DNA of 58,041 nucleotides from a virus. Shown piece by piece: positions 1-58,041 of this stretch (the first letter of the stretch is position 1; each line of letters begins with the position of its first letter). Under the pieces are notes generated by a model. The model saw nothing but the letters and a program-made list of their open reading frames with translations, made no database searches and was not told the DNA's origin. The DNA is taken from positions 1 through 58,041 of the IMG/VR virus record IMGVR_UViG_3300045996_002471; one strand, 5' to 3'. Both the position numbers and the translations under genes were made by a program.

Positions 1-1
1 A

Positions 2-304
2 CAGGGACCGCTGCACATCACCATCGCCTCGACCATCCCGCTCTTCGTGGGCGAAGTTCGGACGGGCATGCGGATCGTGGGCTTGCCCGGTGTGTGGGCC
101 GTCCGCGCCCGGCTACAGCTGCGGCACCGGGTGCTGCTACTCGGGGCCGCGGGTGTCCGGCCGGTGTGGCTGCTGGCACGACATGACCGACCGGTCATGG
201 TCACCGCCGAGTCGGTGCAGGCCGCGGTTGACCGCGGATGCCTGCGTATGGACATCGCGCTCGACCGGGCCCCGTGGCCCGACGGCATCCGCCCTCTTCC
301 CTGA
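2..304 (+). CDS. 5'-truncated hypothetical protein
   Basis: An open frame enters from the left edge and ends at TGA 302-304, giving about 100 visible C-terminal residues. The visible part is Arg/Val/Leu rich, with no clear membrane segment or catalytic motif. It lies 29 bp upstream of the next plus-strand gene, so it probably belongs to the same operon. I do not recognise the family. An internal ATG or GTG start cannot be excluded because the true start is outside the window. Confidence 0.45.
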   Translation, partial: QGPLHITIASTIPLFVGEVRTGMRIVGLPGVWAVRARLQLRHRVLLLGAAGVRPVWLLARHDRPVMVTAESVQAAVDRGCLRMDIALDRAPWPDGIRPLP

Positions 305-333
305 CCTTTCCAGCACAGATGGAAGGACCCGTC

Positions 334-1173
334 ATGTACCCGGGGCCCACCCCCACCGTCCGCCCTCAGCCACCCGAGTTCAAGCTGAGCCGGCTGAAGA
401 AGGTCGCCTACGGCATGTCCGTGACCACCGGTGGCCTCGGCCAGGTGCTGTTCCTCGGCTCCGTCTTCGGTGGCACGGTCCTCTCCTACCTCGCCGCGAC
501 CGGCATGGCCGCGTTCGCGGAGTTCGTCATGGCGGCTTCCGGTGACGCCAGCCTGGACCACCGCGTGCACCACCGGGCATGGAAGCTGATGCTGGTCCTG
601 TCGCTGATCGTCGCCTGCTACGCGGGCGGCAACCAGATCGCGCACTTCTGGCACAACAACAAGGCGCTCGCGGTGATGTTCGCCGGGGCCAGCGTGGCCG
701 GGTTCCTGCTGCACATCCTCGACGGGCACATCCGGGCCGCCGCCTACCTGCGCGAGTTGTCCGCCTGGGAAGCCGCCGAGCGCAAGGCAGCCGCGCCGGT
801 ACAGCCGTCACAGACTGTCCGCGTCCAACCCCCGGTGCCGCGCCCAGAGGCCAAGCCTGTGGCCGTCACGCCCCCGGCTCCTGCCGTCAAACCCTCCGCG
901 GCCGAACCCGCTGCCGCGGTTCCGCAGCCGAGGTCCCTGCCCGCTGCCGACCCGAACAACGTCACCCCGATCACCAAGCACGGCGGGTTGTCGCAGCGTG
1001 AGCAGGCCTACCAGTGGTTCGCCGCGCAGATCGACGCAGCGGGAGGCGACCTGTCCGCCGTGTCCGGGCCCGACATCGCCGCACAGTTCGACTCCGACCA
1101 CCTGAAGAAGAAGATCACCGAATTCAAGCGGCGCTACGAAGCGGAACACCCGCCCGCCGCTGTCAACGACTGA
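334..1173 (+). CDS. Membrane protein with proline/alanine-rich linker and C-terminal helical domain
   Basis: 279 residues from ATG 334, chosen because GGAAGGA (321-327) lies 6 nt upstream. Hydrophobic segments lie at about residues 25-50, 87-105 and 113-133. A Pro/Ala/Val-rich linker follows (about 150-215), then a charged C-terminal domain (about 215-279) ending in a KKKITEFKRRYE helix that could bind nucleic acid or a partner. This layout resembles small membrane (spread-type) proteins next to traB in actinomycete conjugative elements, but no family was recognised. It is the first complete gene of the cluster leading to the FtsK-like ATPase. Confidence 0.75.
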   Translation: MYPGPTPTVRPQPPEFKLSRLKKVAYGMSVTTGGLGQVLFLGSVFGGTVLSYLAATGMAAFAEFVMAASGDASLDHRVHHRAWKLMLVLSLIVACYAGGNQIAHFWHNNKALAVMFAGASVAGFLLHILDGHIRAAAYLRELSAWEAAERKAAAPVQPSQTVRVQPPVPRPEAKPVAVTPPAPAVKPSAAEPAAAVPQPRSLPAADPNNVTPITKHGGLSQREQAYQWFAAQIDAAGGDLSAVSGPDIAAQFDSDHLKKKITEFKRRYEAEHPPAAVND

Positions 1174-1207
1174 CCGCCCGGACCAGGGCAAGGAGGAACG
1201 ATCCGTC

Positions 1208-1687
1208 ATGAATGGCGCAGACAGAGTGTGGCTCGGCGCGAACATCGTGGGTGTGGTCCTGCTGGTCTGGGGCGGCCTGCGGGTGTGGAAGAAGAAGCCG
1301 GCGAAGTTGACCACGTGGCTGTGGTTCGGCGCGGGCCTGACCCTCGGGGGCTGGCTCGTCGACAGCCTCCGTGAGCTGATCAAGAAAGCCGCGGCGGGTG
1401 CCAGCCCGGCGGTCGGCATCGGCATCTACTCGATCATCGGCATCACCGGCTGTGCCCTGATCTGGCTGATCCTGCACGAGTTCCCGCTCCGCAAGGGCCG
1501 CGGAGGCGGAGGGCCCGCGGTCGCCGGGGGCGCCGGGACAGCGGGGAAGACCTACATGCCGTACGTCGGCCTGCTCACGCCGGTCCTGCTCCTCACGACC
1601 CCGGGCGTCCTCGGCGACGGTGCCCGCTCGCTCAGCAACCTGCTGGGCAAGCTCGGGGGTCCCCTCGGCACGTTCATCGGGGCGTGA
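1208..1687 (+). CDS. Small multi-pass membrane protein
   Basis: 159 residues. Hydrophobic segments lie at about residues 8-25, 37-53, 68-90 and 115-135, and a Gly-rich loop (about 97-111) sits before the last one. AAGGAGGAACG precedes the ATG. It follows the previous gene by 34 bp and is followed within 1 bp by the next ATG, consistent with one operon. Its position upstream of a TraB-like translocase suggests a role in the transfer apparatus or envelope anchoring; that is inference from neighbours only. Confidence 0.7.
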   Translation: MNGADRVWLGANIVGVVLLVWGGLRVWKKKPAKLTTWLWFGAGLTLGGWLVDSLRELIKKAAAGASPAVGIGIYSIIGITGCALIWLILHEFPLRKGRGGGGPAVAGGAGTAGKTYMPYVGLLTPVLLLTTPGVLGDGARSLSNLLGKLGGPLGTFIGA

Positions 1688-1688
1688 C

Positions 1689-2195
1689 ATGGAGATCGTC
1701 CTGCTCTGCCTTCTGGTCGCCTGGTTCCTCGTCTACCGCTGCGTCCAAGACACCGCGACCCTGGCCCGGCGGGGAGCGGCGTGGGTCGCCGACCGGCTCG
1801 GCGCCCCCGAAGTCGCCACGTGGCTGCGCGACCAACCTTCACCCACACAGCCACGGACCTCCGACGGGCAGCGGATACTCGCCGCGCTCGGCGAGGTGGC
1901 GGCCTCCGGGGTGTTGCTGTTGCTGCTGTGGCTGCGGTTGGCCGTGATCGACGCGATCGGCGCTGCCCGTTCCGCCAGCCGCCGCCGCCCGGCGCCGGTC
2001 CCGTGGGAAGGGCTGTGGGCGTGGCTGCTGTGGCTGCTGCGCTGGCTGACCCGCTGGTTCCGGTGGCCCCGCGACGGCGAGCCGCACGCCCCGGTCCGGG
2101 CCACAGCCACCCGCACGGACCGCCCGCCTCCCGCCGCGCTGCCCCCCGGGCAGCCGGTCAGCGTCACCTTCACCTTCACCCACAACAAGGAGTAG
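1689..2195 (+). CDS. Trp-rich membrane protein
   Basis: 168 residues from ATG 1689, one base after the TGA of the preceding gene, which suggests translational coupling. There is an N-terminal hydrophobic helix (about 3-16), a second segment at about 71-90, and a Trp/Leu-rich stretch (about 105-130) ending in a basic, Pro-rich tail. No recognised domain. It belongs to the run of three consecutive membrane proteins in front of the FtsK-like ATPase. Confidence 0.68.
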   Translation: MEIVLLCLLVAWFLVYRCVQDTATLARRGAAWVADRLGAPEVATWLRDQPSPTQPRTSDGQRILAALGEVAASGVLLLLLWLRLAVIDAIGAARSASRRRPAPVPWEGLWAWLLWLLRWLTRWFRWPRDGEPHAPVRATATRTDRPPPAALPPGQPVSVTFTFTHNKE

Positions 2196-2197
2196 TC

Positions 2198-2515
2198 GTG
2201 AACGAACTGGAATCCGCGTCGACCACCGTCGCCGCCGGCGAGAACAGCCTGGCCACCTACCTCAGCTTCGGCCAGGGGATGGTCGACGCCTGCGAGCAGG
2301 GCTCCGGCCTCACCGAGACCACGACCGCGAACATGCGCACCAACGACTGGTCCGGCCCGCGCGTCGAGCACTACGAGCGCGGCAAGGAACTGCTCGACCA
2401 GGCCCGTGCCGCGTTCGCCGACGGTGTGACGGCGCTGGAGGAGTCGAAGATCGTCGCCGACGCCTACAACGCCGCGCCGGGCACCGGCAACAAGGAAACC
2501 GCCACCAACCTCTAA
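2198..2515 (+). CDS. Small soluble helical protein
   Basis: 105 residues from GTG 2198, with AAGGAG at 2188-2193. It is acidic and predicted mostly helical, with a central N-D-W-S-G turn (about residue 49) between helices. That superficially resembles a WXG-type helical hairpin, but the family is not established. It closes the first part of the cluster and is followed by a strong hairpin. Function unknown. Confidence 0.65.
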   Translation: MNELESASTTVAAGENSLATYLSFGQGMVDACEQGSGLTETTTANMRTNDWSGPRVEHYERGKELLDQARAAFADGVTALEESKIVADAYNAAPGTGNKETATNL

Positions 2516-2521
2516 CCCCTT

Positions 2522-2557
2522 GCCTTGCACCCGGACGGTCTCGTCCGGGTGCAAGGC
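2522..2557 (+). terminator. Perfect 15-bp hairpin between small gene and FtsK-like gene
   Basis: Positions 2522-2536 are the exact inverse complement of 2543-2557, with a 6-nt loop. There is no T-run on either side. It could terminate or attenuate transcription before the ATPase gene, or stabilise the upstream mRNA. Only 27 bp separate it from the ATPase start codon. Confidence 0.6.
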
Positions 2558-2584
2558 GGCCCGCCCGCCACGGAGGAACCCGTC

Positions 2585-4882
2585 ATGACCGTCCCGCCCA
2601 CCACCGCCCAGGTCGGATCCCAGGTGCTGCCCTACAACGGCGATCTCGCGTCGGTCGAGAAGCGGTTGCGCACCGAGCGGAAGTTGATGCTGCTGCCCGT
2701 GACCGGCGGGGCGGTTACCGTGTGGGCGGGGAGTGGGCTGCACGAGCAGATGCTGGCGGCGCTGGCCGTGGGCGGCCCGGAGATGCTGGCCATCGGGATC
2801 GGCGGGTCGGCGGCGGTGGCGACCGTGTCGACCGTTGTGCTGCTGGCCGCGGCGGCCCGGACGGGCACCGGTGACGCGCTGCCACATGTGGACGGGCACG
2901 TGAAGGGCCAGAAGCTGCTGGCGGTCCGCAGATTGCTGGCGGGTTCCGCGGGTGCGGGTGTGGCGTTGGCGGTCTTCGGCGGGCATCCGCTGATCGTCGG
3001 CGGCTACCTGGTGGCGGCGCTGATGTCCACCGGCCGCTGGCACCTCGAGCGGTTCCGTTCGCTTCGGGTGCTGAAGTCCGCCCGCGCCGAGATCTCACAG
3101 GCGGCGGTGCCCGCGCGGGGCGAGTCGCAGCCGACGGCCGAGGCGGAGGCCGTCGCGCCTGTCGCCCCGGTCGCGCCCGCTGAGATCGCCGAGATCGTGG
3201 AGCGGTGGCGGGTCGGTGTCGCGCCCAAGCACCTGCCGGGTACCTGGTTGACCAACGGGCAGGTTCACGACGAGGGCCGCATGTCGTTCGTGGTCAACTC
3301 CGGCCCGTCGGGTACCACTCTCGCCGCCGCACAGTCCGTGCTGGAGAAGCTTCCCGCAGCGCTGCGGCTGGCGCTGCCCGCGCCGGACGGTGGCGGCGGG
3401 CAGGACATCGTGTTCGACCAGCCCACCACCGGTGAGCTCGCCGACCGCTCACAGCTGCGGGTGCAGATCATCAACCGGTCGAGCAGGGCGGTGCGCGGCA
3501 GCCGGGTCACGCCCGAACTGGTGGTGTCGCCGACCAACCCGGGCGCGGCGCACATCGGCGGCTACGTCGACGATGCGAGCAACACGTGGTGGGACTTCGC
3601 CAGCGACTCCGGCGCCCACTCCGGCTTCGTGCTGGCCGGCACACGGCAGGGCAAGAGTTCGCTGTTCGACAACCTCGCCTACCGTGCCCGCCAGATGGGC
3701 TACCTGATCGCGTTCCTGGATCCGCAGCGCGGCGCGTCGTCTCCGGTGCTCGCGCAGCACGCCGACTTTCCTGTGCTCGGTGCCGAGCACACCCCCGAGT
3801 TCCATGCCTGGCTGGAGGCGGAGGCGGACCTGCGCGAGTCGTGGATGGGGGCCCACGGCCTGGGCAAAATCACCCCCTGGACACAGGCACCGTGTCGCCC
3901 CGGCGGGGAGCGTCCCGACCCTGACTGCCCGTGCGGCGGAGTCGTGCCGCCGGGGATCATGGCGTTCGTCGACGAGTGCGACCAGGTGTTCCGGCAGACC
4001 CTGCCCGGCACTACCACCACCCGGTGGGGTGGACCGTTCGGTGAGCAGGCCAAGCGCATCAACAAGCTCAACATGGGCTTGGTGACCGCCTCTCAGGTCC
4101 CCGAGCAGGCGATCTTCGGCGGCTCGGAGTTGCTGCGGTCCAGCCTGAGTACCCGCAACTTCCTGGCCATGAGGGTCAACGCCAACAGCGGCGCGGGCCT
4201 CATCCCCGGCCTGCCCTTCAACCCTTCGCTGCTGCCCCGCACCCCTGGGCGGGCGTTGATGTGCGGCGCCGAGTCCCGGCAGATGGAGGCCCAGTTGGAC
4301 TTCATGCCGCGCCGAGAGGACGCCGCGAAGCACGCCGGCCCGTACGCGGAGGACCTGTTCGAGCGGCTGCCGCGGGCACGCCAGTGGGCGCCGACCACGG
4401 CGGCTGCCCGCCGGTTGCTGCCCGCGCAGGGCGAGGACACGGCGGGGGTGTCGCGGCAGGCGGCGCGGAAGCGGTTGGCCCGGCTGATGAGCGGCGGGCA
4501 CGCCGAGCCGCGGGTATCGATCGCCGAGACCGTCCCTGCGGTGTCCACCGGGCCGGTGCCCGCCGCCGGCGGGTCGATGATTGCGTGGCCCGCCGCGGTG
4601 GGCGGCCCGGTCGCGGTCGCCGAGCGGCCCGCGACTGCGGGGACGCTGTCGGAGCGGCTGTTGCGTGCGCTGGACGGGCTGCCCGACGACCGGTGGGTGA
4701 CGATGGGCGACCTCGCCAAGCGCCTGGGTCGGGTCGCCGAGGACGCCGACACCCCCGAGGTGAAGGTGGCCGCGGCGTCGCTGGTGGCCGATCTGGCGGT
4801 CGAGGACGTCATGCTTCCCGGTCGACGCCGGACCGCGGGCATGTCCGCCACGGTCGGTCAGATCCGCGCGGTCCTGCAATGA
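2585..4882 (+). CDS. FtsK/SpoIIIE-type DNA translocase (TraB-like)
   Basis: 765 residues from ATG 2585 (GGAGG at 2572-2576). The N-terminus has several hydrophobic helices (about 40-125). The motor domain carries a Walker A, A-G-T-R-Q-G-K-S (about 352-359), and a Walker B, I-M-A-F-V-D-E-C-D (about 457-466). Between them is a Cys cluster (C-R-P-G then C-P-C-G-G). The C-terminus (about 690-765) looks like a small helical, winged-helix-type domain. This matches hexameric membrane-anchored dsDNA pumps; in actinomycete conjugative plasmids such proteins (TraB) move double-stranded DNA between mycelia. It sits among small membrane proteins and directly upstream of two short-repeat arrays, which fits TraB more than chromosomal FtsK. 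Some actinophages also encode FtsK-like proteins. Confidence 0.85.
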   Translation: MTVPPTTAQVGSQVLPYNGDLASVEKRLRTERKLMLLPVTGGAVTVWAGSGLHEQMLAALAVGGPEMLAIGIGGSAAVATVSTVVLLAAAARTGTGDALPHVDGHVKGQKLLAVRRLLAGSAGAGVALAVFGGHPLIVGGYLVAALMSTGRWHLERFRSLRVLKSARAEISQAAVPARGESQPTAEAEAVAPVAPVAPAEIAEIVERWRVGVAPKHLPGTWLTNGQVHDEGRMSFVVNSGPSGTTLAAAQSVLEKLPAALRLALPAPDGGGGQDIVFDQPTTGELADRSQLRVQIINRSSRAVRGSRVTPELVVSPTNPGAAHIGGYVDDASNTWWDFASDSGAHSGFVLAGTRQGKSSLFDNLAYRARQMGYLIAFLDPQRGASSPVLAQHADFPVLGAEHTPEFHAWLEAEADLRESWMGAHGLGKITPWTQAPCRPGGERPDPDCPCGGVVPPGIMAFVDECDQVFRQTLPGTTTTRWGGPFGEQAKRINKLNMGLVTASQVPEQAIFGGSELLRSSLSTRNFLAMRVNANSGAGLIPGLPFNPSLLPRTPGRALMCGAESRQMEAQLDFMPRREDAAKHAGPYAEDLFERLPRARQWAPTTAAARRLLPAQGEDTAGVSRQAARKRLARLMSGGHAEPRVSIAETVPAVSTGPVPAAGGSMIAWPAAVGGPVAVAERPATAGTLSERLLRALDGLPDDRWVTMGDLAKRLGRVAEDADTPEVKVAAASLVADLAVEDVMLPGRRRTAGMSATVGQIRAVLQ

Positions 4883-5222
4883 CATCACCCTCGGTGACGG
4901 AAAGCCCTGTCCGGATCGTCGGGCAGGGCTTCTCGCTTGGCCATGCAAGCTTGCATCGACCCATGCATTTTCGGCCATGCAAGCTTGCATCCCAATGCAA
5001 GGGTCGATGCAAGCTTGCATGGCCCATGACCTGCGAAAATGCAAGGTCGGGCGGGGTATGCAAGGGGTACCCTTGCATCTCGCCCAGTGGGCCGTTTTCG
5101 CAGGTCAGGGGCCTGTGTGCACGGATTCCCACCGTCACGCCGGCCCCCATGCATTCGTCGTCCTCGCGGGGCCGCCGCCCGTTCGCGGGGTCATCACCCA
5201 CTGTCACAGATCGGAGTCAGCA
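4883..5222. repeat. Non-coding region with nested ATGCAAG palindromes (candidate clt/oriT-like site)
   Basis: A 340-bp gap just after the FtsK-like gene. The 14-bp palindrome ATGCAAGCTTGCAT occurs at 4943-4956, 4977-4990 and 5007-5020. The first and third copies extend into 24-bp inverted copies of each other (4939-4962 and 5001-5024) centred almost on the second. A further perfect palindrome starting ATGCAAGGG lies at 5058-5078, inside a 13-bp inverted repeat TGACCTGCGAAAA (5027-5039) / TTTTCGCAGGTCA (5095-5107). Isolated ATGCAA copies occur at 4995 and 5039. Early on, 4908-4934 also forms a weak terminator-like hairpin. Such an array next to a traB-like gene is what one expects of a transfer locus or a multimeric protein binding site; the function is inferred. 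Confidence 0.75.
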
Positions 5223-5693
5223 GTGACCGACTCGACCGCCCTGCTCCTCGTGCTCGCCGCCGTTGCGTACGGGGTGTGGCACTGGCGCAACCGCTACACC
5301 GCGCCCGCCGCGCCGGGCGGACAGCTCGACACCGCGGAGTTGCGTGAGTTGGACATCGCGCTGGTGCGCTGCGAGCACCCCGACCATCACCCGGAGATGG
5401 TGCCGTTCGCGCCGGTCCGCTACCGGCACGCCCACGAGGACGTCCGCCAGCTCAGCCTCGACGGATGGGGAGCGACCGAGCGGATGAACACGTGCCGGGT
5501 GCACAACACCGCCGGCTGGGTCGGGGATCTGCACGTGCAGTGCTCGCAGCCCGGCTGCCAGACCCACCACCTGATCCCCGTAGCCGATCCCGAGGTGGGG
5601 ATGAGGGATCTGCGGAACCGGGGATGGTGCAACGTCGGGGACCGGGTGGTGTGTCCCTACTGCGCCGGTACCCGCTCCCGCGTCTGGCGCTGA
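5223..5693 (+). CDS. Membrane-anchored zinc-ribbon-like protein
   Basis: 156 residues from GTG 5223 (GGAG at 5213-5216). One N-terminal hydrophobic helix (about residues 4-18) is followed by a soluble domain. Cys/His pairs suggest a metal site: C-E-H near residue 47, C-R-V-H near 90, C-S-Q-P-G-C near 109, and a C-terminal C-P-Y-C knuckle. No family recognised. It lies between the two repeat arrays downstream of the FtsK-like gene, and copies of GGGGATC (5523) and GATCCCC (5573) already occur inside its coding sequence. Confidence 0.7.
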   Translation: MTDSTALLLVLAAVAYGVWHWRNRYTAPAAPGGQLDTAELRELDIALVRCEHPDHHPEMVPFAPVRYRHAHEDVRQLSLDGWGATERMNTCRVHNTAGWVGDLHVQCSQPGCQTHHLIPVADPEVGMRDLRNRGWCNVGDRVVCPYCAGTRSRVWR

Positions 5694-5828
5694 TCCCCGA
5701 TCCCCAGGGGAGTGCGGATCCCCACCTGCGATCCCCATCCGAGGTCCCCGCCGATCCCCACCTCGAACCCGCCCGCCGATCCCCACCGGCCCGCGGTCCC
5801 CACACCCCCGGTACCCACGTCGATCCCC
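5692..5828. repeat. GATCCCC heptamer array
   Basis: Seven exact GATCCCC copies in one orientation start at 5692, 5699, 5717, 5730, 5753, 5778 and 5822. Three GGTCCCC variants lie among them (near 5743, 5795 and 5837). They fill the roughly 150-bp gap between two genes. Given base composition, a 137-bp stretch should contain such a heptamer only rarely. The arrangement resembles recognition arrays of TraB/FtsK-family translocases or iterons. Confidence 0.75.
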
Positions 5829-5842
5829 AGGAGGTGGTCCCC

Positions 5843-6571
5843 GTGATGGGACGTACCCACGCCCTCACCGGCCTGTGCGCCGGCCTCGCCCTCGCGCCCG
5901 TCATGGCCGCGACGTTCGCGCAGTCGGTGCTGGTCGCGGTCGTGACCGCCGGATATGCACTGCTCCCGGACCTGGACCATCCCGGCGCCCGTGCCTCGCG
6001 CCTGCTCGGGCCGGTGACCGGGTTGCTGTCGCGGGCGGCCAGGGCGGGGAGCCGCTGGCTGTACGCGCGCACGAAAGGTCCCCGCGACGAACGCCACCGT
6101 GGGGAGCACCGGCACGCCACCCACACCGTCGCGTTCGCGGTGCTGGCGGGGATCGTGGCGGCGGCGGGTACCTGGGGAGCGGGGGCGTGGGTGGCGGCGG
6201 GGATCACCCTGCTGGGGACCCTGTTGGCGGTCGACGCGCTCGGGGACTGGCTGCTCCCCGTGGTGGGGATCGCGGGGATCGCGTGGTGGGGAGCGGCCGG
6301 CGGGGATGTCCTCGGGGAGTTGGCGGGGATCGGTCCGGCGTTGGGGATCGCGGTGGCGGTGGGGTGCGTGACGCACTGCCTCGGGGATGCGGTGACCCTG
6401 TCGGGGTGTCCGTTCCTGTGGCCGCTGCTGATCGCCGGGGAGACGTGGTACGAGCTGCGGCCGCCGCGGTGGTTGCGGTTCCGGACGGGCGGGGCGGTGG
6501 AGACGCGGGCGGTGTTCCCGGGGTTCGTGGTCTTAGCTGGGGCGTTGGCCCTCAACCTGCCACTGGGGTGA
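5843..6571 (+). CDS. YdjM/DUF457-like membrane-bound metal-dependent hydrolase
   Basis: 242 residues from GTG 5843, preferred over ATG 5846 because AGGAGG (5829-5834) is 8 nt upstream of the GTG. Family hallmarks are visible: the N-terminal G-R-T-H-A-L-T-G, a L-P-D-L-D-H-P segment (about 36-42), a His-rich R-H-R-G-E-H-R-H-A-T-H stretch (about 87-97), and the C-terminal H-C-L-G-D (about 178-182). Several membrane helices surround these. The family is predicted to hydrolyse an unknown substrate at the membrane. The gene is unusually rich in GGGGATC, encoding repeated Gly-Ile pairs. A strong bidirectional hairpin follows. Confidence 0.8.
   Translation: MMGRTHALTGLCAGLALAPVMAATFAQSVLVAVVTAGYALLPDLDHPGARASRLLGPVTGLLSRAARAGSRWLYARTKGPRDERHRGEHRHATHTVAFAVLAGIVAAAGTWGAGAWVAAGITLLGTLLAVDALGDWLLPVVGIAGIAWWGAAGGDVLGELAGIGPALGIAVAVGCVTHCLGDAVTLSGCPFLWPLLIAGETWYELRPPRWLRFRTGGAVETRAVFPGFVVLAGALALNLPLG
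6148..6349. repeat. GGGGATC repeats inside the hydrolase gene, inverted to the upstream array
   Basis: Exact GGGGATC copies start at 6148, 6199, 6265, 6274, 6325 and 6343, with near copies GGGGATG at 6302 and 6383. They are the reverse complement of the GATCCCC array at 5692-5828, so the two clusters point at each other across the start of the hydrolase gene. The repeats are in frame and encode Gly-Ile, so protein-level repetition is part of the explanation. Confidence 0.6.
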
Positions 6572-6580
6572 CTCGTCGAC

Positions 6581-6617
6581 ACGAGGGCCCCGCGCCAGAC
6601 TGGTGCGGGGCCCTCGT
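6581..6617. terminator. Bidirectional hairpin terminator
   Basis: A 13-bp perfect stem (6581-6593 with 6605-6617) and an 11-nt loop lie between converging genes ending at 6571 (plus) and 6631 (minus). The location and strength fit a shared intrinsic terminator, although no T-tract is present, as is common in actinomycetes. Confidence 0.75.
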
Positions 6618-6630
6618 CGTGCATGGGGGA

Positions 6631-7203
6631 TCAGTTCCCGAAGGCGATCAGGTGCTTGTACTCGCTGCCCACCCAGAGGGCCGCAGCGTGGTCCGTGTCG
6701 GTCAGCGCCTTGCGGTTCGACTCGGGGACCAGGTGGGCATCGCCGTGACGGAAGAGGTTGAGCAGGGCGGCGTCGACGTCGTCGACGTGGAAGCGGGCGA
6801 CCTCGTCGTGGTCGCGGATCTTGACCAGGCTGACCCAGTCCTGACCCTTGACAGCCAGGTTGAGGTAGGCGAGGTGGATGCCGGTTTCGACGTCGGTGAA
6901 CTGGCGCCCGGCGGCGGCGTCGTCCTCTTGGAAGAAGCCGTCTTCGATGGCCAGTAAGTGGTTGGCTTCGCCGCCGACCCAGAGGGCCGCGTCGTGGTCG
7001 TCCTGGGTCAACACCTTGCGGTTGGAGTCGGGGGCGAGGTGGACGTAGCCGGTCTGGACCATGGCGAGGAGCATCTCGTTCTGGGCCGCGGGGTCGGAAC
7101 TCAGCATGGGGCGGAGCTTGGCGAGGCGAACCCAGTCCTGCGGTTTCCGGCTGAGGTCGTCGTATGCGGCGACGATCTCGTCTTGGATCGAGTTGTAGTT
7201 CAC
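6631..7203 (-). CDS. Two-repeat acidic protein of unknown function
   Basis: 190 residues from GTG 7203 (CGGAGG upstream). The protein is an internal duplication. Residues about 7-86 align with about 105-188, both containing a D-W-V-(R/S)-L segment, a V/A-H-L-(A/V)-P-(D/E)-S-N-R-K segment and D-(H/T)-D-H-(D/A)-A-A-L-W-V-G ending in a H-L-(L/I)-A run. No signal peptide or membrane helix. It is the only minus-strand gene in the left block and is isolated, with its own leader. Function unknown. Confidence 0.75.
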   Translation of the reverse strand: MNYNSIQDEIVAAYDDLSRKPQDWVRLAKLRPMLSSDPAAQNEMLLAMVQTGYVHLAPDSNRKVLTQDDHDAALWVGGEANHLLAIEDGFFQEDDAAAGRQFTDVETGIHLAYLNLAVKGQDWVSLVKIRDHDEVARFHVDDVDAALLNLFRHGDAHLVPESNRKALTDTDHAAALWVGSEYKHLIAFGN

Positions 7204-7269
7204 GGTGTCCTCCGGGGCTTCGGTCGGCTACCTCTCAGACGCTAACTGTTCAGAACTGCGCAGTCAAAC

Positions 7270-7304
7270 TTGACGGTGCAAAAGTGGACATCTAGGGTTG
7301 CGGC
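7270..7304 (+). promoter_or_regulatory. Leaderless-type promoter of the 7305 operon
   Basis: TTGACG (7270-7275), a 17-bp spacer and TAGGGT (7293-7298) end 6 bp before ATG 7305. That places the predicted transcription start on the A of the ATG, i.e. a leaderless mRNA. No Shine-Dalgarno sequence is present, which agrees. Confidence 0.6.
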
Positions 7305-7820
7305 ATGAACCACGACCGCGCGGAACAGGACCTCATCGACTGGGGCATCACCAACCGCGAACGCGACGCCCGCATCCTCCGCGGAATCCTCGCCGGCATC
7401 CCCAAAAACCGCATCAGCCTGCTCACCGGCGTCGCCCGCAACACCATCACCAACCTCCTCAGGGACGAGTACCCCGAGGTCAACACCGCAGCCGTGCTCC
7501 GCGCCATGGCCCGCGTCCACGCCGGCATGACCGCCGCCGAGTTCGACTACAGCCTTTCCGTCGGTGACGGCCGCGCCCTACAGGCCATGAACGGTGCCGC
7601 CTACCTGCTGGCCAACGAGGACCACCCCGACGTGCAGTCCGGCGACACCGAACAGGCGCTGGCCGAGCGGCGGCAGCGGGCAGACGCCCTGTGGGAGCAG
7701 GTGTGGCCCGAGGTCGAGGCCATGGTGCGGCGCGCGAAGACGATGAAGTTCACCGGATGGTCGACCGAAGCCAAGGCCCGCGGCCAGAAAATCGCCTACG
7801 CGTCGAAGGGGGAAGCGTGA
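7305..7820 (+). CDS. Helix-turn-helix DNA-binding protein
   Basis: 171 residues. A helix-turn-helix-like segment lies at about residues 25-50 (I-P-K-N-R-I-S-L-L-T-G then A-R-N-T-I-T-N-L-L), typical of small regulators that recognise DNA with the second helix. The C-terminal half is charged and ends in a basic tail. It heads a four-gene operon with 4-nt overlaps and starts at a leaderless promoter, so it is probably the operon's regulator. Confidence 0.7.
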   Translation: MNHDRAEQDLIDWGITNRERDARILRGILAGIPKNRISLLTGVARNTITNLLRDEYPEVNTAAVLRAMARVHAGMTAAEFDYSLSVGDGRALQAMNGAAYLLANEDHPDVQSGDTEQALAERRQRADALWEQVWPEVEAMVRRAKTMKFTGWSTEAKARGQKIAYASKGEA

Positions 7821-8257
7821 TCGACCCGATCTCAGGACTGTTCGGGCAGCTCGTCTGCGGCGGGTGGATCGGCGAAGACCCCCGTGACGGCAGCGACCTC
7901 GCGTTCCTCTACCTCGCCACCCCCGGCGACGGCGCGCTCGGTCTGCCTGCGGCGCGGGCGATGGCGCTGATCGCCGAGACCATGGGCATCGACCCCCGGC
8001 AGGGCGCCGTGACCCTCGACCCGCCCGCCACGACCACCGTCGAGGTCCGCGCTGGCGGCTGGGCGGCGCTCGTCGTCAACGGCGAGACCGTGGCCGAGCG
8101 TCCCACCTCCGCCGAGTGGGTCGCGACCGCGTGCGCCGTGGGCCGTGTCGCGGTCGGCCTGGCCTACACCGCCCTGCCCGCAGGCGGCACGGTCGAGCAG
8201 CTCACCGACGGCCCGTCGGTGCTGGCCCTGCTTTCCGTCGTCGACACCAGGAGATGA
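7817..8257 (+). CDS. Hypothetical protein, operon member
   Basis: 146 residues from GTG 7817, which overlaps the previous stop by 4 nt (GTGA). A mixed alpha/beta sequence without membrane segments or known motifs; it contains a V-E-V-R-A-G-G-W-A-A-L-V-V-N-G strand pair. Coupled translation with its neighbours suggests a shared function, unknown. Confidence 0.65.
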   Translation: MIDPISGLFGQLVCGGWIGEDPRDGSDLAFLYLATPGDGALGLPAARAMALIAETMGIDPRQGAVTLDPPATTTVEVRAGGWAALVVNGETVAERPTSAEWVATACAVGRVAVGLAYTALPAGGTVEQLTDGPSVLALLSVVDTRR

Positions 8258-9156
8258 CCGCCGTGGACCACAAGCCGCTGCACGAAGACGTCCCGACCGA
8301 GCACGCCTGGGTAACGGGTCGCAGGATCTACGTGCGGACCCCCAAAGACTCCGCGCTCAACCAGCAGCTGGTCGAGCTGGGCGCGAAGTGGGACCGGGAG
8401 GTCCGTGCCCGCTGGGTCGGTACCGGCAAACGGAACCGGGTCCTGCCGCTGGTACTGGCCGACGAGCGGCGCGAGCAGGCCGAGAAGCAGGCAGCGGCCG
8501 CGGTACTGGCCGCCGGTCGGTGGGTGCAGCTGCCGCGCAACGTCGACGGGGTGGTCACCGCCATGCATCAGCGCGCGGGCCGGTTGGGCGCGGTGTGGGA
8601 CGCCGAAAGCCGGCGATACGCGCTGCCCAGCGACGACGCCCGCGACCGACTCCAGCGACAGTTGGACACCTGGCTGGCCGAGCAGCAGGCCGACCGGGAG
8701 CGCACCGAAGCGCAGCGGCAGGCACGACGGCGCGCCGAGGCCGAGCAGGTCGAGCGGGAACTGGCCGAGGTGCGGCAGGTCGAGGCCGACCGTGCCCGTC
8801 GCCGCATCGAGCGGGCCGTCGCCGACAGTGGACGCACCGCAACCGGTGAGACGGTGACGGTGCGCCGCTACGACGAGCGGTACATGAACCGTGCGGGCGC
8901 CGAGCAGGTCGCCTGGCAGGTCGGCACGGTGCGCCGCCTCGCCGACGGCCGCCGCGGGCTGGTCGTCGACCGGCACATCCGGTTCTGGTCCGAGGACGAC
9001 GCCACCGAGTACTCCCACGAGGTCCAGTTGCCCGACAACGCGCACTGGGCGTTCACCTACACCCTCGCGGTGATCGAGCCCACCGATGACGAGCGGCAAG
9101 CCGACACGCTCGGCGCTCACTCCCAACCCCGCGACACCGCGGGAGGTATCTCGTGA
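8254..9156 (+). CDS. Coiled-coil protein of unknown function
   Basis: 300 residues from ATG 8254 (4-nt overlap with the preceding TGA; GTG 8263 is an alternative). The N-terminus (about 15-105) holds two similar segments that each end in a K-W-D/V-W-D ... R-(W/Y) pattern, suggesting a duplicated small beta domain. Residues about 130-190 form a long Glu/Arg/Ala coiled coil, followed by a globular C-terminus (about 195-270). No catalytic motif recognised. Confidence 0.68.
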   Translation: MTAVDHKPLHEDVPTEHAWVTGRRIYVRTPKDSALNQQLVELGAKWDREVRARWVGTGKRNRVLPLVLADERREQAEKQAAAAVLAAGRWVQLPRNVDGVVTAMHQRAGRLGAVWDAESRRYALPSDDARDRLQRQLDTWLAEQQADRERTEAQRQARRRAEAEQVERELAEVRQVEADRARRRIERAVADSGRTATGETVTVRRYDERYMNRAGAEQVAWQVGTVRRLADGRRGLVVDRHIRFWSEDDATEYSHEVQLPDNAHWAFTYTLAVIEPTDDERQADTLGAHSQPRDTAGGIS

Positions 9157-9355
9157 CCTGGAAGCCCTACGACCCCGCCACCCTGGACCTGGCCGGCGAG
9201 CAGGTGTTCGTCGAGACCGGCACCCGATCGCGGGCGGACGCTGGCACCTGCTCGCCGACGGCACGGTGGTGTACGAGAACCCGGCCGGGACGTGGATGCC
9301 GTCCACGCACAGCGTCGAAGCGCTGCGCGACCCCGCCCGGTTCACCCCGGCCTGA
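9153..9355 (+). pseudogene. Short hypothetical protein disrupted by a single-base frameshift
   Basis: The gene starts at GTG 9153 (GTGA overlap, GGGAGG upstream). Residues 1-25 read in the first frame. A smooth continuation (I-A-G-G-R-W-H-L-L-A-D-G, then A-G-T-W-M-P-S-T-H-S) is found only in another frame, ending at TGA 9353-9355. Restoring one base near 9223-9227 yields a sensible 67-residue protein. Either a real one-base deletion or a sequencing error. No slippery heptamer is visible. Confidence 0.6.
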
Positions 9356-9372
9356 CCTGCCGCACACGCGAC

Positions 9373-9406
9373 GACGCCCCGCCCACCGTGTGGTGAGCGG
9401 GGCGTC
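9373..9406. terminator. Hairpin between converging operons
   Basis: A 10-bp stem (9373-9382 with 9397-9406), loop 14 nt, between the plus operon ending at 9355 and the minus gene ending at 9420. Probable bidirectional terminator and a natural boundary between the left block and the phage early region. Confidence 0.7.
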
Positions 9407-9419
9407 CGGCTGTCCAGGG

Positions 9420-10379
9420 TCAGGGGCGAACCAGGGCGGTGTCACCGTCCATCTCCGTGGACGCCGGCTGCCCCAGCACCATGCACTGCAGGTCCACGTC
9501 CTGCTGCAGGATCGGCGGCCGGCCGAACAGCAGCGCGCCGACCGCGACCAGGAACACGCGGGTGACCGCGTCGCTGCCCTTCTTGTACCGGGGGGCTTGG
9601 TAGAGCAGGTAGCGGGCCTGCTGCCATGCCGTCAGCCGCGCCAGCGGGGCCAGCTCGCCCGCGCCGGCCAGCAGGGTCAGGGCGATGTTGAACATCGTGT
9701 CAGCGTCGTCGGGGTCGGCGGTGACCACGTACATCAGCTCGCCGCCGTCCTCCAGGCGGGAGGTGTCCCGGCCCCGCGCGGCGGTTCGGGCCAGCAGCGC
9801 GTCGGCGATCCCGCGGGCCGCACCGCGGCGGACGATCCGGTTGCCGGTGATCGTGCGGCCGGCCGAGTTCATCCGCACCACGTTCTCCAACACGTCCTCG
9901 GTGGACGCCTCGCGGTCGAAGCGGGACTTCGCGGCCGCGCCGTAGTCGGCCATCACCTGGTAGGCGTGGGTCCAGCGCCCGTTCTGGTACGTGCGAGTGG
10001 CGGCGTCCCATTCCGGCTTGACCTTCAGCCTGCCGATGTCGCCGATGCGGTCGTAGTTCGGGCCGCCGTCGCGCAGTGTCGTCGTGAACCGGGCCACGTC
10101 CAGTGGCAGGCCCTCGCCGAGGCGGCGGGGGGTTTGCAGGGCGAGGCCTCGCCGCCATGCCGTCGCCTCGGCGTGCAGGCCGCGCAGCAGCGTGAGCCGC
10201 CGCAGCTGGTCGGAACCTGACCACTCCGGGGCGAGCCGCAGGCGGAGGGTCTCTGCGGTCTCGGCCTGCCGGTCGGCGAACGTGGCGATGCGGGCGATCT
10301 CGTCGGGGTCGTCGGTGCGCAACGCCAGGTGCGGGGTGGGGAAGCTGTCGGCGGTGATGAGGGCGGTGGTGGCGGTCAT
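9420..10379 (-). CDS. Unknown 319-residue protein at the end of the early region
   Basis: No family recognised. Arg-rich and predicted helical in the N-terminal half (about 30-90, a possible coiled coil). The middle contains D-G-G-P-N-Y-D-R-I-G-D and a helical segment, and the C-terminus carries a hydrophobic patch (V-F-L-V-A-V-G-A-L-L-F-G, about 285-296). It is minus strand like the phage early genes and 51 bp downstream of them. It may be the last gene of that operon or a separate cargo gene. Confidence 0.65.
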   Translation of the reverse strand: MTATTALITADSFPTPHLALRTDDPDEIARIATFADRQAETAETLRLRLAPEWSGSDQLRRLTLLRGLHAEATAWRRGLALQTPRRLGEGLPLDVARFTTTLRDGGPNYDRIGDIGRLKVKPEWDAATRTYQNGRWTHAYQVMADYGAAAKSRFDREASTEDVLENVVRMNSAGRTITGNRIVRRGAARGIADALLARTAARGRDTSRLEDGGELMYVVTADPDDADTMFNIALTLLAGAGELAPLARLTAWQQARYLLYQAPRYKKGSDAVTRVFLVAVGALLFGRPPILQQDVDLQCMVLGQPASTEMDGDTALVRP

Positions 10380-10430
10380 GGGGTTCAGCTTCTCTCTGGC
10401 CGGCGGGGTGCGGGAGGGTTTGCCCGTTGC

Positions 10431-10709
10431 CTACGTGAGCGGGTTGCCGTGCTTGTCGTTCCACTCGGAGAGGAGGGCGGAGCCGGGTTCGGTCAGGTCC
10501 ACACGCTTGCCGTAGTCCTCGGAGATGTCGCCGATCTTCGCAAGGCGATGCCCGAAGAAGCCTCCGATCACGTTCTCCATGCGGCCGTGCGTCGAGGCAT
10601 CGCTTCTGATCAGCCAGGTCCGGGAGCCGAAGCGTGCCCGGAAGACTCGACCGGCTGCGACCTCGGCGAGCATCCGGTGACGCAAGGGCGTGTGCTTAAG
10701 GGTGGCCAC
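10431..10709 (-). CDS. Small winged-helix-like protein A
   Basis: 92 residues. The pattern of an N-terminal helix, a basic strand pair, and a C-terminal D-L-T-E-P-G-S-A-L-L-S-E-W resembles a small winged-helix fold. It is similar in layout to the gene at 11407-11778, so the two may be distant paralogues. It overlaps the upstream stop by one base. Confidence 0.6.
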   Translation of the reverse strand: MATLKHTPLRHRMLAEVAAGRVFRARFGSRTWLIRSDASTHGRMENVIGGFFGHRLAKIGDISEDYGKRVDLTEPGSALLSEWNDKHGNPLT

Positions 10710-10972
10710 TACTCACACTCCGGGTCGTCGGTGTCGGGCTCGGAGTCGATGACGGTCAGGTACCGGCGGACGCCGAAGTAGGTCACGCCACCCGGCTCGT
10801 AGCCGGGGAAGGTGCCGGGGTTGACGACCTTGCCGCGCCACGTCTGCGTCTCGGCGATCCACTCCACGACGGTGGCGGTGAACCAGCGGTCGCTGGCCTC
10901 CCACCGCACGGTCTTGCCGATCAGGTCCATCGGAGTGCCGGAGGCTCCCGGCGTAGCCGACTGGGAGGTCAC
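10709..10972 (-). CDS. Small beta-rich hypothetical protein
   Basis: 87 residues. Strand-rich, with several Trp (V-R-W, R-W-F, E-W, T-W-R), and an acidic tail (D-T-D-D-P-E-C-E). It overlaps the next upstream gene by 4 nt. Function unknown. Confidence 0.6.
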   Translation of the reverse strand: MTSQSATPGASGTPMDLIGKTVRWEASDRWFTATVVEWIAETQTWRGKVVNPGTFPGYEPGGVTYFGVRRYLTVIDSEPDTDDPECE

Positions 10973-11367
10973 GACCGAGTCTCCGGCTGGGGCCCGGTGT
11001 AGATCGTCCGCCAGCCGATACGCTCAGCCTCGCGCGCTAGGGTCTCCCGCCAGCCGTCCGGTGCCGGGTAGTCCTCCAACTCCCCGTCGCCCTTGTAGTA
11101 GAGGCTCGGATCCCGGAAGGCGATGCCGAGCTGGGCGGCGTCCGTGACCAGCGCGTCGATGGCCGCAGACAGCCCCGAAGTGGTTCCGGTACCTCGGACG
11201 AAGTACCGAGTGCGCAGGGTGCCCTCGGTGGACACTCTGCCTTCGTCGGGGTCGTCGTTGACGAATCCGTCGTCCAGGAAGTCCAGGCTGGCGGCCCAGC
11301 CGTGAGTATCGGCGCGCTGGTGCACGGTGATACCGGTGGACCAGTACATGCCGGTATTGCTGATCAT
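10969..11367 (-). CDS. Hypothetical protein
   Basis: 132 residues, acidic, mixed alpha/beta. It has an aromatic N-terminus (G-M-Y-W-S-T-G-I-T-V) and a central L-R-T-R-Y-F-V-R segment. No membrane helix or known motif. GGAAGGGGAAG lies upstream of the start. Confidence 0.58.
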   Translation of the reverse strand: MISNTGMYWSTGITVHQRADTHGWAASLDFLDDGFVNDDPDEGRVSTEGTLRTRYFVRGTGTTSGLSAAIDALVTDAAQLGIAFRDPSLYYKGDGELEDYPAPDGWRETLAREAERIGWRTIYTGPQPETRS

Positions 11368-11406
11368 GCTTGTCTTCCCCTTCCGGGAATGGAGAGATGG
11401 GGGAGG

Positions 11407-11778
11407 TCAGGTACGCACTCGTCGGTGACACCACGAGCACTTGAGCGTGCCGGGGTCGCCATAGTCGACCAGCCGAAACCCGGCCTGCGGGTGGACACCG
11501 TCATGCTCTCCGCTGGCGAGCACCGGGCCCAGCGCGACCGTGCCGGGCACACCGTATTCCGAATTCCACTCATACAGATAGACCTCGCCGTCCTGCGTCA
11601 GGCCGACCGGCTGGGCCCGCCCGGACTCCCACCTGACGTGGATCAGTCGATGCAGGCTCAGGTAGTCGACCGCCTGTCGCTTTCCCGACCCGCTGTAGAG
11701 ACCGCCCGAGGTGAAGGTTCCGGCGCTGATCGCGGCGAGAGTTTCGTGGCGTGTCTCCGTGTAACGGATCGGACCCAC
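11407..11778 (-). CDS. Winged-helix-like protein B with C-terminal zinc knuckle
   Basis: 123 residues. The first 70 residues have the helix-strand-wing pattern R-H-E-T-L-A-A-I-S-A-G, then G-L-T-Q-D-G-E-V-Y-L-Y-E-W, like 10431-10709. The C-terminus adds C-S-W-C-H-R-R, a possible metal knuckle. Possibly DNA binding; weak inference. Confidence 0.58.
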   Translation of the reverse strand: MGPIRYTETRHETLAAISAGTFTSGGLYSGSGKRQAVDYLSLHRLIHVRWESGRAQPVGLTQDGEVYLYEWNSEYGVPGTVALGPVLASGEHDGVHPQAGFRLVDYGDPGTLKCSWCHRRVRT

Positions 11779-11788
11779 TTCTCTTCTC

Positions 11789-12007
11789 CTAGCTCTCGGT
11801 ACGGGAGGGGGACGGGGGTGAGGACTGGTCGGACGCGGCTTCCATGCCGTTGATGAAGGCCAGCACGGTCTCCAGCTCGAACACGCAGCCTGCGGTGAAC
11901 TCCGACGGGTTCGGACGTGCCTTCAACCTGTCCACGGTCTTGGCGATGTGGTCCTTGAGGATGGAGTAGCGCATGGCGTCATCCGCCTGCGTCGACCTGC
12001 TGGTCAC
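11789..12007 (-). CDS. Small helical hypothetical protein
   Basis: 72 residues, predicted alpha-helical, no cofactor motif, Ser/Pro-rich tail. ATG 12007, with AAGGGGGAGACGTG upstream as ribosome binding site. The 78 bp before it are non-coding. Confidence 0.55.
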   Translation of the reverse strand: MTSRSTQADDAMRYSILKDHIAKTVDRLKARPNPSEFTAGCVFELETVLAFINGMEAASDQSSPPSPSRTES

Positions 12008-12085
12008 GTCTCCCCCTTCCCGGGGTGTCGTTGTAGTCGGGGGTTGTCTTCGGCCCCTTCGGGGAGGGCCTGCGGCGCGCGATGG

Positions 12086-12490
12086 TCAGTCGGCGGGCGG
12101 AAGCGACACGTCCACGACGGCGGGGGGCTGCGGCTTGATCGGAATGGGGTCGAAACCATCGCGCGACGAGGCCTGTCGCGCGAAGTCGCGCCCCGCCAGA
12201 CTGGCGAGGTCGGCGGCCAACCGGTGCCGATGCTGGCTTAGCTCGGTGATCAGCCTGTCCAAGCTGCCGAGCGTGTCGCGAACCGCCTGCTCGGCCTCTT
12301 GCTTGGTGTCATCGACACTGCACCAACGGCGCGCGGTCGTCGTACGCACAACCGGCATTTCGGTGTTGATCTCAACCATGACCCTGTTGTAGCCGTGGCT
12401 GAAGTACGGTTCGTCGATGCTAACGCCGATCCGTCCGTCGACTTGTCGTGACGAGCCGACGATCGGCTGGCGAACGTCCCACTGCGGCAC
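12086..12490 (-). CDS. Hypothetical protein
   Basis: 134 residues from GTG 12490, chosen because AAGGAGA precedes it. The N-terminal half is strand-rich (Y-N-R-V-M-V-E-I-N-T-E-M-P-V-V-R). The second half is a helical region (about 65-110) that may form a coiled coil. No known family. Confidence 0.6.
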   Translation of the reverse strand: MPQWDVRQPIVGSSRQVDGRIGVSIDEPYFSHGYNRVMVEINTEMPVVRTTTARRWCSVDDTKQEAEQAVRDTLGSLDRLITELSQHRHRLAADLASLAGRDFARQASSRDGFDPIPIKPQPPAVVDVSLPPAD

Positions 12491-12535
12491 GTCGGTCTCC
12501 TTGGTCAGTAGGTGAGCGGCACCAGAGGGGGTGGC

Positions 12536-12560
12536 GGGGCGGGCGTCGAAGGCCCGCCCC
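12536..12560 (-). terminator. GC-rich hairpin after the 12569-12853 gene
   Basis: A 9-bp perfect stem (12536-12544 with 12552-12560), 7-nt loop, just downstream of the minus-strand stop at 12569. It could end or attenuate the transcript from the 12925 promoter. Confidence 0.55.
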
Positions 12561-12568
12561 ACCGGGGA

Positions 12569-12853
12569 TCAGGCGACAACCGCCGCAGCGAGGTCCAAGT
12601 CGAGCGCGTCGCAGATGACCTGCACGGCCTCACGCTCGTCGTCCAGGCTCTCGGCCCACGCGTCGTAGGCGGCCTGGACCTGCGGGTGCTTGTCGTACAG
12701 GCGCTCGGTGATGACGCCGCGCACCAGCTTCTCCTCGGCCGTGAGAGCGCCAGCGGTCTCCAGTGCCAGGAGCGCGACCAGGTTCGTCTCGTCGGACGCC
12801 TGGGCGATGTGGGCGGCGAGCTTGGCGCGGAGGGCGGTCGCGGTCGCGGTCAT
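12569..12853 (-). CDS. Small acidic helical protein
   Basis: 94 residues from ATG 12853 (GGGAG upstream). All-helical, Ala/Asp/Glu-rich, ending in A-L-D-L-D-L-A-A-A-V-V-A. It is divergent from the 62-residue gene at 12962 across a region with two CGTATATACG palindromes, so the pair may be co-regulated. Function unknown. Confidence 0.62.
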   Translation of the reverse strand: MTATATALRAKLAAHIAQASDETNLVALLALETAGALTAEEKLVRGVITERLYDKHPQVQAAYDAWAESLDDEREAVQVICDALDLDLAAAVVA

Positions 12854-12885
12854 TTCGGCTCCCGATGCTGGCCAACTGCGGTCTG

Positions 12886-12953
12886 CGTATATACGTACCG
12901 TACGCCTGTCCACGAGAGAACGCAACAGGTAGACTGACCTTCACGTATATACG
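12886..12953. promoter_or_regulatory. Pair of CGTATATACG palindromes in a divergent promoter region
   Basis: The 10-bp palindrome CGTATATACG occurs at 12886-12895 and 12944-12953, 58 bp apart centre to centre, in the 108-bp gap between divergent genes (12853 minus and 12962 plus). The right copy abuts the GGAGG of the plus gene; the left copy lies just downstream of the minus promoter. AT-rich palindromes are conspicuous in this GC-rich DNA and suggest an operator. Confidence 0.65.
12897..12925 (-). promoter_or_regulatory. Leftward early-type promoter
   Basis: On the minus strand TTGCGT (12925-12920), a 17-bp spacer and TACGGT (12902-12897). The -10 box and the preceding AGGCG match the promoter of the cro-like gene at 32851. 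It should drive 12853 and the genes to its left. Confidence 0.5.
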
Positions 12954-12961
12954 GAGGTCAC

Positions 12962-13150
12962 GTGACTGAGGATGAGTGGGAGAAGGTCCGCACGCTGCGA
13001 GCCAGTGACGAACTGTGGGGCGCGTTCGGCGCCGCCTGTAAGGACGACGGCGCCGACCGATCCACCGTGCTCCGTCGCTTCATGGCCGCATACGCCGGGT
13101 TGCCGGGAGCGAAGGTGCCGCGACGGAAACGGCGACCTGCCCCCGAGTAG
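12962..13150 (+). CDS. Small putative DNA-binding regulator
   Basis: 62 residues from GTG 12962 (GGAGG at 12953-12957). The order of a short strand, an R-T-L-R-A-S-D-E-L-W helix, then D-R-S-T-V-L-R-R-F-M helix and a basic tail resembles ribbon-helix-helix proteins. It is the only plus-strand gene inside the 10-26 kb early region and is flanked by CGTATATACG palindromes, so autoregulation is a reasonable guess. Confidence 0.6.
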   Translation: MTEDEWEKVRTLRASDELWGAFGAACKDDGADRSTVLRRFMAAYAGLPGAKVPRRKRRPAPE

Positions 13151-13154
13151 CCCT

Positions 13155-13196
13155 CCCGGTCAGGCGGCGGACGGAGACGCCCACCGCCAGACCGGG
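13155..13196. terminator. Interrupted hairpin between converging genes
   Basis: CCCGGTC (13155-13161) pairs with GACCGGG (13190-13196), and an inner GGCGG pairs with CCGCC. It lies between the plus gene ending at 13150 and whiB ending at 13200. Likely bidirectional terminator. Confidence 0.6.
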
Positions 13197-13199
13197 GGG

Positions 13200-13454
13200 T
13201 CAGGCGTTGGTGCGGGCCCGGGTGCGGGCGTTGCGGCGCTTGAGGGCGCGACGCTCGTCTTCGGTCATGCCGCCGTAGATCCCAGAGTCGAGCCCGCGGT
13301 CGAGCGCCTCGGCTAAGCAAGCCGTAAGCACCGGGCAGCGTCGGCAGACAGCTTTCGCCTCCTCCGCCTGAATCACCGCGGGCCCAGAGTTGCCCACCGG
13401 GAACCAAAGCTCGGGATCTTCGTCCTTGCACAGAGCCGCATGTCGCCAGTCCAT
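13200..13454 (-). CDS. WhiB-family iron-sulfur transcription factor
   Basis: 84 residues. The four cluster cysteines are C9, C37, C40 and C46 in the standard C-x(n)-C-x2-C-x5-C spacing, followed by the G-I-Y-G-G turn (58-62) and a basic DNA-binding tail. WhiB proteins carry a 4Fe-4S cluster, act with the primary sigma factor, and are confined to Actinobacteria and their phages. Phage copies can redirect host WhiB-controlled genes such as those for septation. It stands at the head of a promoter-proximal position next to the 12962 switch region. Confidence 0.92.
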   Translation of the reverse strand: MDWRHAALCKDEDPELWFPVGNSGPAVIQAEEAKAVCRRCPVLTACLAEALDRGLDSGIYGGMTEDERRALKRRNARTRARTNA

Positions 13455-13467
13455 GGTCGATCTCCCC

Positions 13468-14013
13468 TCAGATGAGCGCGGTGAGCAGGGCTGAGATGAA
13501 CAGTGCGGCGATGTGCAGGGACTGGTCGAGCGAATAAGCCCCCGTGCCGAGCACCGGATTGTCCAGCGGGACCCGCACGGTCTCCTCGGCGTGGTGGTGC
13601 TGGCCTCCCGGGGTGACCTCGGTGGTGACGTGCAGGGCGTGGACTTCGAGCCGGCGGGGTTGCCCGAGCTGGTGCAGGTCGTGCTTGCCGAGCGCGCGGG
13701 CGAGCACGGCGAGGGTCCAGCGGCGGTCGATCGCGTAGTGGGTGACCGCGGAGAACACCTGCCCGGCGGCGATGCCCCAACCGGTGGCGTGAGCGCCGAG
13801 CGGAAGGTGCACGACGGTGAGCACGGCGGCGAAGGTGAGCAGGGTGTAGGTGGTGACGTGCTTGGCGCAGTTCCACTGGCCGTAGCGGGAGAGGTCGCCC
13901 TTGCGGATGGCCTGGTGGTGGGACTGCACCCACAGGTCCCCGAGGCCGTGGACGGCCCACATGGCGGCGAAGGCGAGCACAGTGGTGAGGCCGGCGGTGA
14001 TGGGGGTTGGCAT
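13468..14013 (-). CDS. DUF3307-like membrane protein
   Basis: 181 residues from ATG 14013. The signature V-H-G-L-G-D-L-W-V-Q-S-H-H (about 21-33), the T-H-Y-A-I-D-R-R-W pair (about 91-99) and the C-terminal L-D-Q-S-L-H segment (about 162-167) match DUF3307 proteins. Membrane helices lie at about 5-20, 53-72, 78-92 and 165-180. The His/Asp pattern suggests a metal site; the biochemical role is unknown. Such proteins recur in phages and mobile elements. Confidence 0.75.
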   Translation of the reverse strand: MPTPITAGLTTVLAFAAMWAVHGLGDLWVQSHHQAIRKGDLSRYGQWNCAKHVTTYTLLTFAAVLTVVHLPLGAHATGWGIAAGQVFSAVTHYAIDRRWTLAVLARALGKHDLHQLGQPRRLEVHALHVTTEVTPGGQHHHAEETVRVPLDNPVLGTGAYSLDQSLHIAALFISALLTALI

Positions 14014-14087
14014 GATGGGGTTCCGTCCTGGTTGGCGGGTGCCGGGCCCGGCGGTGGCTGTGGAGGCTGGTCCGCCGGGCCGCGGCG

Positions 14088-14318
14088 CTACTCGCTGGGC
14101 TTGGGTTTGGGTTGGAGCGGGTTGACGTCGTCGATGAGACCGAGGATGGCGAGGAGTTCGCGGCAGGTCTCGGCGCGCCGGGCCTTGGTTTTGGCGGTGC
14201 GTTGGGCGTAGGCGGCGATGTAGACGCCCGCTTGGCGGCGCTTGTCTTCGACGGAGGGGTTTCGGTCGATGCGGCCGACGCTGTAGCTGTGAATGTCGCT
14301 GTTGTCGTTCGTCATCAC
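14088..14318 (-). CDS. Small basic hypothetical protein
   Basis: 76 residues starting with two Met (either may be the start). Basic helix in the middle (R-T-A-K-T-K-A-R-R-A) and a Pro/Lys tail. Overlaps the upstream gene by 4 nt. Function unknown. Confidence 0.58.
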   Translation of the reverse strand: MMTNDNSDIHSYSVGRIDRNPSVEDKRRQAGVYIAAYAQRTAKTKARRAETCRELLAILGLIDDVNPLQPKPKPSE

Positions 14319-14923
14319 GCCAGTCCTTCCGCTTCGAGTACCTGGCGGGCGGTGTCGAGCGTGTCCCAGTCCGTCCGGTCGCCGACACGGTCCGGGTGCA
14401 GCTTCGCCGAGGCCTGCCGCAGCAGGCTCCGTCCGTCGGTGGAGTGTGGTGCGCCGACGACCTCACGCAGCCACTGCATCGCGGCGTCAGCGGTGGCGAA
14501 CCCTGCAGGCTGAGGGTTCGCGATCGCCCGCCAGCCTTGGTACTGCTCGCCGGAGCGGGTGACGCCGTACCGGTCGACCGCGCGGAGTGCCTGCAGGCTC
14601 AGGGCGATGGCGCGGAGATTGGCCTGCCAGCCGGTGTAGGCGTCGGTGGCGTAGGTGAGCGGGCCGTGCCGGGAGTCGAACGACACGACGACGCCGGGAT
14701 GCCCGACTTTGGCGTTGACGCGGAGCATCCCGTCACGGCGGATGTCGCCGCGCTGCACGTCGACCTGGACGGCGATCGCGCCGCGCAGCCCGAGCTTCTC
14801 GATTTCGGCGGTGAGCAGGTTCATGGTGTCGGCCCAACTCGCGGTGAAGCGGGCGGACGGGGCGCGGTGCTTGGTTTCGGGGCGGTCCCAGGTGCCGAGG
14901 GGTTCGATTTGCCAGACAGCCAT
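14315..14923 (-). CDS. Protein with C-terminal J-domain-like HPD motif
   Basis: 202 residues from ATG 14923, which shares its A with the stop of the RuvC-like gene. The first 120 residues are a strand-rich domain of unknown type. The C-terminus (about 165-200) reads R-Q-A-S-A-K-L-H-P-D-R, then a helix D-T-A-R-Q-V-L. That is the helix II - HPD - helix III arrangement of DnaJ domains, which stimulate Hsp70 ATPase. A phage J-protein could recruit host DnaK. A full four-helix J-domain is not certain. Confidence 0.65.
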   Translation of the reverse strand: MAVWQIEPLGTWDRPETKHRAPSARFTASWADTMNLLTAEIEKLGLRGAIAVQVDVQRGDIRRDGMLRVNAKVGHPGVVVSFDSRHGPLTYATDAYTGWQANLRAIALSLQALRAVDRYGVTRSGEQYQGWRAIANPQPAGFATADAAMQWLREVVGAPHSTDGRSLLRQASAKLHPDRVGDRTDWDTLDTARQVLEAEGLA

Positions 14924-15438
14924 CACGCCACCTTCGGGGTGGTGAGCAGCGGCCAGCGTGCCTTGTCCAGCCGGTCGCGTTGCGCCTGCGGCAGCGGGAA
15001 CAGCGGCCCGCCGAGCCGGTCCAGCCCCGCGGCACGACACCACCAGGCGTCGCAGGCGTTGTCATCAACGAACTCGACGCCCGCGCGCTTGAACGCGGCC
15101 ATCGCCATCGCGGTCTTGTCGCCGTTGCCCTTCCCGGTCGCGTAGGCCTTGAGCGTGGCGGGCGGGATCAGTACGTAAGGCACCTCATGCTCGAGCAGCG
15201 CCGCGCGGACGGCGCCGTGGACCATGCCGGTGATGCCCGCGGACTTGGCGTGTGTGGGCAGGTCTTCGATGACGGCGAGCATGGTGTCCGGGTCGAGTGC
15301 GTCGGCGACGGCTGCGGTGATGTGCAGCAGGCGCCGGTCGCCGTCGGCGAGGCGGGTCTTGACGGTGGTGGTGGTGCCGTCGGCGTACGCGATGCCGGTG
15401 GCGGTGAGGCTGAGGTCGAGACCGATCACGGTGGTCAT
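14923..15438 (-). CDS. RuvC-like Holliday junction resolvase
   Basis: 171 residues. RNase H-fold metal ligands are visible: D8 in V-I-G-L-D-L-S-L-T, E58 in A-V-I-E-D-L, and the C-terminal acidic pair D126/D130 in V-D-D-N-A-C-D-A-W. These cleave four-way junctions with Mg2+. In phages such enzymes resolve recombination intermediates before packaging, which fits the RecT and exonuclease genes farther upstream. No start ambiguity. Confidence 0.85.
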   Translation of the reverse strand: MTTVIGLDLSLTATGIAYADGTTTTVKTRLADGDRRLLHITAAVADALDPDTMLAVIEDLPTHAKSAGITGMVHGAVRAALLEHEVPYVLIPPATLKAYATGKGNGDKTAMAMAAFKRAGVEFVDDNACDAWWCRAAGLDRLGGPLFPLPQAQRDRLDKARWPLLTTPKVA

Positions 15439-15635
15439 GCGGCGTCGCCTTGGTCGGTGATAAAGAAGGTGGCGTCACAGTCGCCGTCGCACGACCAGAG
15501 GTCTCCGGGGCTGGAGACTCCGCCTTGCCTACCGAGCCAGAACCACCGCAGCGACTCACACCCGGGGTCGTGGGTGTCCCACTTGGCTCGCACGCTCGGC
15601 AGCAGCGTGTCGTAGCACCACGGCTTGGCGGTCAC
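15435..15635 (-). CDS. Small Cys/Trp-rich protein
   Basis: 66 residues from GTG 15635. Four Cys (C7, C26, C49, C53), including a C-D-G-D-C pair, suggest metal binding. Overlaps its neighbours by 4 nt on both sides. Function unknown. Confidence 0.58.
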   Translation of the reverse strand: MTAKPWCYDTLLPSVRAKWDTHDPGCESLRWFWLGRQGGVSSPGDLWSCDGDCDATFFITDQGDAA

Positions 15636-15928
15636 TGGTTCCCGCCTTCCTGGGAGACGGGAGCCGACCGGGGGTGCCGGATCTCGTCGGCCGCGTCGAT
15701 GTACTTCAACCGGGCGAGCCCGAGCCCGATTGTCTGGGCGGCCTTGGCCTTCCGGTCCAGGGACCCGGCGTTGATCCGCTGCTTCCACGCGTCGAGGTCA
15801 TCGGTGAGGACGTCGAGGACGGCGGCTACGACCTTCCGCGCAGCCTCATCGGTGTGGCGGTCGTCCGGGGTGTGCTCGACCAGGGGCAGCGCGGCGGCTG
15901 CGATGAGACGTTCGGTGAAGGCGCTCAC
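15632..15928 (-). CDS. Hypothetical protein, paralogue of the 20643 gene
   Basis: 98 residues from GTG 15928 (GAGGAG upstream). The N-terminal L-P-L-V-E-H-T-P-D-D-R-H-T then A-A-R-K-V-V-A-A-V-L-D matches the N-terminus of the gene at 20643-21137, so the two share a small helical domain. The rest is helical. Function unknown. Confidence 0.6.
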   Translation of the reverse strand: MSAFTERLIAAAALPLVEHTPDDRHTDEAARKVVAAVLDVLTDDLDAWKQRINAGSLDRKAKAAQTIGLGLARLKYIDAADEIRHPRSAPVSQEGGNQ

Positions 15929-15929
15929 G

Positions 15930-17333
15930 TCACTCCTCCTCGTGTCGGATGGGGGCGACTCGATCGGGGCGGAGGGTGTCGGCCTGGTGCTGGTCCGCGT
16001 CATCCTGTGCGTCGCCCTTGTCGGCGTAGTCGCCCAGCCATCCGCAGCCGGACTGGCATGTGACCCGGTGCCACTCCAGCGACAAGGGCTTGATGTCGGC
16101 TCGGTGACCTCCCTCGTTCGGGGTTGCGGCGTCCTCGCTTGCTCCAAGAGTTGGAGCAACTTGGAGATCACTTGGAGTTGGGGTTGCGGCGTCCTCGCGT
16201 GCGGCCGGGGCGTCCGTGTTGATTTGGCCGTGCGCATTTGACGATTTGGTCGGCCCCGCCGGGGCCTGCGGCGCGGCGGGCACCACTCGCCACGTCGAGC
16301 GGGTCACCGTGCGGACCGCGATTCCCGAGCCGAGGTCGGAGCGGTACCACTGGAGGTTCTCGCGGGCGTCGTCCTCGTCGTCGTACGACTCGATCCCCGC
16401 CGCGTTGTAGGGATCCGGCCCGCCGTACCAGACGGCCCACTCCTCGTTGGTGCTGGCCGCTGCTGCGGGTGCCGGGCCCGTAGTGCGAGTGGCCCCGAGG
16501 CGCTGGACCAACTCCTCGGCGATGCCCTCCACGTTCACCCAGTGGTCGATGCACCCGCCGGGGTCGCTCTGGCTGTCCTCGGTGGCCACGAACACCGGCA
16601 TGGTGCCGTCGTCCGGGTCGACGACACCGAGGTCGCGAAGCTTGTCCGCCAGCCGCTCCGCTGCGTCGTCGGGGATGGTGTCGACGGCGGGAGCCGCCAG
16701 CCACCGGCGGACCAGCCCCATCACCGCGTGCGCTTGGCCGTGCTCGGTGTCGTCGGCGTCCTGCCGGCGGCCACGCAGTTCGATCCAGTAGTCCGACAGG
16801 CACTGGGCTACCTGTCTGGTCGCGTCGTCGGGGATGGGGCGGGCACCGGCACGCAGGCCCTGTTCGATCAGCTCGTTCCGAATCGCCTCGCGGGTCGACA
16901 CCGACTCGCCGTCGAACAGGTGACCGGCCAGCGCCCGCTTCAGGGTCGCAATGGTCTCCAGCGCGGTCATGTTCGCCGCGACCGCACTGCGCCAGTTCGA
17001 CTGCGACTGCCGGTCGGCGTTCCGGTACGCGTCCCGCTCGGTGCTGAGTCGTTCGACCTGGCGGCGCAGGCGCTCGATCTCGTCCCACCGCTCATCGGCG
17101 CGACGGCCTATCGCACGCCAGTCCTGGCGGGCTTGGTCGAGGTCGGCGCGCAACCCCGCCAGCACGGGGGCGTAGACCACCCTGGAGACCAGTTCGGCGT
17201 AGAAGTCGGCCGCCTCGTCGTCCAAGGCGTCGACGTCGCGCGGCAGTGGGCGGTGGCGGTACAGGATCGCCGCCGCCTGCTGTCGCAGTGCTTCGGTGTC
17301 GGGGGCGGGCGTCACGGGCTCGGGGGTGGTCAT
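15930..17333 (-). CDS. Large coiled-coil hypothetical protein
   Basis: 467 residues from ATG 17333. The N-terminal half (about 30-140) is a long helical coiled coil. The middle (about 160-235) is helical. The C-terminus contains a W-Y-G-G-P-D-P-Y-N-A beta domain with an acidic D-D-E-D-D turn, and a low-complexity region with a duplicated E-D-A-A-T-P motif. That duplication is encoded by a 19-bp direct repeat about 62 bp apart near 16119 and 16181. The tail ends with a C-x(3)-C pair. No family recognised. Confidence 0.6.
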   Translation of the reverse strand: MTTPEPVTPAPDTEALRQQAAAILYRHRPLPRDVDALDDEAADFYAELVSRVVYAPVLAGLRADLDQARQDWRAIGRRADERWDEIERLRRQVERLSTERDAYRNADRQSQSNWRSAVAANMTALETIATLKRALAGHLFDGESVSTREAIRNELIEQGLRAGARPIPDDATRQVAQCLSDYWIELRGRRQDADDTEHGQAHAVMGLVRRWLAAPAVDTIPDDAAERLADKLRDLGVVDPDDGTMPVFVATEDSQSDPGGCIDHWVNVEGIAEELVQRLGATRTTGPAPAAAASTNEEWAVWYGGPDPYNAAGIESYDDEDDARENLQWYRSDLGSGIAVRTVTRSTWRVVPAAPQAPAGPTKSSNAHGQINTDAPAAREDAATPTPSDLQVAPTLGASEDAATPNEGGHRADIKPLSLEWHRVTCQSGCGWLGDYADKGDAQDDADQHQADTLRPDRVAPIRHEEE

Positions 17334-17740
17334 GAGAACTCCATCTGGAAGTGCATGACGGGCATGGCGTTCGGAGCGTCCGGGGCGCAGTCCTCGACCA
17401 CCCACGAGTAGGTGTCGTTGCACGGCGGCAAGCCCCAGTGCTCGCAGTTGTCGCACTCGTGGTCGTCCGCGTCGTGATCCACACAGCCGCAGTGGTTGAA
17501 CGCCTGCGCCCAGGTGGAACGGACATGGCCGATCACCGCCGCCCTGTCACCCATCGAGCGCGCGAGGGCGTTCAGCGCCGCGAGCGCCCGGCGGTGGTCA
17601 GCGGTGAACGCGATGTAGTCGCTCTCGGGCTCCTCCCCCAGCCAGCTCACCTTGACGCCGTAGAACTCGGCGTAGGTGTCGACCTTGTCCAGCGGGAGGG
17701 TCGCGCCGCTGCCCGTGGGGTCCGGGGTGAAGGTGCTCAC
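17330..17740 (-). CDS. Cys-rich hypothetical protein
   Basis: 136 residues from GTG 17740. Residues about 84-108 hold C-G-C-V-D-H-D, then C-D-N-C-E-H-W-G and C-N, a plausible zinc site. The N-terminal half is a mixed helix/strand domain. Overlaps neighbours by 4 nt. Confidence 0.6.
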   Translation of the reverse strand: MSTFTPDPTGSGATLPLDKVDTYAEFYGVKVSWLGEEPESDYIAFTADHRRALAALNALARSMGDRAAVIGHVRSTWAQAFNHCGCVDHDADDHECDNCEHWGLPPCNDTYSWVVEDCAPDAPNAMPVMHFQMEFS

Positions 17741-18108
17741 CGGTCGCCTCCCATCCCGAGCGCGTCGGCCACGGTGTAGCCGTTGACGATCAGGGTCGGG
17801 GCGATCCGCTTCGCCAGGGCGAGTGCGGTGTCCAGGTCGAAGCGGTGCTTGGCGGCCCACGCCTCGAAGTCCTCCAGCGGGAGACGCGGCTCGATCTGGT
17901 CACCGTTGGCGTCACAGATCTCGCCGTTCACGCGGACGACCCATCGGTTCGGCTCGCGCTCGAACACGTACACCACGAAGTGGCGGTAGTTGCGGTGCTC
18001 GCGCGGCAGGCACGACACGCGGTACTCGCCTACGGTCGCGGCGGGCTCAGGCACCGGAGTGCCGGGGGCCATCGGCTGAGCCGGCTCAGGGGCGGGGGTG
18101 GTGGTCAC
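17737..18108 (-). CDS. Hypothetical protein
   Basis: 123 residues. Pro-rich first 25 residues, then a strand-rich core (F-V-V-Y-V-F-E-R-E-P-N-R-W-V-V-R-V-N-G) and a helical C-terminus. No known motif. Overlaps neighbours by 4 nt. Confidence 0.58.
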   Translation of the reverse strand: MTTTPAPEPAQPMAPGTPVPEPAATVGEYRVSCLPREHRNYRHFVVYVFEREPNRWVVRVNGEICDANGDQIEPRLPLEDFEAWAAKHRFDLDTALALAKRIAPTLIVNGYTVADALGMGGDR

Positions 18109-18365
18109 TGGGCACCGCCGGCGGGCTTATTGGCGCGCAGTTCGCGGCCGACGTTGAGCACGTGCGCGGCCAGCCTCGGCGGCAGCCCTTCGGCGACGTG
18201 CATGATCCGAAGGTGCTTGAGCAGGCACGCCACCGCAGGCGGGAGCTGGTCGTCGGCGTGCTGCTGGATCTCGGTCAGCGCCTCGTTCAGGGTGATGGGG
18301 TTGGCCTCGGCGCGCTCCCTGGCGAGCGCCATGGCGGCGACGATGAGCGGGTCGGTGTCGGTCAT
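18105..18365 (-). CDS. Small helical hypothetical protein
   Basis: 86 residues, all-helical, with no catalytic motif. It sits directly downstream of the methyltransferase remnant (10 bp gap) with GGAGACACCC before its ATG. Confidence 0.58.
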   Translation of the reverse strand: MTDTDPLIVAAMALARERAEANPITLNEALTEIQQHADDQLPPAVACLLKHLRIMHVAEGLPPRLAAHVLNVGRELRANKPAGGAQ

Positions 18366-18375
18366 GGGTGTCTCC

Positions 18376-19097
18376 TCAGGCCGCGGCGGCGGCGTGCAGG
18401 TGGGCGAGCAGGGCGGCGCCGATGTGCTCGGCGTAGAGCGGAGGGATCGCTTCCGAGAGGCCGTTCCCGGTCATCCAGTCGATGCCCATCGCCTCCGGGC
18501 CCACGTACGTGCCGATGTCCCCAGTCACGGAGGCGTGATAGCCCTGGTTCCACAGCTCGCGGCGCCGGCTGTGTGCGGTCCGGACCACGTGCTTGGGGTG
18601 CGCGGGGGCTACGAGCGAGAGGCCGGGCGAGGGTTCGAACCTGCGGTGCCGGTAGGTGCGCAGGCCGAACATCCCGCCGCACAGAACGATGGAGCGCTCC
18701 TTGTCGAGCGGGGCTTCCATCACGTTCTCGATGACCCACGGCATGTCGTAGGTCGACATCAGCTCACGGCCGGGGGTGACCAGGTCGGGCTTGTCCGACC
18801 AGAGCGTGCCTTTCTTGAACCCCTGGCAGGGCCACGAGGCGTGCACGGCGTCGAAGGACTCGACGAACGTCCGGTCGCGCAGTACCTCCATGGCGTCCGC
18901 CTGGATGAACACGCCTCCGCGGTGGCGGGCTGCGGCTCGATGTCGACGGCGGTCACGTCGAACCCGGCCCGGCGGTATCCCTCGGAGGCGCCGCCCTGCT
19001 TGGAGCAGAGGTCCAGCAGGCGGGGCCGGGTCAACCGCGGCGGGTTGGGGTGTGGCTGTCTGCCTCCGGGCAGTCGGGGCTCCGTGGGTGCCGTCAT
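18376..19097 (-). pseudogene. C5-cytosine DNA methyltransferase, frameshifted
   Basis: Starts at ATG 19097 (ATGA overlap with the DGQHR gene). The first frame encodes motif I, L-L-D-L-C-S-K-Q-G-G-A, and F-D-V-T-A-V-D-I. The remainder reads in another frame: motif IV with the catalytic P-C-Q (W-P-C-Q-G-F), motif VI E-N-V (W-V-I-E-N-V) and motif VIII R-H-R-R-F. Adding one base near 18926-18930 joins the halves into about 240 residues, a typical compact phage methylase without an obvious large recognition domain. Either inactivated or a sequencing error. If intact it would methylate cytosine to protect phage DNA. Confidence 0.8.
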
Positions 19098-20215
19098 GAC
19101 GCGACCCGCTCGGCGCGGAAGTTGGGCAACTGGCGCACAAGGTGTTCTTTGAGCAGGTGCACGTCCTGCGGGGTGTTCTGGATGCCGTCCCAGCGGCGGC
19201 GCTCCTCGTCGATGACCCATGTGCGGCCGGCGGTCCAGGCGCAGTAGGCGGCCAGGGTGTTCAGCTGGACACGCAGCCGGTCGCGATCGATGCCAGCGGC
19301 GGGGGTGTCCTCGGTGATGTGGTCCATGACGAAGCCGAGGGCTTGGATTCCGGCGCCGTGGGTGAGCCGGGACTTGCGGGGCGGGAGTTCCCACTGGTCG
19401 GCCCATACCTCGGCGACCGCCGACCAGAAGGCGTCGAGGTGCGCGGTGATTGCGTCGAGGTCGCCCATGCCGGTGGCGGGGTCCCGGTACTGGTAGAGGG
19501 CTCCGTCGGTGAGGCTGTTGCGGATCATGCGCAGGACGGCGGTGCCGGTGATGTAGCCGTCCGGGCAGGTGGTGGTGCGGATGCGGCCGGCGAACGCGTG
19601 GCTGGCGGTGTTGAGCCGTGCCACGACCGCCGCGGGCAGGCGCCGGGCGGCCATCGCGGGGGGCAGGGTGGCGTCGACACCGGGCAGCAGCTCGTTGACC
19701 AGTCCGGCCGGGAGCGGCTTGGTGTTGTTCACCAGCAGGAACTGTGAGCGCTGCTCCTCCTCGGATTCCGCGGTGAACCCGACCACGGCGACCGCGAACG
19801 GGCCGGTCAGGGACGCGTCGCGCAGGGCGGCGGCGCGCTGCTGGCCGTCGACGATCCACGCGGGGCGTTCGTGTTCGGGCTGGTCGGAGTCGACCGGGAT
19901 GACCAGCTCGCCCGGGACGGCATAGTCGACGGGGCTGGGCACCAGCAGCGGTTCGAACCGGACGCGTTGGTCGAAGGCGACGACGATCGCGTTGGGCAGC
20001 ATGGCGCCGTGGCGTTCGAGGTAGCGGCGGATCCCGCGGATGTGGGCGAGGGCCTCCGGGCGCTGGTAGCCGCGGAGTTCCTGGTCGGTGTCGCGGTGGA
20101 CGCGGGACACAGCGGCGAAGGTGTGCAGCTGGGGGCCGTCGACGGCGAAACTGACGACCCGGCGGCCGCCTTGGACGAGTTGGAGCGCGGGGAGGCGGAG
20201 GACGTGTGCGGTCAT
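19094..20215 (-). CDS. DGQHR-domain protein (DndB-like)
   Basis: 373 residues. The signature I-V-D-G-Q-Q-R (about 121-127) followed by helices, and a later F-L-L-V-N-N-T-K-P-L-P segment, match the DGQHR/DndB group. DndB is the regulatory ATP-binding member of DNA phosphorothioation systems, and relatives occur with 7-deazaguanine DNA modification. No other dnd or dpd genes are in the window, so it is an orphan. Its start overlaps the following methyltransferase by 4 nt, suggesting a joint DNA-modification or defence-evasion role. Confidence 0.75.
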   Translation of the reverse strand: MTAHVLRLPALQLVQGGRRVVSFAVDGPQLHTFAAVSRVHRDTDQELRGYQRPEALAHIRGIRRYLERHGAMLPNAIVVAFDQRVRFEPLLVPSPVDYAVPGELVIPVDSDQPEHERPAWIVDGQQRAAALRDASLTGPFAVAVVGFTAESEEEQRSQFLLVNNTKPLPAGLVNELLPGVDATLPPAMAARRLPAAVVARLNTASHAFAGRIRTTTCPDGYITGTAVLRMIRNSLTDGALYQYRDPATGMGDLDAITAHLDAFWSAVAEVWADQWELPPRKSRLTHGAGIQALGFVMDHITEDTPAAGIDRDRLRVQLNTLAAYCAWTAGRTWVIDEERRRWDGIQNTPQDVHLLKEHLVRQLPNFRAERVAS

Positions 20216-20646
20216 GCTGCGCTCCGGTCAGCGGTCGGACGGCGGTCGTGGACTGTTACCTCGGGGGCGTCGACGGCCGGGCCGGGACGCCTGTCGGTGC
20301 GTCCCACCCACCACAGGGCTCGGTCGACGGTGTCGTTGCCCAGGTGCTCGCGCGCCCAGAGCTCGACGTCGTCCGGGACGTGGAGAAGTAGCTCTCCGAG
20401 GACGTCGTTGGGGATCCGACTTGCGATCGTGCGACGCCAGTGGGCGGGTGGGCGCAGTTCACGCTCGGGTTGGTGGCGACGCTTCCGTGCCCGCCGCTCG
20501 GCGTCGTAGACGCGATGGGCCTCGACGCAGGCCTGACAGCGGTCCATCTCACCGCTGGCCCAAAGCTTGACGTGCCCCCGTGCGACATGCCGGGCGTAGC
20601 CACGATTGGTGCCGTGCTTGATCGGCGTGCGCTCGCGGGCTGTCAT
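20212..20646 (-). CDS. Small basic zinc-knuckle protein
   Basis: 144 residues from ATG 20646. H-G-T-N-R-G-Y-A-R-H followed by D-R-C-Q-A-C-V-E-A-H and a basic helix (A-E-R-R-A-R-K-R-R-H) recurs in small actinophage proteins and suggests a C2H2-like metal site. The C-terminus is helical and Arg-rich. Probably nucleic-acid binding. Confidence 0.6.
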   Translation of the reverse strand: MTARERTPIKHGTNRGYARHVARGHVKLWASGEMDRCQACVEAHRVYDAERRARKRRHQPERELRPPAHWRRTIASRIPNDVLGELLLHVPDDVELWAREHLGNDTVDRALWWVGRTDRRPGPAVDAPEVTVHDRRPTADRSAA

Positions 20647-21137
20647 GACGTGCCCTCCGGGGTGACGACCTCGGACAGGACCCCGCCGCCCACGTCGGAC
20701 CAGGGGAGCTCTGACCACGCCTTGCCGGGTGACCACGGGGTGACGCCGTAGTCCTTGCCCTCGACTCGGGTCCACACCCAGCCGTTCACGGTCCGGGCGA
20801 TGCGGTCACCCTCGGCGTCTTCGAGCAGGTCGTAGCCGACCGGCGGCTCGGCGTCCCCTTCACGCCACTCGCGGGGTGCGGGGGGGGGCTCGGACCGGTC
20901 CTCACCCGACACGAGGTCGGCGGCGATCTCGTTCACGACCTCGCGAACGTCGCGGATCTGGCGGGCGACGTCGGCACTGGCGGTGCGGGTGAGCTGGTCG
21001 AGTACGGCGAGCACGACCTTGCGGGCGGCCGGACCGGTGTGGTCGTCGCCGGGTGTGTGCGGCACGAGGGCGAGTTCGGCGGCCAGTAGCAGGCGTTGGG
21101 CGAGCGGCATCGTGATCGGAATCTGGTTCGCGCTCAC
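20643..21137 (-). CDS. Hypothetical protein, two-domain
   Basis: 164 residues. The N-terminal helical domain (about 10-50) is shared with 15632-15928. The C-terminal half has a Trp-rich beta motif (V-G-Y-D-L-L-E-D-A-E, then R-T-V-N-G-W-V-W). A Pro/Glu linker joins them. Function unknown. Confidence 0.6.
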   Translation of the reverse strand: MSANQIPITMPLAQRLLLAAELALVPHTPGDDHTGPAARKVVLAVLDQLTRTASADVARQIRDVREVVNEIAADLVSGEDRSEPPPAPREWREGDAEPPVGYDLLEDAEGDRIARTVNGWVWTRVEGKDYGVTPWSPGKAWSELPWSDVGGGVLSEVVTPEGTS

Positions 21138-21502
21138 TGCTCACCTCGCAGGGAGGCGGCGTGCTTGCGGGCGGCGCCGATCAGCTCGGCCAGTGACGTC
21201 CCGGCGTCGGCGGACCGGACGTGGACGCCGTCGTCGTCCTCGTTCGGGTAGTACGTCAGCGCGGGGTAGCCGTCGTCGTTGGTCATGTAGAAGCCCGCGA
21301 AGTCCTCGTTCGCCTTGGCGGTGTTCAGGACCGGGAGGGCGGCGGCCAAGGCGGGCCTGATGACCTGTGCCGCCGCAGCAGCGTCTCGGGTGCCGATCTT
21401 CCGGACCAGCGACTGCCAGTCCTCGGCACCGACCCAGCGGGCGTAGCCGTCCTTGGCCGCGTCCATCACGGCCTCGTCGGGGATGTCGGAGAGGTCAGCC
21501 AC
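21134..21502 (-). CDS. Hypothetical protein
   Basis: 122 residues from GTG 21502, 8 nt inside the end of the HNH gene. N-terminal helical region, then a strand-rich section (F-Y-M-T-N-D-D-G-Y-P-A-L-T-Y-Y-P-N-E-D-D-D-G-V) and a helical tail. No family recognised. Confidence 0.58.
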   Translation of the reverse strand: MADLSDIPDEAVMDAAKDGYARWVGAEDWQSLVRKIGTRDAAAAAQVIRPALAAALPVLNTAKANEDFAGFYMTNDDGYPALTYYPNEDDDGVHVRSADAGTSLAELIGAARKHAASLRGEQ

Positions 21503-21998
21503 GGGAGAGTCCCTTCCTGGCGGCGGCGGGAAGACGGCTGGGGTAAGTCCGTCTGCACGTGACGCACTCGCGGTGACGTGGCCGTGACGGACGTCGGTAG
21601 GTGTTGGACTCATCGAATGGGTGCCCGTTCACGCAAGTGGTTTTGCGGACCTCTTGGTGTGTCCGATGACGAACAGCGTCCAGGCGGTTCTCGCTCGCCG
21701 TACCCCACGCCAGGTTGTCGGCGCAGTTGTTCAAGCTGTCGCCGTCCAAGTGGCGAACTTCCAGGTCCGATCGGTCCGGCACGCCGTGGAAAGCAAGGGC
21801 AACGATCCTGTGGACGGACATCACGCGGCGCACACCCGGCTTGCTAAGCACTGCGTGGCGGTAACAGCCCCGGCTTCGCGTGATCGATCCGCGCAGATGC
21901 CTTTGCGTGTCACAGCGACGGATTGCGCCCCAAGTGCTCGTCTCGTAGATCCCCTCCCATCCAGGGAGGGGCATCCATACAGGTTCGTACGAGTTCAT
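21495..21998 (-). CDS. NUMOD4/HNH endonuclease
   Basis: 167 residues. The N-terminal NUMOD4-type segment (W-M-P-L-P-G-W-E-G-I-Y-E-T-S, about 8-21) precedes an HNH core (V-H-R-I-V-A-L-A-F, then V-R-H-L-D-G-D-S-L-N-N-C then N-L-A-W, about 62-99) and a C-terminal zinc knuckle (C-V-N-G-H, C-V-T-C). This is the free-standing homing endonuclease type that cuts cognate phage genomes lacking it. It overlaps the next gene by 8 nt, so its insertion did not leave a gap. Confidence 0.85.
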   Translation of the reverse strand: MNSYEPVWMPLPGWEGIYETSTWGAIRRCDTQRHLRGSITRSRGCYRHAVLSKPGVRRVMSVHRIVALAFHGVPDRSDLEVRHLDGDSLNNCADNLAWGTASENRLDAVRHRTHQEVRKTTCVNGHPFDESNTYRRPSRPRHRECVTCRRTYPSRLPAAARKGLSRG

Positions 21999-22000
21999 TG

Positions 22001-22408
22001 TCAGCCCTTCGGGGTGGAGTCGGAGACGGGCGGCTGGTCTGCCTCCGTGGTGGTCCCCTCAACCGGAGAGGAGGGGGCGGGGTCGACTTCCCACGCGCCG
22101 TCGTAGACGCGGTTCGCCACCAACGCCATGCGCTGCGCGAGCGGGTAGCACTCCTCGCACTCACCCGGCTCGTCGCAGCCGCCGTTGTCGTGCAGCCACT
22201 GCGCCAGCTTGAGAACCAGGTCCGGGTCGAGTCGGGCGATGGTGTCCTGGTCTCGCTTGGCGTTGCGCTCCTGGACGCTGCGGATGGCCGCCGCGACCGC
22301 CTTGGCCTCTGGCAGCCACGCATCCGTCTCGGTGAGCCTGCTTCCGGCCGGCGCGTGGGGGCGGTAGCTGTCGGCGATCGCCTTGGCGACGAAGGTCTCG
22401 GTGCTCAC
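22001..22408 (-). CDS. Hypothetical protein with Cys cluster
   Basis: 135 residues from GTG 22408. Helical first half. A central G-G-C-D-E-P-G-E-C-E-E-C-Y (about 76-88) looks like a metal-binding loop, followed by a helix and a Pro/Ser-rich tail. Function unknown. Confidence 0.6.
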   Translation of the reverse strand: MSTETFVAKAIADSYRPHAPAGSRLTETDAWLPEAKAVAAAIRSVQERNAKRDQDTIARLDPDLVLKLAQWLHDNGGCDEPGECEECYPLAQRMALVANRVYDGAWEVDPAPSSPVEGTTTEADQPPVSDSTPKG

Positions 22409-22527
22409 TTCTCGGTCCCTTCGGGGCTGTCGGAGGTGTCGATGCGGGACAGGGCGGCGGCGCGGCGCTCGGAGAACGTGAGGTTGGTGGCGGTCACGTC
22501 TGGGTCCTCTCGGGGATTGGGGCTCAT
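22405..22527 (-). CDS. 40-residue small protein
   Basis: ATG 22527 to TGA 22405. It begins M-S-P-N-P-R-E-D and contains a basic helix F-S-E-R-R-A-A-A-L-S-R-I. Both ends overlap neighbours by exactly 4 nt (ATGA and GTGA), the same coupling used throughout this operon, which is the main evidence that it is real. Function unknown. Confidence 0.55.
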   Translation of the reverse strand: MSPNPREDPDVTATNLTFSERRAAALSRIDTSDSPEGTEK

Positions 22528-22760
22528 CGCGCGCTCAGCTCCTCGGGGTTGACGTGGATGACCGTGTTGCCGAGCGCGCTGGCGACGCGGATCTCGATGT
22601 GGTCGGACGTCACCCGCTCCACAAGGGCGTCACGGGGCTTGCCGTGGATGTCCGTCCAGACGGCAAGGTCACCCTTGTCGTACGGGCCGAACCCCGGTCG
22701 GCGGGCGGCTTTGCTGGCGCGGATGTCCCGCAAGAACTCGGCGATCGGGCCGGAGGTCAC
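22524..22760 (-). CDS. Small SH3-like beta protein
   Basis: 78 residues. Strand pattern D-L-A-V-W-T-D, A-L-V-E-R-V, H-I-E-I-R-V, T-V-I-H-V-N-P-E-E-L suggests a small beta-barrel of the kind found in phage accessory proteins. Overlaps neighbours by 4 nt. Confidence 0.6.
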   Translation of the reverse strand: MTSGPIAEFLRDIRASKAARRPGFGPYDKGDLAVWTDIHGKPRDALVERVTSDHIEIRVASALGNTVIHVNPEELSAR

Positions 22761-22927
22761 GACTGCTCCCCGCGGGCGGTGATGTAGGTGCGGATGCGGT
22801 CGATCTCGCGGTCGAGGTAGTCCAGGGCGTTGAGGGCGTGGGCATGTCCGGTGTCGGTGTCGAGGTCGGCGCGAGCCAGGTCGTGGAGGGCGTCCTCAAG
22901 CGACGCGGTGGAGGTCGTTGTGGTCAT
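22757..22927 (-). CDS. 56-residue helical protein
   Basis: ATG 22927. Almost entirely helical and acidic (L-E-D-A-L-H-D-L-A-R-A-D, then L-D-Y-L-D-R-E-I-D-R-I). Overlaps neighbours by 4 nt. Function unknown. Confidence 0.55.
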   Translation of the reverse strand: MTTTTSTASLEDALHDLARADLDTDTGHAHALNALDYLDREIDRIRTYITARGEQS

Positions 22928-23187
22928 CGGTTCTCTCCGAGGTCGTCGCGGTCGTTGTCGCGGTTGGGGTTGCGGAGTTCCTCGCGGAAGATCCGGGCCT
23001 CGACCTCGGCTGCCCTTCGCAGGGCGCGGCGGGCCAACGTCCACGCCATCGGGGCGGCGGCGCAGGCGGCGTAGACGAGGGACCAGCCAGCCGGTTGGCC
23101 GGTGGCGAGCGCGGTGGCCAGCACCGCGGCGGGCAGGACGACCAGACCGGCCAAGGCCGTGAGCCGACGGGCGGTGGTGGTGCGCAT
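22924..23187 (-). CDS. Small two-helix membrane protein
   Basis: 87 residues from ATG 23187 (GGAGGAAGTCCTG upstream). Hydrophobic segments at about 9-28 and 33-50, then a charged tail (N-P-N-R-D-N-D-R-D-D). A membrane accessory protein; no family recognised. Confidence 0.6.
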   Translation of the reverse strand: MRTTTARRLTALAGLVVLPAAVLATALATGQPAGWSLVYAACAAAPMAWTLARRALRRAAEVEARIFREELRNPNRDNDRDDLGENR

Positions 23188-23333
23188 CAGGACTTCCTCC
23201 ATCCGCTGGGCTTGACACCGGTACCGGGGCAGCGGACGGAGCGTCCGCCGCGGATCTTTCGGGTGTGGCGTTCGACGTCCTGTGAGCCGGTCAGCTCGCG
23301 GCGCGCGCCGCAGTGAGTGCAGATGCCGTTCAC
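23187..23333 (-). CDS. 48-residue zinc-ribbon protein
   Basis: GTG 23333. N-terminal G-I-C-T-H-C-G-A and a later R-C-P-G suggest a half zinc ribbon; the rest is basic. One-base overlap with the next gene. Function unknown. Confidence 0.55.
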   Translation of the reverse strand: MNGICTHCGARRELTGSQDVERHTRKIRGGRSVRCPGTGVKPSGWRKS

Positions 23334-23443
23334 GGCTGGCCTCCGGTGCGGAACTGCCGAACCGTGCGGATGGTGGCGCCGGTCAGGATGCCGAGGTTGA
23401 TGAGGACGGCGGCGAGCATGGCGGCGCAGATGAGGGTGTCCAT
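23330..23443 (-). CDS. 37-residue single-pass membrane peptide
   Basis: ATG 23443. One hydrophobic helix (about residues 4-24) and a short basic tail (R-T-V-R-Q-F-R). Coupled by overlap to both neighbours. Function unknown. Confidence 0.5.
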   Translation of the reverse strand: MDTLICAAMLAAVLINLGILTGATIRTVRQFRTGGQP

Positions 23444-23901
23444 CAGGCACCGCCGGCCAAGGCGATCGCGGCCCAGGTGGCGCGGGTTTCGGCTTCGACC
23501 CGTGCCCGTCCGTCGGCGGTGAGGGGGTGTTCGCCGATGTAGTCGCAGCGGATGAGCTGGCGGAGCATGGTGACCTCGGCGCGCAGCCGGTCGATCTCGA
23601 GCGCTTCGACGTGGTCTCGGTCGGCGGCTTCGGCGCGCAGGACCCGGAGGTGGTCGACGGCGTCGGATTCGAGGATCGCGGCGGCTTTGAGCAGGTCGTC
23701 GGCGCGGACGATCCGGTAGCAGCCGGTGGAGGTGTTGACGGTTTGGCGGGCGGCGGCGGCGATCTCGCGGAGCGTGGTCGCGCCTTGCAACGGGGCGGTG
23801 GCGGAGACGACGTCGTGGGCGCACTCGGTGGAGATGTGGTCGAGGGAGGCGACCTGGTCGGCGGCGGCGAGGACGGCGTGGTTGAACAGGGTCGCGGTCA
23901 T
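23443..23901 (-). CDS. Helical hypothetical protein
   Basis: 152 residues from ATG 23901. Helical throughout, with a leucine-rich coiled coil at about 85-122 (A-L-E-I-D-R-L-R-A-E-V). No catalytic motif. Confidence 0.58.
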   Translation of the reverse strand: MTATLFNHAVLAAADQVASLDHISTECAHDVVSATAPLQGATTLREIAAAARQTVNTSTGCYRIVRADDLLKAAAILESDAVDHLRVLRAEAADRDHVEALEIDRLRAEVTMLRQLIRCDYIGEHPLTADGRARVEAETRATWAAIALAGGA

Positions 23902-24827
23902 CGCTGTCCGCCTTCGATCTCGCGCAGCACCGCTTCGGAGCCGACATAGGAAGCGCCGTCGTGGAAGCCGCCCGCGTTGCCGATCCCGGTCGGGGCCCAG
24001 CCTTCGCCGACGAAGCCGCGCGCCTGGCTGATGGTCAGCGGCTTGTGTGACGGCCCGGCCGCGTGGCCGCCCTCGTCCGTTGTGAGCCACTGGGCGAGGG
24101 CTTCGGCGGTGGGGAACACCGGCGAGACGGGAGAGCCCTCGGAGACGGTCTCCCACAACTGCCAGCCGTCACCGGTGGGCGGCTTGACCGGTTCCCACGC
24201 TTCGGCCTCGGCGCGCTGGCCTTCGTACGCTTCGAGGCTGCCGTGACCATCGCAGGTCGCGCAGGTGTCGCGCACACCCTCGCGTTCGCAGCGAGCCCGG
24301 ATCACCACACCCGCGTTGATGCCGTCGTGACCGAAACCGTGCAGCGCCCACTCGTTGACCTGTACGGCGGTCGGGACGACCGGCGGGTCGATCCGCTGCC
24401 AGCGCGTCTCCGGGGTGAACGTGTGGGTGAAGTCGTAGAGGCGGTCGGCGGCGACCAGTGCGTCCACGTCCTCTTGAGAGAGGTGCTTGGACCACTGCCC
24501 GTTCCACAGGTCGGCCAGCCGCTGCGCCTCCCGAACAATGGCGCGCTCACCGGAGCCGTAGAAGTCGGGTGCCCGGGTGACGTTGCGCTCGGCGAACGCC
24601 CGCACCGCCGGGGTGTCGTGCCGTAGCGGTGTCGAACCGGTGGTCGCCGGGTCGAACGGGATGTAGCCGTACCAGAGGTCGTGCAGGTGCTTCGCCTGCG
24701 GTGAGTACCCGTTGTCACAGTCGGGGCACGGCTTCTCGTGGAACCGCTCGGGGGTGAGGTAGCCCTCCCAGGTCTTGCGGAGCGGCCAGTCGAAGTCGAG
24801 CGGCACTCGGCGAACTTCGCGGCTCAT
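23898..24827 (-). CDS. Zinc-knuckle hypothetical protein
   Basis: 309 residues from ATG 24827 (GGAGG upstream). Two metal-site candidates: K-P-C-P-D-C-D-N-G-Y-S near residue 33 and C-A-T-C-D-G-H-G-S near 198, the latter like a DnaJ-type CxxCxGxG half motif. A conserved-looking W-A-L-H-G-F-G-H-D-G-I-N segment lies before it. The C-terminus contains F-V-G-E-G-W. No family recognised; probably nucleic-acid or metal related. Confidence 0.6.
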   Translation of the reverse strand: MSREVRRVPLDFDWPLRKTWEGYLTPERFHEKPCPDCDNGYSPQAKHLHDLWYGYIPFDPATTGSTPLRHDTPAVRAFAERNVTRAPDFYGSGERAIVREAQRLADLWNGQWSKHLSQEDVDALVAADRLYDFTHTFTPETRWQRIDPPVVPTAVQVNEWALHGFGHDGINAGVVIRARCEREGVRDTCATCDGHGSLEAYEGQRAEAEAWEPVKPPTGDGWQLWETVSEGSPVSPVFPTAEALAQWLTTDEGGHAAGPSHKPLTISQARGFVGEGWAPTGIGNAGGFHDGASYVGSEAVLREIEGGQR

Positions 24828-25123
24828 CGGGTCCTCCGGGTGAGGCGGGAGACGCTGCGGGCCGCACGGGCACGCAGCGAAAGACGGGTGACGGGGCGGG
24901 TCTGTGCGAGCAGGGCGACCGCCTGCTCGGTGTCGACCAGCACGGCCATCGGCTCGGCGTCGACCTCGCGACGCCACGCCCACAGCAGCCCGTTCAGCTC
25001 GTCGTCGACCAGCACCTCGGCGGCCGGGATGACACGGCCGCCGAGGGCGTCCAGCAGGGCGTCGTCGGCGCAGAGGTTGGCGAGGTCGTCGGGCGTGGCC
25101 GTGTCGACCACATCGGCGGTCAC
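24824..25123 (-). CDS. Hypothetical protein
   Basis: 99 residues from GTG 25123. Acidic, helical N-terminus; very basic C-terminus (L-S-L-R-A-R-A-A-R-S-V-S-R-L-T-R-R). Overlaps neighbours by 4 nt. Confidence 0.55.
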   Translation of the reverse strand: MTADVVDTATPDDLANLCADDALLDALGGRVIPAAEVLVDDELNGLLWAWRREVDAEPMAVLVDTEQAVALLAQTRPVTRLSLRARAARSVSRLTRRTR

Positions 25124-25449
25124 CCGGCACCACCCTCGGCCAACAACTCGTCCAAGCTGCGCCGGGTGACCAGGGCATCGGACGAGTAGCGGGCGCGGGC
25201 GACCGACAGGGCGTGGAACAGGATGCTGTCGGCCGCCCTGCCGGACGCGGGCAGCGGCATGACCGCCATGGCGCGGTCGAACAGATCGGCCAGCGTGGTC
25301 TCGGCGTCGAGCATTTCCCGGTAGCGGGCGATGTGCTCGTCGCGGGTTTGGGCGGGGTGGTCGAGGATTTCGCTGAGGGCTTCGCGGGCGGCACGGACCT
25401 CGGTGACGAACAGCTTGTCGAACCCGCGCAGCGTCTTCGGGGCGCTCAT
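25120..25449 (-). CDS. Helical hypothetical protein
   Basis: 109 residues from ATG 25449. All-helical with several Arg/Glu heptads. No known motif. Confidence 0.55.
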   Translation of the reverse strand: MSAPKTLRGFDKLFVTEVRAAREALSEILDHPAQTRDEHIARYREMLDAETTLADLFDRAMAVMPLPASGRAADSILFHALSVARARYSSDALVTRRSLDELLAEGGAG

Positions 25450-25682
25450 CGGGCACCGTCGGCGTTGAGCTGTTCGGAGCGGGCGACCGCGCCGTCGAGG
25501 TTGTAGTGGCGGATCTGGCCGTTGACGGTCTCGTCGTACTCGAACGGCACGAACGCGCCCGGCTGGCGGCGGAGGACGCTGTAGGGCTTGTCGCCGGTGC
25601 CGGAGCAGGCGGGCTTCCACACTGGCGTGTCCTGGTCGGCCTTGTTCAGGTCGCGGAGGCGGTTGAACACGTCGGCGTTCAT
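25446..25682 (-). CDS. Hypothetical protein
   Basis: 78 residues. A central aromatic strand region (F-V-P-F-E-Y-D-E-T-V) and K-P-A-C-S-G-T-G-D-K. Function unknown. Overlaps neighbours by 4 nt. Confidence 0.55.
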   Translation of the reverse strand: MNADVFNRLRDLNKADQDTPVWKPACSGTGDKPYSVLRRQPGAFVPFEYDETVNGQIRHYNLDGAVARSEQLNADGAR

Positions 25683-25849
25683 CGGACGGTCACCAGCTTC
25701 AGGGCGGCGATCTCGGCGCGGACCTCGGACCGCCAGCCGTTGCGTTCGGCTCGCTTGGCGTGGCGGGTAGCGACACGGGACGCGTGGGTGCGGTGCGCGG
25801 TCGCGGCGGCCAGACGGCCGGCGAGCGGCCCGGTCGTGGAGGTGGTCAC
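25679..25849 (-). CDS. 56-residue basic helical protein
   Basis: GTG 25849. Arg/Lys-rich helix (R-V-A-T-R-H-A-K-R-A-E-R) typical of small nucleic-acid-binding proteins. Coupled by 4-nt overlap to both neighbours. Confidence 0.52.
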   Translation of the reverse strand: MTTSTTGPLAGRLAAATAHRTHASRVATRHAKRAERNGWRSEVRAEIAALKLVTVR

Positions 25850-26310
25850 CGGGTCACCTCGGGCATCGGCACCGCGTACGGGGACACCTCGGCGAGACCG
25901 TGGCAGACCAGGTGCAGCGTGCGGTCGGCGCCGTCGAGCACCGGCAGCTGGTGGGTCTGCTCCTCCGGGACGCCGGTGACGACGCTCATCCACGAGACGC
26001 CGAGCACGACCCGTCCGGACATGGTGGTGTACGCCTGGCGGACCAGGGCGCGCATGCCGTGGCCTTCGCTGATCACGTCGCCCGCCTGGATGGTGGCGGC
26101 GGCGATCGGGTTGCGGTGGGCGGGCGACAGCATCTGCTCGCGGCGGGTCTCGTGGGCGCGGCGGTCCAGTTCCCAGCGGCACTGCGGGGCGCGGGCGAGG
26201 GGCTTGGCGGCGCAGCGGGCGAGGAAGCTGGGGCTGAACTTGGCGAGGGCCTGCTTGGCGCGCTCGGCGACGTTCATGTCGCGGTTGTCGTCGGTGAGGG
26301 TGTGGCTCAT
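25846..26310 (-). CDS. First gene of the accessory operon, hypothetical
   Basis: 154 residues from ATG 26310 (GGGAG upstream). The N-terminal helical part contains F-S-P-S-F-L-A-R-C. The second half is strand-rich (M-S-G-R-V-V-L-G-V-S-W-M-S-V-V-T-G-V). It is the first gene after promoter 26350-26378, so it should be strongly expressed early. Function unknown. Confidence 0.62.
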   Translation of the reverse strand: MSHTLTDDNRDMNVAERAKQALAKFSPSFLARCAAKPLARAPQCRWELDRRAHETRREQMLSPAHRNPIAAATIQAGDVISEGHGMRALVRQAYTTMSGRVVLGVSWMSVVTGVPEEQTHQLPVLDGADRTLHLVCHGLAEVSPYAVPMPEVTR

Positions 26311-26349
26311 CGGGTGCTCCCGTGGTCCGGGGTGGTGTTCGCACCGCCT

Positions 26350-26378
26350 ACCTTACGCCTACCAACGCCTACAAACAA
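26350..26378 (-). promoter_or_regulatory. Early promoter with repeat-bearing spacer
   Basis: On the minus strand TTGTTT (26378-26373), a 17-bp spacer GTAGGCGTTGGTAGGCG and TAAGGT (26355-26350). Predicted start near 26343, leaving a 33-nt leader with a ribosome site before ATG 26310. The same -35, spacer length and GTAGG repeats occur at 32858-32886, so a common repressor is likely. Confidence 0.65.
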
Positions 26379-26408
26379 GCACGAAGTCCGTGATCAACAG
26401 GACTCAAG

Positions 26409-26684
26409 TGCAGGGTCTGCAGGGTCTGGTCTCCAAAATGCAGGGTTTGACACCTAATGTGGAAACGTGCCCTGACCAGGGATATGCAGGGTGTGCAGGG
26501 TTTGCAGGGTTTGTTTTCTACCCCTACACATAGCGCGCACACACGCACACGCACACGGACCTCTCCACGGACCCCGCAAACCCTGCACACCCTGCAAACC
26601 GCAGGTCAGGAAGCACGTCGTCTGGCCCCGCAAACCCTGCACCCAGACCCTGCAGACCCTGCAGCGCCACCCGCAAACCCTGCA
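26409..26684. repeat. Six plus six converging TGCAGGGT iterons (candidate phage origin)
   Basis: TGCAGGGT starts at 26409, 26418, 26439, 26485, 26494 and 26503. Its reverse complement ACCCTGCA starts at 26580, 26589, 26634, 26647, 26656 and 26677. Most neighbours within a group are 9 bp apart. The 70-bp centre is richer in A/T and contains CACACG-type repeats. The whole gap 26311-26747 has no gene and lies between the accessory operon promoter and the helicase gene, the usual place for a phage origin. Confidence 0.75.
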
Positions 26685-26747
26685 GACACGACGACGCCCG
26701 GCAGCCGAACGCGCCACGGGACACCGACACCACCTGCTCCACAGTCA

Positions 26748-28328
26748 TCACTCCACGACCACCACGCGGTACCGCCACGTCTTCGTCCGGTCCTTCGCAC
26801 GCATCAGCTTCAGCCCGCGGCCCTGGTCATCCAGACCGAGCACAGCGCCCCGCTTGTCCGACAACTTCTTCCCAAGCGCTTTGGACGAGGTGAACTGGTC
26901 GATCCCCAGCGGAAGCTCCGGCACCGCCGCCGAACCGTGCTCGGACTTCAACGCCGCCAACACCTCGCCGGCGGTCGCGCCGTCGGCTTTGACCTTGCCG
27001 ATGTCCTCGAGCAGCCGGTACACCAACGCGAACTGTTCCCACTGCTGGGTCTCTTCGTCGACCTCGTCTAGCTGCTCGATGCGTCCGTGCATGAGGCCTT
27101 CGATGCCAGCGTTGCGGAGGATGCCGTCGATGACGCGGCACCAGGACTCGAACGAGGGCAGGATGGCGGTGCCTTCGGGTTGGCCGGCGGCGATCCATGC
27201 CTGCACCAGGGTGGCGAGGGCACCTTGGATGCGGCCGCGGTTGACGCGTGCCCATCGGTCGAGGTCTTTGTGGCGCCAGGTCGTGTAGTCGCGGGGGTGC
27301 GGTTCGATGCGCACGATCATGGAGCGGCGGGCCATCTCGGCGGACATGGACATGCCGTTGCCGGTGACGACCCACGCTGCCGGGGAGGCGAGTTCGATGT
27401 TGTCGGAGGTGCCGAGGATGCGGGCTTCCCAGGCGGGGTAGGCGGTGACGGCGGCGGCGAACGTGCCGGAGTCGATGGTGTCGTTGACGTTGTCGAACAC
27501 CATGACCGCGCGTCCCTTGCGGGCTTGGGAGACGAGGGCCTTGCCCCATTCTTCGCTGGTGGTGGGCGCGGTGGGCAGGGTGCTGTCGCCGACGGCGTGG
27601 CCGGTGACCATGCGGGTGAGCTTGGTCTTGCCGCTGCCGGCGGAGGGGGCGTCGAGGACGTACAGGGGCCGGGGCCCGTTGATGAGTTCGGTGACCATCG
27701 GGGTGAGCATCAGGCCGAGGAGCGCGGCCAGGTCGCCAGCCGGGTTGGTGAGGAGGAAGTCGCCGAGGAGGTCTTCACAGAGCAGCGCGAGCGCCTCTTG
27801 TACGTCGGTTTCGGTGGGCTTGTCGGGGATGTGGGGGACTTCGACGCCGCTCTCGGGGGCGAAGTAGGTAGCGGACTCCCAGATGTAGCCAGGCTGGTCG
27901 TGGTAGCCGCCGCGGCTGTCGAATGTGGGGCACATGGTGACTTGCTTGAGCCTGGGCAGGCCGAGCGCGTGGGCGCGGTCGTAGAGGCCTGACAGGTCGT
28001 CGAGTGCGGGTTTGGTGGCGACGAGCGCCCCACCCTTCTTGGCGTCGGTGCGCATGGTTTTGACCATGGCGACGACGCGGGACCGGAACGCGGAGGGGGT
28101 CATGTCGCGGAGTGCAGGGGCTTCGCCGTCGCGGCCGAGGTCGACTTCGACGAGGCGTCCAGAGCGGATGTAGACGAGCGGGTTGTGGTCGCGGGCGTTT
28201 CGGGTCTCGATGTGTTTGGCGAGTTCGAGTTCGAGTTCGTGGAGGTCGCGGTCGTTGATCACGACGACGGGCCGTTCTTGGGGTTCGGGGGTGGTGGGCC
28301 GCGCGGAGGCGAGGCGGAGGTTGTTCAC
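26748..28328 (-). CDS. SF3/AAA+-like phage replicative helicase
   Basis: 526 residues from GTG 28328 (GTGA overlap with the upstream gene). Walker A P-S-A-G-S-G-K-T (about 228-235), Walker B A-V-M-V-F-D-N (about 274-280) and a W-V-V-T-G-N-G sensor segment (about 319-325) followed by R-R are typical of superfamily-3-like helicases fused to plasmid/phage initiation proteins. The N-terminus (1-200) is a separate domain and the C-terminus is probably a small winged helix. It would unwind the origin; the iteron array is immediately downstream at 26409-26684. No phage DNA polymerase or primase is visible, so the host replisome is likely used. Confidence 0.82.
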   Translation of the reverse strand: MNNLRLASARPTTPEPQERPVVVINDRDLHELELELAKHIETRNARDHNPLVYIRSGRLVEVDLGRDGEAPALRDMTPSAFRSRVVAMVKTMRTDAKKGGALVATKPALDDLSGLYDRAHALGLPRLKQVTMCPTFDSRGGYHDQPGYIWESATYFAPESGVEVPHIPDKPTETDVQEALALLCEDLLGDFLLTNPAGDLAALLGLMLTPMVTELINGPRPLYVLDAPSAGSGKTKLTRMVTGHAVGDSTLPTAPTTSEEWGKALVSQARKGRAVMVFDNVNDTIDSGTFAAAVTAYPAWEARILGTSDNIELASPAAWVVTGNGMSMSAEMARRSMIVRIEPHPRDYTTWRHKDLDRWARVNRGRIQGALATLVQAWIAAGQPEGTAILPSFESWCRVIDGILRNAGIEGLMHGRIEQLDEVDEETQQWEQFALVYRLLEDIGKVKADGATAGEVLAALKSEHGSAAVPELPLGIDQFTSSKALGKKLSDKRGAVLGLDDQGRGLKLMRAKDRTKTWRYRVVVVE

Positions 28329-28906
28329 GCTGCACCGACTTCCTGGACCGTGGTGTCGCCGGCGGCGATGCGGTGGCGGCGCCAGAGGTCCCGGAGTCGG
28401 TCGCGGTCACCGAGGACGTGTTCGTAGTCGTCGAGGCTGGCTTCTTCGGCGGCTTGGCGAAGTCGGGTGGCGTACTCCACGCCGGCGCGGCGGTAGGCGT
28501 TCTCGAGAACTGCGGCGGCCATCCAGTTCAGGTTCTCCGCGGTGGCGCCGAGCATGGCGTCGATGACGTGCCCGGTGAGTTCTTCGCGGTGGAGCTGTTC
28601 GGTGGTGTCCGCAGTGGTGAGTGCGTGCTGAAGGACGGCCGCGGCGCTGGGGGCGACGCCGCGTGTGACGAGTTCACGGATGAGGCGTAGCGCGTAGCGC
28701 TCGAGGGGGAGTGGCATGTCGTCGTCGGCGACGAGGCCGAGCGCGGTGCGCGCGTCGGTGAGCGTGCTTCTGAGGAGGCAGCCGATGAACTCGGTGGTGG
28801 GGCTGAGGATGATCGGCTCCCGATGAGCGTTGGGGGCATAGGCGAAAGGTGGCGCGGTCTGGTCGGCGGCGGTGTCCCGCGGCGGGTTGCTGGTCGAGCG
28901 GGTCAC
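28325..28906 (-). CDS. DnaB N-terminal-domain-like protein
   Basis: 193 residues from GTG 28906 (CAGGAGG upstream). After a disordered start, residues about 40-150 form the helical bundle seen in DnaB N-terminal domains (L-P-L-E-R-Y-A-L-R-L-I-R-E-L then V-L-E-N-A-Y-R-R-A-G-V). There is no ATPase part, so it is a stand-alone loader-like or adaptor protein, coupled to the helicase by a 4-nt overlap. Confidence 0.7.
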   Translation of the reverse strand: MTRSTSNPPRDTAADQTAPPFAYAPNAHREPIILSPTTEFIGCLLRSTLTDARTALGLVADDDMPLPLERYALRLIRELVTRGVAPSAAAVLQHALTTADTTEQLHREELTGHVIDAMLGATAENLNWMAAAVLENAYRRAGVEYATRLRQAAEEASLDDYEHVLGDRDRLRDLWRRHRIAAGDTTVQEVGAA

Positions 28907-28929
28907 TGCGCACCTCCTGGGTTGGGGTT

Positions 28930-28964
28930 GGCGGGCGGGCTCCGTCGAAGGAAGTCCGCCCGCC
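28930..28964 (-). terminator. GC-rich hairpin between Cys-rich and DnaB-N-like genes
   Basis: A 9-bp stem (28930-28938 with 28956-28964) in the 99-bp gap 28907-29005, the widest gap in this operon. Possible attenuator or RNA processing site. Confidence 0.45.
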
Positions 28965-29005
28965 GGGTTCAGCGGCTGGCGGTGGGAACCGCGTAGGTGG
29001 GCATG

Positions 29006-29368
29006 TCACATCACCTGCGCCCACGTCGCCTCGCGGACGCGGCGCACCATGCGCACGATCTGGGCGATCTGCGGGCGGATGGTGGTGGAGCGGAGGTCGT
29101 AGCGGTCCCACCACTCCATCGCCGCACCGATCTCGGCAAGCGCGGGCCGGTCGCCCCAGAACTCTGTCCGCCAGCGACGCCCGTCAGCAGCGGCCTGTTT
29201 TCGCCAGCCGGGTTCGAAGCGCTCGTAGAACTGGCAGCGTGGGCAGGTTGGGCATTCGACGCAGCAGGGTCCGCAGTCGGCGGGGTCGCAGCACGTGCCG
29301 AGCGGGCCTTGGCGGTGAGCGCCACAGCACACCGTCAGTTGGCCTGTCGGCACCAGCGTGCCGGTCAT
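29006..29368 (-). CDS. Cys-rich metal-binding protein in the recombination operon
   Basis: 120 residues. Ten cysteines fall between residues about 14 and 45 (C-C, C-C, C, C-x2-C-C, C-x2-C, C), denser than an ordinary zinc ribbon. A Trp/Arg-rich helical domain follows (about 50-120). It lies between recT (4-nt overlap) and the DnaB-N-like gene, so a role in replication or recombination, perhaps with a Zn or Fe-S cluster, is plausible. No family recognised. Confidence 0.65.
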   Translation of the reverse strand: MTGTLVPTGQLTVCCGAHRQGPLGTCCDPADCGPCCVECPTCPRCQFYERFEPGWRKQAAADGRRWRTEFWGDRPALAEIGAAMEWWDRYDLRSTTIRPQIAQIVRMVRRVREATWAQVM

Positions 29369-30279
29369 GCTTCGGCCACATCGACGACCTCGCCGTCCAT
29401 GAACAGCTCGTCTTCGAGAAGCCCGGCGGACACGCCAGCCTGTTCACCGGCCGAGCGCATCAACGGCGCGAAGTCCGCAGGCTTCTCGGCCGCGACGTCG
29501 CGGACCGCACGCAACTGCTCCCTCATGTACTCGGCAGAGGTGGGCACCCACTTCGCCAGCTGCCGGGTGGCGGACTTCAGCCACATCGCCGCCTCGTGGT
29601 TCTTCCACGGGCTGTAGCTGGTGTCGGCACCCTGGGAGGAAGCTTTGATCCGGTTGATGTCGGCGCGGTTCAGCACGACCACCTTAGAGGTCGCGCTGTC
29701 CTTCATCACGGCGTAGGCGTAGACGAGACGGAGTTCGCCGCGGTCCTCGGTGTCCCAGTCGATCTGGTGCAGGGGGCGTTCCTGTGGGCCCTGCCAGCGC
29801 GGTGGCTGCTGGGTGTCGAGCGCGCCGGGTGTCCACACGAACTGGTCCTTGGTGTAGACGCACTCGGCGATGACGCTGGAGATCGCACCGGCGCGGTACA
29901 TCAGCTCGATGAACCCCTGGTAGCCGACGATGCCGAGGATCTCATCTCGCCAGTTGTCCCCGACCTTCACTCGACGCGGGGTGAGGTAGTACTGCTCGGT
30001 GCCGGGTTCCAAGCCGAGGCGCGCGGCTTCCATGAGCGAAGCCATGAAGGCGGTGGGGTTGTTCAGTGCGGCCAGTTCGAGTTGGGTGATCTGCTGCTTG
30101 GGCTCCTGCGGGTTCGGGACGCGCTTGCCCTTCTTCAGTGCGCCCTGGGCCAGGCGGACCCACATGTCGGACTTGATGTGGGAGGGCAGCACGGCGCTGA
30201 AGTCCTGCGAGTGCTGACGGACCATCGCGCCGGGTGTGTTGCTGCGGACGGCGACGGCGGCGGTGATGGATTCGGTCAT
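29365..30279 (-). CDS. recT: RecT-family single-strand annealing protein
   Basis: 304 residues. The core Q-I-T-Q-L-E-L-A-A-L-N-N-P, then M-E-A-A-R-L-G-L-E-P, Y-Y-L-T-P-R and Y-Q-G-F-I-E-L-M-Y-R-A-G is typical of RecT. RecT proteins anneal complementary single strands at resected ends. ATG 30279 shares a base with the stop of the exonuclease gene, the classic exonuclease-annealase pair. Confidence 0.93.
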   Translation of the reverse strand: MTESITAAVAVRSNTPGAMVRQHSQDFSAVLPSHIKSDMWVRLAQGALKKGKRVPNPQEPKQQITQLELAALNNPTAFMASLMEAARLGLEPGTEQYYLTPRRVKVGDNWRDEILGIVGYQGFIELMYRAGAISSVIAECVYTKDQFVWTPGALDTQQPPRWQGPQERPLHQIDWDTEDRGELRLVYAYAVMKDSATSKVVVLNRADINRIKASSQGADTSYSPWKNHEAAMWLKSATRQLAKWVPTSAEYMREQLRAVRDVAAEKPADFAPLMRSAGEQAGVSAGLLEDELFMDGEVVDVAEA

Positions 30280-31190
30280 CAGGCGGCGCTCACTTTCAGG
30301 CCAGCGGCCTTGCGGGGGGTGGCTTTCACGAACGGCGTGCCGCCGCCCTTCGACTGGCGCATGGCGATCTGCTGCCCGTCGAAGTAGCCGCGCTGCGCCG
30401 AGCCGAGGAAGTCGGCGAGCACGGCGGTGGCCCGCTGCTTCTCGTCCTTCGCGGCGTTGAACGCGTCGTTCGCGTCGAGATAGGGCACCGCGATGTCCGC
30501 AGGGACGTCCACGCGGGCGCCGTCGATGTCGGGGTGCAGTTCGCGGATCACCTCGTAGGTGGCGTCGTGCTCGTCGATCGACGGCCGCTGCTCCTGCTCG
30601 ACGGTGTCGAGGAACGCACGGACCTCTCGGCGCATGAACTCCGCCTCGTCGGGAGACGAGGTCACCTGGTACTCGCGGTAGTCGTTGCCGCCGATCAGCA
30701 CGGCGACGTGCGCCAGGTCGAAGCCGAACACGTCGAGGTACCAGAGCACCTGAGTGCGGTAGTAGACGGGGATCTGGTCGGTGCCGGGTTCACCCCAGCC
30801 GTCGTCGCTGCGCGCGGTCTTGGCTTCGAACAGCGCATCGGGGAGCAGGCCGTCGGGGTTGGCGATCTGCCACGGTCGGTCGGCGTGCCGCCACGTGCCG
30901 GCATCGACAGCCAGCGAAATTCCAGCGTCGGCGCGGCGGCGGTTGAACTCCTGCTGGATGACGTGTTCGAGCAGCTTGCCCCAGTACATCCCGTCGTTCT
31001 CGGTGACCGGGGTGGCGAGTCCGCGCTTGCGGTGCCACAGGCTGAAGCGTGACTCCCACGGCGACAAGCCGAGGATGGCAGCGACTTCGGAGCCTCCACT
31101 GCCGTTCGCGCGGGCGGCGTGCCATTCGGGCGTTCCGGGTGGGTAGTGGCCGACGAACTCGGCGTCGTTGATGCGGGTCATGGCGATCAC
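30279..31190 (-). CDS. YqaJ/lambda-type exonuclease
   Basis: 303 residues from GTG 31190 (4-nt overlap with the upstream stop; ATG 31181 also possible). Shows G-S-G-G-S-E-V-A-A-I-L-G (about 31-42), P-D-G-L-L-P-D-A-L-F-E-A-K-T (about 112-125) with the acidic D and E-A-K nuclease residues, and a Y-Y-x-Q segment. It resects dsDNA 5' to 3' to supply ssDNA for RecT. Confidence 0.9.
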   Translation of the reverse strand: MIAMTRINDAEFVGHYPPGTPEWHAARANGSGGSEVAAILGLSPWESRFSLWHRKRGLATPVTENDGMYWGKLLEHVIQQEFNRRRADAGISLAVDAGTWRHADRPWQIANPDGLLPDALFEAKTARSDDGWGEPGTDQIPVYYRTQVLWYLDVFGFDLAHVAVLIGGNDYREYQVTSSPDEAEFMRREVRAFLDTVEQEQRPSIDEHDATYEVIRELHPDIDGARVDVPADIAVPYLDANDAFNAAKDEKQRATAVLADFLGSAQRGYFDGQQIAMRQSKGGGTPFVKATPRKAAGLKVSAA

Positions 31191-32068
31191 GCGGCCACCG
31201 CCTCGCGCTGTTGCCGCAACGGCCACGCCTGGTCGATGCTGACGGCCGCCGCCGCGGCGTCACCTGAACCGTCGAGCGCGGCGCCGCACGCGCACAGGGC
31301 TTCGTCGTCGGCCCATGTGCGGCACGGGAAGCGGTGGCCGGCGTTGTCCCACCAGGCGTGGTTCGCGGTGTCGCGGTCGACTCCGCGCTTGTACTCCTGG
31401 TAGTGGGTGGCCCATTCGCGATGCCAGGCGCGTTGTGCCCGCCACAGGTGACGGAGGTCCCGGCGTCCGACCTTGAACTTGTGGCGCTTGGCGATGGCGT
31501 AGGCGAGGCGTCCGGCTGCGGTGGCGTCGGCTGCGGAGTTGTGGGCGTCTTCCTCGGACAGCGGCACTCCGTAGTGCTCGCATACCGCGACCAGCTTGCG
31601 CGGGCCCTTGCGGTAGCGGTCGACGCCGCGGTCGATGACGAGCGGGTCCAGTACCGGCCCGGCGAGGGCGAGTGTCCGGTTGTGGTGGCGGCGGAGTTCG
31701 CGGTCGAGGACGGTGAAGTCGTAGGAGGCGTTGAACGCCACGATCGGATAGGTCTCCCGCCACGCGGTTTCGATGTCGTTGAAGAGCAGGAGCACGACGT
31801 CGGCGACTGGGTCGCCGTGGGTGCGGGCGTGTTCGGTGGTGATGCCGTGCACGGCGGTGGCTTCTTCGGGGATGTCGATGCCAGGGTCGGCCAGGTAGTG
31901 GCGTTCGGAGACGACGTTGCCGTCGGGGTCGAGTTGGACGAGGTCTGCGGTAACGATGCGCGCGGTGTCGGGATCGGGCCCGGTGGTCTCGAGGTCGTAG
32001 GCGACGAGGTGCCGCTTGTGCCACGGGACCTCCCTCTGCGACATCTCAGTGACTTCAGTGTGGATCAA
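31187..32068 (-). CDS. DnaQ-like DEDDh 3'-5' exonuclease
   Basis: 293 residues from TTG 32068. This start is chosen because AGGAGG sits 7 nt upstream; ATG 32044 is a weaker alternative. Exo I D-L-E-T-T-G (about 24), Exo II F-N-A-S-Y-D, Exo III H-N-S-A-A-D are all present (DEDDh). The C-terminal extension (about 200-293) is Trp/His rich and ends near C-A-C-G. Proofreading-type exonucleases in phages trim ends during replication or recombination. Confidence 0.88.
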   Translation of the reverse strand: MIHTEVTEMSQREVPWHKRHLVAYDLETTGPDPDTARIVTADLVQLDPDGNVVSERHYLADPGIDIPEEATAVHGITTEHARTHGDPVADVVLLLFNDIETAWRETYPIVAFNASYDFTVLDRELRRHHNRTLALAGPVLDPLVIDRGVDRYRKGPRKLVAVCEHYGVPLSEEDAHNSAADATAAGRLAYAIAKRHKFKVGRRDLRHLWRAQRAWHREWATHYQEYKRGVDRDTANHAWWDNAGHRFPCRTWADDEALCACGAALDGSGDAAAAAVSIDQAWPLRQQREAVAA

Positions 32069-32117
32069 GGTCACACCTCCTGGGCAGGCCAAGGACATGC
32101 GGAACGGCGGATGAAGG

Positions 32118-32594
32118 TCAGGCGGAGTGCGCGTGGTGCATGGGCTCGTCGGCACCGTCGAGGTACTCGATCAGTGCGGAGCCGGGGATCTTCCGGGGAT
32201 GTCCGCGTTCGAGCTGGTGGCTGCGAATTCGGCCGGAGTCGAGCAGCAGCAGCGCGGTCATGCGGGAGATGCCGAGCAGTTTGCGCAGGTCGGGTACGCC
32301 GTACTTGACCAGCGGGTCGACGACGGTCCGGTGGTCATGGATCCCGAGCTGCTCAACGGCGTGCGAGGGTGCGTCGAGGTAGGCGATCAGGGCGGCACCA
32401 GCGACGATGTAGCGGCCTTGTCCGCGGCCCTGGTCCGTGTTGCGCGCGGGCAGTTCGCCGTTGGCGATCAGGCGGCGGACGGCGTACTCGGAGACGCCGA
32501 GGGCTACGGCGGACTGCTGCACGGTGTACGCGACTTGCTCCAGCACGACCTGCCGATGGGTCTGAAGGACCTGTCGGGTGACGGCGGGGGACAT
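32118..32594 (-). CDS. Protein with two tandem helix-turn-helix (HTH_17-like) modules
   Basis: 158 residues. Residues about 25-75 (Q-Q-S-A-V-A-L-G-V-S-E-Y-A-V-R-R-L-I-A-N-G then a basic wing and A-L-I-A-Y-L-D) match an excisionase/MerR-type fold. Residues about 95-150 (L-R-K-L-L-G-I-S-R-M-T-A-L-L-L-L-D-S-G then S-A-L-I-E-Y-L-D) repeat it. It may be an excisionase or early regulator. It follows the cro-like gene with a 1-nt overlap. Confidence 0.75.
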   Translation of the reverse strand: MSPAVTRQVLQTHRQVVLEQVAYTVQQSAVALGVSEYAVRRLIANGELPARNTDQGRGQGRYIVAGAALIAYLDAPSHAVEQLGIHDHRTVVDPLVKYGVPDLRKLLGISRMTALLLLDSGRIRSHQLERGHPRKIPGSALIEYLDGADEPMHHAHSA

Positions 32595-32851
32595 CAGGCA
32601 GCGCCCAGCACGGCCTGCTCCAGCCGCGTCAGCCGCTCTTCCACGGTTCGCGGGGGGAGTCGGTCGTCGATCACCCGGTCGATCGCGGCGCGGGTCTCCG
32701 GGCTTGGCCGGCGGGCACCGAGTTCGATCGCTTGGATCATCTTGATGCTGATGCCGGACTGGTCGGCGAGGGCCTTGCGGCTGAGGTTGGCGGCGGCGCG
32801 CCGCCCGCGGAGGCTGGTCGCCCAGTCGGGCGGAGAGGCGTCGGAGGTCAT
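32594..32851 (-). CDS. Cro-like XRE regulator
   Basis: 85 residues. XRE HTH at about 15-60 (L-R-G-R-R-A-A-A-N-L-S-R-K-A-L-A-D-Q-S-G-I-S-I-K-M-I-Q-A-I-E). First gene of the leftward early operon and divergent from the repressor at 32982, the standard cro/cI layout. The ATG coincides with the predicted transcription start and has no ribosome site, so translation is probably leaderless. Confidence 0.82.
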   Translation of the reverse strand: MTSDASPPDWATSLRGRRAAANLSRKALADQSGISIKMIQAIELGARRPSPETRAAIDRVIDDRLPPRTVEERLTRLEQAVLGAA

Positions 32852-32857
32852 GCGCCT

Positions 32858-32886
32858 ACCGTACGCCTACAAACTCCTACAAACAA
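32858..32886 (-). promoter_or_regulatory. Main leftward early promoter with operator repeats
   Basis: Minus strand TTGTTT (32886-32881), 17-bp spacer GTAGGAGTTTGTAGGCG and TACGGT (32863-32858). The predicted start is 32851, the A of the cro-like ATG. The spacer holds two GTAGG half-repeats about 11 bp apart, one helical turn. The gap to the divergent repressor (32852-32981) is the obvious immunity control region. Confidence 0.7.
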
Positions 32887-32981
32887 GCGCTCTGCCTTCG
32901 GTGCGCGCCTGAACAGCGTATCCCGTACCAAGGCGACACCCCTTCGTGGCGTTAGGGCAGCCTTAGTGGAACGATGCGCGC

Positions 32982-33566
32982 ATGAGCAACGGGGAGCGCG
33001 ACCTCGTGGAGCTTGGACGTCTCGTCGCCGAAGGTCAGGGGACGGAGAAGGACAAGCCCTTCGCACGGCGTGCGGGCGTCAGTCCGGAACTGGTGTGGCA
33101 GATCAAGCATGCGCGTCGTCGAGACGGGAAGGACTGGGGTGGCCCGAGCGCGCCTCACGTCCAAGCGGTCGCGAGAGCTGCGGGTATCCCGGAGGACAAG
33201 GCTCTGCGCCTCGCTGGCTACAACCCCGATCGCTACATCACGCCTGTCGATGACGGTCCACCTCTGAAGTCCGAAGCGGTCCTCGTCCAAGAGATCCGGA
33301 ACCTGCCTGTGCCTGATCGCCGTGCGGTCGAGCAACTCGTCGGATCGTTGCGCGAACGCGCCACATTGGTGGACCGAGTCGACGCACTACTCCGCGAGGG
33401 CGGCTACATTGCGGCGGATGCGCCGAGGCCTGGACCGGGGTCTGGGGTCGAGGCCGAGCACGACGCCGAGGAACCGGGCAACGTGACGGGTCAGGCGGAC
33501 AGCGAGTTCGGCACGCCCGCGCCCAGTAGGGCGTCGGTCAGAGAATCGGGAAGTGCCGGTCACTGA
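32982..33566 (+). CDS. Putative phage immunity repressor
   Basis: 194 residues. N-terminal HTH-like region (about 10-55) with P-F-A-R-R-A-G-V-S-P-E-L-V-W-Q-I-K. A second part (about 55-75) reads P-H-V-Q-A-V-A-R-A-A-G-I-P-E-D-K-A-L-R-L-A-G-Y, a common sequence in actinobacterial XRE regulators. A helical oligomerisation segment follows (about 95-130) with an acidic tail. No LexA-like Ser/Lys protease dyad is evident, so induction need not use RecA cleavage. Divergent from the cro-like gene. Confidence 0.75.
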   Translation: MSNGERDLVELGRLVAEGQGTEKDKPFARRAGVSPELVWQIKHARRRDGKDWGGPSAPHVQAVARAAGIPEDKALRLAGYNPDRYITPVDDGPPLKSEAVLVQEIRNLPVPDRRAVEQLVGSLRERATLVDRVDALLREGGYIAADAPRPGPGSGVEAEHDAEEPGNVTGQADSEFGTPAPSRASVRESGSAGH

Positions 33567-33834
33567 GGTTCAGCAGCGCGGTCACGTACAGGCCGCGTTC
33601 GGTCGCCGGGTCGATCGGCCCCAGCAGGGGCAGTCGGTGCATGGTGTACAGCGGCTGCCCGTCGATGATGCGGACGGTCTGCCCGAGACCGAGCAGGTGT
33701 TGGATCTGGGTGTCGTCGTGCCATTCGCCTCGTTCGATGAGGGCGTTGCGGAATCTGGCGCGGCTGCTGCAGGGGTCGGGGATGCCGTGGGCGTAGTCGT
33801 AGTCGGGGCTCGGTTGGTCGACCAGGTCGGTCAT
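33538..33834 (-). CDS. Hypothetical protein between repressor and integrase
   Basis: 98 residues from ATG 33834 (GAGAGG upstream). Tail-to-tail 29-bp overlap with the repressor's 3' end. Mixed sequence, strand-rich end (G-L-Y-V-T-A-L-L-N-L). Could be a lysogeny accessory gene. Function unknown. Confidence 0.55.
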   Translation of the reverse strand: MTDLVDQPSPDYDYAHGIPDPCSSRARFRNALIERGEWHDDTQIQHLLGLGQTVRIIDGQPLYTMHRLPLLGPIDPATERGLYVTALLNLSDRHFPIL

Positions 33835-34435
33835 GGCGGCGGTCCCTCTCGGCGGCGTCGTCGGCGTCGTCTGCGGGTCGCGCAGGCGGAGGAAGATATT
33901 TACCTCATCAAGCGCTTCTGTGCGTGTCAGTAGGTGACTCGCCCGGTTCGTCACAATGGCGTAGCCGGTTCACTGTCCTGGCTCAACTCTGGTTCATGTG
34001 CTCTACCCCGAGTGGCGGCATCCTGTCCGGTTTCCGCCCGTTTGCCGCGTAACCTTTGCGCCGTCCGGAGCGTTAACCGCTGTAGTGCGGCCCCGTTCGT
34101 GATCGATACCGACACGTTCCGGAACCCGCCGGCCACCCGCCCGGCCCGCAGATCCGCCGCCCCGCGCGGCCATGCCCTACCCGCGCTTTACACGCAGACG
34201 CTTCGTCCACAATGGTGTCTACGCACGAGCAAGCCAGGCCTGTTTTCCCAGCCCAGGCGCACAGGCGCAGTCACTCCCACACGGGCGTGGACACGCTGTC
34301 ATATACATCCTGATTCCATGTTACTTACGAAGAAGGTCCGACAAAGAGGCAGCTCAGAGCCATAGTGCTCCCGCAGTCGGGGCGTTAAGGTGGATGAAGC
34401 CATGCTTTACCCATGCTTAACCCTTGGAGGTCGCC
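33835..34435. other. Non-coding region upstream of integrase, candidate attP
   Basis: A 600-bp gap, locally lower in GC around 34290-34400. CCATGCCCTACCC at 34170-34182 resembles CCATGCTTTACCC (34400-34412) and CCATGCTTAACCC (34411-34423); the last two overlap with an 11-bp period just before the integrase start. They could be integrase arm sites or operators. A weaker CCATGTTAC lies near 34316. No tRNA-like 3' end was recognised, so the core site was not identified. Confidence 0.5.
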
Positions 34436-35653
34436 GTGGGACGCCCACCCCTCGCACTCGGTGAGTGCGGCTCCATCCGCACCTTCGGCCACCTCGGCGG
34501 CCGATGGATCGCCAAGGCCAACCTGCCCGACGGCGCGAAGCCCGAGAAGTGGCGGGCGGTCGCGAACTACCGCGGCTACGACGGCGTCACCGCGCCGATC
34601 GAACGCCACGGCCGCACCGAGACGAAAGCCAAGTCGGCGCTCAACGCCGAAGTCCGCGACCGCGCTGGCAAGCGCTCCGCGCTGTCCGGCTACTCCAAGT
34701 TCAGCGAGTTCGCCGACGTGTGGCTCGCCGACGCCGAGGAACGCTGCGCGCCGACCACGATGGTCCACTACCGGCTGAACCTCACCAAGCACGTCCTGCC
34801 GCACCTCGGCGAACTCCGCATCAGCGAAGTGCGCGTCGCGCTGCTCGAAGAGTACTTCCGCGCGCTGCGCGCCACCCTCGCGCCGACCACCCGACGCCGG
34901 GTCCGCAGCGTCGTCAAGCAGGTCATGGACGTGCCCGTCCGGCGCGACATCATCGACCACAACCCGGTCACGGCGGTCAGCGCCATCACCGGGTCCACGG
35001 CGATGCCGCCGCGCGCCCTGTCTTCCGACGAACTGCTCGAGTTGCTCGCGCTTGTCGACGCCGACCGTGGAGCCCGCCGCGCGGACCTGCCGGACCTGCT
35101 GCGCGTCATGCTCGGCACCGGTATGCGTGTGGGTGAGGCGTGCGGGCTGCGCTGGTGCGACATCATCATGGGTCCGACGCCCGAGGACAGCCTCGTCCAG
35201 GTCACAGGCAACGCCGTGTTCGTGCCGCGGGTCGGGGTGCTCCGGCACAGCGGTAAGACGTTCGCCGCACGGCGCAACATCGGGATGCCCGCGTTCCTGC
35301 ACACGCTGCTCGCGGTGCGGCGCCCGGAGGACGCGCTTGACACCGATCCGGTGTTCCCGAACAGCATGGGCGGCATGAAGAACCCGCAGACGTTCCAGAA
35401 CGCTCTGGTCCGGTTCAGGCGGCGTGTCTCCCCCGAAGGCGACGAGCAGCGGTGGGAGTGGTTGGTGTCGCACGCCCTGCGTAAGACGACGGCGACGCAA
35501 CTGGACGAGGGCGGGGCGACGGCGCGTGAGATCGCAGACCTGCTGGGACATGTGGACCCGTCGATGACGCAGCGCGTGTACCTCGGGCGGGGGATGCCCA
35601 GTGCCCGTGTCGGCCGGATGTTGGACGCGGCGCACCGCAAACCTGAGGTGTGA
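34436..35653 (+). CDS. int: Tyrosine recombinase integrase
   Basis: 405 residues from GTG 34436 (GGAGG at 34426-34430). An N-terminal AP2-like arm-binding part precedes a SAM-like core-binding domain (about 75-160) and the catalytic domain. Catalytic residues: R231 (G-T-G-M-R-V-G-E), H346 and R349 (H-A-L-R-K), H372 (L-L-G-H) and nucleophile Y382 (R-V-Y-L-G-R). Integrates or excises the phage at attP/attB. It reads opposite to the early and late operons, with a strong terminator after it. Confidence 0.95.
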   Translation: MGRPPLALGECGSIRTFGHLGGRWIAKANLPDGAKPEKWRAVANYRGYDGVTAPIERHGRTETKAKSALNAEVRDRAGKRSALSGYSKFSEFADVWLADAEERCAPTTMVHYRLNLTKHVLPHLGELRISEVRVALLEEYFRALRATLAPTTRRRVRSVVKQVMDVPVRRDIIDHNPVTAVSAITGSTAMPPRALSSDELLELLALVDADRGARRADLPDLLRVMLGTGMRVGEACGLRWCDIIMGPTPEDSLVQVTGNAVFVPRVGVLRHSGKTFAARRNIGMPAFLHTLLAVRRPEDALDTDPVFPNSMGGMKNPQTFQNALVRFRRRVSPEGDEQRWEWLVSHALRKTTATQLDEGGATAREIADLLGHVDPSMTQRVYLGRGMPSARVGRMLDAAHRKPEV

Positions 35654-35657
35654 TGGA

Positions 35658-35718
35658 CGGGGGCTGAGGACCGATGAACGGACCCAGAGGTCCGGCGCGA
35701 ACACCTCCTCAGCCCCCG
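35658..35718 (+). terminator. Long-stem terminator after integrase
   Basis: A 13-bp perfect stem (35658-35670 with 35706-35718); the 35-nt loop itself contains a short GGACC/GGTCC hairpin. Starts 5 bp after the integrase stop. Confidence 0.65.
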
Positions 35719-35792
35719 CCCGATCATTCTGCCCGATCGGGCGACCGGCGTAAGTCTCGGCTCGGCGCCTGCCCTGTGCGACACTCGCCGAC

Positions 35793-35924
35793 ATGAAGGA
35801 AGCGGTAGCGACGGTCCCCGCAGAGGACGGCCCGACTTGCCCGGCGTCGCCCAGCGGACAACACGTGAGGTCGACCGTTCCCGGGCGCAACAGGTGCCAG
35901 TTCTGCGGGGCGGTAATGACGTGA
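35793..35924 (+). CDS. 43-residue zinc-finger-like protein
   Basis: ATG 35793 to TGA 35922-35924. T-C-P-A-S-P-S-G-Q-H-V then P-G-R-N-R-C-Q-F-C-G forms a C-x6-H ... C-x2-C site, a layout recurrent in tiny actinobacterial proteins. Its stop overlaps the GTG of the next gene (GTGA), implying a real two-gene unit. Confidence 0.6.
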   Translation: MKEAVATVPAEDGPTCPASPSGQHVRSTVPGRNRCQFCGAVMT

Positions 35925-36196
35925 CGGCGGCGCAGCTTCCTCACGACAAGCGCGGCGAGGCTTTGTGCCGCCATCGGCAGCCCGGCCGCTGCACTTGGTG
36001 GTGCAGCTACCGGCGAGGTGTTCTCTGCATCGGTCCTGTCGTCGCCGGGCTGGTCGCGCTGGGGCTGGGTTTGTGGTTGACCGGTGACCCGGCCGCTCGC
36101 GAGCGGGTGAGCGAGGCGTTCACCGCGGTCAGCATCCTGTTGGGTATCACCGTGCCGATCGTGATCGTCGCCAACGCCAAGAGTCACAGCACGTGA
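35921..36196 (+). CDS. Two-helix membrane protein with Cys-rich N-terminus
   Basis: 91 residues from GTG 35921. The first 30 residues contain L-C-R-H and R-C-T-W-W-C. Two hydrophobic helices (about 34-53 and 69-85) follow, separated by a short charged loop. Coupled to the preceding small protein. It may act in the lysogen's membrane; function unknown. Confidence 0.62.
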   Translation: MTAAQLPHDKRGEALCRHRQPGRCTWWCSYRRGVLCIGPVVAGLVALGLGLWLTGDPAARERVSEAFTAVSILLGITVPIVIVANAKSHST

Positions 36197-36200
36197 TACG

Positions 36201-36224
36201 ACGTCCGGAGTAACGTCCGGAAGT
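36201..36224. repeat. Tandem 12-bp repeat upstream of the lipoprotein gene
   Basis: ACGTCCGGAGTA (36201-36212) is followed directly by ACGTCCGGAAGT (36213-36224), 20 bp before the lipoprotein ATG. Possible operator or activator site. Confidence 0.45.
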
Positions 36225-36244
36225 GCTCAGGCGACGATGAGGGC

Positions 36245-36748
36245 ATGCGTACCGCCTTACTCCTCGCCGCCGCCGGCCTGCTGCTCACCGCGTGTTCCAG
36301 CTCCCCGCCTGCTTCCAGTCCGGCCACGCTTGAGTCCGAGGTCATCAACATCCCGTCCACGACGTCGTCGGCCGCACCGAAGATCCTCACGTGGGGCGGC
36401 CGGGGCACGTCGACTGGCGTGGACATCCAGCTCGGCACGCCGGTGCCCGACCCGGCGAATGTGGCGGACCTGGGTAAGCGGTACGTGCTGATTCCTGTCA
36501 CCGTGACGAATCGGGCACAGGGGACGGCGACCATCTCGTTCTCGGGTCGGGTGGGTCAGGTGGAGGCTCCGCCGATGGACGTCGGTGCGGAGCCGACGGC
36601 GAAGTTCTTGCCGGGCGAGTCGGGCACGTTCGATCGGCGGTTCGAGGTGCCGGAGGCGGGCGGGGAGTTGATCGTGGAGACGTACGCGAACATCGATCAG
36701 GCCCCGACGGAGAACCGGCTCACGTTCAAGGGTCCGCTGCCGTCCTGA
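36245..36748 (+). CDS. Secreted lipoprotein (moron)
   Basis: 167 residues. Signal peptide with lipobox L-T-A-C (cleavage before C17), a Ser/Pro-rich spacer, then a beta-sandwich-like domain (about 55-165; Y-V-L-I-P-V-T-V-T-N-R then A-T-I-S-F-S-G-R-V) resembling DUF4352/telokin-like lipoproteins. Being on the plus strand between integrase and lysis genes, it could be expressed from the lysogen and alter the cell surface, for example in superinfection exclusion; untested inference. Confidence 0.8.
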   Translation: MRTALLLAAAGLLLTACSSSPPASSPATLESEVINIPSTTSSAAPKILTWGGRGTSTGVDIQLGTPVPDPANVADLGKRYVLIPVTVTNRAQGTATISFSGRVGQVEAPPMDVGAEPTAKFLPGESGTFDRRFEVPEAGGELIVETYANIDQAPTENRLTFKGPLPS

Positions 36749-36762
36749 TCTCGGAACGACCG

Positions 36763-36807
36763 AACGCCCCCGCTTCACCGGCCCGGAGGCTGGCGAGCGG
36801 GGGCGTT
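36763..36807. terminator. Bidirectional terminator between moron and lysis genes
   Basis: An 11-bp perfect stem (36763-36773 with 36797-36807) between the plus lipoprotein and the end of the minus late operon at 36824. Confidence 0.8.
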
Positions 36808-36823
36808 GTCCTGTCGGACGGAA

Positions 36824-37222
36824 CTACAGGCGGCGCGGGTAGTCCGTGCCCGCGGACGCACCCGCACCGGCCGGCGTGAGGTCGGCAGCCGGTGGCACCG
36901 GGGCCACGACTACCGGCCGCACCAACAGCCCGGTCAGCACGAGCTCGATGACCACCATGAACGATCCTTGCACCTCGGGCGCCAGGGACCAGCCGAAAGC
37001 GAGACCGATCGCGATGGCGGCCTTGAAGAAACCGACCAGTGCGGCGACGAGCCGCTCGCCCTTCAGTGCCCAGGCGGTGATGACGCCGAGCACGGCGGCG
37101 GCGCCAGCGTTGAGGTAGCCCTGCTGGTCGACCGTCAGCGGCAGCACGGCCGACGAGATGAGAGCGATGAGCCCGGAGGCCAGGGCGAGCCAGTAGGCGG
37201 GCTCGCGACCGAAGACACGCAT
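36824..37222 (-). CDS. Holin-like membrane protein
   Basis: 132 residues with four hydrophobic segments (about 9-27, 36-53, 58-78 and 86-106) and a Pro/Ala-rich tail. Sits directly after the amidase (shared stop/start base), where phage holins normally lie. Holins permeabilise the membrane to release or activate the endolysin. Confidence 0.75.
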   Translation of the reverse strand: MRVFGREPAYWLALASGLIALISSAVLPLTVDQQGYLNAGAAAVLGVITAWALKGERLVAALVGFFKAAIAIGLAFGWSLAPEVQGSFMVVIELVLTGLLVRPVVVAPVPPAADLTPAGAGASAGTDYPRRL

Positions 37223-38148
37223 CAGGCGGCCTCCGTCCCGGTGAGGCGTTCGCCGAGCTTGCGGACGATCTCGTCGGCCTGCCCGGCGTTGTCCTCGCCG
37301 AGCACGTCGCGCACGGCGTCCTCCATCGCCTCACGGTCGATCTGGCGCGCCTGCTCCAGGCGCCGCTCGACCTCGGCCCACTGCTCGTCGAGTTTCGCGT
37401 CCAGGCGGGCGAGGACGTCGGCGTCGGACAGGTCGTCCTTCTGGGCGGCGATCACCGCGGCCAGCAGCGCCTTCACTGCGCCGATGTCCGACAGGATGCT
37501 TTCCCGGATGAACCCGAGGTCCAGGTTGAGCTTGGCGGTGCGGGTCGCTCCGGACACCACGACCTTGTGCAGGTCGAGGAGCCATTGCTCTTGGGGGCCT
37601 GTGAGCACGTCGTCCTCCTGCGGGGAAGTGCGCCATCCGCCGCCGGCGGCGACGTACGGGATGATGTCGTTGCGGATCTGGGCGTTGCGGGCAGTGCCGG
37701 GGCATCCGCGCGGGCCGCCCGCCCAGGGGTAGGGGAACCAGTTGTGGCCGCCGATGCCGCCGCCGTTCCAGGTCTGTGCCGCGGCGCGCTTGATGCCGTG
37801 CGTCTCGCACACCCAGGCGGCCAGGCGCTTGGCGGCGGCGAGTTGTGCCGTGCTCCAGGCCATCGAGTCGGGGGTGTTGCCGCCGTCCCAGGTCTCGACG
37901 CTGATCGCGAAGTTGTTGGCGTCCATGTTGGCGTCGGCCCTGGCCGACGTGTCCATGAACTGGTAGATGGTGCCGAACTGGCCGATGTAGAAGTGGGACT
38001 CCAGCTCCACACCGGGTGTGGTCCAGTAGCCGAGCAGCGACTCTGCCGAACTGACCGCGCGGTGGTAGATCAGCGTGGTGGGCGTGATCCGGCCCTGCGA
38101 GTACGACTCGGGGATGATCTGCTGCACGGCGAACGGGCAGATGGCCAT
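37222..38148 (-). CDS. Endolysin: N-acetylmuramoyl-L-alanine amidase
   Basis: 308 residues. Amidase_2/PGRP-type domain with zinc ligands H29 (L-I-Y-H-R), H135 (G-G-H-N-W) and C149 (R-G-C-P-G) and the catalytic-region E85 (S-V-E-T-W). The C-terminal part (about 195-300) is a long helical coiled coil, an unusual replacement for a cell-wall-binding domain. No signal peptide, so release should depend on the holin. Confidence 0.9.
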   Translation of the reverse strand: MAICPFAVQQIIPESYSQGRITPTTLIYHRAVSSAESLLGYWTTPGVELESHFYIGQFGTIYQFMDTSARADANMDANNFAISVETWDGGNTPDSMAWSTAQLAAAKRLAAWVCETHGIKRAAAQTWNGGGIGGHNWFPYPWAGGPRGCPGTARNAQIRNDIIPYVAAGGGWRTSPQEDDVLTGPQEQWLLDLHKVVVSGATRTAKLNLDLGFIRESILSDIGAVKALLAAVIAAQKDDLSDADVLARLDAKLDEQWAEVERRLEQARQIDREAMEDAVRDVLGEDNAGQADEIVRKLGERLTGTEAA

Positions 38149-38149
38149 G

Positions 38150-38668
38150 TCAGGTCTCCGTTCCGCTGTCGGACAGGCGCGCGGCCGTCGCTTCGATCTC
38201 CGTGCCGTACGCGGCCGACGGCGCCCATCGGGTGCCGAGGTCGGCGAAGTGCACGCAGCGGTGCTTGCCGACCACCAGCCAGTACCTCGGGTCTACGACC
38301 GTGCCCCCGACGGGGCAGTTCGCGTAGGCCCTCAGGTGCTGGATGTGGGCGATCGCGCCGACCTCCCACGATGGGAAGATCTGGTGCGCGAAAGGCTGGT
38401 CGCCGGAGGCGATCGGGTCGAACCCGAGGTTGCGGATCTTGAGGCCGCAGGTGTTGTAGAACTGCGGCTTCACCTTGCCGGTGAACCGTCCGCCGCCGGT
38501 CTCCTTGTAGGACTGGGCGACCGCTCCGACAGGGTCCACCGCGTAGTGCAGTGCGGCCTGCCAGACCGCCGGCAGGATGTCGTTCAGGAACAGGTCGTTC
38601 GCGCCCAAGCGGGAGAGGTTGGCGCGGACAGTCGGATGTTCTGCTGAGGGTGGTCCGATGATGCGCAT
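38150..38668 (-). CDS. Second peptidoglycan hydrolase (glucosaminidase-like)
   Basis: 172 residues from ATG 38668 (GTGAGG upstream). V-A-Q-S-Y-K-E-T-G-G-G-R-F (about 46-58) supplies a likely catalytic Glu in a lysozyme-like fold, and N-T-C-G-L-K resembles glucosaminidase domains. Adjacent to the amidase, it would cut glycan strands while the amidase cuts stem peptides. Could alternatively be tail-associated. Confidence 0.65.
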   Translation of the reverse strand: MRIIGPPSAEHPTVRANLSRLGANDLFLNDILPAVWQAALHYAVDPVGAVAQSYKETGGGRFTGKVKPQFYNTCGLKIRNLGFDPIASGDQPFAHQIFPSWEVGAIAHIQHLRAYANCPVGGTVVDPRYWLVVGKHRCVHFADLGTRWAPSAAYGTEIEATAARLSDSGTET

Positions 38669-38675
38669 GGTGGCC

Positions 38676-38873
38676 TCACGTTCTGTCGTCGGATCGGGGT
38701 GTGAGGTCGCCAACGACCCAGACACAGCCCTCACGGATCTCGGTACGCACCCGCACCGCCACGCCAGTCAGGCCGGCCCGCGCGACGGCGTCCTCAATGC
38801 GTGCCCGCACCCGCCGTATCGCCTCGTCGACCTCGTCCTGGTCCACGTCCTCCGGCAGCGGAGACGTCTCCAC
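38676..38873 (-). CDS. Small hypothetical protein in lysis cassette
   Basis: 65 residues. Acidic helical start (D-Q-D-E-V-D-E-A-I-R-R), strand-rich end (V-R-V-R-T-E-I-R-E-G-C-V-W-V-V). Function unknown. Confidence 0.58.
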   Translation of the reverse strand: METSPLPEDVDQDEVDEAIRRVRARIEDAVARAGLTGVAVRVRTEIREGCVWVVGDLTPRSDDRT

Positions 38874-38876
38874 CAG

Positions 38877-39407
38877 TCACCCGCACACGTCACGAGGCGG
38901 CTCCGGCAGCGGATGGTCCGCCTGCTTCTGCCGCGACTCAGCCCGCGTGTCCAGGTACTCGCGCAACGCCGTCCTGAACCGCTCCCGGTTCTCCGGCGTC
39001 GGGATTTCGTTGGCCAGCCTGCCGACCTCGGTCATCAGGCCGTCCAACGCCAGTTGCCACTCGGTGTTCGCGTTGGCCCGCGACTCGAACGCGTCCGCGA
39101 ACCCGTCGCTGTAGGCCCGCACACAGTCCGCGACCCGGCGGGTAGCCGAGTCTTGGTAGAGGCTCGACGCGGCAGTGAACAACCCCAACAGCACCAGCAC
39201 GGCACCGACTACCTGCTCCGACCGCGGACGCTTCCGTCGCCGCACCGGCACTGGCGCTTCTCCTTCGGTCACCACGTCCGCGATCACCTCCACGTCGTCG
39301 GCCAGCCGATCCACCGTGCGGGTCACCCGGCCGACTGAGAACCCGACCACCAGCCCGGCCGCGGCCCACAGTGCCGAGTGCAGGGCGTACTCGAACGTCG
39401 GGTTCAC
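38877..39407 (-). CDS. Membrane-associated lysis-cassette protein
   Basis: 176 residues. Hydrophobic helices at about 7-25 and 66-85, then a helical coiled-coil domain (about 95-165). The layout recalls spanin- or holin-partner proteins, but no motif decides. Stop/start overlaps the next gene by 4 nt. Confidence 0.62.
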   Translation of the reverse strand: MNPTFEYALHSALWAAAGLVVGFSVGRVTRTVDRLADDVEVIADVVTEGEAPVPVRRRKRPRSEQVVGAVLVLLGLFTAASSLYQDSATRRVADCVRAYSDGFADAFESRANANTEWQLALDGLMTEVGRLANEIPTPENRERFRTALREYLDTRAESRQKQADHPLPEPPRDVCG

Positions 39408-39697
39408 GAGTCATCACCCCGGGATGGGTCGGCGGCCGGGGGCGGTGTGTCCTCGGCGGGTTCCTGTGGCGGTTCGTCCCCGGATGTGCGCAGCAGGCGC
39501 CGCCGCGCGGCGGCGAATGTCTCCCGCTTCGGCGTGAGACCGAACACCGCACCGACGATGATCGCGAAGATCGCGTTGATGGTCGCGTCGTGCCGGTCCG
39601 GGTAGAGCGCTCCGACGACGACGTTCGCGGCCCACACGGTCGAGACGAGGATCGTGATCCCGATCGCCAACGGTCTGGACAGCACCTGCACCCCCAA
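39404..39697 (-). CDS. Second holin-like membrane protein
   Basis: 97 residues, two hydrophobic helices (about 8-28 and 38-54) and a Pro/Asp-rich cytoplasmic-type tail. Size and topology fit a two-helix holin. With 36824-37222 there are two holin candidates. Confidence 0.65.
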   Translation of the reverse strand: MGVQVLSRPLAIGITILVSTVWAANVVVGALYPDRHDATINAIFAIIVGAVFGLTPKRETFAAARRRLLRTSGDEPPQEPAEDTPPPAADPSRGDDS

Positions 39698-39762
39698 GGG
39701 TCAGTGGTGGACGTGGAGACCACCGACCTGCCCGATCAGGCGGTGAAGAAGGCATCTGCGGC

Positions 39763-40080
39763 TCAGGCCGCCGCGGCTGGTGGCGCGCCGGCCACCGCGT
39801 CGAACACCGAGTTGACGGTGAACTGCAGGTCACTGTCCGACGAATCGGTGGTGATCACCGGATTCGCGGCGACGGCGTGCGCGAACCGCTCCTCGTGGTC
39901 GTCCAAGTCCGCGAAGATGTTCGTCGCCAGGGAACGGCGCAGATTCGACCGTTCCGGCTGGTTCGGGTTCGCCTGCTCGGCGGCCACCTGTACCGCGGCG
40001 ACCACCATCGCCGCCCGCACCCGGCGCCGGAACGCCGGGTCTGTCGCGAGGTCTGCGATGTCGACCAAAACGCCTGCCAT
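39763..40080 (-). CDS. Hypothetical structural-region protein
   Basis: 105 residues from ATG 40080. Helical with an Asp/Ala-rich end and P-A-A-A-A tail. Located between the tail genes and the lysis cassette; may be a minor tail or lysis accessory protein. Confidence 0.58.
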   Translation of the reverse strand: MAGVLVDIADLATDPAFRRRVRAAMVVAAVQVAAEQANPNQPERSNLRRSLATNIFADLDDHEERFAHAVAANPVITTDSSDSDLQFTVNSVFDAVAGAPPAAAA

Positions 40081-40091
40081 GTCTCCCCGAT

Positions 40092-40322
40092 CTATGCGAT
40101 CTTGCCTGTGACGAGCCAGTAGTCGCCGCTGCAGTCGATGGCGACGGTGTCCCCCGCGGTGGGGGTGTAGGTGGACAGCCGGCGTAGCGCCATCGACGTG
40201 CCCTCGACGGTCACCTGCACCCGGCCACCGGTCGCGGCACCGGTGACGAAGCCGGAGCGGCGGGTGCGCTGGTCCAGCCAGCGGGCCAGGACCATCAGGA
40301 ACGCGCGCGCGAACCGGTTCAC
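40092..40322 (-). CDS. Small beta-rich tail-region protein
   Basis: 76 residues. Basic helix, then beta strands (R-V-Q-V-T-V-E-G, then T-V-A-I-D-C-S-G-D-Y-W-L-V-T-G-K), like small OB/beta-barrel proteins after phage tail fibres. Function unknown. Confidence 0.6.
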   Translation of the reverse strand: MNRFARAFLMVLARWLDQRTRRSGFVTGAATGGRVQVTVEGTSMALRRLSTYTPTAGDTVAIDCSGDYWLVTGKIA

Positions 40323-40331
40323 GAGGCCTCC

Positions 40332-41411
40332 TCACTGTTCGGGGGGCAGGTCCACCGACCTGGTGCCGATCTGCTGCGTCCCCTCCGGGCCCAGCGGGAT
40401 CGGAACCCGATCGAGGATGATCAGCCGGGTGGTGTCCTCGTCGACGGCCATCCACACGTCACCCGGATCCGCCGCCGGGTTCACCAGGCCGGTGTAGGAC
40501 ACCTGCACCGCGGTGCCCTTCGACCGGGCCAGCAACGCCTGACCGGCGGTGGTGCACATGCCGGTGGTGGTGAGCGTGTCGCTGGAGTAACGGCGGGACT
40601 TGCGGCCGAACGGACCGCCCCACCGGGTGGGCGACAGCGGATCGTCATCGGTGACCGTGGCCGTCACTCCGTCGCGGCCCACCACCACCCACCGGTTGTA
40701 GACCAAGGCGCTGTCGAGCACGTCGTCCGCGGTCAGGATGTTCGCCGTCGGGCCTGTGCGGACCTGCCACACCCACGACGACGACAGCACCGGCTGCGCT
40801 CGGATCACCCCGGCGCCGAGCCGGTCGAAGAACACCTCGGCCCCGATGGACAGCGCGAGCGTCTCCACGCCCTCCCACCGCTCCCGCGGCAGCTCGATCT
40901 GCGCGGCGACCTGGGCCGACCCTGTCTGGTCAACCACCGCCACCCCCGTACCGAGCGTCTCCTGGATCAGGCGGCGGATCTCGACCGTGGTCAGCGCCCC
41001 GGACACCGTCTGCACCGGCGCGTCAAACCGGTCGTCGGCCACGGGCTTGGACCGGTCGACCAGTTGCACCGTCGTGTCGTCGGTGACCGGCCGCTGCCGC
41101 GCGACGCGCGACATCCGGTACCGGCCGCACGGCACCCACTCGAAGTCCCCCGAGCGCAGGCCGATGCCGTACTCGACCAGCACCTCGCTACCCCACGGCG
41201 TGAGCAGGTCCGTCGGGGACTTGGGCCAGTAGGAAGGGTCGGCCTGCAGGGTGCCAGTCCAGCGCACCGCGCTGGTGGCGTCGCCGACGACCTCCCCGTC
41301 CGAGATCGGCAGCTCCAGCACGCCGAGGCTGGGCGAGTAGATCGTGGCGCGCGCGGACATGGCGTGCGACTCGTCCAACGCCAACCGGGCCGCCGAGCTG
41401 ATCGGCCACAT
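40332..41411 (-). CDS. DUF5047-like minor tail protein
   Basis: 359 residues from ATG 41411, overlapping the upstream stop by one base. Contains W-T-G-T-L-Q, W-V-P-C-G-R-Y-R-M and a V-Q-L-V-D-R-S segment typical of actinophage baseplate-like tail proteins (DUF5047 group). Probably part of the tail tip complex. Confidence 0.72.
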   Translation of the reverse strand: MWPISSAARLALDESHAMSARATIYSPSLGVLELPISDGEVVGDATSAVRWTGTLQADPSYWPKSPTDLLTPWGSEVLVEYGIGLRSGDFEWVPCGRYRMSRVARQRPVTDDTTVQLVDRSKPVADDRFDAPVQTVSGALTTVEIRRLIQETLGTGVAVVDQTGSAQVAAQIELPRERWEGVETLALSIGAEVFFDRLGAGVIRAQPVLSSSWVWQVRTGPTANILTADDVLDSALVYNRWVVVGRDGVTATVTDDDPLSPTRWGGPFGRKSRRYSSDTLTTTGMCTTAGQALLARSKGTAVQVSYTGLVNPAADPGDVWMAVDEDTTRLIILDRVPIPLGPEGTQQIGTRSVDLPPEQ

Positions 41412-42820
41412 CACGACACCAGCGCGGACGGCGCATCCACCGGGTCGAACTCGGCGCTGATCGCCCACGCGTCCTGCCAGGCCTTGCGGCCCTCCGGGTC
41501 CTCGGTCAGGTCCCCGAGCGACACCCAGTCCACGTCTCCGAAGTTGAACTCTGCGGGGGTGCGCAGCAGCACAGGTTGTCCGTCGGCGAACACGGCGAGC
41601 AGCCACTCCCGCTCCGCCGCCGAGATCGCGTTGAACACCAGCGTGCCGCGCGGCGCCTGCCGCCGAGCCTCCGTGACCACCACTACCCTCGTCCGCCCGA
41701 GCGCTTGGTGTCGGCCGCGGCGGATCGGACGTACCAACGCCGGTTTCACGCGCAGGTCCGCCATCGCCGGATGTCCCGGCGTGCTGGGGTGTGTCAGCCA
41801 TGTCCGGCCCAGCGATTCCAGTACCACCGGCTCTGCGGTCATCCTGCCCCCGACCGCGGCCGGGTTGGTGAGGATGTAGGTGACCCGCTGGTCCAGCGGG
41901 CACTCGCCGTCCACGACCTCGACCACGTCCGCGAGCAGGCTGGTGGACAGCTCGGGCGTCCCGATCCACTGGCCGCCGAGCATGTCGCCGTCCACGTAGG
42001 AGCCGTCGCTGTCCGCGGTCGGCTCGATCAGCACGCGGGTCAGATCCATGGTCGCCCCGGCGGGCAGGCCGGTGGCTGTCACCCGCAGCCCGGTCAACGT
42101 CGTCGCGGCGGTCGGCGGGACCAGCGCCAGACTCTGTCGTGCCCACTGCTGGACGCTCTGCACCACCGACGACGCTGAGGCCACCGCTGTTGTCGAGGCG
42201 GTCGCCACACCCACGGCATCCGCCCACGTGGCGATGACACCCCATGCCGACGGGGTAGCCGACAACTGCAGGTCTAGGGCGACGGTCAGGGTGGTCGCGC
42301 CCGGCACCGAGCGGGGAATGTTCACCTCGCACGTCCCGGCGGATGCGATCAACGCGCGCAACGCCCACGTGTCGGTGCCGGTGGAGATCCGCGACAGCGT
42401 CGGTGAACCGGTGCCTGCGGTGTAGCCGGTGGTCGCGCCGTCGAGTTTGGGGTTGGTGGACAGGTTCCGCCGGGTCGCGCCCGGTAGGGCGGGGTAGCTG
42501 CCGCGGACCGGGGTGATCGTGCCGTCGTCGGTCTGTCGCATGACCTGCAGCCCGACCGCGTCCGGCCACCACACCAGCAGCCGGCACACGCCGAGTTCCG
42601 GTTCCGTCACCACGACGATGCCACCGCCGGGGTAGAGGGCGACGTTGCCACCACCGCCCCACACCAGCACCGACCACGGTTCAACTCCACGCTCGAGGGT
42701 GTAGGTGTAGGTGCGGGTGCCGCCGTCCACCGGCGGAGGAATCTGTTGGCCAGGGCCAGGCGGGGGTGTGGTGCCGCCGCCCCACGCGGTCGCCCCGTAG
42801 GCGTCGAGAGACCACGTCAT
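41411..42820 (-). CDS. Minor tail protein with carbohydrate-binding-like insert
   Basis: 469 residues. The N-terminal Gly/Pro-rich part is followed by a jelly-roll-like region (about 115-280, beginning R-R-N-L-S-T-N-P), a fold common in carbohydrate-binding modules of phage tail proteins. The C-terminus (about 330-469) resembles a distal-tail domain. Likely contacts cell-surface glycans. Confidence 0.7.
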   Translation of the reverse strand: MTWSLDAYGATAWGGGTTPPPGPGQQIPPPVDGGTRTYTYTLERGVEPWSVLVWGGGGNVALYPGGGIVVVTEPELGVCRLLVWWPDAVGLQVMRQTDDGTITPVRGSYPALPGATRRNLSTNPKLDGATTGYTAGTGSPTLSRISTGTDTWALRALIASAGTCEVNIPRSVPGATTLTVALDLQLSATPSAWGVIATWADAVGVATASTTAVASASSVVQSVQQWARQSLALVPPTAATTLTGLRVTATGLPAGATMDLTRVLIEPTADSDGSYVDGDMLGGQWIGTPELSTSLLADVVEVVDGECPLDQRVTYILTNPAAVGGRMTAEPVVLESLGRTWLTHPSTPGHPAMADLRVKPALVRPIRRGRHQALGRTRVVVVTEARRQAPRGTLVFNAISAAEREWLLAVFADGQPVLLRTPAEFNFGDVDWVSLGDLTEDPEGRKAWQDAWAISAEFDPVDAPSALVS

Positions 42821-42821
42821 G

Positions 42822-43628
42822 TCAGGACCCGGTATCCCACAGTTCCAGGCGGCGCCCGTTGCCTGCCAGGGTGACGTTGTTGGCGGACTGCGCGGTGAGG
42901 CCGACGGTGTAGGTGCCGGTGGTGGGGACCGTGAACTGGCCGTCGATGCTCAGGGGTCGAGAGTTGGTGGAGCCGTCGATGGTGTTGTCCCAGAATGCGG
43001 TGCCGCTGGCCGTGGTGAGCGTGCCACCCGACTGGTATCGCATCCGCAGCGTCGGGAACGCGGGCGGGGCGGCGGCCAGCGAGTAGGTGCCATGCCACCG
43101 CAGCGAGTAGGTGACGTTCTGAGCGAAGACCCGGGTGATGGTCTCCAACACCGTTTCGGTGGAGCCCACGACATCGCTCACCCGGGTCGCCGTGTTCAGC
43201 AGCCGCGAGATGCCTTTCCATCCGCTGCCCGTGAACTCGACCAGGCGGCTGGCTTCGTCGGCCACCAGCGCCCGCATGCCGTAGTGCGCGTCAGTGGGCA
43301 AACCCGCCCGCGTGTAGTAGCCAACGGTGTCACGGGTCGTCGGCGTGCAACGGAACGCGCTGCTGCTGCCCCACGCCACCGCCGTGGTGCCCTCACGGCC
43401 ACGCACGACGGTGATGTTCGACGAGGACGCGGCGTGCCCGGTGACCCACACGACCTCTCGGACACCGAGCGTGTCGTTGGACAGCACTAACGGCATGTAC
43501 ACGGCGGTGGTGTAATCGGTCGGCAGCGCCGCGAACGTCGGAGACGTCAGCGTGACGTCACTGATCGTGGCCTCCGCGCTGAGCTGGCCGAAGAAGTAGT
43601 CCCGCGGCCTGCGGATCTCGTACACCAT
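42822..43628 (-). CDS. Minor tail/fibre protein
   Basis: 268 residues. An N-terminal attachment part (R-R-P-R-D-Y-F-F-G-Q-L-S-A-E-A) and beta-rich repeats; the C-terminus (about 160-268) forms a sandwich-like domain (T-V-P-T-T-G-T-Y-T-V-G-L). Fits a short fibre or receptor-binding protein between tape measure and tail-tip genes. Confidence 0.68.
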   Translation of the reverse strand: MVYEIRRPRDYFFGQLSAEATISDVTLTSPTFAALPTDYTTAVYMPLVLSNDTLGVREVVWVTGHAASSSNITVVRGREGTTAVAWGSSSAFRCTPTTRDTVGYYTRAGLPTDAHYGMRALVADEASRLVEFTGSGWKGISRLLNTATRVSDVVGSTETVLETITRVFAQNVTYSLRWHGTYSLAAAPPAFPTLRMRYQSGGTLTTASGTAFWDNTIDGSTNSRPLSIDGQFTVPTTGTYTVGLTAQSANNVTLAGNGRRLELWDTGS

Positions 43629-43640
43629 GGGCAGGGTCTC

Positions 43641-46600
43641 CTAGATCCGTGTGCCGCGCAGTAGCGCGTCGGCCGAGTCCTGGTCGTAACGCTCGATGCG
43701 GCCGTCCACGTAGGCGGTCAGACCGTCGCCGCTGATCGCCAACTCGCCGGTGATCCGGCCACCGCCGCCGCCGGACGAGGCGAGGGTGTTCCACTGCTGG
43801 TCGGTCAACACGGGTTCGGGGCGTCCGGTGCCGTTATAGACGGTCGAGTAGCCGGGAGGGATCAGGCCGCCCTGGTCGAACGCCCAGTGCACGTGATCGT
43901 GGTGATCAGCCTGCGTGGGGCCGTCGTAGGTGAACGGGCGGCCGTTGAGGATGTTCGCGCCCGGCGTGTAGATCAACTGGGTGCTATTGGGGTAGACCTT
44001 CGCGATCCACGAGTTGATCGCACCCATCGGTCCGCCGATGTCGATCGCCCGACCCTTGCCGTGGTAACCCGGGTCACCCGGACGGAACGCGCTGTTCAGC
44101 GTGGCCGACGGGAACTGGGCGCGGACGATGTTCCACATCTGCTGCCAGCCCATCGGGCTGCCCCCGGCCGCGCCCGCCGCCGCCGCGGCCTCGTCGTTGG
44201 AGAACCCGAAGAAGCCCTTGATCCTGCCCCACAGCCAGCCCGAGCCGCTGTCGATCAGTTTCCCCGGCGCCCGCGCGACGAGGTCTGCCCACCCGGTCGA
44301 CCCGATCTTCGTCTTGATGAACGCGACCGGGTCCTTCCACAGGTTGACGATGTCGTCGCCGATGCCGGACACCCAGTTCAGGAGGTTCCCGACGATGCCG
44401 CCGTCGGCGAACCGCTGCACCACCCCGCCCTGCGAGAACCCCGCAGGTCCGCCGGTGCCGACACCGCCGTCCGAGCGGCCACCGGAGAAGTAGCGGTTCG
44501 CCCAACCCACGAACCCGGCGCCCAGACCGCGTACCGCCTCCGGGACCAGCCAACCCTCGCCGGGCGAGGCGAGCACCGGGACGCTGTCGACGCCGGGCGC
44601 ATAGCCGGGCAGCACACCGCCGTGCGCCATGTGCCGCATCGGACCGCCACCGCCAGCTGCGGTGCCACCGAAGTTGATAGGAGCGAGTTCACCCAACCCG
44701 ACCAGCCCGGCGACCTTGTTCCACACCGCGCGGATGCCGTTGTTGTAGACGACGTCGATGACCCACTTGATCGGCGTGGACAGGATGTCGTACACCCGAT
44801 CCCACGCCGACTTGATCATGTTGACGGCGACCTCGAACGCGGTGCCCACCGTCGACACCGCCGACTTGACGGCGTCGAACACCGGGCGGATCAGGTTCTC
44901 CCACACCCACGAGATCGCCGCGCCGAGCGCATCCCACGCTGGTTTGATCAGGTTGTTCCACGCCCACACGAACGCGTTCCCGACCGCGGTGACCGCCACC
45001 CCGATCGCCTCGCCGACCGGCTGGATCACGCTGACCCACAGCCACTCGAAGATCAGTCCCCAGCCCTTGACCGCCGCGACGATGAAGTCCACCACCGGCG
45101 AGAGCACGTTGCTCCACAGCCACGAGAACGCGGTCCCGATCGCCGACAGCGCCGGGGAGATCGCGTTCGTCCACAGCCACGAGAAGATCGCGCCCCACGC
45201 CTGGACGTAGGCGATGACGTACCCGATCACGGGCGACAGCACGTTGTTCCACAACCACGAAGCGGCTGCCCCGATCGCCTCGAACACGTACTTCAGCACG
45301 TTCTCCCACAGCCACATGCCGATCGCGGCCAGCAGCTTGAACGCCACCACCGCGGGCGTCACGAAAACGGTGATCAGGATCGCCGCGGCGATCCGGGCCG
45401 CCAGCCAGATCCCCTCGAACACCGGCTTGAGGATCGTGTTCCACAGCCACGACGCCGCCGTGCCGATCGCCCGCCACGCGGTCACAGCCACGTCGGCCAG
45501 CCACACCGCCGCGTCGCCGACCCAGCGGACCGCGGCGGCGATGCCCTCGAACGCGGGCTTCAGCGCGTTCTCCCAGACCCACACCGCAGCCTGCTTGATC
45601 GACTCCCACAGGCCGATCCAGAAGTTCCGAAACCCCTCGGAGTTGTTCCACAGGTAGATGAACGCCCCGACCAGTGCCGCGACCGCGATCACGATGAGCG
45701 CGATCGGGTTGAGCGACATCGCCACGTTCAGTGCGAGCTGCCCGGCGACCCACGCCTGGTACAGGCGGACGATCGTGGCGATGATGGCGTAGCCCTTCAA
45801 CGCCACAGCTCCGGCCAGGAACCCGGCGGCCACCACCGGCAGCGCCGGTCCGAGCCACGTCAGCAGATCCACCAACGGCGGCAGGATCCCCGCAGCCAGA
45901 TAGGCGAGATCCGTAATCAACGGTGCGACCGCCACCGCCGCCGCCGAGAACGCCATCGCGACCCCCGGCAGCTGCGGCCCGATCGCGACGATCCCCGCGA
46001 ACAGTGCGCCGGCCACCGCCTGCAGACCGGGCAGCAGCGCCTTGACCACCTGGTTCAGCGTGGAGAACAACACCGACAAGGCCTCGGTGCCCGCAGTCGA
46101 CTGCAGCAGCGCCCGGATCTCCCCCGTGACCAGGATCAGCGTGCCCAGAATCCCGCCGCCCTCAGCCTGCGCCGCACCGAAAACCGTGTTGATGATCCCG
46201 CCGACCTGCGAGAACAGGACACCGAAGTCCTGGAGCGTGTCCAGGCCCGCACGGATCCACGCCTCGAGTTGACCGGTCGCGCGGGCCTGCGCGATGAACG
46301 CCGCGAACCCCTGCGTCGTGGTGTCGAACCCCATGGTCAGGTCGGCCAGCACCATCGCGCCGACCGCGGCGATGTCCCGCAACGCCGATAGCAGCGGCTG
46401 CGTCCCCGCCGTCAAATGCCCGACCGCCACGGTCGACCGGTCGAAGATGAACGGCAGGTCAGCGACGGTCTGCTGCTGCTTGAGGAACCCGACCACTCCG
46501 GCGGCAGCGACGTTCCAGGCCCCGGCCATCTCCACCAGGCCCTTGTGCGCGGCCGGCAGATAGTCCCCAGACAGGGCCCGCACCTCGCGTGCCACCCCCG

Positions 46601-47468
46601 CGAACAGGCGGGACTGCACATCCAGACGCAGCCGGTCCAACGCGGGCTGCATCCGCACGTACTCGTCCACCAGCGCCCGCGCGGGCGGGGCGAGCTTCGC
46701 GGTCGCCTCGGCCAGCTTCTTCGCGTCACCCTCGGCAGCAGCCTTGAACGCATCCCCCAAGCCGGACACGCCGACCTTGAGCGCAGCCACCGCCGTGCCG
46801 CCCGCGACCAGCACACCGGGCAGCAACAGCGCGGCGCCCGAAGCGGAACCCAGCGCGCCGGCCAGACCGGCGACGGCCGGTACCGCCGACCCGATCGCCG
46901 CTGTGGCCGACGCCGCCCGGTACGCCGAGCCGGAGAACGCCAACGCGTTCTGGCGGGCACCGCGGAACGACTTGGACAGGGCGTCGATGCCCTCGCCCTG
47001 CTGCCACAGCCGGGCCAGCATCGCCGACCCTTGCTTGGCCGACTTCTCCAAGTCGTCCACGGCGGCCTTGTGGCGGCGCTGCGCGGACTCCAGAGTCTTC
47101 GCGGTCTTTGCCGCTTCGACCTGGGCCTGCCCCGAAGTGCGGGTGGCCTTGGCCAGGTTCTCCTCCGCCGCGGCCAGCTGCGCTGCGGTGGCCTTGCCCT
47201 TGGTGCGCAGGTCCTGCAGTCGCTGTTCGGCGACCCGCACGCGGCCGGCCGCGTCGGCTTCCTTGTCGCGGGCCTTGGTCAGCTTGTCGGTCAACGCCTG
47301 AATGTCGCCCTCGGCCTTGTCCGCGGCCTGCTTGTCGACCTGGGGCACGATCCTCGCGACGGCCTTGACGTCGATCGCCTTCAGCTCGGTCGCGGTGACC
47401 TTCTGGAACCCGCGCAGCGACGGCAGGACCTGCACATAAGCGGCACCGGCGAGGTAACGGGCAGCCAC
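43641..47468 (-). CDS. Tape measure protein with Trp-rich repeats and C-terminal peptidase-like domain
   Basis: 1275 residues from GTG 47468. N-terminal coiled coil (about 30-165), hydrophobic helices (about 480-620), and a Trp-rich helical repeat region (about 610-890) with recurring W-L-W-N-N-V-L-S-P type units. The C-terminus (about 1120-1210) has S-A-F-R-P-G-D, H-G-K-G-R-A-I-D-I-G and H-H-D-H-V-H-W, the His/Asp layout of zinc M15-type peptidases that could open peptidoglycan at infection. At about 0.15 nm per residue it implies a tail near 190 nm. Confidence 0.88.
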   Translation of the reverse strand: MAARYLAGAAYVQVLPSLRGFQKVTATELKAIDVKAVARIVPQVDKQAADKAEGDIQALTDKLTKARDKEADAAGRVRVAEQRLQDLRTKGKATAAQLAAAEENLAKATRTSGQAQVEAAKTAKTLESAQRRHKAAVDDLEKSAKQGSAMLARLWQQGEGIDALSKSFRGARQNALAFSGSAYRAASATAAIGSAVPAVAGLAGALGSASGAALLLPGVLVAGGTAVAALKVGVSGLGDAFKAAAEGDAKKLAEATAKLAPPARALVDEYVRMQPALDRLRLDVQSRLFAGVAREVRALSGDYLPAAHKGLVEMAGAWNVAAAGVVGFLKQQQTVADLPFIFDRSTVAVGHLTAGTQPLLSALRDIAAVGAMVLADLTMGFDTTTQGFAAFIAQARATGQLEAWIRAGLDTLQDFGVLFSQVGGIINTVFGAAQAEGGGILGTLILVTGEIRALLQSTAGTEALSVLFSTLNQVVKALLPGLQAVAGALFAGIVAIGPQLPGVAMAFSAAAVAVAPLITDLAYLAAGILPPLVDLLTWLGPALPVVAAGFLAGAVALKGYAIIATIVRLYQAWVAGQLALNVAMSLNPIALIVIAVAALVGAFIYLWNNSEGFRNFWIGLWESIKQAAVWVWENALKPAFEGIAAAVRWVGDAAVWLADVAVTAWRAIGTAASWLWNTILKPVFEGIWLAARIAAAILITVFVTPAVVAFKLLAAIGMWLWENVLKYVFEAIGAAASWLWNNVLSPVIGYVIAYVQAWGAIFSWLWTNAISPALSAIGTAFSWLWSNVLSPVVDFIVAAVKGWGLIFEWLWVSVIQPVGEAIGVAVTAVGNAFVWAWNNLIKPAWDALGAAISWVWENLIRPVFDAVKSAVSTVGTAFEVAVNMIKSAWDRVYDILSTPIKWVIDVVYNNGIRAVWNKVAGLVGLGELAPINFGGTAAGGGGPMRHMAHGGVLPGYAPGVDSVPVLASPGEGWLVPEAVRGLGAGFVGWANRYFSGGRSDGGVGTGGPAGFSQGGVVQRFADGGIVGNLLNWVSGIGDDIVNLWKDPVAFIKTKIGSTGWADLVARAPGKLIDSGSGWLWGRIKGFFGFSNDEAAAAAGAAGGSPMGWQQMWNIVRAQFPSATLNSAFRPGDPGYHGKGRAIDIGGPMGAINSWIAKVYPNSTQLIYTPGANILNGRPFTYDGPTQADHHDHVHWAFDQGGLIPPGYSTVYNGTGRPEPVLTDQQWNTLASSGGGGGRITGELAISGDGLTAYVDGRIERYDQDSADALLRGTRI

Positions 47469-47475
47469 GGAGGCG

Positions 47476-48248
47476 TCACCTCCCCGGCAGCACGCGACTC
47501 ACGATGTCCAGATGGGTGTGGTAGTCCGCGCGGCGGGACACACGCTGTGCCGCGGTCATCGGCCGCGGCGACGGTTTGGGCCGGATTGGGTTCTTGCCCT
47601 TTGGGCGTTGCGAGTTGGCGATGGCCGCCTCGACGCGGGCGATCCCGTCGCGCAGTTCGGCGCGCAGTTCCTCGAGCGGATCCCACTCACGTAGCCGCAG
47701 CCGCCCGCCCCGACCACTGTCGCCCCGGGCGGCGTGGGCGAGTTCAGCGAGCTCGTCGTCGTCGGCCAGGCCGAGCTTGTAGTTCGACCACTTCGGCAGC
47801 CGGTCGATCAGCCGGTACAGCTTCCCCCACGGGTAGACCCCCCGGAAGAAGTCCAAGAGGTCCAGCCCGAGGTGGTCGTGCAGGTCGTACTCGATGGCCT
47901 CGCCGGCGCGTTCTAGGAGCGCCGCGAGGCCCGAGAACCCCCCGGCGGCGCCTGCTCCGGGGTGATGCCGAAGTGACGCATCATGTCCTGCACCAGTGCC
48001 GACATCGCCCCGGCCGGCGCCGGTCCGAGAAGCTCGAGTACTTGGTCGGCGTGCTTGCCGCACAGCAGTTCGATGTTGGTCCGGGAGGAGCCGGACTCTT
48101 CGACCTCCAGCATGGTGTCGCCGTCGGGGCATTCGATCTCGATCGTCATCGGCACGCCGTCGAGGTGCTCGTCGCCGTCGATCTCGAGCACGAACGGCGG
48201 TTTCGTCGCCTCGCGCACGTAGTTGCTGAACTTGTGCGTCTTGCCCAC
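47476..48248 (-). CDS. Tail assembly chaperone GT fusion by -1 ribosomal frameshift
   Basis: Reading starts at 48248 in the G frame, slips back one base at G_GGG_GGT (47943-47937) and continues from 47937 to the stop at 47476, giving about 257 residues. The joined sequence runs A-P-P-G-G-F-S-G-L-A-A-L-L-E-R and is smooth across the slip. The T part has a helical segment and a basic tail. In long-tailed phages the GT product, made in a fixed minority ratio to G, coats the tape measure during tail assembly. Confidence 0.88.
47913..48248 (-). CDS. Tail assembly chaperone G
   Basis: 111 residues, terminating at 47913 when no frameshift occurs. Acidic, with E-I-D-G-D-E-H-L then M-T-I-E-I-E-C-P-D-G-D-T and a helical C-terminus (A-M-S-A-L-V-Q-D-M-M-R-H-F). 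Position between major tail and tape measure genes is diagnostic. Confidence 0.85.
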   Translation of the reverse strand: MGKTHKFSNYVREATKPPFVLEIDGDEHLDGVPMTIEIECPDGDTMLEVEESGSSRTNIELLCGKHADQVLELLGPAPAGAMSALVQDMMRHFGITPEQAPPGGSRASRRS

Positions 48249-48283
48249 GGTGTTCCTCCGGGTGTGTGGGTAGGTGGATCAGG

Positions 48284-48595
48284 TCAGGTGTTCGACGACG
48301 CGCCCGTCGAACCGGCCGCCTTGCCGCCGGTCTTCGGCGCCGCCTTCGTGGTGCTGCCGACGTCCGGGGTCGACGGCGCGCCCGTGCCCTCCGCCGACCG
48401 GTCCGCCGTGTCCGCCGCGGCCTGGACTGCGGCCTCCGGGTCGCTGTCGCCCTTGAGGCGGTAGCCCTTGCCGTAGACGAGGTTGTTGACCGCCTCCGGG
48501 CTGCGGACGGTCACCTCGCCGCCGTGCGGGTCGACCAGCACCACACCGTCCTCGGCGTCGTGCTGCTGCGTTTCGCTGGTGGTGTCGTCGGCCAC
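48284..48595 (-). CDS. Hypothetical protein after the major tail gene
   Basis: 103 residues from GTG 48595, preferred because GGAGG lies upstream; GTG 48607 is alternative. Ordered half (V-V-L-V-D-P-H-G-G-E-V-T-V) then a low-complexity Ala/Ser/Thr/Gly tail. Probably a minor tail or assembly factor. Confidence 0.6.
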   Translation of the reverse strand: MADDTTSETQQHDAEDGVVLVDPHGGEVTVRSPEAVNNLVYGKGYRLKGDSDPEAAVQAAADTADRSAEGTGAPSTPDVGSTTKAAPKTGGKAAGSTGASSNT

Positions 48596-48683
48596 GAGGC
48601 CCTCCACGGTTCGAGAACGGTCCGGGTGAGGACATGCCGGGCGGGGTGGCGCGCGACACCCGGTGCGCGCGCCACCCCACGTC

Positions 48684-49346
48684 TCAGACCAGCGCCGGGA
48701 ATCCCATCGCGACCAGCAGCGACCGCCACCCCGGCCCGCCGAAGAAGTGCCGCACGCTGTAGCCCGCCGTCGAGTCGACCGCCGCCGACATCGTCATCTG
48801 GTAGGCGACCGGATCGTCCCCGTCGGTCCACACCTGGTCCCCGCGTTCGGTCACCGACGCCCGCGGCAGCAACCGGCCCACGTAGATGGCGTCCGTACCT
48901 GCCCCGTCCACGAAGATGCCGTAGGCGCGGTAGTACTTCGTCGACGGCCGGGTCGGCTGGGAGAACGCGATCTCACCGGTGATCGCGGTCGGCGTCACCC
49001 CGGACAGGTCGACGTCGTAGTACATCTGCAGGGTCTGCAGCTTGGTTTCCTGGGCGGTGAACTGCAGCCCGTTCACGTCGCTGTTGATGTCGCGGCGGGT
49101 GGGGTCGAACGCGCCCCACGACGTCACCTCCGACACCTCGGTGCTGCGGGACCAGGTGGCGCCGTCGTCCTTGGACACCCAGCCGATGTCGTCGTACCCG
49201 GCGGGCAGCGCCGCCAGGTCGGCGCCCGCGCCGGTGGTGAGGGTCGCGGGCAGCGTGCTGGTCATCGGCGCGAAAAACAGGCTGCCGGCCAGCGCCTTGC
49301 GGATCAGTTCGACCTGCTTGTTCGCCAGGTCCTCGTATGCGGGCAT
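48684..49346 (-). CDS. Major tail protein
   Basis: 220 residues. Beta-rich sequence with D-I-G-W-V-S-K-D-D-G, F-D-P-T-R-R-D-I and an alternating strand core, as in siphovirus tail-tube proteins of actinophages. Position between the tail-completion genes and the chaperones supports it. Confidence 0.85.
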   Translation of the reverse strand: MPAYEDLANKQVELIRKALAGSLFFAPMTSTLPATLTTGAGADLAALPAGYDDIGWVSKDDGATWSRSTEVSEVTSWGAFDPTRRDINSDVNGLQFTAQETKLQTLQMYYDVDLSGVTPTAITGEIAFSQPTRPSTKYYRAYGIFVDGAGTDAIYVGRLLPRASVTERGDQVWTDGDDPVAYQMTMSAAVDSTAGYSVRHFFGGPGWRSLLVAMGFPALV

Positions 49347-49385
49347 CCCGCGGCCTCCCTATCGGGTTCGGGGCGTGGTGAGACG

Positions 49386-49404
49386 GCCCCGTGAACAGCG
49401 GGGC
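49386..49404 (-). terminator. Small hairpin upstream of the major tail gene
   Basis: GCCCCG (49386-49391) pairs with CGGGGC (49399-49404) in the 79-bp gap before the major tail start. May attenuate read-through or stabilise the abundant tail mRNA. Confidence 0.4.
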
Positions 49405-49425
49405 TGAAAAGACTCGGATGAGGTG

Positions 49426-49836
49426 CTACTGGGGGCGCGGCCTGCGCCACGCGAACCGGAACGTGCCGACCTTGCGCCGCAGGTCCGGGTTGTCGTACGG
49501 GACCCGCACCGGCGAGCTCGCCGTCTCCGCCTTGTCGATCAGCACACCGGTCGGATAGTCCTCGGTGACGACCTTCGTGTTCGGTGCCGCCAGGATCGTC
49601 ACCAGGCAGTCCCGGGCGAGCTTGCGTGCCGTGTCGTAGGTGGTCGCGAAGCAGGCGACCTCGACGAGCGGCCGGTCGGTGATGCCGTCGTCCTCACCGC
49701 CCACCCGGGCGACCTGGATGACCGGTGTCTCGTCCTCCAGGTCGGCGTCGGTGGAGGTGGTGGTCGGTGCGCGTTGGGCGAGCAGCGCCATCACCACGTC
49801 CTCGGCGTCCGGGAACGGCGGCAGCTCGGCCGCCAT
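49426..49836 (-). CDS. Tail terminator-like protein
   Basis: 136 residues. Starts with a helical D-A-E-D-V-V-M-A-L-L and alternates helices and strands, ending in a basic tail. Size and order (after the HK97 gp10-like protein and before the major tail) match tail terminators. Confidence 0.65.
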   Translation of the reverse strand: MAAELPPFPDAEDVVMALLAQRAPTTTSTDADLEDETPVIQVARVGGEDDGITDRPLVEVACFATTYDTARKLARDCLVTILAAPNTKVVTEDYPTGVLIDKAETASSPVRVPYDNPDLRRKVGTFRFAWRRPRPQ

Positions 49837-50153
49837 CAGCCCGCCTCGATGATCGGGATGGAGGACCGCAGGGCGTGGTCACCGCCGCGTTTGTTACGAC
49901 CGAACTCGGCCGGTGCGGAGTGGTCGGAGTCCGCGATGATGTTCGCGCCGACCCTGTCCTTGCGCAGCCCGGCGTTGCGGATGCGTTCGACGTGGATCGA
50001 GTCGGCGTGTGCCCCGGTGAGCCTGCTCGCCCGGCCGCGTGCGTGCGCCGCGCCCAACTCAGCACGTTCGGCCACGAGGTCGGCGAGCTCGTCGGACTGC
50101 AGCAGAGGACGCAGGCCGACGCTGTTGGGCCGATAGTCGGTGATGCGTGCCAT
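49836..50153 (-). CDS. HK97 gp10-like connector protein
   Basis: 105 residues from ATG 50153. Helical N-terminus (L-Q-S-D-E-L-A-D-L-V-A-E-R-A) and a beta end (S-I-H-V-E-R-I). One-base overlaps with neighbours. Fits the minor head-tail joining protein. Confidence 0.66.
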   Translation of the reverse strand: MARITDYRPNSVGLRPLLQSDELADLVAERAELGAAHARGRASRLTGAHADSIHVERIRNAGLRKDRVGANIIADSDHSAPAEFGRNKRGGDHALRSSIPIIEAG

Positions 50154-50500
50154 CAGCCCTCCACGTTCTTCAGCACGATCTCGACGCCGGGTGTCCACCC
50201 GGTGTACGGCGACGTCCACGAGCCGGGTTCGCCGTCGACGTGGTAGCGGGTGCCGTCTGGCAGCACGACCTCGTCGGTGGCCTTGATGTCCGCGCCGAAC
50301 GGTGCGAGCAGCACGAGCCCTTCGGTGATGGTTTCGCGGGCGGCCAGTTGCTCACGTGCGGCGTTGCCGGATCCCCGCGGGTACACCGCGCAGCCCGACA
50401 CCAGATGCTCGCTGCCCGCGCCAGTCCGGTCGCCCCAACGGTCCTTCACAGCGGGCCGCTTCACGACGACAGTGACGGTATGGGTGAACCCGCTGGTCAC
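50153..50500 (-). CDS. Head closure (stopper) protein
   Basis: 115 residues, strand-rich. Contains H-T-V-T-V-V-V-K-R, then V-V-L-P-D-G-T-R-Y-H-V-D-G-E, typical of SPP1 gp16/HK97-type head closure proteins. Confidence 0.68.
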   Translation of the reverse strand: MTSGFTHTVTVVVKRPAVKDRWGDRTGAGSEHLVSGCAVYPRGSGNAAREQLAARETITEGLVLLAPFGADIKATDEVVLPDGTRYHVDGEPGSWTSPYTGWTPGVEIVLKNVEG

Positions 50501-50949
50501 CAGTGGTCCTCGGGTTCGGGCCCGTTGGACCGGATCACAGGTTCGGGATGGCGGGGCGACCCGGCCAGGTACGGCAGGGCGTCGTCGACCATCTCCACCG
50601 ACACGGGCCCGGACCGCAGACCGAGTCGCCGCCGGTCATCGCGGGTCAAGTACAGCTTCCCGGACGCCACCGCCTGGTCGACCTGGACCGAGAACGGCCC
50701 GGCGGACTGCTGCGCCACCCCCGCAGGGTTGCGCAACACCCGCAGGACCATGTCGCACACCACCAGCCGCACCAGCGCTGCTGTGGTGTGTCCGGCGGCT
50801 ATGTGCGCGGCCACGTCCCGACCGCGCACATAGCTCGCCACGATCTCTTCGGCGTTGTCGAGCTTCTGCTGCAGCTTGTCGTCCTGGTCCTCGGCGAGAG
50901 TTCCTTCGAACTCCAGCCGCAGGTCCTCGAGGGAGGCGTACACCGACAC
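50497..50949 (-). CDS. Head-tail adaptor (connector) protein
   Basis: 150 residues, mostly helical (Y-A-S-L-E-D-L-R-L-E-F-E-G-T at the start, E-I-V-A-S-Y-V-R-G-R-D). Matches head-tail connector proteins that sit under the portal. Overlaps the stopper by 4 nt. Confidence 0.72.
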   Translation of the reverse strand: MSVYASLEDLRLEFEGTLAEDQDDKLQQKLDNAEEIVASYVRGRDVAAHIAAGHTTAALVRLVVCDMVLRVLRNPAGVAQQSAGPFSVQVDQAVASGKLYLTRDDRRRLGLRSGPVSVEMVDDALPYLAGSPRHPEPVIRSNGPEPEDHW

Positions 50950-50978
50950 GATCGACCTCCCTGAACGTCAAGCCGCGG

Positions 50979-51236
50979 TCAGGACAGGGGCTTCCACTTC
51001 GACCGCACCGAGTCCGCCGCGCCGGACGGGGGCGTGTCCTGCGCCTTCGCGGTGCTGCCGGTCACCCCGGCGACGGTGTAGTCGTCCCGGTTCTTCTCCG
51101 GGTGCGCCTCGCCGACATAGCCGTACTCGGGGCCGTCCGCCGGGGCCACCACGTTCGCGGCGGCGTCCGTCTGCAACGGCTTGGCCTGCTCGTCCGTCGC
51201 CTGGTCGGTGTCGGTGGTCTTACGCTGGGTTGCCAT
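50979..51236 (-). CDS. Small head-region hypothetical protein
   Basis: 85 residues from ATG 51236. Low complexity N-terminus, then A-D-G-P-E-Y-G-Y-V-G-E. Lies between capsid/decoration and connector genes. Function unknown. Confidence 0.58.
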   Translation of the reverse strand: MATQRKTTDTDQATDEQAKPLQTDAAANVVAPADGPEYGYVGEAHPEKNRDDYTVAGVTGSTAKAQDTPPSGAADSVRSKWKPLS

Positions 51237-51250
51237 CAGGTCAGTTCCTC

Positions 51251-51661
51251 TCAGCTCGACGCGGTGCGGGACACCGTGACCCGCACCAACCCGCCAGGGT
51301 CGGCGATACCGGTGCCCACGGCCACGGACCGCCACTGCAGGACGTCGCCCTCGGCGATCACCAGGTCGGCGGCGGTGGCCGACAGCGGGATGGTCTTCTG
51401 GTCGTTGGCCGTGGCGTTGACCCCGGACGCGAAGTTCAGCGTCGCGATCACCGTCGTGCCGGACCCGGCCTGTCCCTTGTTGACCAGGGACACGGTGCGG
51501 TTGTTGGTGGCCGCGCCGGTGATCGCCGCCTCCGGGATGTACTCCACGGCGGTCACGGTCCCGGCGAACGGCGCCTGGGTGAGGACGGAGTCGTCGGAGT
51601 TCCCCGCGGTGCTCACGGCGGGTACGTCGGCCTCGATCGGCCGGATGAAGGGTGCGCTCAT
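51251..51661 (-). CDS. Putative capsid decoration protein
   Basis: 136 residues from ATG 51661. Strand-rich jelly-roll-like sequence (F-A-G-T-V-T-A-V-E-Y-I-P then T-V-S-L-V-N-K-G then G-D-V-L-Q-W). Position right after the major capsid gene suggests a decoration or stabilisation protein. Confidence 0.62.
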   Translation of the reverse strand: MSAPFIRPIEADVPAVSTAGNSDDSVLTQAPFAGTVTAVEYIPEAAITGAATNNRTVSLVNKGQAGSGTTVIATLNFASGVNATANDQKTIPLSATAADLVIAEGDVLQWRSVAVGTGIADPGGLVRVTVSRTASS

Positions 51662-51678
51662 CGCTGCGTCTCCTCGGC

Positions 51679-52635
51679 TCAGAAGATCATCGCGGCGGCC
51701 GGGTACCGGGTCGCGTCGTTGGGGTTGTCGTCGTTCAGGGTGTTCGCGACCTGCCAGCCGACCCGGAACTTCACGCGCATGGCGACCATGTCCTGCTGGG
51801 CCAGGTTGAACACGATCGCGCCGGTGTTGTCCTGGATGACGGCCTGGTCGAGCATCTTGAAGCTGATGTCCTGCCGGACACCGACCTTGAACTCGTTGGC
51901 GAAGTCCCCGGCGAACAGTCGCACGTTGGTGCCCGCGCCGCCACTGGTCGACCAGGCGCCGCGCATCGGGTAGGCGACCGGCGCCCCGTCGATGGTGGAC
52001 AGGTCGCCGGACACGCGGCCGACGTCGAGCTTGCGGCCCTGCGTGTCCCGCGCCGCACGCAGTCGGCGCCGCGCGCCGCGGGAGGCGACGAAGCCGGTGA
52101 CGTCGAAGCCGTCCTCTTCGACCGCGCCGATGAGGTTGTCCAGGTCGCCCATGTAGCCGCCGGCGGCGGCCGTCGCGGTGCCCTCGGTGACGGTGTTCCC
52201 GGCCGCGATCGCTGCGGCGAGGACGTTGGTCGGGAAGCTCGCGGGCGCGTTCGTGCCGAAGAACACCGCGGTGTCCAGGGCCTTGTGGAACGCCTCGACG
52301 ATGTACGGCTCCGAGGTGTCCCAGATGTCCATCTCCATGTCGGCAACCACGTTCTCCGGGACCGGCATGATGATCGCCAGCTCCTCGATGGTCATGAACT
52401 TGTTCGCCCATGCCATCTCGGTGGTCTGCTTCAGGCCGGTGTCGCCGGTGACCCACTGCGCAACGGGCAGCGCCGACAGGATCGGGAACCGCACCTGGTT
52501 CCGGGACACCGGCACCCGACCGAACAGGTCGAGCACGGCGGAGCCCTGCGTGTCCTTACCGAGCATCTCCCGCGAGACCTCTTCGGGGATCGTCGACTCG
52601 ACGTCCGCCCGAGTGGTGATGTTGTTGTACGGCAC
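51679..52635 (-). CDS. Major capsid protein (HK97 fold)
   Basis: 318 residues. E-V-S-R-E-M-L start helix, spine-helix region (Y-I-V-E-A-F-H-K-A-L-D-T-A-V-F-F-G) and P-domain strand G-A-P-V-A-Y-P are as in HK97-fold capsids. Downstream of the scaffold gene, with AGGTAGACC before ATG 52635. Confidence 0.88.
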   Translation of the reverse strand: MPYNNITTRADVESTIPEEVSREMLGKDTQGSAVLDLFGRVPVSRNQVRFPILSALPVAQWVTGDTGLKQTTEMAWANKFMTIEELAIIMPVPENVVADMEMDIWDTSEPYIVEAFHKALDTAVFFGTNAPASFPTNVLAAAIAAGNTVTEGTATAAAGGYMGDLDNLIGAVEEDGFDVTGFVASRGARRRLRAARDTQGRKLDVGRVSGDLSTIDGAPVAYPMRGAWSTSGGAGTNVRLFAGDFANEFKVGVRQDISFKMLDQAVIQDNTGAIVFNLAQQDMVAMRVKFRVGWQVANTLNDDNPNDATRYPAAAMIF

Positions 52636-52685
52636 GGTCTACCTCCAGATTCTGCGCACAGCGGTCCGGCCGTGCCGCTGGCTGA

Positions 52686-53288
52686 TCAGCCGATCCCGAC
52701 GGAACGTCGGATCAGCGCGTTCATGTCGCTCGGCTGCTTGCCGCCGGACTTGCCCTGGTCGGGATCCGGGGTGGGGCGACCCGCGGCCTTGCGCAGCGCA
52801 CCGACGATGCGGCCGATGGCCTTGTCGTCCGGCTCGCCGTCCTTGAGCAGTCGCTTCGGGTCGAGCTCGTCGAGCAGTTCCTGCACGTCGTCGGCCTTGA
52901 TGCCCGACTCCGCGAGGCCACTGCGCACCCGTGTCAGCGCGAGCTGACCGGCGCGCTTGACGTCCCGCTCGTCGCGCTCCGCCAGTGACCGCTGCATCTC
53001 CTCGACCTGCTGTTGCAGCGTCGTGGCCTGGTTGGCGGCACCCTTATTCTCCCGGGCGCGCTGCTCCCACGTGCGGGCGTGCCCGAGCCGTTCCTTGACC
53101 TTCTGCGGCGACAGGCCGACTTCCTTCGCGAACGCCTTCCAGTCGTCGGCATCCCAGTCGTCCGTGGCGGTCGTGTTCGCGGTTCCCGTTCCGGTCCCCG
53201 CGGTGTCCGTCGATCCGGCCGACTTCGCCGCCTCGTTGCCCTGCTGGCCGCCGTCTGCGGGCGCGCCAGTACCAGCCTCAGTGCTCAT
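52686..53288 (-). CDS. Capsid scaffold protein
   Basis: 200 residues from ATG 53288. Acidic/low-complexity N-terminus, central helical coiled coil (about 85-125), basic helical C-terminus, matching actinophage scaffolds. The leader carries the hairpin pair shared with terS. Confidence 0.78.
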   Translation of the reverse strand: MSTEAGTGAPADGGQQGNEAAKSAGSTDTAGTGTGTANTTATDDWDADDWKAFAKEVGLSPQKVKERLGHARTWEQRARENKGAANQATTLQQQVEEMQRSLAERDERDVKRAGQLALTRVRSGLAESGIKADDVQELLDELDPKRLLKDGEPDDKAIGRIVGALRKAAGRPTPDPDQGKSGGKQPSDMNALIRRSVGIG

Positions 53289-53293
53289 GTGTG

Positions 53294-53337
53294 CTCCCGT
53301 TTCGGGATGAACCCGCGCCCGTTCCGGGCACGGAAAC
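53294..53337 (-). promoter_or_regulatory. Leader hairpins of the scaffold gene (shared with terS)
   Basis: CTCCCGTTTCGGGATG (53294-53309) is identical to 57931-57946 and forms a CCCG/CGGG hairpin whose 3' arm overlaps the ribosome site. A second hairpin CCCGTTCCGGG (53318-53328) is followed by a GGAAAC copy. The same arrangement precedes terS. Confidence 0.6.
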
Positions 53338-53338
53338 C

Positions 53339-54142
53339 TCAGGAAGGCAGATCCGCCTTCGACGTGAACCGGTCACGCGGCCGCACCAACAGGACACCCA
53401 GCTCGCCGTGCTCCGCCGACATCGACACCATCAGGTCCCGATAGTCCGGAGCCCGGCCGCCACGGTCCTCCTTGCCGGTCAGGTCCTTCACCGCCGCGTG
53501 CACCTGCTCCAGCAGGCCTGGGGCGATCACCTGGCCAGGGTCGCGGCCGAACACCGCCAGCACGTAGCAGTCACAGCCCGGATGGATCGGGTTGAGCTCA
53601 CCGATCGTGTAGCGCTGCGTCGACGCGATCACGCACAACCCGCAGTTCTCCAAGCCGGACAGCATCCGGCGCCAGAACCGCGGGCGTGCCGACTCCGGCA
53701 GGCCTTGCAGCGCCGCGCGGGTGGCGTGCGCGTAGGTCTGCTGCAGGTCCATCTCGGCAACCTCTTCGAGCCGCACCCGGCCCAACTCGACCGCCGCGGT
53801 CAACGGCCTGCCCTTGGACAGCGCGTTGTAGACCGTCGCGAACGGGCGCTGATACACGGCGTCCGCGTCGATGTCGCGCCGCAGATTCACTGCCTCGCCG
53901 TCCGGCACACCGGGCGCCGCGAACACGGTCCCTAGCGCCTCACCGGCCTGCGCGGCGACGAACGCCGCCGTCAATGCCGCCAACCCGCGCTGGCTGCCCT
54001 CGACCAGCGGCACCGCCTGCTTCACGAACCGCGCCGCGTCGGCGTCCCGCCACGACCCCAACCCCAAGAACAAGCGGGCCAGCGTCGTGACCAGCCGCAT
54101 CGACAAGCTGCGGCGCAGCACCGCGAACTGCTCCGGCGTCAC
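53339..54142 (-). CDS. MuF-like minor head protein
   Basis: 267 residues. The C-terminal C-G-L-C-V-I-A-S-T-Q-R-Y-T then I-H-P-G-C-D-C motif (about 178-203) is characteristic of the MuF/SPP1 gp7-type domain. N-terminal half helical. Overlaps the portal gene by 4 nt. No separate capsid protease gene is seen. Confidence 0.85.
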   Translation of the reverse strand: MTPEQFAVLRRSLSMRLVTTLARLFLGLGSWRDADAARFVKQAVPLVEGSQRGLAALTAAFVAAQAGEALGTVFAAPGVPDGEAVNLRRDIDADAVYQRPFATVYNALSKGRPLTAAVELGRVRLEEVAEMDLQQTYAHATRAALQGLPESARPRFWRRMLSGLENCGLCVIASTQRYTIGELNPIHPGCDCYVLAVFGRDPGQVIAPGLLEQVHAAVKDLTGKEDRGGRAPDYRDLMVSMSAEHGELGVLLVRPRDRFTSKADLPS

Positions 54143-55608
54143 ACCGACTCACCCGGCGCCTGAAACACCGGCACCCGGGTCGCCGCCGGCTGCTGCCCGA
54201 TCGGCGCCGCCAAGCCCGCCAACGCCGCCTGGGTCGCCATCTCCGACCGCAACGCCTGCACCCGCTGCGGCGACCAGCCGACCTCCTCCACCGCCATCGG
54301 CAGCGGAATCCCGGCGTCCTTCATCTTCGACAGGTAGTCGCCGATCTGGGAGGGCACGAAGTTCTCCGGCCGCGCCCACACGATCTCGCTGTCGGACAGG
54401 TCCCGCGGGCCACCGTCCGGCGCTTCGAGCTCGGCGGCGTCCGCCATCAACTGCAGGACCTCCTCGAGGTCCTCGCCCCACAGCGTGCTGTTCTGCCTGA
54501 CCTGCGCGTTGTGCCCGGCGTCCAGTGCGCCGATCGCATCCGCACCCAGGTTGGTGATGTCGCCCGGCAGGTAGTACACCGGAGTCAGGGTGACCGCGGC
54601 GAACGCCCGCATGTCCGCGTCGACGCCGCGCAGCATCTGCGAGGTGTCCGTCTGCTGCAGTTGGATCAACTGCACGGCCGGGTCGCCCGGCTCGTCCGGC
54701 GGGGGGATCGTGCCGATCTGTGTGACGCCGGGCTTCCACGGGGCGATCGGCTCGCCGGTGACCGGATCCTCGTCGACCTTGTAGTTCAGCAGGATCGCCT
54801 GTCGGAACGCCGCATACCGCTCGGAGGACAGCCTGTTGAGCAGAGTCAGGTTCAGCCGGTTCTGGTCGTCGATTCCGGCGTCGAACGCCGCGACCGGCTC
54901 CTCACCCTCGTCGCCGTTGAGGAACGGCACCACCGGCACACCCGGCAGCGTCCGACCCTCCTGATCACGCTCCTCCCAGGCGTCCGGCTTCCACGAGATC
55001 CGCTGGCCAGCACGTTTCTTCCCGACCTGCTGCTTCGACTGCCAGTGCAGCCGCCGTCCCGGCGCCGTGTCCGAAGCGCCGCGCAGGTACAGGGTGGCCA
55101 TCCACCGCTTCGCGATGTCGTCGTGCCACAACCGCAGCGCCGCCAACCGCCGGCCCGCGTCCGCCGGATCGGTCTCGACGATGACCGTCTCCGGGCCCTC
55201 GATCGTCACCCGTGGTGTCTGCGGCTTGCGCGGGTCAACTCCGACGATCACGTACGCCGCGGACCGGCTGTAGGCCTTGCGCCAGATCCCGTACTGCCGT
55301 GCGTCGAGCCTCGCCCGCTGCCACAGCTGCCACACCGGGTCCGGATCGGTCGACGTCCACTTCGGGTCACGGAACCCGATCGCGTTGGTCCGGTGCACCC
55401 GCGACTCCACGCACAGCTTGCACAGGTTCGTGCGCGCCATCTTCTGGAACCGCCGGTAGGCGGCGGCGTGCTGGTTCGGCCCGGCGGGCAGGTCGTGATT
55501 GCCCTCGTAGTAGCGGCGCCAGAACCGCACCGCCGGCTGACGGTCCAGCAGCTTCGGGCCCAACCGGGCCAGCCACTCGAACGGCTCCAGATCGGTGGCC
55601 TCAGCCAA
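54139..55608 (-). CDS. Portal protein
   Basis: 489 residues. The N-terminal Y-Y-E-G-N-H-D-L-P then K-L-C-V-E-S-R-V-H-R segment, crown-like helices and a Q-L-I-Q-L-Q-Q-T-D-T region fit the SPP1/HK97 portal class. Adjacent to terminase and MuF genes. Confidence 0.9.
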   Translation of the reverse strand: MAEATDLEPFEWLARLGPKLLDRQPAVRFWRRYYEGNHDLPAGPNQHAAAYRRFQKMARTNLCKLCVESRVHRTNAIGFRDPKWTSTDPDPVWQLWQRARLDARQYGIWRKAYSRSAAYVIVGVDPRKPQTPRVTIEGPETVIVETDPADAGRRLAALRLWHDDIAKRWMATLYLRGASDTAPGRRLHWQSKQQVGKKRAGQRISWKPDAWEERDQEGRTLPGVPVVPFLNGDEGEEPVAAFDAGIDDQNRLNLTLLNRLSSERYAAFRQAILLNYKVDEDPVTGEPIAPWKPGVTQIGTIPPPDEPGDPAVQLIQLQQTDTSQMLRGVDADMRAFAAVTLTPVYYLPGDITNLGADAIGALDAGHNAQVRQNSTLWGEDLEEVLQLMADAAELEAPDGGPRDLSDSEIVWARPENFVPSQIGDYLSKMKDAGIPLPMAVEEVGWSPQRVQALRSEMATQAALAGLAAPIGQQPAATRVPVFQAPGESV

Positions 55609-55625
55609 CAGGCCACCCCCTCCGG

Positions 55626-57305
55626 TCAGAACGCTGCAGCCCTACGCTTCTTGCGCGGCTTCGCCAGGCCCTTCGCGACCGCGTCACCGCGGCACTGGAA
55701 CGCCAACACCGCCGCCATCGCCGCGTCGATCTTCTTCGGCGACTTCGCGTACTCCTTGCCGATCGTCACGCCGACCTTCCCCGCCAACCGGCGCCGCGCG
55801 TGCAGCACGTGCTGGGTGAGGATCGCGTCGCCGCTGTGCGTGACCTGCTTCGACCGCACCGCCTCGTACAGGCGATGAACTGCGGCCACCACCGCTGTCG
55901 GCCTAGTGGTCCACCACTCGATCGGCTTGTTCAACGTGGCCTTGACCCGCATCCGCCGGCCGTACAGCGAACCCCACCGGTCCACGTACGTCTGCCAATA
56001 CGGCGGGTCCGCATAGAACCCAACCACCTCGTACCGCTCCATCACCGCAGCCACAGCGGCGTCCACGATCTCGCCGTCGACCCGCCAGTCCTTGCCCGCA
56101 GGTCCGACCGGTTTCTGCCAGATCGTCGGCTCGCCATCGTACTCCGGCACGAACAAGTGCCCGTCGGACACCCGGCAGGCGATCAGCGCGGTCGAGTCCT
56201 CGGATACGGCGCCGTCGAAGCCGAGCACGATCCGCTCGCCGTCCGCCACGACGACCGACGCGTCCGCCGCGGCTTCCCACGCCTCCACCGGCATCCACGC
56301 GTTCCCGGCGGAGGTGCGGGCGTTCAGGAAGTACCGGCGGGAGTCCTCCGGGTCCTTCCGGGGGTCGTAGAACTCGTCGACGATGGAGTCGACGTCGTTC
56401 CACTCGATCGCCTCGCCGAACGCCTCCTGGATCGCCGCGCGCAGCATCTCCTCGCGCGACAGGTCCTCGCACACCCCGTAGCGGTGGTCGTACAGCAGCC
56501 GCTGCCGGCGGGTGGTGCGCTTCTGGGTGATCGCCTCCGCGAGCCCGTACGTGGCTTCCGCCACCGACTCCTCGCCCGGCGAGAACATGGTGGTCGTCTC
56601 GAGGTACCAGGTGCCCGCGGTCTTCTTCCGCTTCCGCAGGTTCCGGGTGACCGTGTTGTACATGCGCCGCAGCTCAGGCTGGTTGTACAGGTGCGTCTCG
56701 TCGAAGACCACGAACGTCTCCAGCCCGCCGTCCTTCGACGCCGACGACGCGGTGGACGGCCGGATCTCGCCGCCGCCCGGCAGGAACGTCCTCGTCAACC
56801 CGGCGTCCGCGCCGACCTGTGACAGCAGGGCGTCCTCGTCGGTCAGGTTGTAGTGGATCGAGTCGTACACGTTCCCGGTCTGGCCCTCTTCGGTGGCCAG
56901 CACTCGGATCATCGGCTGCACGACGTGCCGACCCATCGGCTCGCCCGGCTCGTAGACGTACTCGAACCCCAGCCCCCACGGGTCGCGGTACACCTCGCCG
57001 CCCTGGGCGAACCCGGCGAACCGGCACGGACCGAACGCCTCGAACAGTGCGAACCGCGCACCCAAGCCGCTCTTGTCGCAGCCCTTCGGCCGGGAGAAGA
57101 ACGCCGAGTCGTATAGCTGGCCCCCGACGGGGTCCAGCGCGTAGCAGTCGACGACGAACCCACAGAACTCGTCGCCGTGCGACACCTTCATCCCCGCGGC
57201 GTCACCGCGGCCGTGGACGACGAAGTACTCCATCCACGCGACCGCGAGCCACCCGAGAGACCGGGTCCGGTCGTGCTGCGGCGCCCGCACCAGCGTGCGG
57301 GGCAT
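55626..57305 (-). CDS. terL: Terminase large subunit
   Basis: 559 residues. ATPase Walker A R-P-K-G-C-D-K-S-G (about 72-80), Walker B V-V-F-D-E-T-H (about 199-205), and nuclease acidic residues in L-G-F-D-G-A-V-S-E-D-S (about 360) and Y-A-D-P-P-Y-W. Cuts and pumps DNA into the prohead through the portal. Confidence 0.93.
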   Translation of the reverse strand: MPRTLVRAPQHDRTRSLGWLAVAWMEYFVVHGRGDAAGMKVSHGDEFCGFVVDCYALDPVGGQLYDSAFFSRPKGCDKSGLGARFALFEAFGPCRFAGFAQGGEVYRDPWGLGFEYVYEPGEPMGRHVVQPMIRVLATEEGQTGNVYDSIHYNLTDEDALLSQVGADAGLTRTFLPGGGEIRPSTASSASKDGGLETFVVFDETHLYNQPELRRMYNTVTRNLRKRKKTAGTWYLETTTMFSPGEESVAEATYGLAEAITQKRTTRRQRLLYDHRYGVCEDLSREEMLRAAIQEAFGEAIEWNDVDSIVDEFYDPRKDPEDSRRYFLNARTSAGNAWMPVEAWEAAADASVVVADGERIVLGFDGAVSEDSTALIACRVSDGHLFVPEYDGEPTIWQKPVGPAGKDWRVDGEIVDAAVAAVMERYEVVGFYADPPYWQTYVDRWGSLYGRRMRVKATLNKPIEWWTTRPTAVVAAVHRLYEAVRSKQVTHSGDAILTQHVLHARRRLAGKVGVTIGKEYAKSPKKIDAAMAAVLAFQCRGDAVAKGLAKPRKKRRAAAF

Positions 57306-57309
57306 CGGT

Positions 57310-57924
57310 CTACCCTGCCGCGACCCGCGACCGGCGGTCCATCCGGGTCACCGTGCCGCCTGTGGCCGGCTCGGCAGGAGCAGCGGGGGACGTGCCGCCC
57401 TGCTGCTGCGGTGCCTCATCGAACGCCACCGTCCACCGCAACCTGGCCATGGCCAGCGGCGTGAGCCCGAGCCGGTCGGCGTACTGGCGCGCTTCCTTGC
57501 CCGCGTCGAGGTCACCGGAGGCGGCGAGCACCATCCACCGCGTGTACAGCGCAACCTCTTCCAACCAGCCCGATGCCTGCCACTCCACAGCCTGCGGGGT
57601 CCGCCACAGCTTCTCCCACAACGCCAGCTCACGCTCCGTCTGGCCGTCGAGCACCAACCGCAGCGTGGCGACCTTCTCCTCCGCGCGGACCAACTGGACC
57701 TCAGCCACCGGCGCGCCCTCGGCCCGCTTGTCCTCCAACGCCACCAACCGCCCCTCGGCGACCTGCAGCTTGGCCTGCGTGTGCAGATCCGGACCGAGCG
57801 GCCACTCAGGCGTGTCGCCTTGGCGGCCAATGGACGGAAGCTGAGTCAGGCCCGGCTGCTTGTTACGCCGAACCCGCTGGTCAGGATCCTTCGGCAACCT
57901 GCCTGCCATCTGCGTGCGGATCAT
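57310..57924 (-). CDS. terS: Terminase small subunit
   Basis: 204 residues from ATG 57924 (GGGAG upstream); ATG 57909 is alternative. Begins M-A-G-R-L-P-K-D-P-D-Q-R-V-R-R after the second Met, the usual actinophage TerS start, then a helical core (about 100-170) and a flexible tail. Binds cos/pac DNA and regulates TerL. First late gene. Confidence 0.78.
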   Translation of the reverse strand: MIRTQMAGRLPKDPDQRVRRNKQPGLTQLPSIGRQGDTPEWPLGPDLHTQAKLQVAEGRLVALEDKRAEGAPVAEVQLVRAEEKVATLRLVLDGQTERELALWEKLWRTPQAVEWQASGWLEEVALYTRWMVLAASGDLDAGKEARQYADRLGLTPLAMARLRWTVAFDEAPQQQGGTSPAAPAEPATGGTVTRMDRRSRVAAG

Positions 57925-57930
57925 GGATCA

Positions 57931-57970
57931 CTCCCGTTTCGGGATGCGCGGCACCCCGTTCCGGGGAAAC
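57931..57970 (-). promoter_or_regulatory. Leader hairpins of terS
   Basis: CTCCCGTTTCGGGATG (57931-57946) and CCCCGTTCCGGGG (57954-57966) form two hairpins directly upstream of ATG 57924; the first masks the GGGAG ribosome site. The 16-mer is identical to the one before the scaffold gene. Confidence 0.6.
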
Positions 57971-58004
57971 CGCTAGGCCTCAAACAACCGCGCGCACACC
58001 CACA

Positions 58005-58020
58005 ATCGGGGATCCCCGAT
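58005..58020. repeat. 16-bp palindrome ATCGGGGATCCCCGAT
   Basis: A perfect palindrome upstream of terS. It contains GGGGATC and GATCCCC, the heptamer of the left array. The region 57971-58041 is otherwise gene-free and ends with CGCCTACC, which resembles the early operator motif. Could be a late control or packaging-site element. Confidence 0.5.
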
Positions 58021-58041
58021 GCGTACAGACCGCGCCTACCA

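Follow-up and report, generated by a model that had tools for sequence, protein, structure and literature searches.

A temperate actinobacterial siphovirus record with a candidate TraB-type DNA transfer module

Plasmid-phages and transfer elements of actinomycetes

The nearest precedents for the element described here are the plasmid-phages pZL12 and PhiNon1. According to its 2016 description (PMC5431353), in whose consulted passages transfer genes are unmentioned, PhiNon1 occurs in Nonomuraea gerenzanensis as a 17-copy circle and also in integrated form. It is circular (NZ_LT559120, 59,257 bp), integrates at a tRNA 3' end and, like the window (that is, the whole 58,041-bp stretch analyzed here), has terminase, portal, capsid and integrase genes. 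In addition, small genes separate its DUF2637 gene from the gene of a 654-aa motor related to the family of g06, the putative DNA translocase of the window. PhiNon1 carries this module between int and the lysis genes, whereas that of the window lies beside the packaging genes, and there is little other similarity between the two. The second precedent, pZL12 or phage ZL12 (NC_013420), is cited as a Streptomyces plasmid-phage in PMC3583192 and PMC7157519; it differs from the window in its size (90 kb) and in having ParA and ParB, and no homolog of g06 or TraB was found within its first 50 kb. Known phage-plasmids seldom have their own transfer system, and P1-like ones acquire mobilisation genes mainly while losing the phage (PMC10879196).

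The TraB/clt systems of pWTY27, pJV1 and pSN22 share with the window a membrane-anchored FtsK-like motor, a C-terminal winged helix and short 3' repeats, and have DUF2637/Spd genes or a GntR repressor nearby, as in the window's group. Unlike these, g06 is a remote member, with 20% identity where the sequences align, and its carrier is a complete phage. AICEs such as pSAM2, which are defined by Int, Rep and Tra, resemble the element proposed here in a tyrosine integrase, a tRNA site and single-protein dsDNA transfer (PMC3218068, PMC9513070), but are devoid of capsid, tail and terminase genes, while the window has a full structural set. By TerL, the nearest isolated phage is Streptomyces phage Samy, in which TerS is preceded by a DNA polymerase/primase gene, at the position of a Prim-Pol gene in one relative of the window (G001); in contrast to the window, a transfer module is not annotated in Samy, and its integrase belongs to another family.

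Organization of the record

The window is the entire IMG/VR record IMGVR_UViG_3300045996_002471. Judged from its genes (Table 1), which include terminase, portal, capsid, tape measure, lysis and integrase, it is a temperate actinobacterial siphovirus (Caudoviricetes). Among plasmids, the modules closest to that of the window come from Pseudonocardiaceae. No near-identical DNA was found among phage records, and a scan of genome contigs gave a single short 40% match that was set aside. The record is linear, with no terminal repeat, and probably incomplete, because its relatives carry about 8-10 kb extra between TerS and the transfer module; the comparison suggests that several kb are missing between its two ends.

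As the sequence-only reading had claimed, the integrase open reading frame lies mid-map, exactly at 34436-35653, with phage genes on both sides. These run from TerS to the endolysin on the right, and comprise RecT, YqaJ, the exonuclease, HTH regulators and g52 on the left. No other tyrosine integrase match was found in the record. The small membrane protein g64, conserved in four relatives (G001, G011, G012 and G013), is holin-like in view of its position, and array B is a candidate replication origin. Two assignments were discarded: a tRNA-Arg at 8907-9003, considered as an attachment target, lies inside g12 and was taken as a false positive, and g35, considered as ParB, is DndB-like (PF14072 6e-25).

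Table 1. Features of the 58,041-bp window
Feature	Positions	Strand	Basis or remarks
g01, small protein, truncated at left edge	2-304	+	tblastn: G001 36%, G012 62% over 21 aa
g02, DUF2637/SpdB2-like (Spd-type) membrane protein	334-1173	+	plasmid gene similarity
g03, small membrane protein	1208-1687	+	syntenic in G001, G011, G012, G013
g04, small membrane protein	1689-2195	+	syntenic in G001, G011, G012, G013
g05, 105 aa, immediately before motor	2198-2515	+	syntenic in G001, G004, G011, G012, G013
g06, TraB/FtsK-like DNA translocase, 765 aa	2585-4882	+	hhalign, motor-domain fold
Array A, clt-like: 10 x ATGCAAG, inverted repeat, inverted pair	4883-5222		directly 3' of g06
g07, one TM segment and Cys/His-rich domain	5223-5693	+	45-47% identity, four relatives
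Array C, polar 8-bp direct repeats GATCCCCA	5694-5842		6 copies, before g08
g08, YdjM-type membrane protein	5843-6571	+	PF04307 1.8e-22
g10-g12, module-end genes (DUF6003-, DUF5949-, DUF5710-like)	7305-9156	+	domain matches
Early/lysogeny region (next six gene rows)	9420-33834	-
g24, DUF3307-like	13468-14013	-	early/lysogeny region
Array B: 12 x CCCTGCA and 40-nt inverted repeat	26311-26747		beside g52
g52, primase/helicase-like	26748-28328	-	early/lysogeny region
RecT	29365-30279	-	early/lysogeny region
YqaJ exonuclease	30279-31190	-	early/lysogeny region
RNase T-type exonuclease	31187-32068	-	early/lysogeny region
HTH regulator	32118-32851	-	early/lysogeny region
Expected attP region	33835-34435		prophages G001, G011 split here
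g61, tyrosine integrase	34436-35653	+	PF00589 4e-18; phrog_1 1e-47
g64 (small membrane protein) and g65 (endolysin)	36824-38148	-	phrog_1493 2e-13
Tail, connector and capsid genes	38150-53288	-
Tape measure	43641-47468	-
Major tail	48684-49346	-
Major capsid	51679-52635	-
Head/packaging block	53339-57924	-
Head protease/MuF	53339-54142	-
Portal	54139-55608	-
TerL	55626-57305	-	61% to Streptomyces phage Samy
TerS	57310-57924	-

The transfer module and its motor

The predicted gene products mark the leftmost 9 kb as a transfer module of the plasmid type; a DUF2637-like membrane protein, small membrane proteins, the TraB/FtsK-like motor and a YdjM-type membrane protein are all encoded on the plus strand, in agreement with the TraB-like and membrane genes first read there. 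The g02 product matches genes of the plasmids pAS20800 and AJ9571 at about 28% identity (E 5e-20 and 3e-19), its counterpart in plasmid FU40 is PF10935, and g05 resembles the C-terminal end of a larger FU40 protein. Identity of g08 amounts to 73-78% in four relatives and 52-56% in Amycolatopsis plasmids, that of g10 to 65% in G001, and homologs of g01 precede the module in G001 and G012. A Kor-like gene was not seen in the window; a GntR gene adjoins the module in three of the four module-bearing relatives (G001, G011 and G013). No counterpart of the Prim-Pol gene of G001 (PF09250 2.5e-6) was seen in the window; the stretch concerned may be missing from this record.

In g06, N-terminal TM segments and a C-terminal winged helix, both assigned by sequence, accompany a P-loop motor (Walker A GTRQGKS, Walker B IMAFVDE) assigned by fold. 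Comparison by hhalign with the validated TraB family (pWTY27, pJV1 and pSN22) gave a probability of 99.1 (E 2e-18, 409 columns), and controls (terminase, DnaB, primase and a TraM-type coupling protein) stayed below 5%. The full-length AlphaFold model (pLDDT 40.7) was set aside and the motor domain used instead (pLDDT 84.6), with FtsK (2e-12) and the conjugation coupling protein TcpA (4e-12) as top Foldseek matches; a first-alignment profile search of PDB sequences returned HerA alone (E 0.31). No match was obtained to PF01580 (FtsK_SpoIIIE), used to call AICE Tra proteins, but this test is insensitive here, since the clear TraB of another relative (G002) also misses it at E 0.001. By sequence, g06 is only remotely related to proven TraB, and its dN/dS of about 0.44 indicates purifying selection. 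FtsK-fold proteins without an assigned role are also present in other phages.

A slot shared by related phages

The sequence-only reading had proposed a hybrid of phage and conjugation-type module, and the conserved linkage of both halves was recovered in other genomes: g02-g08 and int are syntenic in five phage records (the window, G001, G011, G012 and G013), all with TerL and each with one tyrosine integrase, and two of these are circular contigs with end overlaps of 127 and 99 bp. G002, whose head genes make it the closest relative (93% identity in the capsid), carries in the same slot, instead of the g06 module, a different and recognisable Streptomyces TraB (31% identity to pWTY27 TraB over about 91%). 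The 245 bp that follow this gene on its 3' side contain 10 copies of GGGGTGA, and a GntR/UTRA regulator gene lies beside it. Because a different TraB with its own 3' repeats occupies the same position, this slot seems to be reserved for genes of transfer. The hybrid is also backed by the profile and fold comparisons of the motor, and by the clt-like repeats.

Repeat arrays and a possible role within the host cell

The repeats noticed earlier on the left are real, as ATGCAAG occurs 10 times in the 340 bp of array A and nowhere else in the record. Array A further contains a 31-nt inverted repeat (4939-5024) and an inverted pair, TGACCTGCGRAAA, near 5027 and 5107, which is kept in G001 and G013 with a spacing of 66-67 bp. 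With these repeats, array A resembles clt of Streptomyces conjugative plasmids, although its palindromic character is stronger than that of most known clt, and the 3'-repeat test recovers the published clt when applied to known plasmids (TGACACC in pWTY27, CCGCACA in pJV1). In G011, the repeats 3' of the motor gene are weak, this region ranking fifth among 15 non-coding regions, and the plasmid homologs of g06 showed no clear 3' array. The six repeats of array C (within 5698-5829) are matched in position in G011, G012 and G013, and in G001 as GGTACCCG. An element said to recur near the right edge did not hold up: GGGGATCCCC is present there as a single copy at 58008, which against an expectation of about 0.29 is not significant, and the left recurrence is that of GATCCCCA.

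The same features could be those of a phage DNA translocase acting within its own host cell, for segregation of the episome to compartments of spores or hyphae, dimer resolution or lytic help, with no cell-to-cell transfer. The motor fold is equally close to FtsK and TcpA, array A, with its spaced inverted pair, might act like a centromere or as a site of recombination, and such a role requires neither relaxase nor T4SS; yet the DUF2637-like and small membrane genes and the plasmid homologs indicate plasmid transfer systems, and in G002 a bona fide TraB, accompanied by a Kor-like regulator, fills the slot, so that we consider this explanation unlikely. Intramycelial spread (Spd function) partly fits both the transfer and the own-cell readings.

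Integrated and circular forms

The virion or episomal gene order initially claimed is borne out by the circular contigs G012 and G002, which have the order of the window, and by G001 and G011, which are integrated forms of the same order, split beside int. Both prophages sit at tRNA-Leu and have int at one end (in G001, a homolog of g60 lies at the other), and one has an intact tRNA in its flank. In these two relatives, the integrase lies beside a tRNA attachment site; in the window, no tRNA-like attP core was recognised. Nor was an att-like junction seen at 9.36-10.4 kb, with no direct repeat there among the repeat families listed, and in G001 the same genes continue uninterrupted.

The term phage-plasmid is not supported. 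An extrachromosomal replicon in the lysogen would agree with the circular contigs among relatives, with the iteron-like repeats of array B next to the primase/helicase gene g52, and with the two states reported for PhiNon1 (PMC5431353). However, ParA (PF13614) is absent from ten records (the window and nine comparison records), an integrase is present, G001 and G011 are chromosomal, and circular contigs are also produced by induced or packaged phage DNA, which makes a true phage-plasmid quite improbable. That assembly or provirus trimming joined a prophage to a neighbouring plasmid or AICE is hardly credible: the window is indeed linear and without end repeats, but five independent records, of which two are circular, keep the same order, which refutes an artefact for the linkage as such, and one tyrosine integrase per record speaks against a prophage beside a separate AICE.

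Proposed modes of spread and their significance

The explanation preferred here, with a probability of slightly more than 0.6, is that of an integrative temperate actinomycete siphovirus whose TraB-type module for dsDNA transfer has a fixed place, flanked by the packaging end and by the early genes, and which spreads by two routes; in appearance, the element is an integrative phage equipped with transfer genes of the AICE kind. Its anatomy and linkage, the fold and family of the motor, the repeats, the integrated and circular relatives and the other TraB in the slot of G002 are what the analysis showed, while DNA binding, transfer (conjugal or intramycelial), regulation and route choice are what we infer. 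The prophage would excise via its single integrase and circularise. In a first route, terminase would package the circle into tailed virions. In a second, membrane-anchored hexameric g06 would use its C-terminal winged helix to load onto the repeats that follow its gene on the 3' side, either those of array A or, beyond g07, those of array C. Assisted by the Spd-like membrane proteins g02-g05, it would then pump the circular duplex across the membrane, to an adjacent hypha or past a septum, and the transferred circle would re-integrate. A GntR/UTRA (Kor-like) repressor, perhaps encoded in the unassembled gap of the record, may hold this second route off.

More broadly, the chances seem evenly balanced that these records belong to an actinomycete phage lineage with a dedicated, exchangeable conjugation slot, in which distant or unrelated TraB modules swap together with their own cis repeats, and which spreads both by virions and by TraB-driven mycelial transfer of duplex DNA. 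Complete integrative phages here retain a single-motor transfer module. If true, a filamentous septate host would offer a route of spread needing neither lysis nor a virion receptor, the boundary between prophage and AICE would be blurred, and tools calling either prophages or AICEs would each miss the other. The module would also constitute a small, directly testable system.

Genome organization and completeness of the record

The complete IMG/VR record (58,041 bp, 69.7% GC, without terminal repeats) carries 92 ORFs by our own gene calls, and its nearest isolated phage by the terminase large subunit (TerL) is Streptomyces phage Samy (61%). The sequence-only reading had placed the integrase mid-map with phage genes on both sides, an arrangement borne out by gene calls and profile matches (see table). 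The tape measure protein is 1275 aa long, and its gene contains repeated segments of 56-57-nt units. For g35, a weak PHROGs suggestion of ParB was set aside for a DndB-like assignment (PF14072, 6e-25). Array B, which adjoins the primase/helicase-like g52 and includes a 40-nt inverted repeat, holds 12 of the 22 CCCTGCA copies in the record and is a candidate iteron origin; record G016 has 12 AACTCCG next to its g52 homolog. A 36-nt repeat (CGCCTACC..ACAAACAAGC, 92% identical) occupies two early-region sites, one of them adjoining HTH genes, and is a possible operator.

Features of the window and of loci in related records and plasmids
Feature	Position	Strand
Module of plasmid-type transfer genes	0.3 to 9.4 kb	+
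g06, TraB/FtsK-like motor	2585-4882	+
Array A	4883-5222	
Array C	5694-5842	
HTH regulators, exonuclease, YqaJ, RecT, primase/helicase-like protein, many small genes	33.8 to 9.4 kb	-
g35, DndB-like	19094-20215	
Array B	26311-26747	
36-nt repeat	26345-26380, 32853-32888	
Integrase	34436-35653	+
Terminase small and large subunits, portal, head protease, major capsid, connectors, major tail protein, tape measure, endolysin	right end to ~36.8 kb (order right to left)	-
Tape measure gene, repeated segments	44864-45459	
G013, terminase match	51115-52815	
G011, host flank past tRNA-Leu	64600-65011	
pAS20800, g06-family motor	36051-38270	
AJ9571 plasmid, g06-family motor	22251-24425	
pWTY27, major capsid protein gene	5669-7129	

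Some 8-10 kb separate the terminase small subunit gene (TerS) from the module start in the related phage records G001 and G012, and in G001 this interval contains a GntR gene and, beside TerS, a Prim-Pol gene. This part is very probably absent from the window, because the window stops 117 bp past TerS and starts inside g01. The missing part may also explain why no Kor-like (GntR/UTRA-type) repressor gene was seen in the window; circular G012 likewise has none above threshold.

Linkage of phage and module

Four other records (G001, 57.5 kb; G011, 65.0 kb; G012, 60.5 kb; G013, 84.4 kb) share the gene order g02-g08, and all four also have a related integrase and TerL, so that the proposed linkage of phage and module is indeed conserved in other genomes; the terminase match in G013 reads across two TAG codons, as a split gene, an intein or recoding might produce. 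End overlaps of 127 bp in G012, 99 bp in G013 and 127 bp in G002, the closest relative by head genes, are of the size that assembler k-mers usually leave on a circular molecule, and we therefore infer circular contigs rather than true terminal repeats. G001 and G011 are prophages: int lies at one end and the early genes at the opposite end, and both terminate at the same tRNA 3' sequence, with G011 retaining an intact tRNA-Leu (CAA) and more host sequence beyond it. This flank apparently encodes a CsoR-like repressor (by eye). Since all six genomes have exactly one tyrosine integrase, and given the shared synteny and the circular and prophage forms, phage and module are one element.

A TraB-type motor among plasmid-like genes

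The 765-aa g06 has N-terminal hydrophobic segments, Walker A (GTRQGKS) and Walker B (IMAFVDE) motifs and a winged-helix-like C-terminal end, and found neither a named match in Pfam, PHROGs or NCBIfam nor a tblastn match in INPHARED phage records. A profile built from g06 plus seven homologs aligned with a TraB profile including pWTY27, pJV1 and pSN22 (probability 99.1, E 2e-18, 409 columns, beginning within the N-terminal TM part), against less than 5% for terminase, DnaB, primase, AAA protein, portal and TraM-type coupling protein controls. A model of the whole protein had low confidence (pLDDT 40.7); that of the motor domain, built from 12 sequences, was good (pLDDT 84.6, pTM 0.84) and retrieved with Foldseek FtsK motors (2e-12) and TcpA of pCW3, a conjugation coupling protein (4e-12), ahead of EccC and HerA.

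Around g06 lie g02, similar to DUF2637 (SpdB2-type) membrane proteins on Amycolatopsis and Saccharothrix plasmids, the small proteins g03-g05 (two of the three membrane proteins), g07, which combines a TM segment with a Cys/His-rich part, and the YdjM-like g08 (PF04307). Plasmids of these two genera carry g06 homologs in similar surroundings, in part with g02 and g08 homologs. Through the G012 homolog, the family extends to plasmid genes of Nocardiopsis and Micromonospora whose annotation is conjugative DNA transfer protein; the Nocardiopsis gene is preceded by a GntR gene and followed by NUDIX and DUF3307 genes, and g24 of the window is also DUF3307-like. In pAS20800 and the AJ9571 plasmid the motors bear a sigma-70 factor annotation, apparently owing to their C-terminal helix-turn-helix.

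Repeats beside the motor gene

Directly 3' of g06, array A packs ten ATGCAAG into 340 bp, including a 31-nt inverted repeat, with none elsewhere in the record. It is adjoined by an inverted pair, TGACCTGCGRAAA, found at the same place with 66-67-bp spacing in G001 and G013; G011 has a single site there and G012 has two, while elsewhere in these four records the sequence is almost absent. The repeat word itself is element-specific (CCATGCA/CCCTTGCA in G001, CTGCAACA in G012 and G013). When non-coding regions were ordered by their most repeated 7-mer, the motor 3' region ranked first or second in the window, G001, G002, G012 and G013, and fifth in G011; applied to plasmids, the ranking picked out TGACACC in pWTY27 (five hits), which is its published clt repeat, and CCGCACA in pSN22 (six copies), which is the published pJV1 clt word. 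Array C, polar GATCCCCA direct repeats between g07 and g08 whose position is conserved in relatives, may be a motor recognition sequence or a regulatory site; arrays A and C are both candidate loading sites.

Proposed transfer, its alternatives and a possible slot for exchangeable modules

In Streptomyces plasmids, hexameric TraB loads through its winged helix on short clt repeats and moves duplex DNA, which Spd proteins then spread through the mycelium (PMC3583192, PMC4170104, PMC9513070). The anatomy of the window fits this scheme, by which phage DNA would be transferred without virions. The main rival is that the motor acts within the cell, in segregation or resolution; fold alone is no proof of transfer, because other phages also have FtsK-fold proteins. 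The strongest argument that the slot would serve transfer comes from G002 (major capsid 93%, portal 88%, TerL 86% to the window), in which g06 was not found. Between its terminase and early genes lie a GntR/UTRA regulator and a divergent 653-aa TraB-like protein, which shares ~31% identity, along most of its length, with TraB proteins of 51 plasmid records (including pWTY27, pJV1 and pSN22) and has no match in INPHARED phages. The next gene is DUF2637-like (by eye; no Pfam match). Ten GGGGTGA lie in the 245 bp 3' of this traB. A different transfer module thus occupies one place, with 3' repeats in each. In G001, G011 and G013, too, a GntR gene lies next to the module. A TraB-type gene and a terminase also occur together in viral contigs G021, G022 and G024-G027, some perhaps less clean at provirus boundaries; in G025-G027 the traB-type gene lies ~6 kb from terminase, as computed from coordinates.

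Extrachromosomal lysogeny, implied by the suggestion of a phage-plasmid, gains no support from partition genes, although PhiNon1 shows that such phages can exist both as a circle and integrated (PMC5431353). Like the window, PhiNon1 combines a phage genome with a DUF2637 gene and a motor of the g06 family. The plasmid-phage pZL12, whose transfer is reported to require a tra gene and two neighbours (cited in PMC3583192, PMC7157519), differs in having no g06/TraB homolog in its first 50 kb. The conjugative plasmid pWTY27 has a phage major capsid protein gene annotated near its transfer genes. The window is a variant of the kind already known from PhiNon1 and pZL12; no description of a conserved slot with exchangeable TraB modules was found among openly licensed papers, and this slot, with its repeats, appears to be the new aspect.

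Follow-up and report, generated by a model that had tools for sequence, protein, structure and literature searches.

The KOPS and SRS sequences of FtsK and SpoIIIE are short words that are read by the C-terminal winged helix of a DNA pump. Conjugative plasmids of Streptomyces that move double-stranded DNA have a cis-acting locus of transfer (clt). The clt of the Streptomyces plasmid pWTY27, which has been footprinted, extends from 16 bp before the end of traA to 159 bp beyond it, contains 7-bp repeats and inverted repeats, is bound by TraA and is needed for transfer (PMC3583192). In the account given in the same source, TraB of pSVH1 reads 8-bp words through helix α3 of its C-terminal winged helix (PMC3583192). 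A different kind of site, sps, consists of short palindromes repeated two to three times in an spd-tra plasmid of the pIJ101 type and is bound by the plasmid protein SpdA2 (PMC4170104).

Many actinophage genomes carry an annotated gene for an FtsK-like translocase to which no role has been assigned. The locus described here lies beside such a gene in an IMG/VR virus record of 58,041 bases, which is referred to in full as the window and which, like the other virus records compared, is possibly a fragment. We lean towards reading it as a clt-like docking site of a phage-borne spd-tra module; being conserved, helically phased and linked to translocase genes, the site lets the role of the translocase be tested.

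Gene module and anatomy of the cluster

The window carries genes for a terminase, a tape-measure-like protein and a tyrosine integrase. Its module around the cluster is shared by four further phage records (L005, L129, L130 and L144; FtsK identity 43–65%), which together with the window make up lineage 1. A terminase homologue is present in three of these four relatives, and one record has 99-bp end repeats. The module comprises the following features of the window.

331–1173, + strand: DUF2637/SpdB-like membrane protein gene, start uncertain; the C-terminal ~70 residues are kept in relatives
1208–1687, + strand: small membrane protein of the spd-tra module; homologues at the equivalent position in G004 and L144
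2138–2515, + strand: small helical protein 5′ of the translocase gene, start uncertain; homologues in G002, G003, G004 and L144
2525–4882, + strand: FtsK/HerA-superfamily (TraB-like) DNA translocase gene, start uncertain; 785-codon open reading frame assigned by profile alignments
4902–4931, + strand: hairpin resembling a terminator, 3′ of the translocase gene and ahead of the word array; the same hairpin occupies the equivalent position in L005 and L129/L134, and L130 has a similar hairpin-like sequence
5223–5693, + strand: gene for a membrane-anchored, Cys/His-rich small protein, next in the module; positional counterpart in L005, L129, L130 and L144
5692–5828, + strand: GATCCCC array, an element separate from the palindrome cluster; GATCCCC or GGTACCC arrays at the equivalent position in relatives
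5846–6571, + strand: YdjM-like membrane metal-dependent hydrolase gene, which closes the module; PF04307 E-value of 7e-21, 73–76% identity in four relatives

The L005 homologue of the SpdB-like protein matches DUF2637 with an E-value of 2.6e-4, just under the gathering score, and the L005 module also encodes a GntR/UTRA regulator. The DUF2637/SpdB-like gene and the small genes, with the GntR/UTRA gene in L005, are the gene set of Streptomyces/AICE-type conjugation. The GATCCCC array continues into the YdjM-like coding sequence, where GGGGATC falls on the opposite strand at Gly-Ile codons (window 5523–6632); in L005 (11090–11900) both the gap and the YdjM-like gene use GGTACC instead, at Gly-Thr codons. 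It seems that selection acts on a short word in coding and non-coding DNA alike, and that the word is replaced by another from one relative to the next. Further along the window, ARAGORN calls a tRNA-Arg (CCG) at 8907–9003, within an apparent coding region, and the call may be spurious.

The translocase has a Walker A motif GTRQGKSS and a Walker B motif FVDECD, of which the GKS and the acidic Walker B residue are invariant. A profile of the protein and eight homologues aligns in HHalign with pIJ101 Tra (E-value of 9.1e-8) and Escherichia coli FtsK (E-value of 9e-7); its first PDB matches are HerA (E-value of 0.004) and FtsK (E-value of 0.013). A search with the Pfam FtsK/SpoIIIE family PF01580 gave no match for any lineage 1 translocase homologue. 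The relationship is remote, and the protein is therefore called TraB-like, without a claim of orthology to TraB. The AlphaFold models, one of the full-length translocase and one of its motor part, were poor (mean pLDDT of 37 and 43) and were set aside, and a structure search using the whole-protein model found no useful match; the FtsK assignment therefore rests on the profiles. The C-terminal part (residues 681–761, approximately 4637–4879) is modelled as a winged helix, with the expected order of elements and pLDDT mostly 70–85 apart from one 10-residue block at 45, the remainder of the translocase model being of low confidence.

The cluster is bounded by the stop codon of the translocase reading frame (2525–4882) and the reading frame at 5223–5693, and it lies 60 bp 3′ of the translocase gene. 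Its parts are as follows.

4943–4956, no strand: palindrome ATGCAAGCTTGCAT, copy 1, with two TGCA words
4963–4968, no strand: ATGCAT word
4977–4990, no strand: palindrome ATGCAAGCTTGCAT, copy 2
4995–5001, + strand: ATGCAAG word
5007–5020, no strand: palindrome ATGCAAGCTTGCAT, copy 3
5027–5039, + strand: constant word D, TGACCTGCGAAAA, with two copies in all five elements
5039–5045, + strand: ATGCAAG word within the D pair
5058–5078, no strand: inverted pair ATGCAAGGG-GTA-CCCTTGCAT within the D pair, with a 3-bp spacer; counterpart GTGCAAGGGGTACCCCATGCAC in L005
5095–5107, − strand: constant word D′, the inverted copy of D
5117–5154, no strand: trailing TGCA words (5118–5121, and ATGCAT at 5149–5154); such words also trail the pair in lineage 2 and in each of the four relatives

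The first-pass annotation described three palindromes, two of them extended as 24-bp inverted copies around the third with nearly coinciding dyads, and this arrangement is borne out. Copies 1 and 3 of ATGCAAGCTTGCAT extend to perfect 24-bp inverted copies (4939–4962, GGCCATGCAAGCTTGCATCGACCC, and 5001–5024) and further to 31-bp arms with one mismatch around the middle palindrome (4939–4969 and 4994–5024), the dyad of the outer arms lying at 4981.5 and that of the middle palindrome at 4983.5. The annotation also placed a palindrome inside a 13-bp inverted repeat. The repeat of TGACCTGCGAAAA is present, and extends to 19 bp with one mismatch (5021–5039 and 5095–5113), but what it encloses is the inverted pair around the GTA spacer and not a perfect palindrome.

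The rarity claimed for this layering holds for the identity of the repeats and not for the number of palindromes. At least three perfect palindromes of at least 12 bp within 140 bp occurred in 32 of 200 first-order Markov sequences of the window's composition, and palindrome number was accordingly rejected as the unusual feature, since three in 140 bp are not rare in DNA this GC-rich. All ten ATGCAAG words of the 58-kb window fall within 136 bp (4943–5078); 2.07 are expected in the whole window, and none of 100 shuffles reached ten. Three identical copies of ATGCAAGCTTGCAT and ten ATGCAAG words within 136 bp are not a product of chance.

Conserved words and helical phasing in two lineages

In the gap that follows the translocase gene, the window and its four relatives carry 13, 11, 8, 8 and 7 TGCA-core words, compared with approximately one per 340 bp elsewhere. 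Across the four records checked for this (the window, G002, G003 and G004), this gap is the place of the entire record where TGCA is densest. The letters that flank the core vary: ATGCAAG in the window, GTGCAAG/ATGCAC in L005, TTGCAGG in L129 and L130, and CATGCA in L144. Word D (TGACCTGCGRAAA) is present twice in all five elements, 66–78 bp apart; the second copy is inverted in three of them and direct in L129 and L144, where in L144 it has three mismatches. The exact nested palindromes are confined to the window and absent from the four relatives, and the exact palindrome pair, used as a search key, matched no viral contig. The layered symmetry is thus exact in this element and particular to it, while the words and the flanking D pair persist where the palindromes as such do not. 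The refuting condition set in the first-pass annotation, that palindromes be missing from relatives of the element, thus has a mixed outcome.

Across the five gaps, the TGCA words start at positions with a common period of 10.75 bp, at which the summed Rayleigh value (23.1) is the maximum over 7–16 bp. None of 2,000 random placements reached this value, and it was reached in 1.45% of trials when the observed spacings were permuted. The result relied on is the one from all words with a free period, not from hand-picked subarrays; the five elements are not fully independent, and three subsets of three elements agree on the phasing. Words that lie on one helix face over approximately 200 bp indicate a multi-protein complex and not a folded strand. 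The first-pass annotation's suggestion of binding by a dimeric or multimeric protein gains support from this, as words kept in four other elements and helically phased are what a predicted protein-binding array would look like.

More distant plasmid relatives of the translocase (Amycolatopsis, Saccharothrix and Nocardiopsis) have hairpins only and no dense word cluster 3′ of the gene. In the Amycolatopsis plasmid pAS20800 (L126, 8479–8528), a perfect 21-bp inverted repeat of TGCGAGG words directly follows the translocase gene and may be a terminator or a docking site.

When IMG/VR was scanned for D in inverted pairs, with all spacers from 42 to 70 allowed, 25 stretches were returned; an earlier scan for the D word was rejected as too loose, its matches being mostly chance, and a single scan of cellular genomes gave no useful lead. 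Two of the 25 are L005 and L130. Among the other 23, 20 are actinophage contigs that encode a second kind of spd-tra module (lineage 2), and three without spd or tra genes (79, 85 and 90 bp) look like chance. The lineage 2 pair measures 73 bp end to end in 17 of the 20 contigs, which are partly near-identical, and 72–74 bp in the others. BLAST detected no similarity between the lineage 2 translocase and that of the window; the lineage 2 Tra has 37% identity with pIJ101 Tra (E-value of 4e-45) and likewise 37% with the FtsK-like protein that Streptomyces phage YDN12 encodes.

In every lineage 2 contig that covers both sides, the D pair has an spd-like gene on one side and, on the other, the tra gene preceded by a small partner gene. 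The translocase gene adjoins the site in the five lineage 1 elements and in 17 of the 20 lineage 2 contigs, the other three of which end near the pair. The words around the lineage 2 pair are GGCAC/GTGCC (GGCACAC), with 7–11 copies compared with approximately one expected, and they are phased at 10.25 bp. Both lineages have the same layout of array, D, inner words, D′ and trailing words. The frame is thus constant and the words are lineage-specific; this holds for both translocase lineages, whether the site follows or precedes the translocase gene. By its gene context the site is one that travels with spd-tra modules, which makes it a candidate for the transfer-type site, separate from the GATCCCC array, that the first-pass annotation had proposed.

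The D word and similar arrays also occur elsewhere. At 26400–26700 of the window, approximately 12 TGCA-core iterons of the TGCAGGG type (TTTGCAGGGT/ACCCTGCAAA) are split by an AC-rich stretch into two opposed halves and lie 3′ of a primase/helicase gene (26748–28328). This array is probably a replication origin, and the D-word core, TGACCTGCGG, occurs in it once, at 26.6 kb. A perfect D word (CCCCCTGACCTGCGAAAACGTG) lies in a 1-kb non-coding gap upstream of repL in the Streptomyces anulatus plasmid CP109288 (L178, 4002), and several other Streptomyces plasmids have similar weak intergenic matches. At the end of the Gordonia phage Bantam record (L176, 139–505), seven TGACCTGCG words fall within approximately 370 bp of non-coding DNA, with no annotated translocase gene within the 6 kb examined. 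Such occurrences away from tra suggest that D may serve replication or a host factor; the literature searched does not mention the D word in a relevant context. In phage YDN12 (L177, 2600–2921), all six GGAACGG/CCGTTCC words of a 5-kb stretch lie in the gap before the annotated FtsK-like gene, on this annotation a third word beside a third translocase.

Candidate function and rival explanations

The cluster is proposed to work like clt and is treated as a candidate on its anatomy, its linkage and its lineage-specific words, without being filed as clt. It has several repeated words of 5–9 bp and inverted repeats within approximately 50–200 bp, and its words (ATGCAAG, GTGCAAG/ATGCAC, TTGCAGG and GGCACAC) differ by element or lineage. 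The transfer function, and the pairing of proteins with words, we infer by analogy. The lineage-specific words on one helix face would be read by an element-specific DNA-binding domain, for which the winged helix at the C-terminus of the adjacent FtsK/TraB-like translocase is the likeliest candidate. A second, conserved factor would read the constant pair; it could be a host protein or one of the Spd proteins, with a helix-turn-helix at its C-terminus. The match in anatomy to pWTY27 clt and pSVH1 TraB is what points to the winged helix for the variable words and to a conserved partner for D. Bound together, the two would seed a nucleoprotein complex that serves as the assembly platform of the translocase hexamer, and the hexamer would then pump circular double-stranded phage or prophage DNA across a septum or hyphal contact, in transfer or mycelial spreading. 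The array would be a docking site at which the pump, or proteins working with it, probably take hold of the viral DNA for its passage from cell to cell in filamentous soil bacteria.

Several points count against the clt-like reading. The words are mostly palindromic or inverted and by themselves give a directional motor no polarity, and known TraB sites are described mainly as direct repeats. The D word is also present at places away from tra. The distant plasmid relatives of the translocase lack a comparable array in that position. Differences between the words and between the winged helices do not separate coevolution from shared descent, as far as can be judged from the five sequences that make up the lineage 1 comparison and the two protein clades that they form.

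A replication origin, which the first-pass annotation had also raised, is the main rival but seems unlikely. The words would then be initiator iterons and the D pair a host-factor site, with the linkage to tra genes arising from module shuffling. Repeat arrays do typify theta origins, such as that of pWTY27 (PMC3583192), and a D word lies near repL in a Streptomyces plasmid. Cumulative GC skew reaches its minimum at 2.6–6 kb in the window and, in circular G004, close to the array, but in G003 the minimum (50.6 kb) and the array (3.1 kb) are far apart; with a loose fit in two records and a failure in the third, the skew was rejected as proof of an origin at the array. The separate TGCAGGG array at 26.4–26.7 kb occupies the usual place of an origin, beside the primase/helicase gene, and disfavours a second one here. 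That gene was not found in G002–G004, which keep the cluster. The neighbours of the cluster are translocase and membrane genes, with no replication initiator gene among them, and the linkage with spd-tra genes extends over 25 elements in two lineages.

An operator array, on which a repressor would silence the downstream genes in lineage 1 or the tra gene in lineage 2, is doubtful to a similar degree. Co-directional genes follow the array in both lineages, the terminator-like hairpin upstream fits the start of a new transcription unit, and the GntR/UTRA protein of the L005 module would be a regulator at hand. Against this, 7–13 words over approximately 250 bp exceed what an ordinary operator needs, the words occupy a single locus of the window (10 of 10 for ATGCAAG), and the two lineages do not order their genes in the same way around the array.

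A site for partition or stability that resembles a centromere (parS) is less probable still. Palindromes in helical phase, recognised by one of the small module proteins, would fit it, and a stability system is documented for a tra plasmid: in pIJ101, binding of SpdA2 to the sps palindromes affects segregational stability (PMC4170104). The sps site, however, is a 12-bp palindrome in two to three repeats, within or next to spdA and kept between plasmids, whereas the words here are lineage-specific; and because the window encodes a tyrosine integrase, partition would be needed less.

Folding of the long inverted repeats into a cruciform or an RNA element, favoured by the folding z-score of the window (−10.7) and suggested as cruciform extrusion in the first-pass annotation, is very improbable and already largely refuted by the relatives: folding is not conserved in those that keep the words (z-scores of −5.4, −3.6 and −0.6), and the second D copy is direct, not inverted, in L129 and L144.

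The clt-like reading admits a more specific form, which is put forward tentatively. The locus could be a previously undescribed two-part origin of DNA transfer in actinophages, in which the constant inverted pair (~73–81 bp) would be bound by a conserved factor and the lineage-specific, helically phased words by each phage's own translocase; temperate phages might thus spread as double-stranded DNA by a conjugation-like route besides virions. If the clt-like reading is true, a conjugation-like pathway has both its pump and its cis site on certain temperate phages that infect filamentous actinobacteria. The layout of a fixed pair with variable words also offers a natural series on how a winged helix changes its DNA word.

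Comparison with known systems

The words of KOPS are dispersed and polar, whereas those of the phage cluster are confined to one locus and palindromic. The Streptomyces phages YDN12, TP1604 and Xkcd426 share with the window a phage-borne gene of the FtsK type. YDN12 also shares a short-word array in the adjacent gap, but its word is GGAACGG, and a single near-D copy (GACTGACCTGC) was seen there, with no D pair. The sps palindromes differ from the cluster in sequence and layout; they lie in or next to spdA, are kept across plasmids and affect stability, not transfer.

The clt loci differ from the phage cluster in three respects. The latter is located on temperate phages, where a clt-like function is putative; its words are mostly palindromes or inverted pairs in helical register; and a constant pair frames its inner words. 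The clt loci of pWTY27, pIJ101, pJV1 and pSVH1, like the cluster, lie beside or near a gene for an FtsK-type translocase of double-stranded DNA, and they combine repeated words of 5–9 bp with inverted repeats over approximately 50–175 bp, the words differing between plasmids (PMC3583192).

Follow-up and report, generated by a model that had tools for sequence, protein, structure and literature searches.

A short-word repeat array overlying coding sequence in a TraB/Spd-like module of temperate actinophages

The carrier genome and its module

The DNA considered here, referred to as the window, is IMG/VR record IMGVR_UViG_3300045996_002471 at its full length of 58,041 nucleotides. It carries genes expected of a temperate tailed phage (terminase, portal, major head protein, tape measure and integrase), along with RecE/RecT and a primase/polymerase-like protein, and its TerL shares 61% identity with the Streptomyces phage Samy protein. 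As a temperate phage genome of actinobacteria, with a Spd/TraB-like module at 334-6571, the window differs in setting from the actinomycete conjugative plasmids evoked by the first-pass annotation. Terminase genes are found in the records of three relatives as well (L009, L015 and L020), an indication that phage genomes are where the module belongs. Elsewhere in the window, a phage-borne DndB-like protein (PF14072, 6e-25) is encoded on the minus strand at 19094-20215. The module and its repeats are composed as follows.

334-1173, 1208-1687, 1689-2195 and 2198-2515, plus strand: four small module genes, in an order common to L009, L016 and L022
2585-4882, plus strand: TraB/FtsK-like translocase candidate, 765 aa, with Walker A AGTRQGKSS, Walker B IMAFVDE and a predicted C-terminal winged helix
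4942-5107, no strand assigned: array A, three ATGCAAGCTTGCAT palindromes and ATGCAAG copies, with the inverted repeat TGACCTGCGAAAA (5027) / TTTTCGCAGGTCA (5095-5107)
5223-5693, plus strand: small cysteine-rich protein, 156 aa, with an N-terminal membrane helix (by eye) and conserved Cys/His, ending CPYCAGTRSR
5523-5690, mixed strands: array B, portion within the small-protein gene (3' half), GGGGATC 5523, GATCCCC 5573, GGGGACC 5637 and GGTACCC 5667
5691-5842, plus strand: array B, intergenic part, 11 GRTMCCC (7 GATCCCC, 3 GGTCCCC, 1 GGTACCC), consensus CGATCCCCA
5843-6571, plus strand: ydjM-like membrane-bound metal-dependent hydrolase gene (PF04307, 2.3e-21; phrog_20744, 7.8e-45)
6148-6350, minus strand: array B, in-gene part, 8 sites (6 GGGGATC, GGGTACC 6166, GGGGACC 6214)

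The protein encoded at 2585-4882 contains a P-loop and a predicted C-terminal winged helix at residues about 688-765. It has no match in Pfam, PHROG or PDB sequences and no relative among the 50,697 phage records searched, and it is treated as a candidate member of the FtsK/TraB family by motifs seen by eye and by gene neighbourhood. An AlphaFold model of the whole protein was unusable (pLDDT 40); that of the C-terminal domain was fair (75.7), and a Foldseek search with it returned no significant match. The last of the four small genes (2198-2515) encodes a 105-aa protein that is WXG100-like by eye and is kept in all five elements compared below.

Composition and conservation of array B

Array B is built from the 8-bp word GRTMCCCR, mostly GATCCCCA in the window, with about 24 copies over 0.83 kb. 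Its heptamers had been placed by the first-pass annotation, every coordinate of which proved exact on recount: GATCCCC occurs eight times (5573, 5692, 5699, 5717, 5730, 5753, 5778 and 5822), and GGGGATC occurs at 5523 and at six positions in the ydjM-like gene (6148, 6199, 6265, 6274, 6325 and 6343), all six reading in frame as x-GGG-ATC (Gly-Ile). The enrichment check proposed there is clear in outcome, with 15 GATCCCC/GGGGATC copies in 5523-6349 against a mean of 0.69 and a maximum of 5 in 2000 local dinucleotide shuffles. The same interval holds nine variants absent from that annotation (GGTCCCC six times and GGTACCC three times, on either strand), and the wider family GRTMCCC reaches 24 (shuffle mean 2.16, maximum 9). 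Over the whole window, GATCCCC/GGGGATC occurs 32 times (shuffles 11.5 +/- 3.7), no other 7-mer clusters as densely as GATCCCC in a 150-bp scan, and the GRTMCCC family beyond 5200-6600 amounts to 35 copies over about 56.6 kb.

Each part of the array is enriched in family sites. The 3' half of the small gene (5523-5690) holds 4 against 0.34 expected from local shuffles, with p=0.002 for these in-gene sites under codon shuffling, and the spacer (5691-5842) holds 11, all forward, against 1.4 expected from local shuffles. At 6148-6350, within the membrane part of ydjM, all eight sites are reverse and are read in frame as either Gly-Ile or Gly-Thr; the initial 300 bp of the gene contain one family site.

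Homologous modules were recognised in four elements, L009, L015, L016 and L020, which together with the window make up five core elements that are related to one another. L009 shares 68% identity with the window in the translocase and 74% in YdjM. In all four relatives the array occupies the same place, across the 3' part of the small gene, the spacer and the membrane part of ydjM, with a log10 P of the best word between -17 and -62, and genome-wide the word is concentrated, in each listed record, in a single stretch of about 1 kb. The 156-aa small-protein gene adjoins array B in all five core elements, and the array lies 0.6-1.5 kb downstream of the translocase gene.

Conservation of the array was also followed into more distant loci. 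The ydjM control loci (L011, L012, L021, L023, L024, L031 and L145) hold nothing comparable, phage PIS 136 possesses ydjM and lacks the array, and L011, L013 and L021, whose translocases are more distant (28-36% identity), have ydjM and no array. The first-pass annotation had named loci that keep the same protein and lose the repeats as evidence against its reading; none was found at a translocase identity of at least 45%, where five of five elements carry the array, although the 36% homologue L021 is such a locus. Genome contig scans gave as their sole result a 36% homologue in Prauserella endophytica with the array absent. A viral-contig scan for GATCCCCA triplets yielded 62 stretches, with the L015 record as the single relative recognised among them. 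Three-copy clusters in 390 Pseudonocardiaceae genomes were mostly ordinary tandem repeats, with module proteins in 0 of 40 fetched loci.

Behind unrelated translocases, a GTCCC(C)-type word is kept in the ydjM of distant L034 (codon shuffle p<0.0025) and weakly in that of distant L032 (in-gene p=0.17). In L034, GGGGAC/GTCCC words run densely through ydjM at 6001-6819, behind an unrelated P-loop translocase-like gene. Plasmid phiM2 of Streptomonospora litoralis (L146; NZ_CP036456), annotated as a phage-plasmid, shows a P-loop translocase-like gene, a CCCGTGCC array and then ydjM. The in-gene arrays of L033 and phiM2 failed or barely passed the codon-shuffle test and were set aside.

Overlay on coding sequence and dialects

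In the window, ydjM contains 9 GRTMCCCR sites against 3.7 expected under within-gene codon shuffling (p<0.001). Across the five core elements the same gene holds 9-12 sites against about 2.5-3.7 (p<0.001 in each), and the small gene is likewise enriched (p at most 0.004), while the translocase gene shows no significant excess (p=0.055 in the window; 0.055-1 across the five elements). An unsupervised form of the codon-shuffle test, which takes the best word in any spelling, was significant in the five core elements and L034 and was not significant in L032, phiM2 and most controls.

The spelling of the word differs from element to element. L009 is almost purely GGTACCCG, with 32 GGTACC palindromes in 1.4 kb; L015 uses GATCCCCA/GGTCCCCA, L016 a mixture of GATCCCCA and GGTACCC, and L020 a looser TCCCCA version, and the window and L009 each retain a few copies in the other's spelling. 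A G-quadruplex reading of the array was considered and rejected, since the GGTACC dialect speaks against it. Within ydjM, homologous codons carry the sites (residues about 103, 109, 120, 125, 142, 145, 162, 168 and 172), and L009 is respelled at these codons with site positions unchanged. The encoded dipeptide tracks the spelling, GGGATC giving Gly-Ile and GGTACC or GGGACC giving Gly-Thr; between residues 90 and 190, array-bearing ydjM genes encode 7-10 such dipeptides against 0-3 in other ydjM genes, where GGC codons prevail.

That codon shuffles fail to account for the sites, and that homologous codon positions are kept across elements despite the respelling, identifies array B, on sequence grounds, as a selected DNA signal written over coding sequence. 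The suggestion of the first-pass annotation that the in-gene half is such an overlaid signal is thereby upheld. A functionless origin in codon bias or local mutational drift is accordingly barely credible, for although G-rich codon use in ydjM lifts the base rate (GGG makes up 66% of its Gly codons), the enrichment extends to the spacer and both genes, codon shuffles do not account for it, the sites keep their positions despite the changed spelling, and the ydjM genes of unrelated loci with equal codon use examined here lack such density.

Reader, function and known systems

The first-pass annotation saw in array B the right size, place and neighbour for a cluster of TRS, the short repeats of the clt transfer locus. 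As to size and place, a cluster of ~8-bp direct repeats is confirmed (11 forward in 5691-5842, 24 in all), and it does adjoin a traB-type translocase candidate, conserved in five elements. Array B would then be a clt locus, its TRS copies bound by the winged helix of the 2585-4882 protein, which would pump double-stranded phage DNA between hyphae. The clustering of an 8-bp word 0.6-1.5 kb behind the translocase gene, its presence in five of five elements with a translocase at least 45% identical, and the C-terminal winged-helix-like domain predicted in that protein are all consistent with this. The known TRS of pSVH1 is GACCCGGA, 8 bp (PMC5133688), and the motif here is GRTMCCCR, a mismatch that is not excluding, since TRS vary among plasmids.

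The spelling of array B, however, does not track the winged helix. The window and L009 have the closest pair of these domains, 68% identical with nearly the same predicted helix 3, and strongly different arrays, whereas those of L015, L016 and L020 are 45-49% identical to that of the window and yet share its main spelling. Motif and winged helix show no significant correlation over 10 non-independent pairs (Spearman -0.21, p=0.55), a small sample, drawn as it is from no more than five core elements that are themselves related. The translocase domain is thus unsupported as reader, and several loci with ydjM and a translocase have no array at all. What stands of the TRS/clt reading is a real array, conserved, overlying coding sequence and placed beside a translocase-like gene; what lacks support is the translocase as its reader. 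In this full form the reading is rather unlikely, and, the defining translocase link having been tested and not found, array B is not filed as TRS.

Array A lies directly 3' of the translocase gene, the position of clt in pWTY27 (PMC3583192). Its words are ATGCAAG in the window, CATGCA/CTTGCA in L009, CTGCAA(CA) in L015 and L016, and CATGCA in L020, with GGTCCAC in distant L032 and CCGTGCC in phiM2, and among the core elements their motif follows the winged helix better (Spearman +0.53, p=0.11, 10 non-independent pairs). The inverted repeat TGACCTGCG...CGCAGGTCA is nearly fixed at 139-150 and 211-223 bp past the translocase stop codon, with both arms in the window, L009 and L016 and a single arm in L015 and L032. 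By its clt-like position and its closer tracking of the translocase, array A appears the better clt candidate, and the translocase's own site more likely lies there, at 4942-5107, than in array B.

The putative reader of array B is probably not the adjacent winged helix, and it may be something more conserved than the translocase, as GTCCC(C) words are kept in ydjM beside unrelated translocases, clearly in L034 and weakly in L032. A translocase of relaxed specificity (GRTMCCC) could nevertheless read both dialects, so that the argument against it is not a refutation.

An action at the level of RNA or single-strand DNA, in which forward spacer words pair with reverse ydjM words to control translation or form a large hairpin, is improbable. 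The spacer is forward and ydjM reverse in all five core elements, spacer words pair to in-gene words in predicted folds with z of -3.4 (window) and -3.6 (L015) against shuffles, and the complementarity survives the change of dialect. The reverse in-gene orientation nevertheless follows from coding, given that Gly-Ile/Thr is tolerated in membrane segments and Asp-Pro or Ile-Pro hardly, and L016 has a 57-bp spacer with few copies yet 12 sites in ydjM. Moreover, the irregular spacing allows no fixed register, and the copies in the small gene are of mixed orientation.

Short direct repeats partly within a coding gene occur at phage origins, as in lambda O, and the module order of phage-plasmid phiM2 is similar to that of the window. 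A replication or partition site (iterons or a centromere) serving a phage-plasmid stage is nonetheless quite improbable for array B, as the window has an integrase, no ParA/ParB was recognised among the subset of proteins scanned, and array B does not adjoin a replication gene. The primase/polymerase-like gene at 26748-28328 has its own repeats, and TGCAGGGT/ACCCTGCA at 26409-26690 beside it is the better iteron candidate. These candidate replication-origin iterons form two opposed clusters, the first of six TGCAGGGT and the second of six ACCCTGCA.

Recognition by the host FtsK as a KOPS-like polar sequence would fit a G-rich 8-mer in orientation-biased clusters, but it is very improbable, as the chromosome bearing the L020 prophage has TGGGGATC at 8 leading to 24 lagging, without the leading-strand polarity expected (40 sampled 20-kb pieces, 800 kb, with arms that assume the record starts near the origin). 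On this actinomycete chromosome (G067; loci L147-L186), GGGGGAGC at 73:6 and GGGGGAG at 178:38 leading to lagging are themselves a KOPS candidate.

On balance, the evidence leans towards array B being a polyvalent protein-binding DNA site of a transfer-like (TraB/Spd-like) module in a family of temperate actinophages. The copies would be coated or bridged cooperatively by a sequence-specific protein, and the bound array would mark this locus of excised or circular phage DNA for the DNA-handling step of the module, be it loading, membrane anchoring or segregation. Spacing seems to count for less than copy number and density, and its irregularity suggests polyvalent coating rather than one defined complex. 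Copies would be written wherever both flanking proteins tolerate them, as Gly-Ile/Gly-Thr in YdjM membrane segments. As the preference of the reader drifts between elements the sites would drift along, giving rise to the dialects (GATCCCCA, GGTACCCG, mixed), presumably by way of an intermediate of relaxed specificity; L016 may show such an intermediate stage.

If true, temperate actinophages would have conjugation-like DNA-pump modules equipped with cis sites of their own, and the arrays would be a natural record of a multi-copy recognition site respelled without loss of function, even to the point of altering the protein encoded by the gene it crosses. The dialect series of GATCCCCA, mixed and GGTACCCG would allow a direct test of how a DNA-binding protein coevolves with some 20 sites. 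Whether this amounts to a new class of cis site can be put only tentatively: a dense word array running through genes of a conjugation-like module carried by phages, with dialects changing in concert, dictating membrane-protein residues and served by a conserved non-translocase reader that organises phage DNA transfer or segregation.

By analogy, array B resembles the TRS/clt or sps-type sites of actinomycete transfer modules (PMC5133688, PMC3583192, PMC4170104). With the TRS/clt sites read by TraB (pSVH1, pIJ101, pJV1 and pWTY27) it shares clusters of 7-9 bp repeats near the translocase gene, a motif that varies from element to element and a possible extension into coding sequence, the clt of pWTY27 reaching 16 bp into traA (PMC3583192). 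It differs in its motif (GATCCCCA, not GACCCGGA), in a spelling that does not track the translocase winged helix, in its phage genome and in the spread of about 24 copies over 0.83 kb through two other genes. The SpdA/sps system of Streptomyces plasmids likewise has a short repeated site that lies partly in a transfer or spread gene and whose reader is a module protein distinct from TraB, but sps is a 12-bp palindrome in 1-3 copies (PMC4170104), whereas array B has many copies of an 8-bp word, and no SpdA homologue was recognised in the window. KOPS/SRS of FtsK/SpoIIIE are also G-rich 8-mers with orientation, in contrast to which the word of array B is clustered at one locus and is not polar as expected on the sampled host chromosome. 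In the DUS dialects of Neisseria, a short word is spread over coding and non-coding DNA and its spelling shifts in concert between relatives. The likeness to array B lies in this concerted respelling over both kinds of DNA, although DUS are genome-wide and array B is confined to about 1 kb. Against known repeat-array cis sites, it is the coding overlay and the change of dialect that set array B apart.
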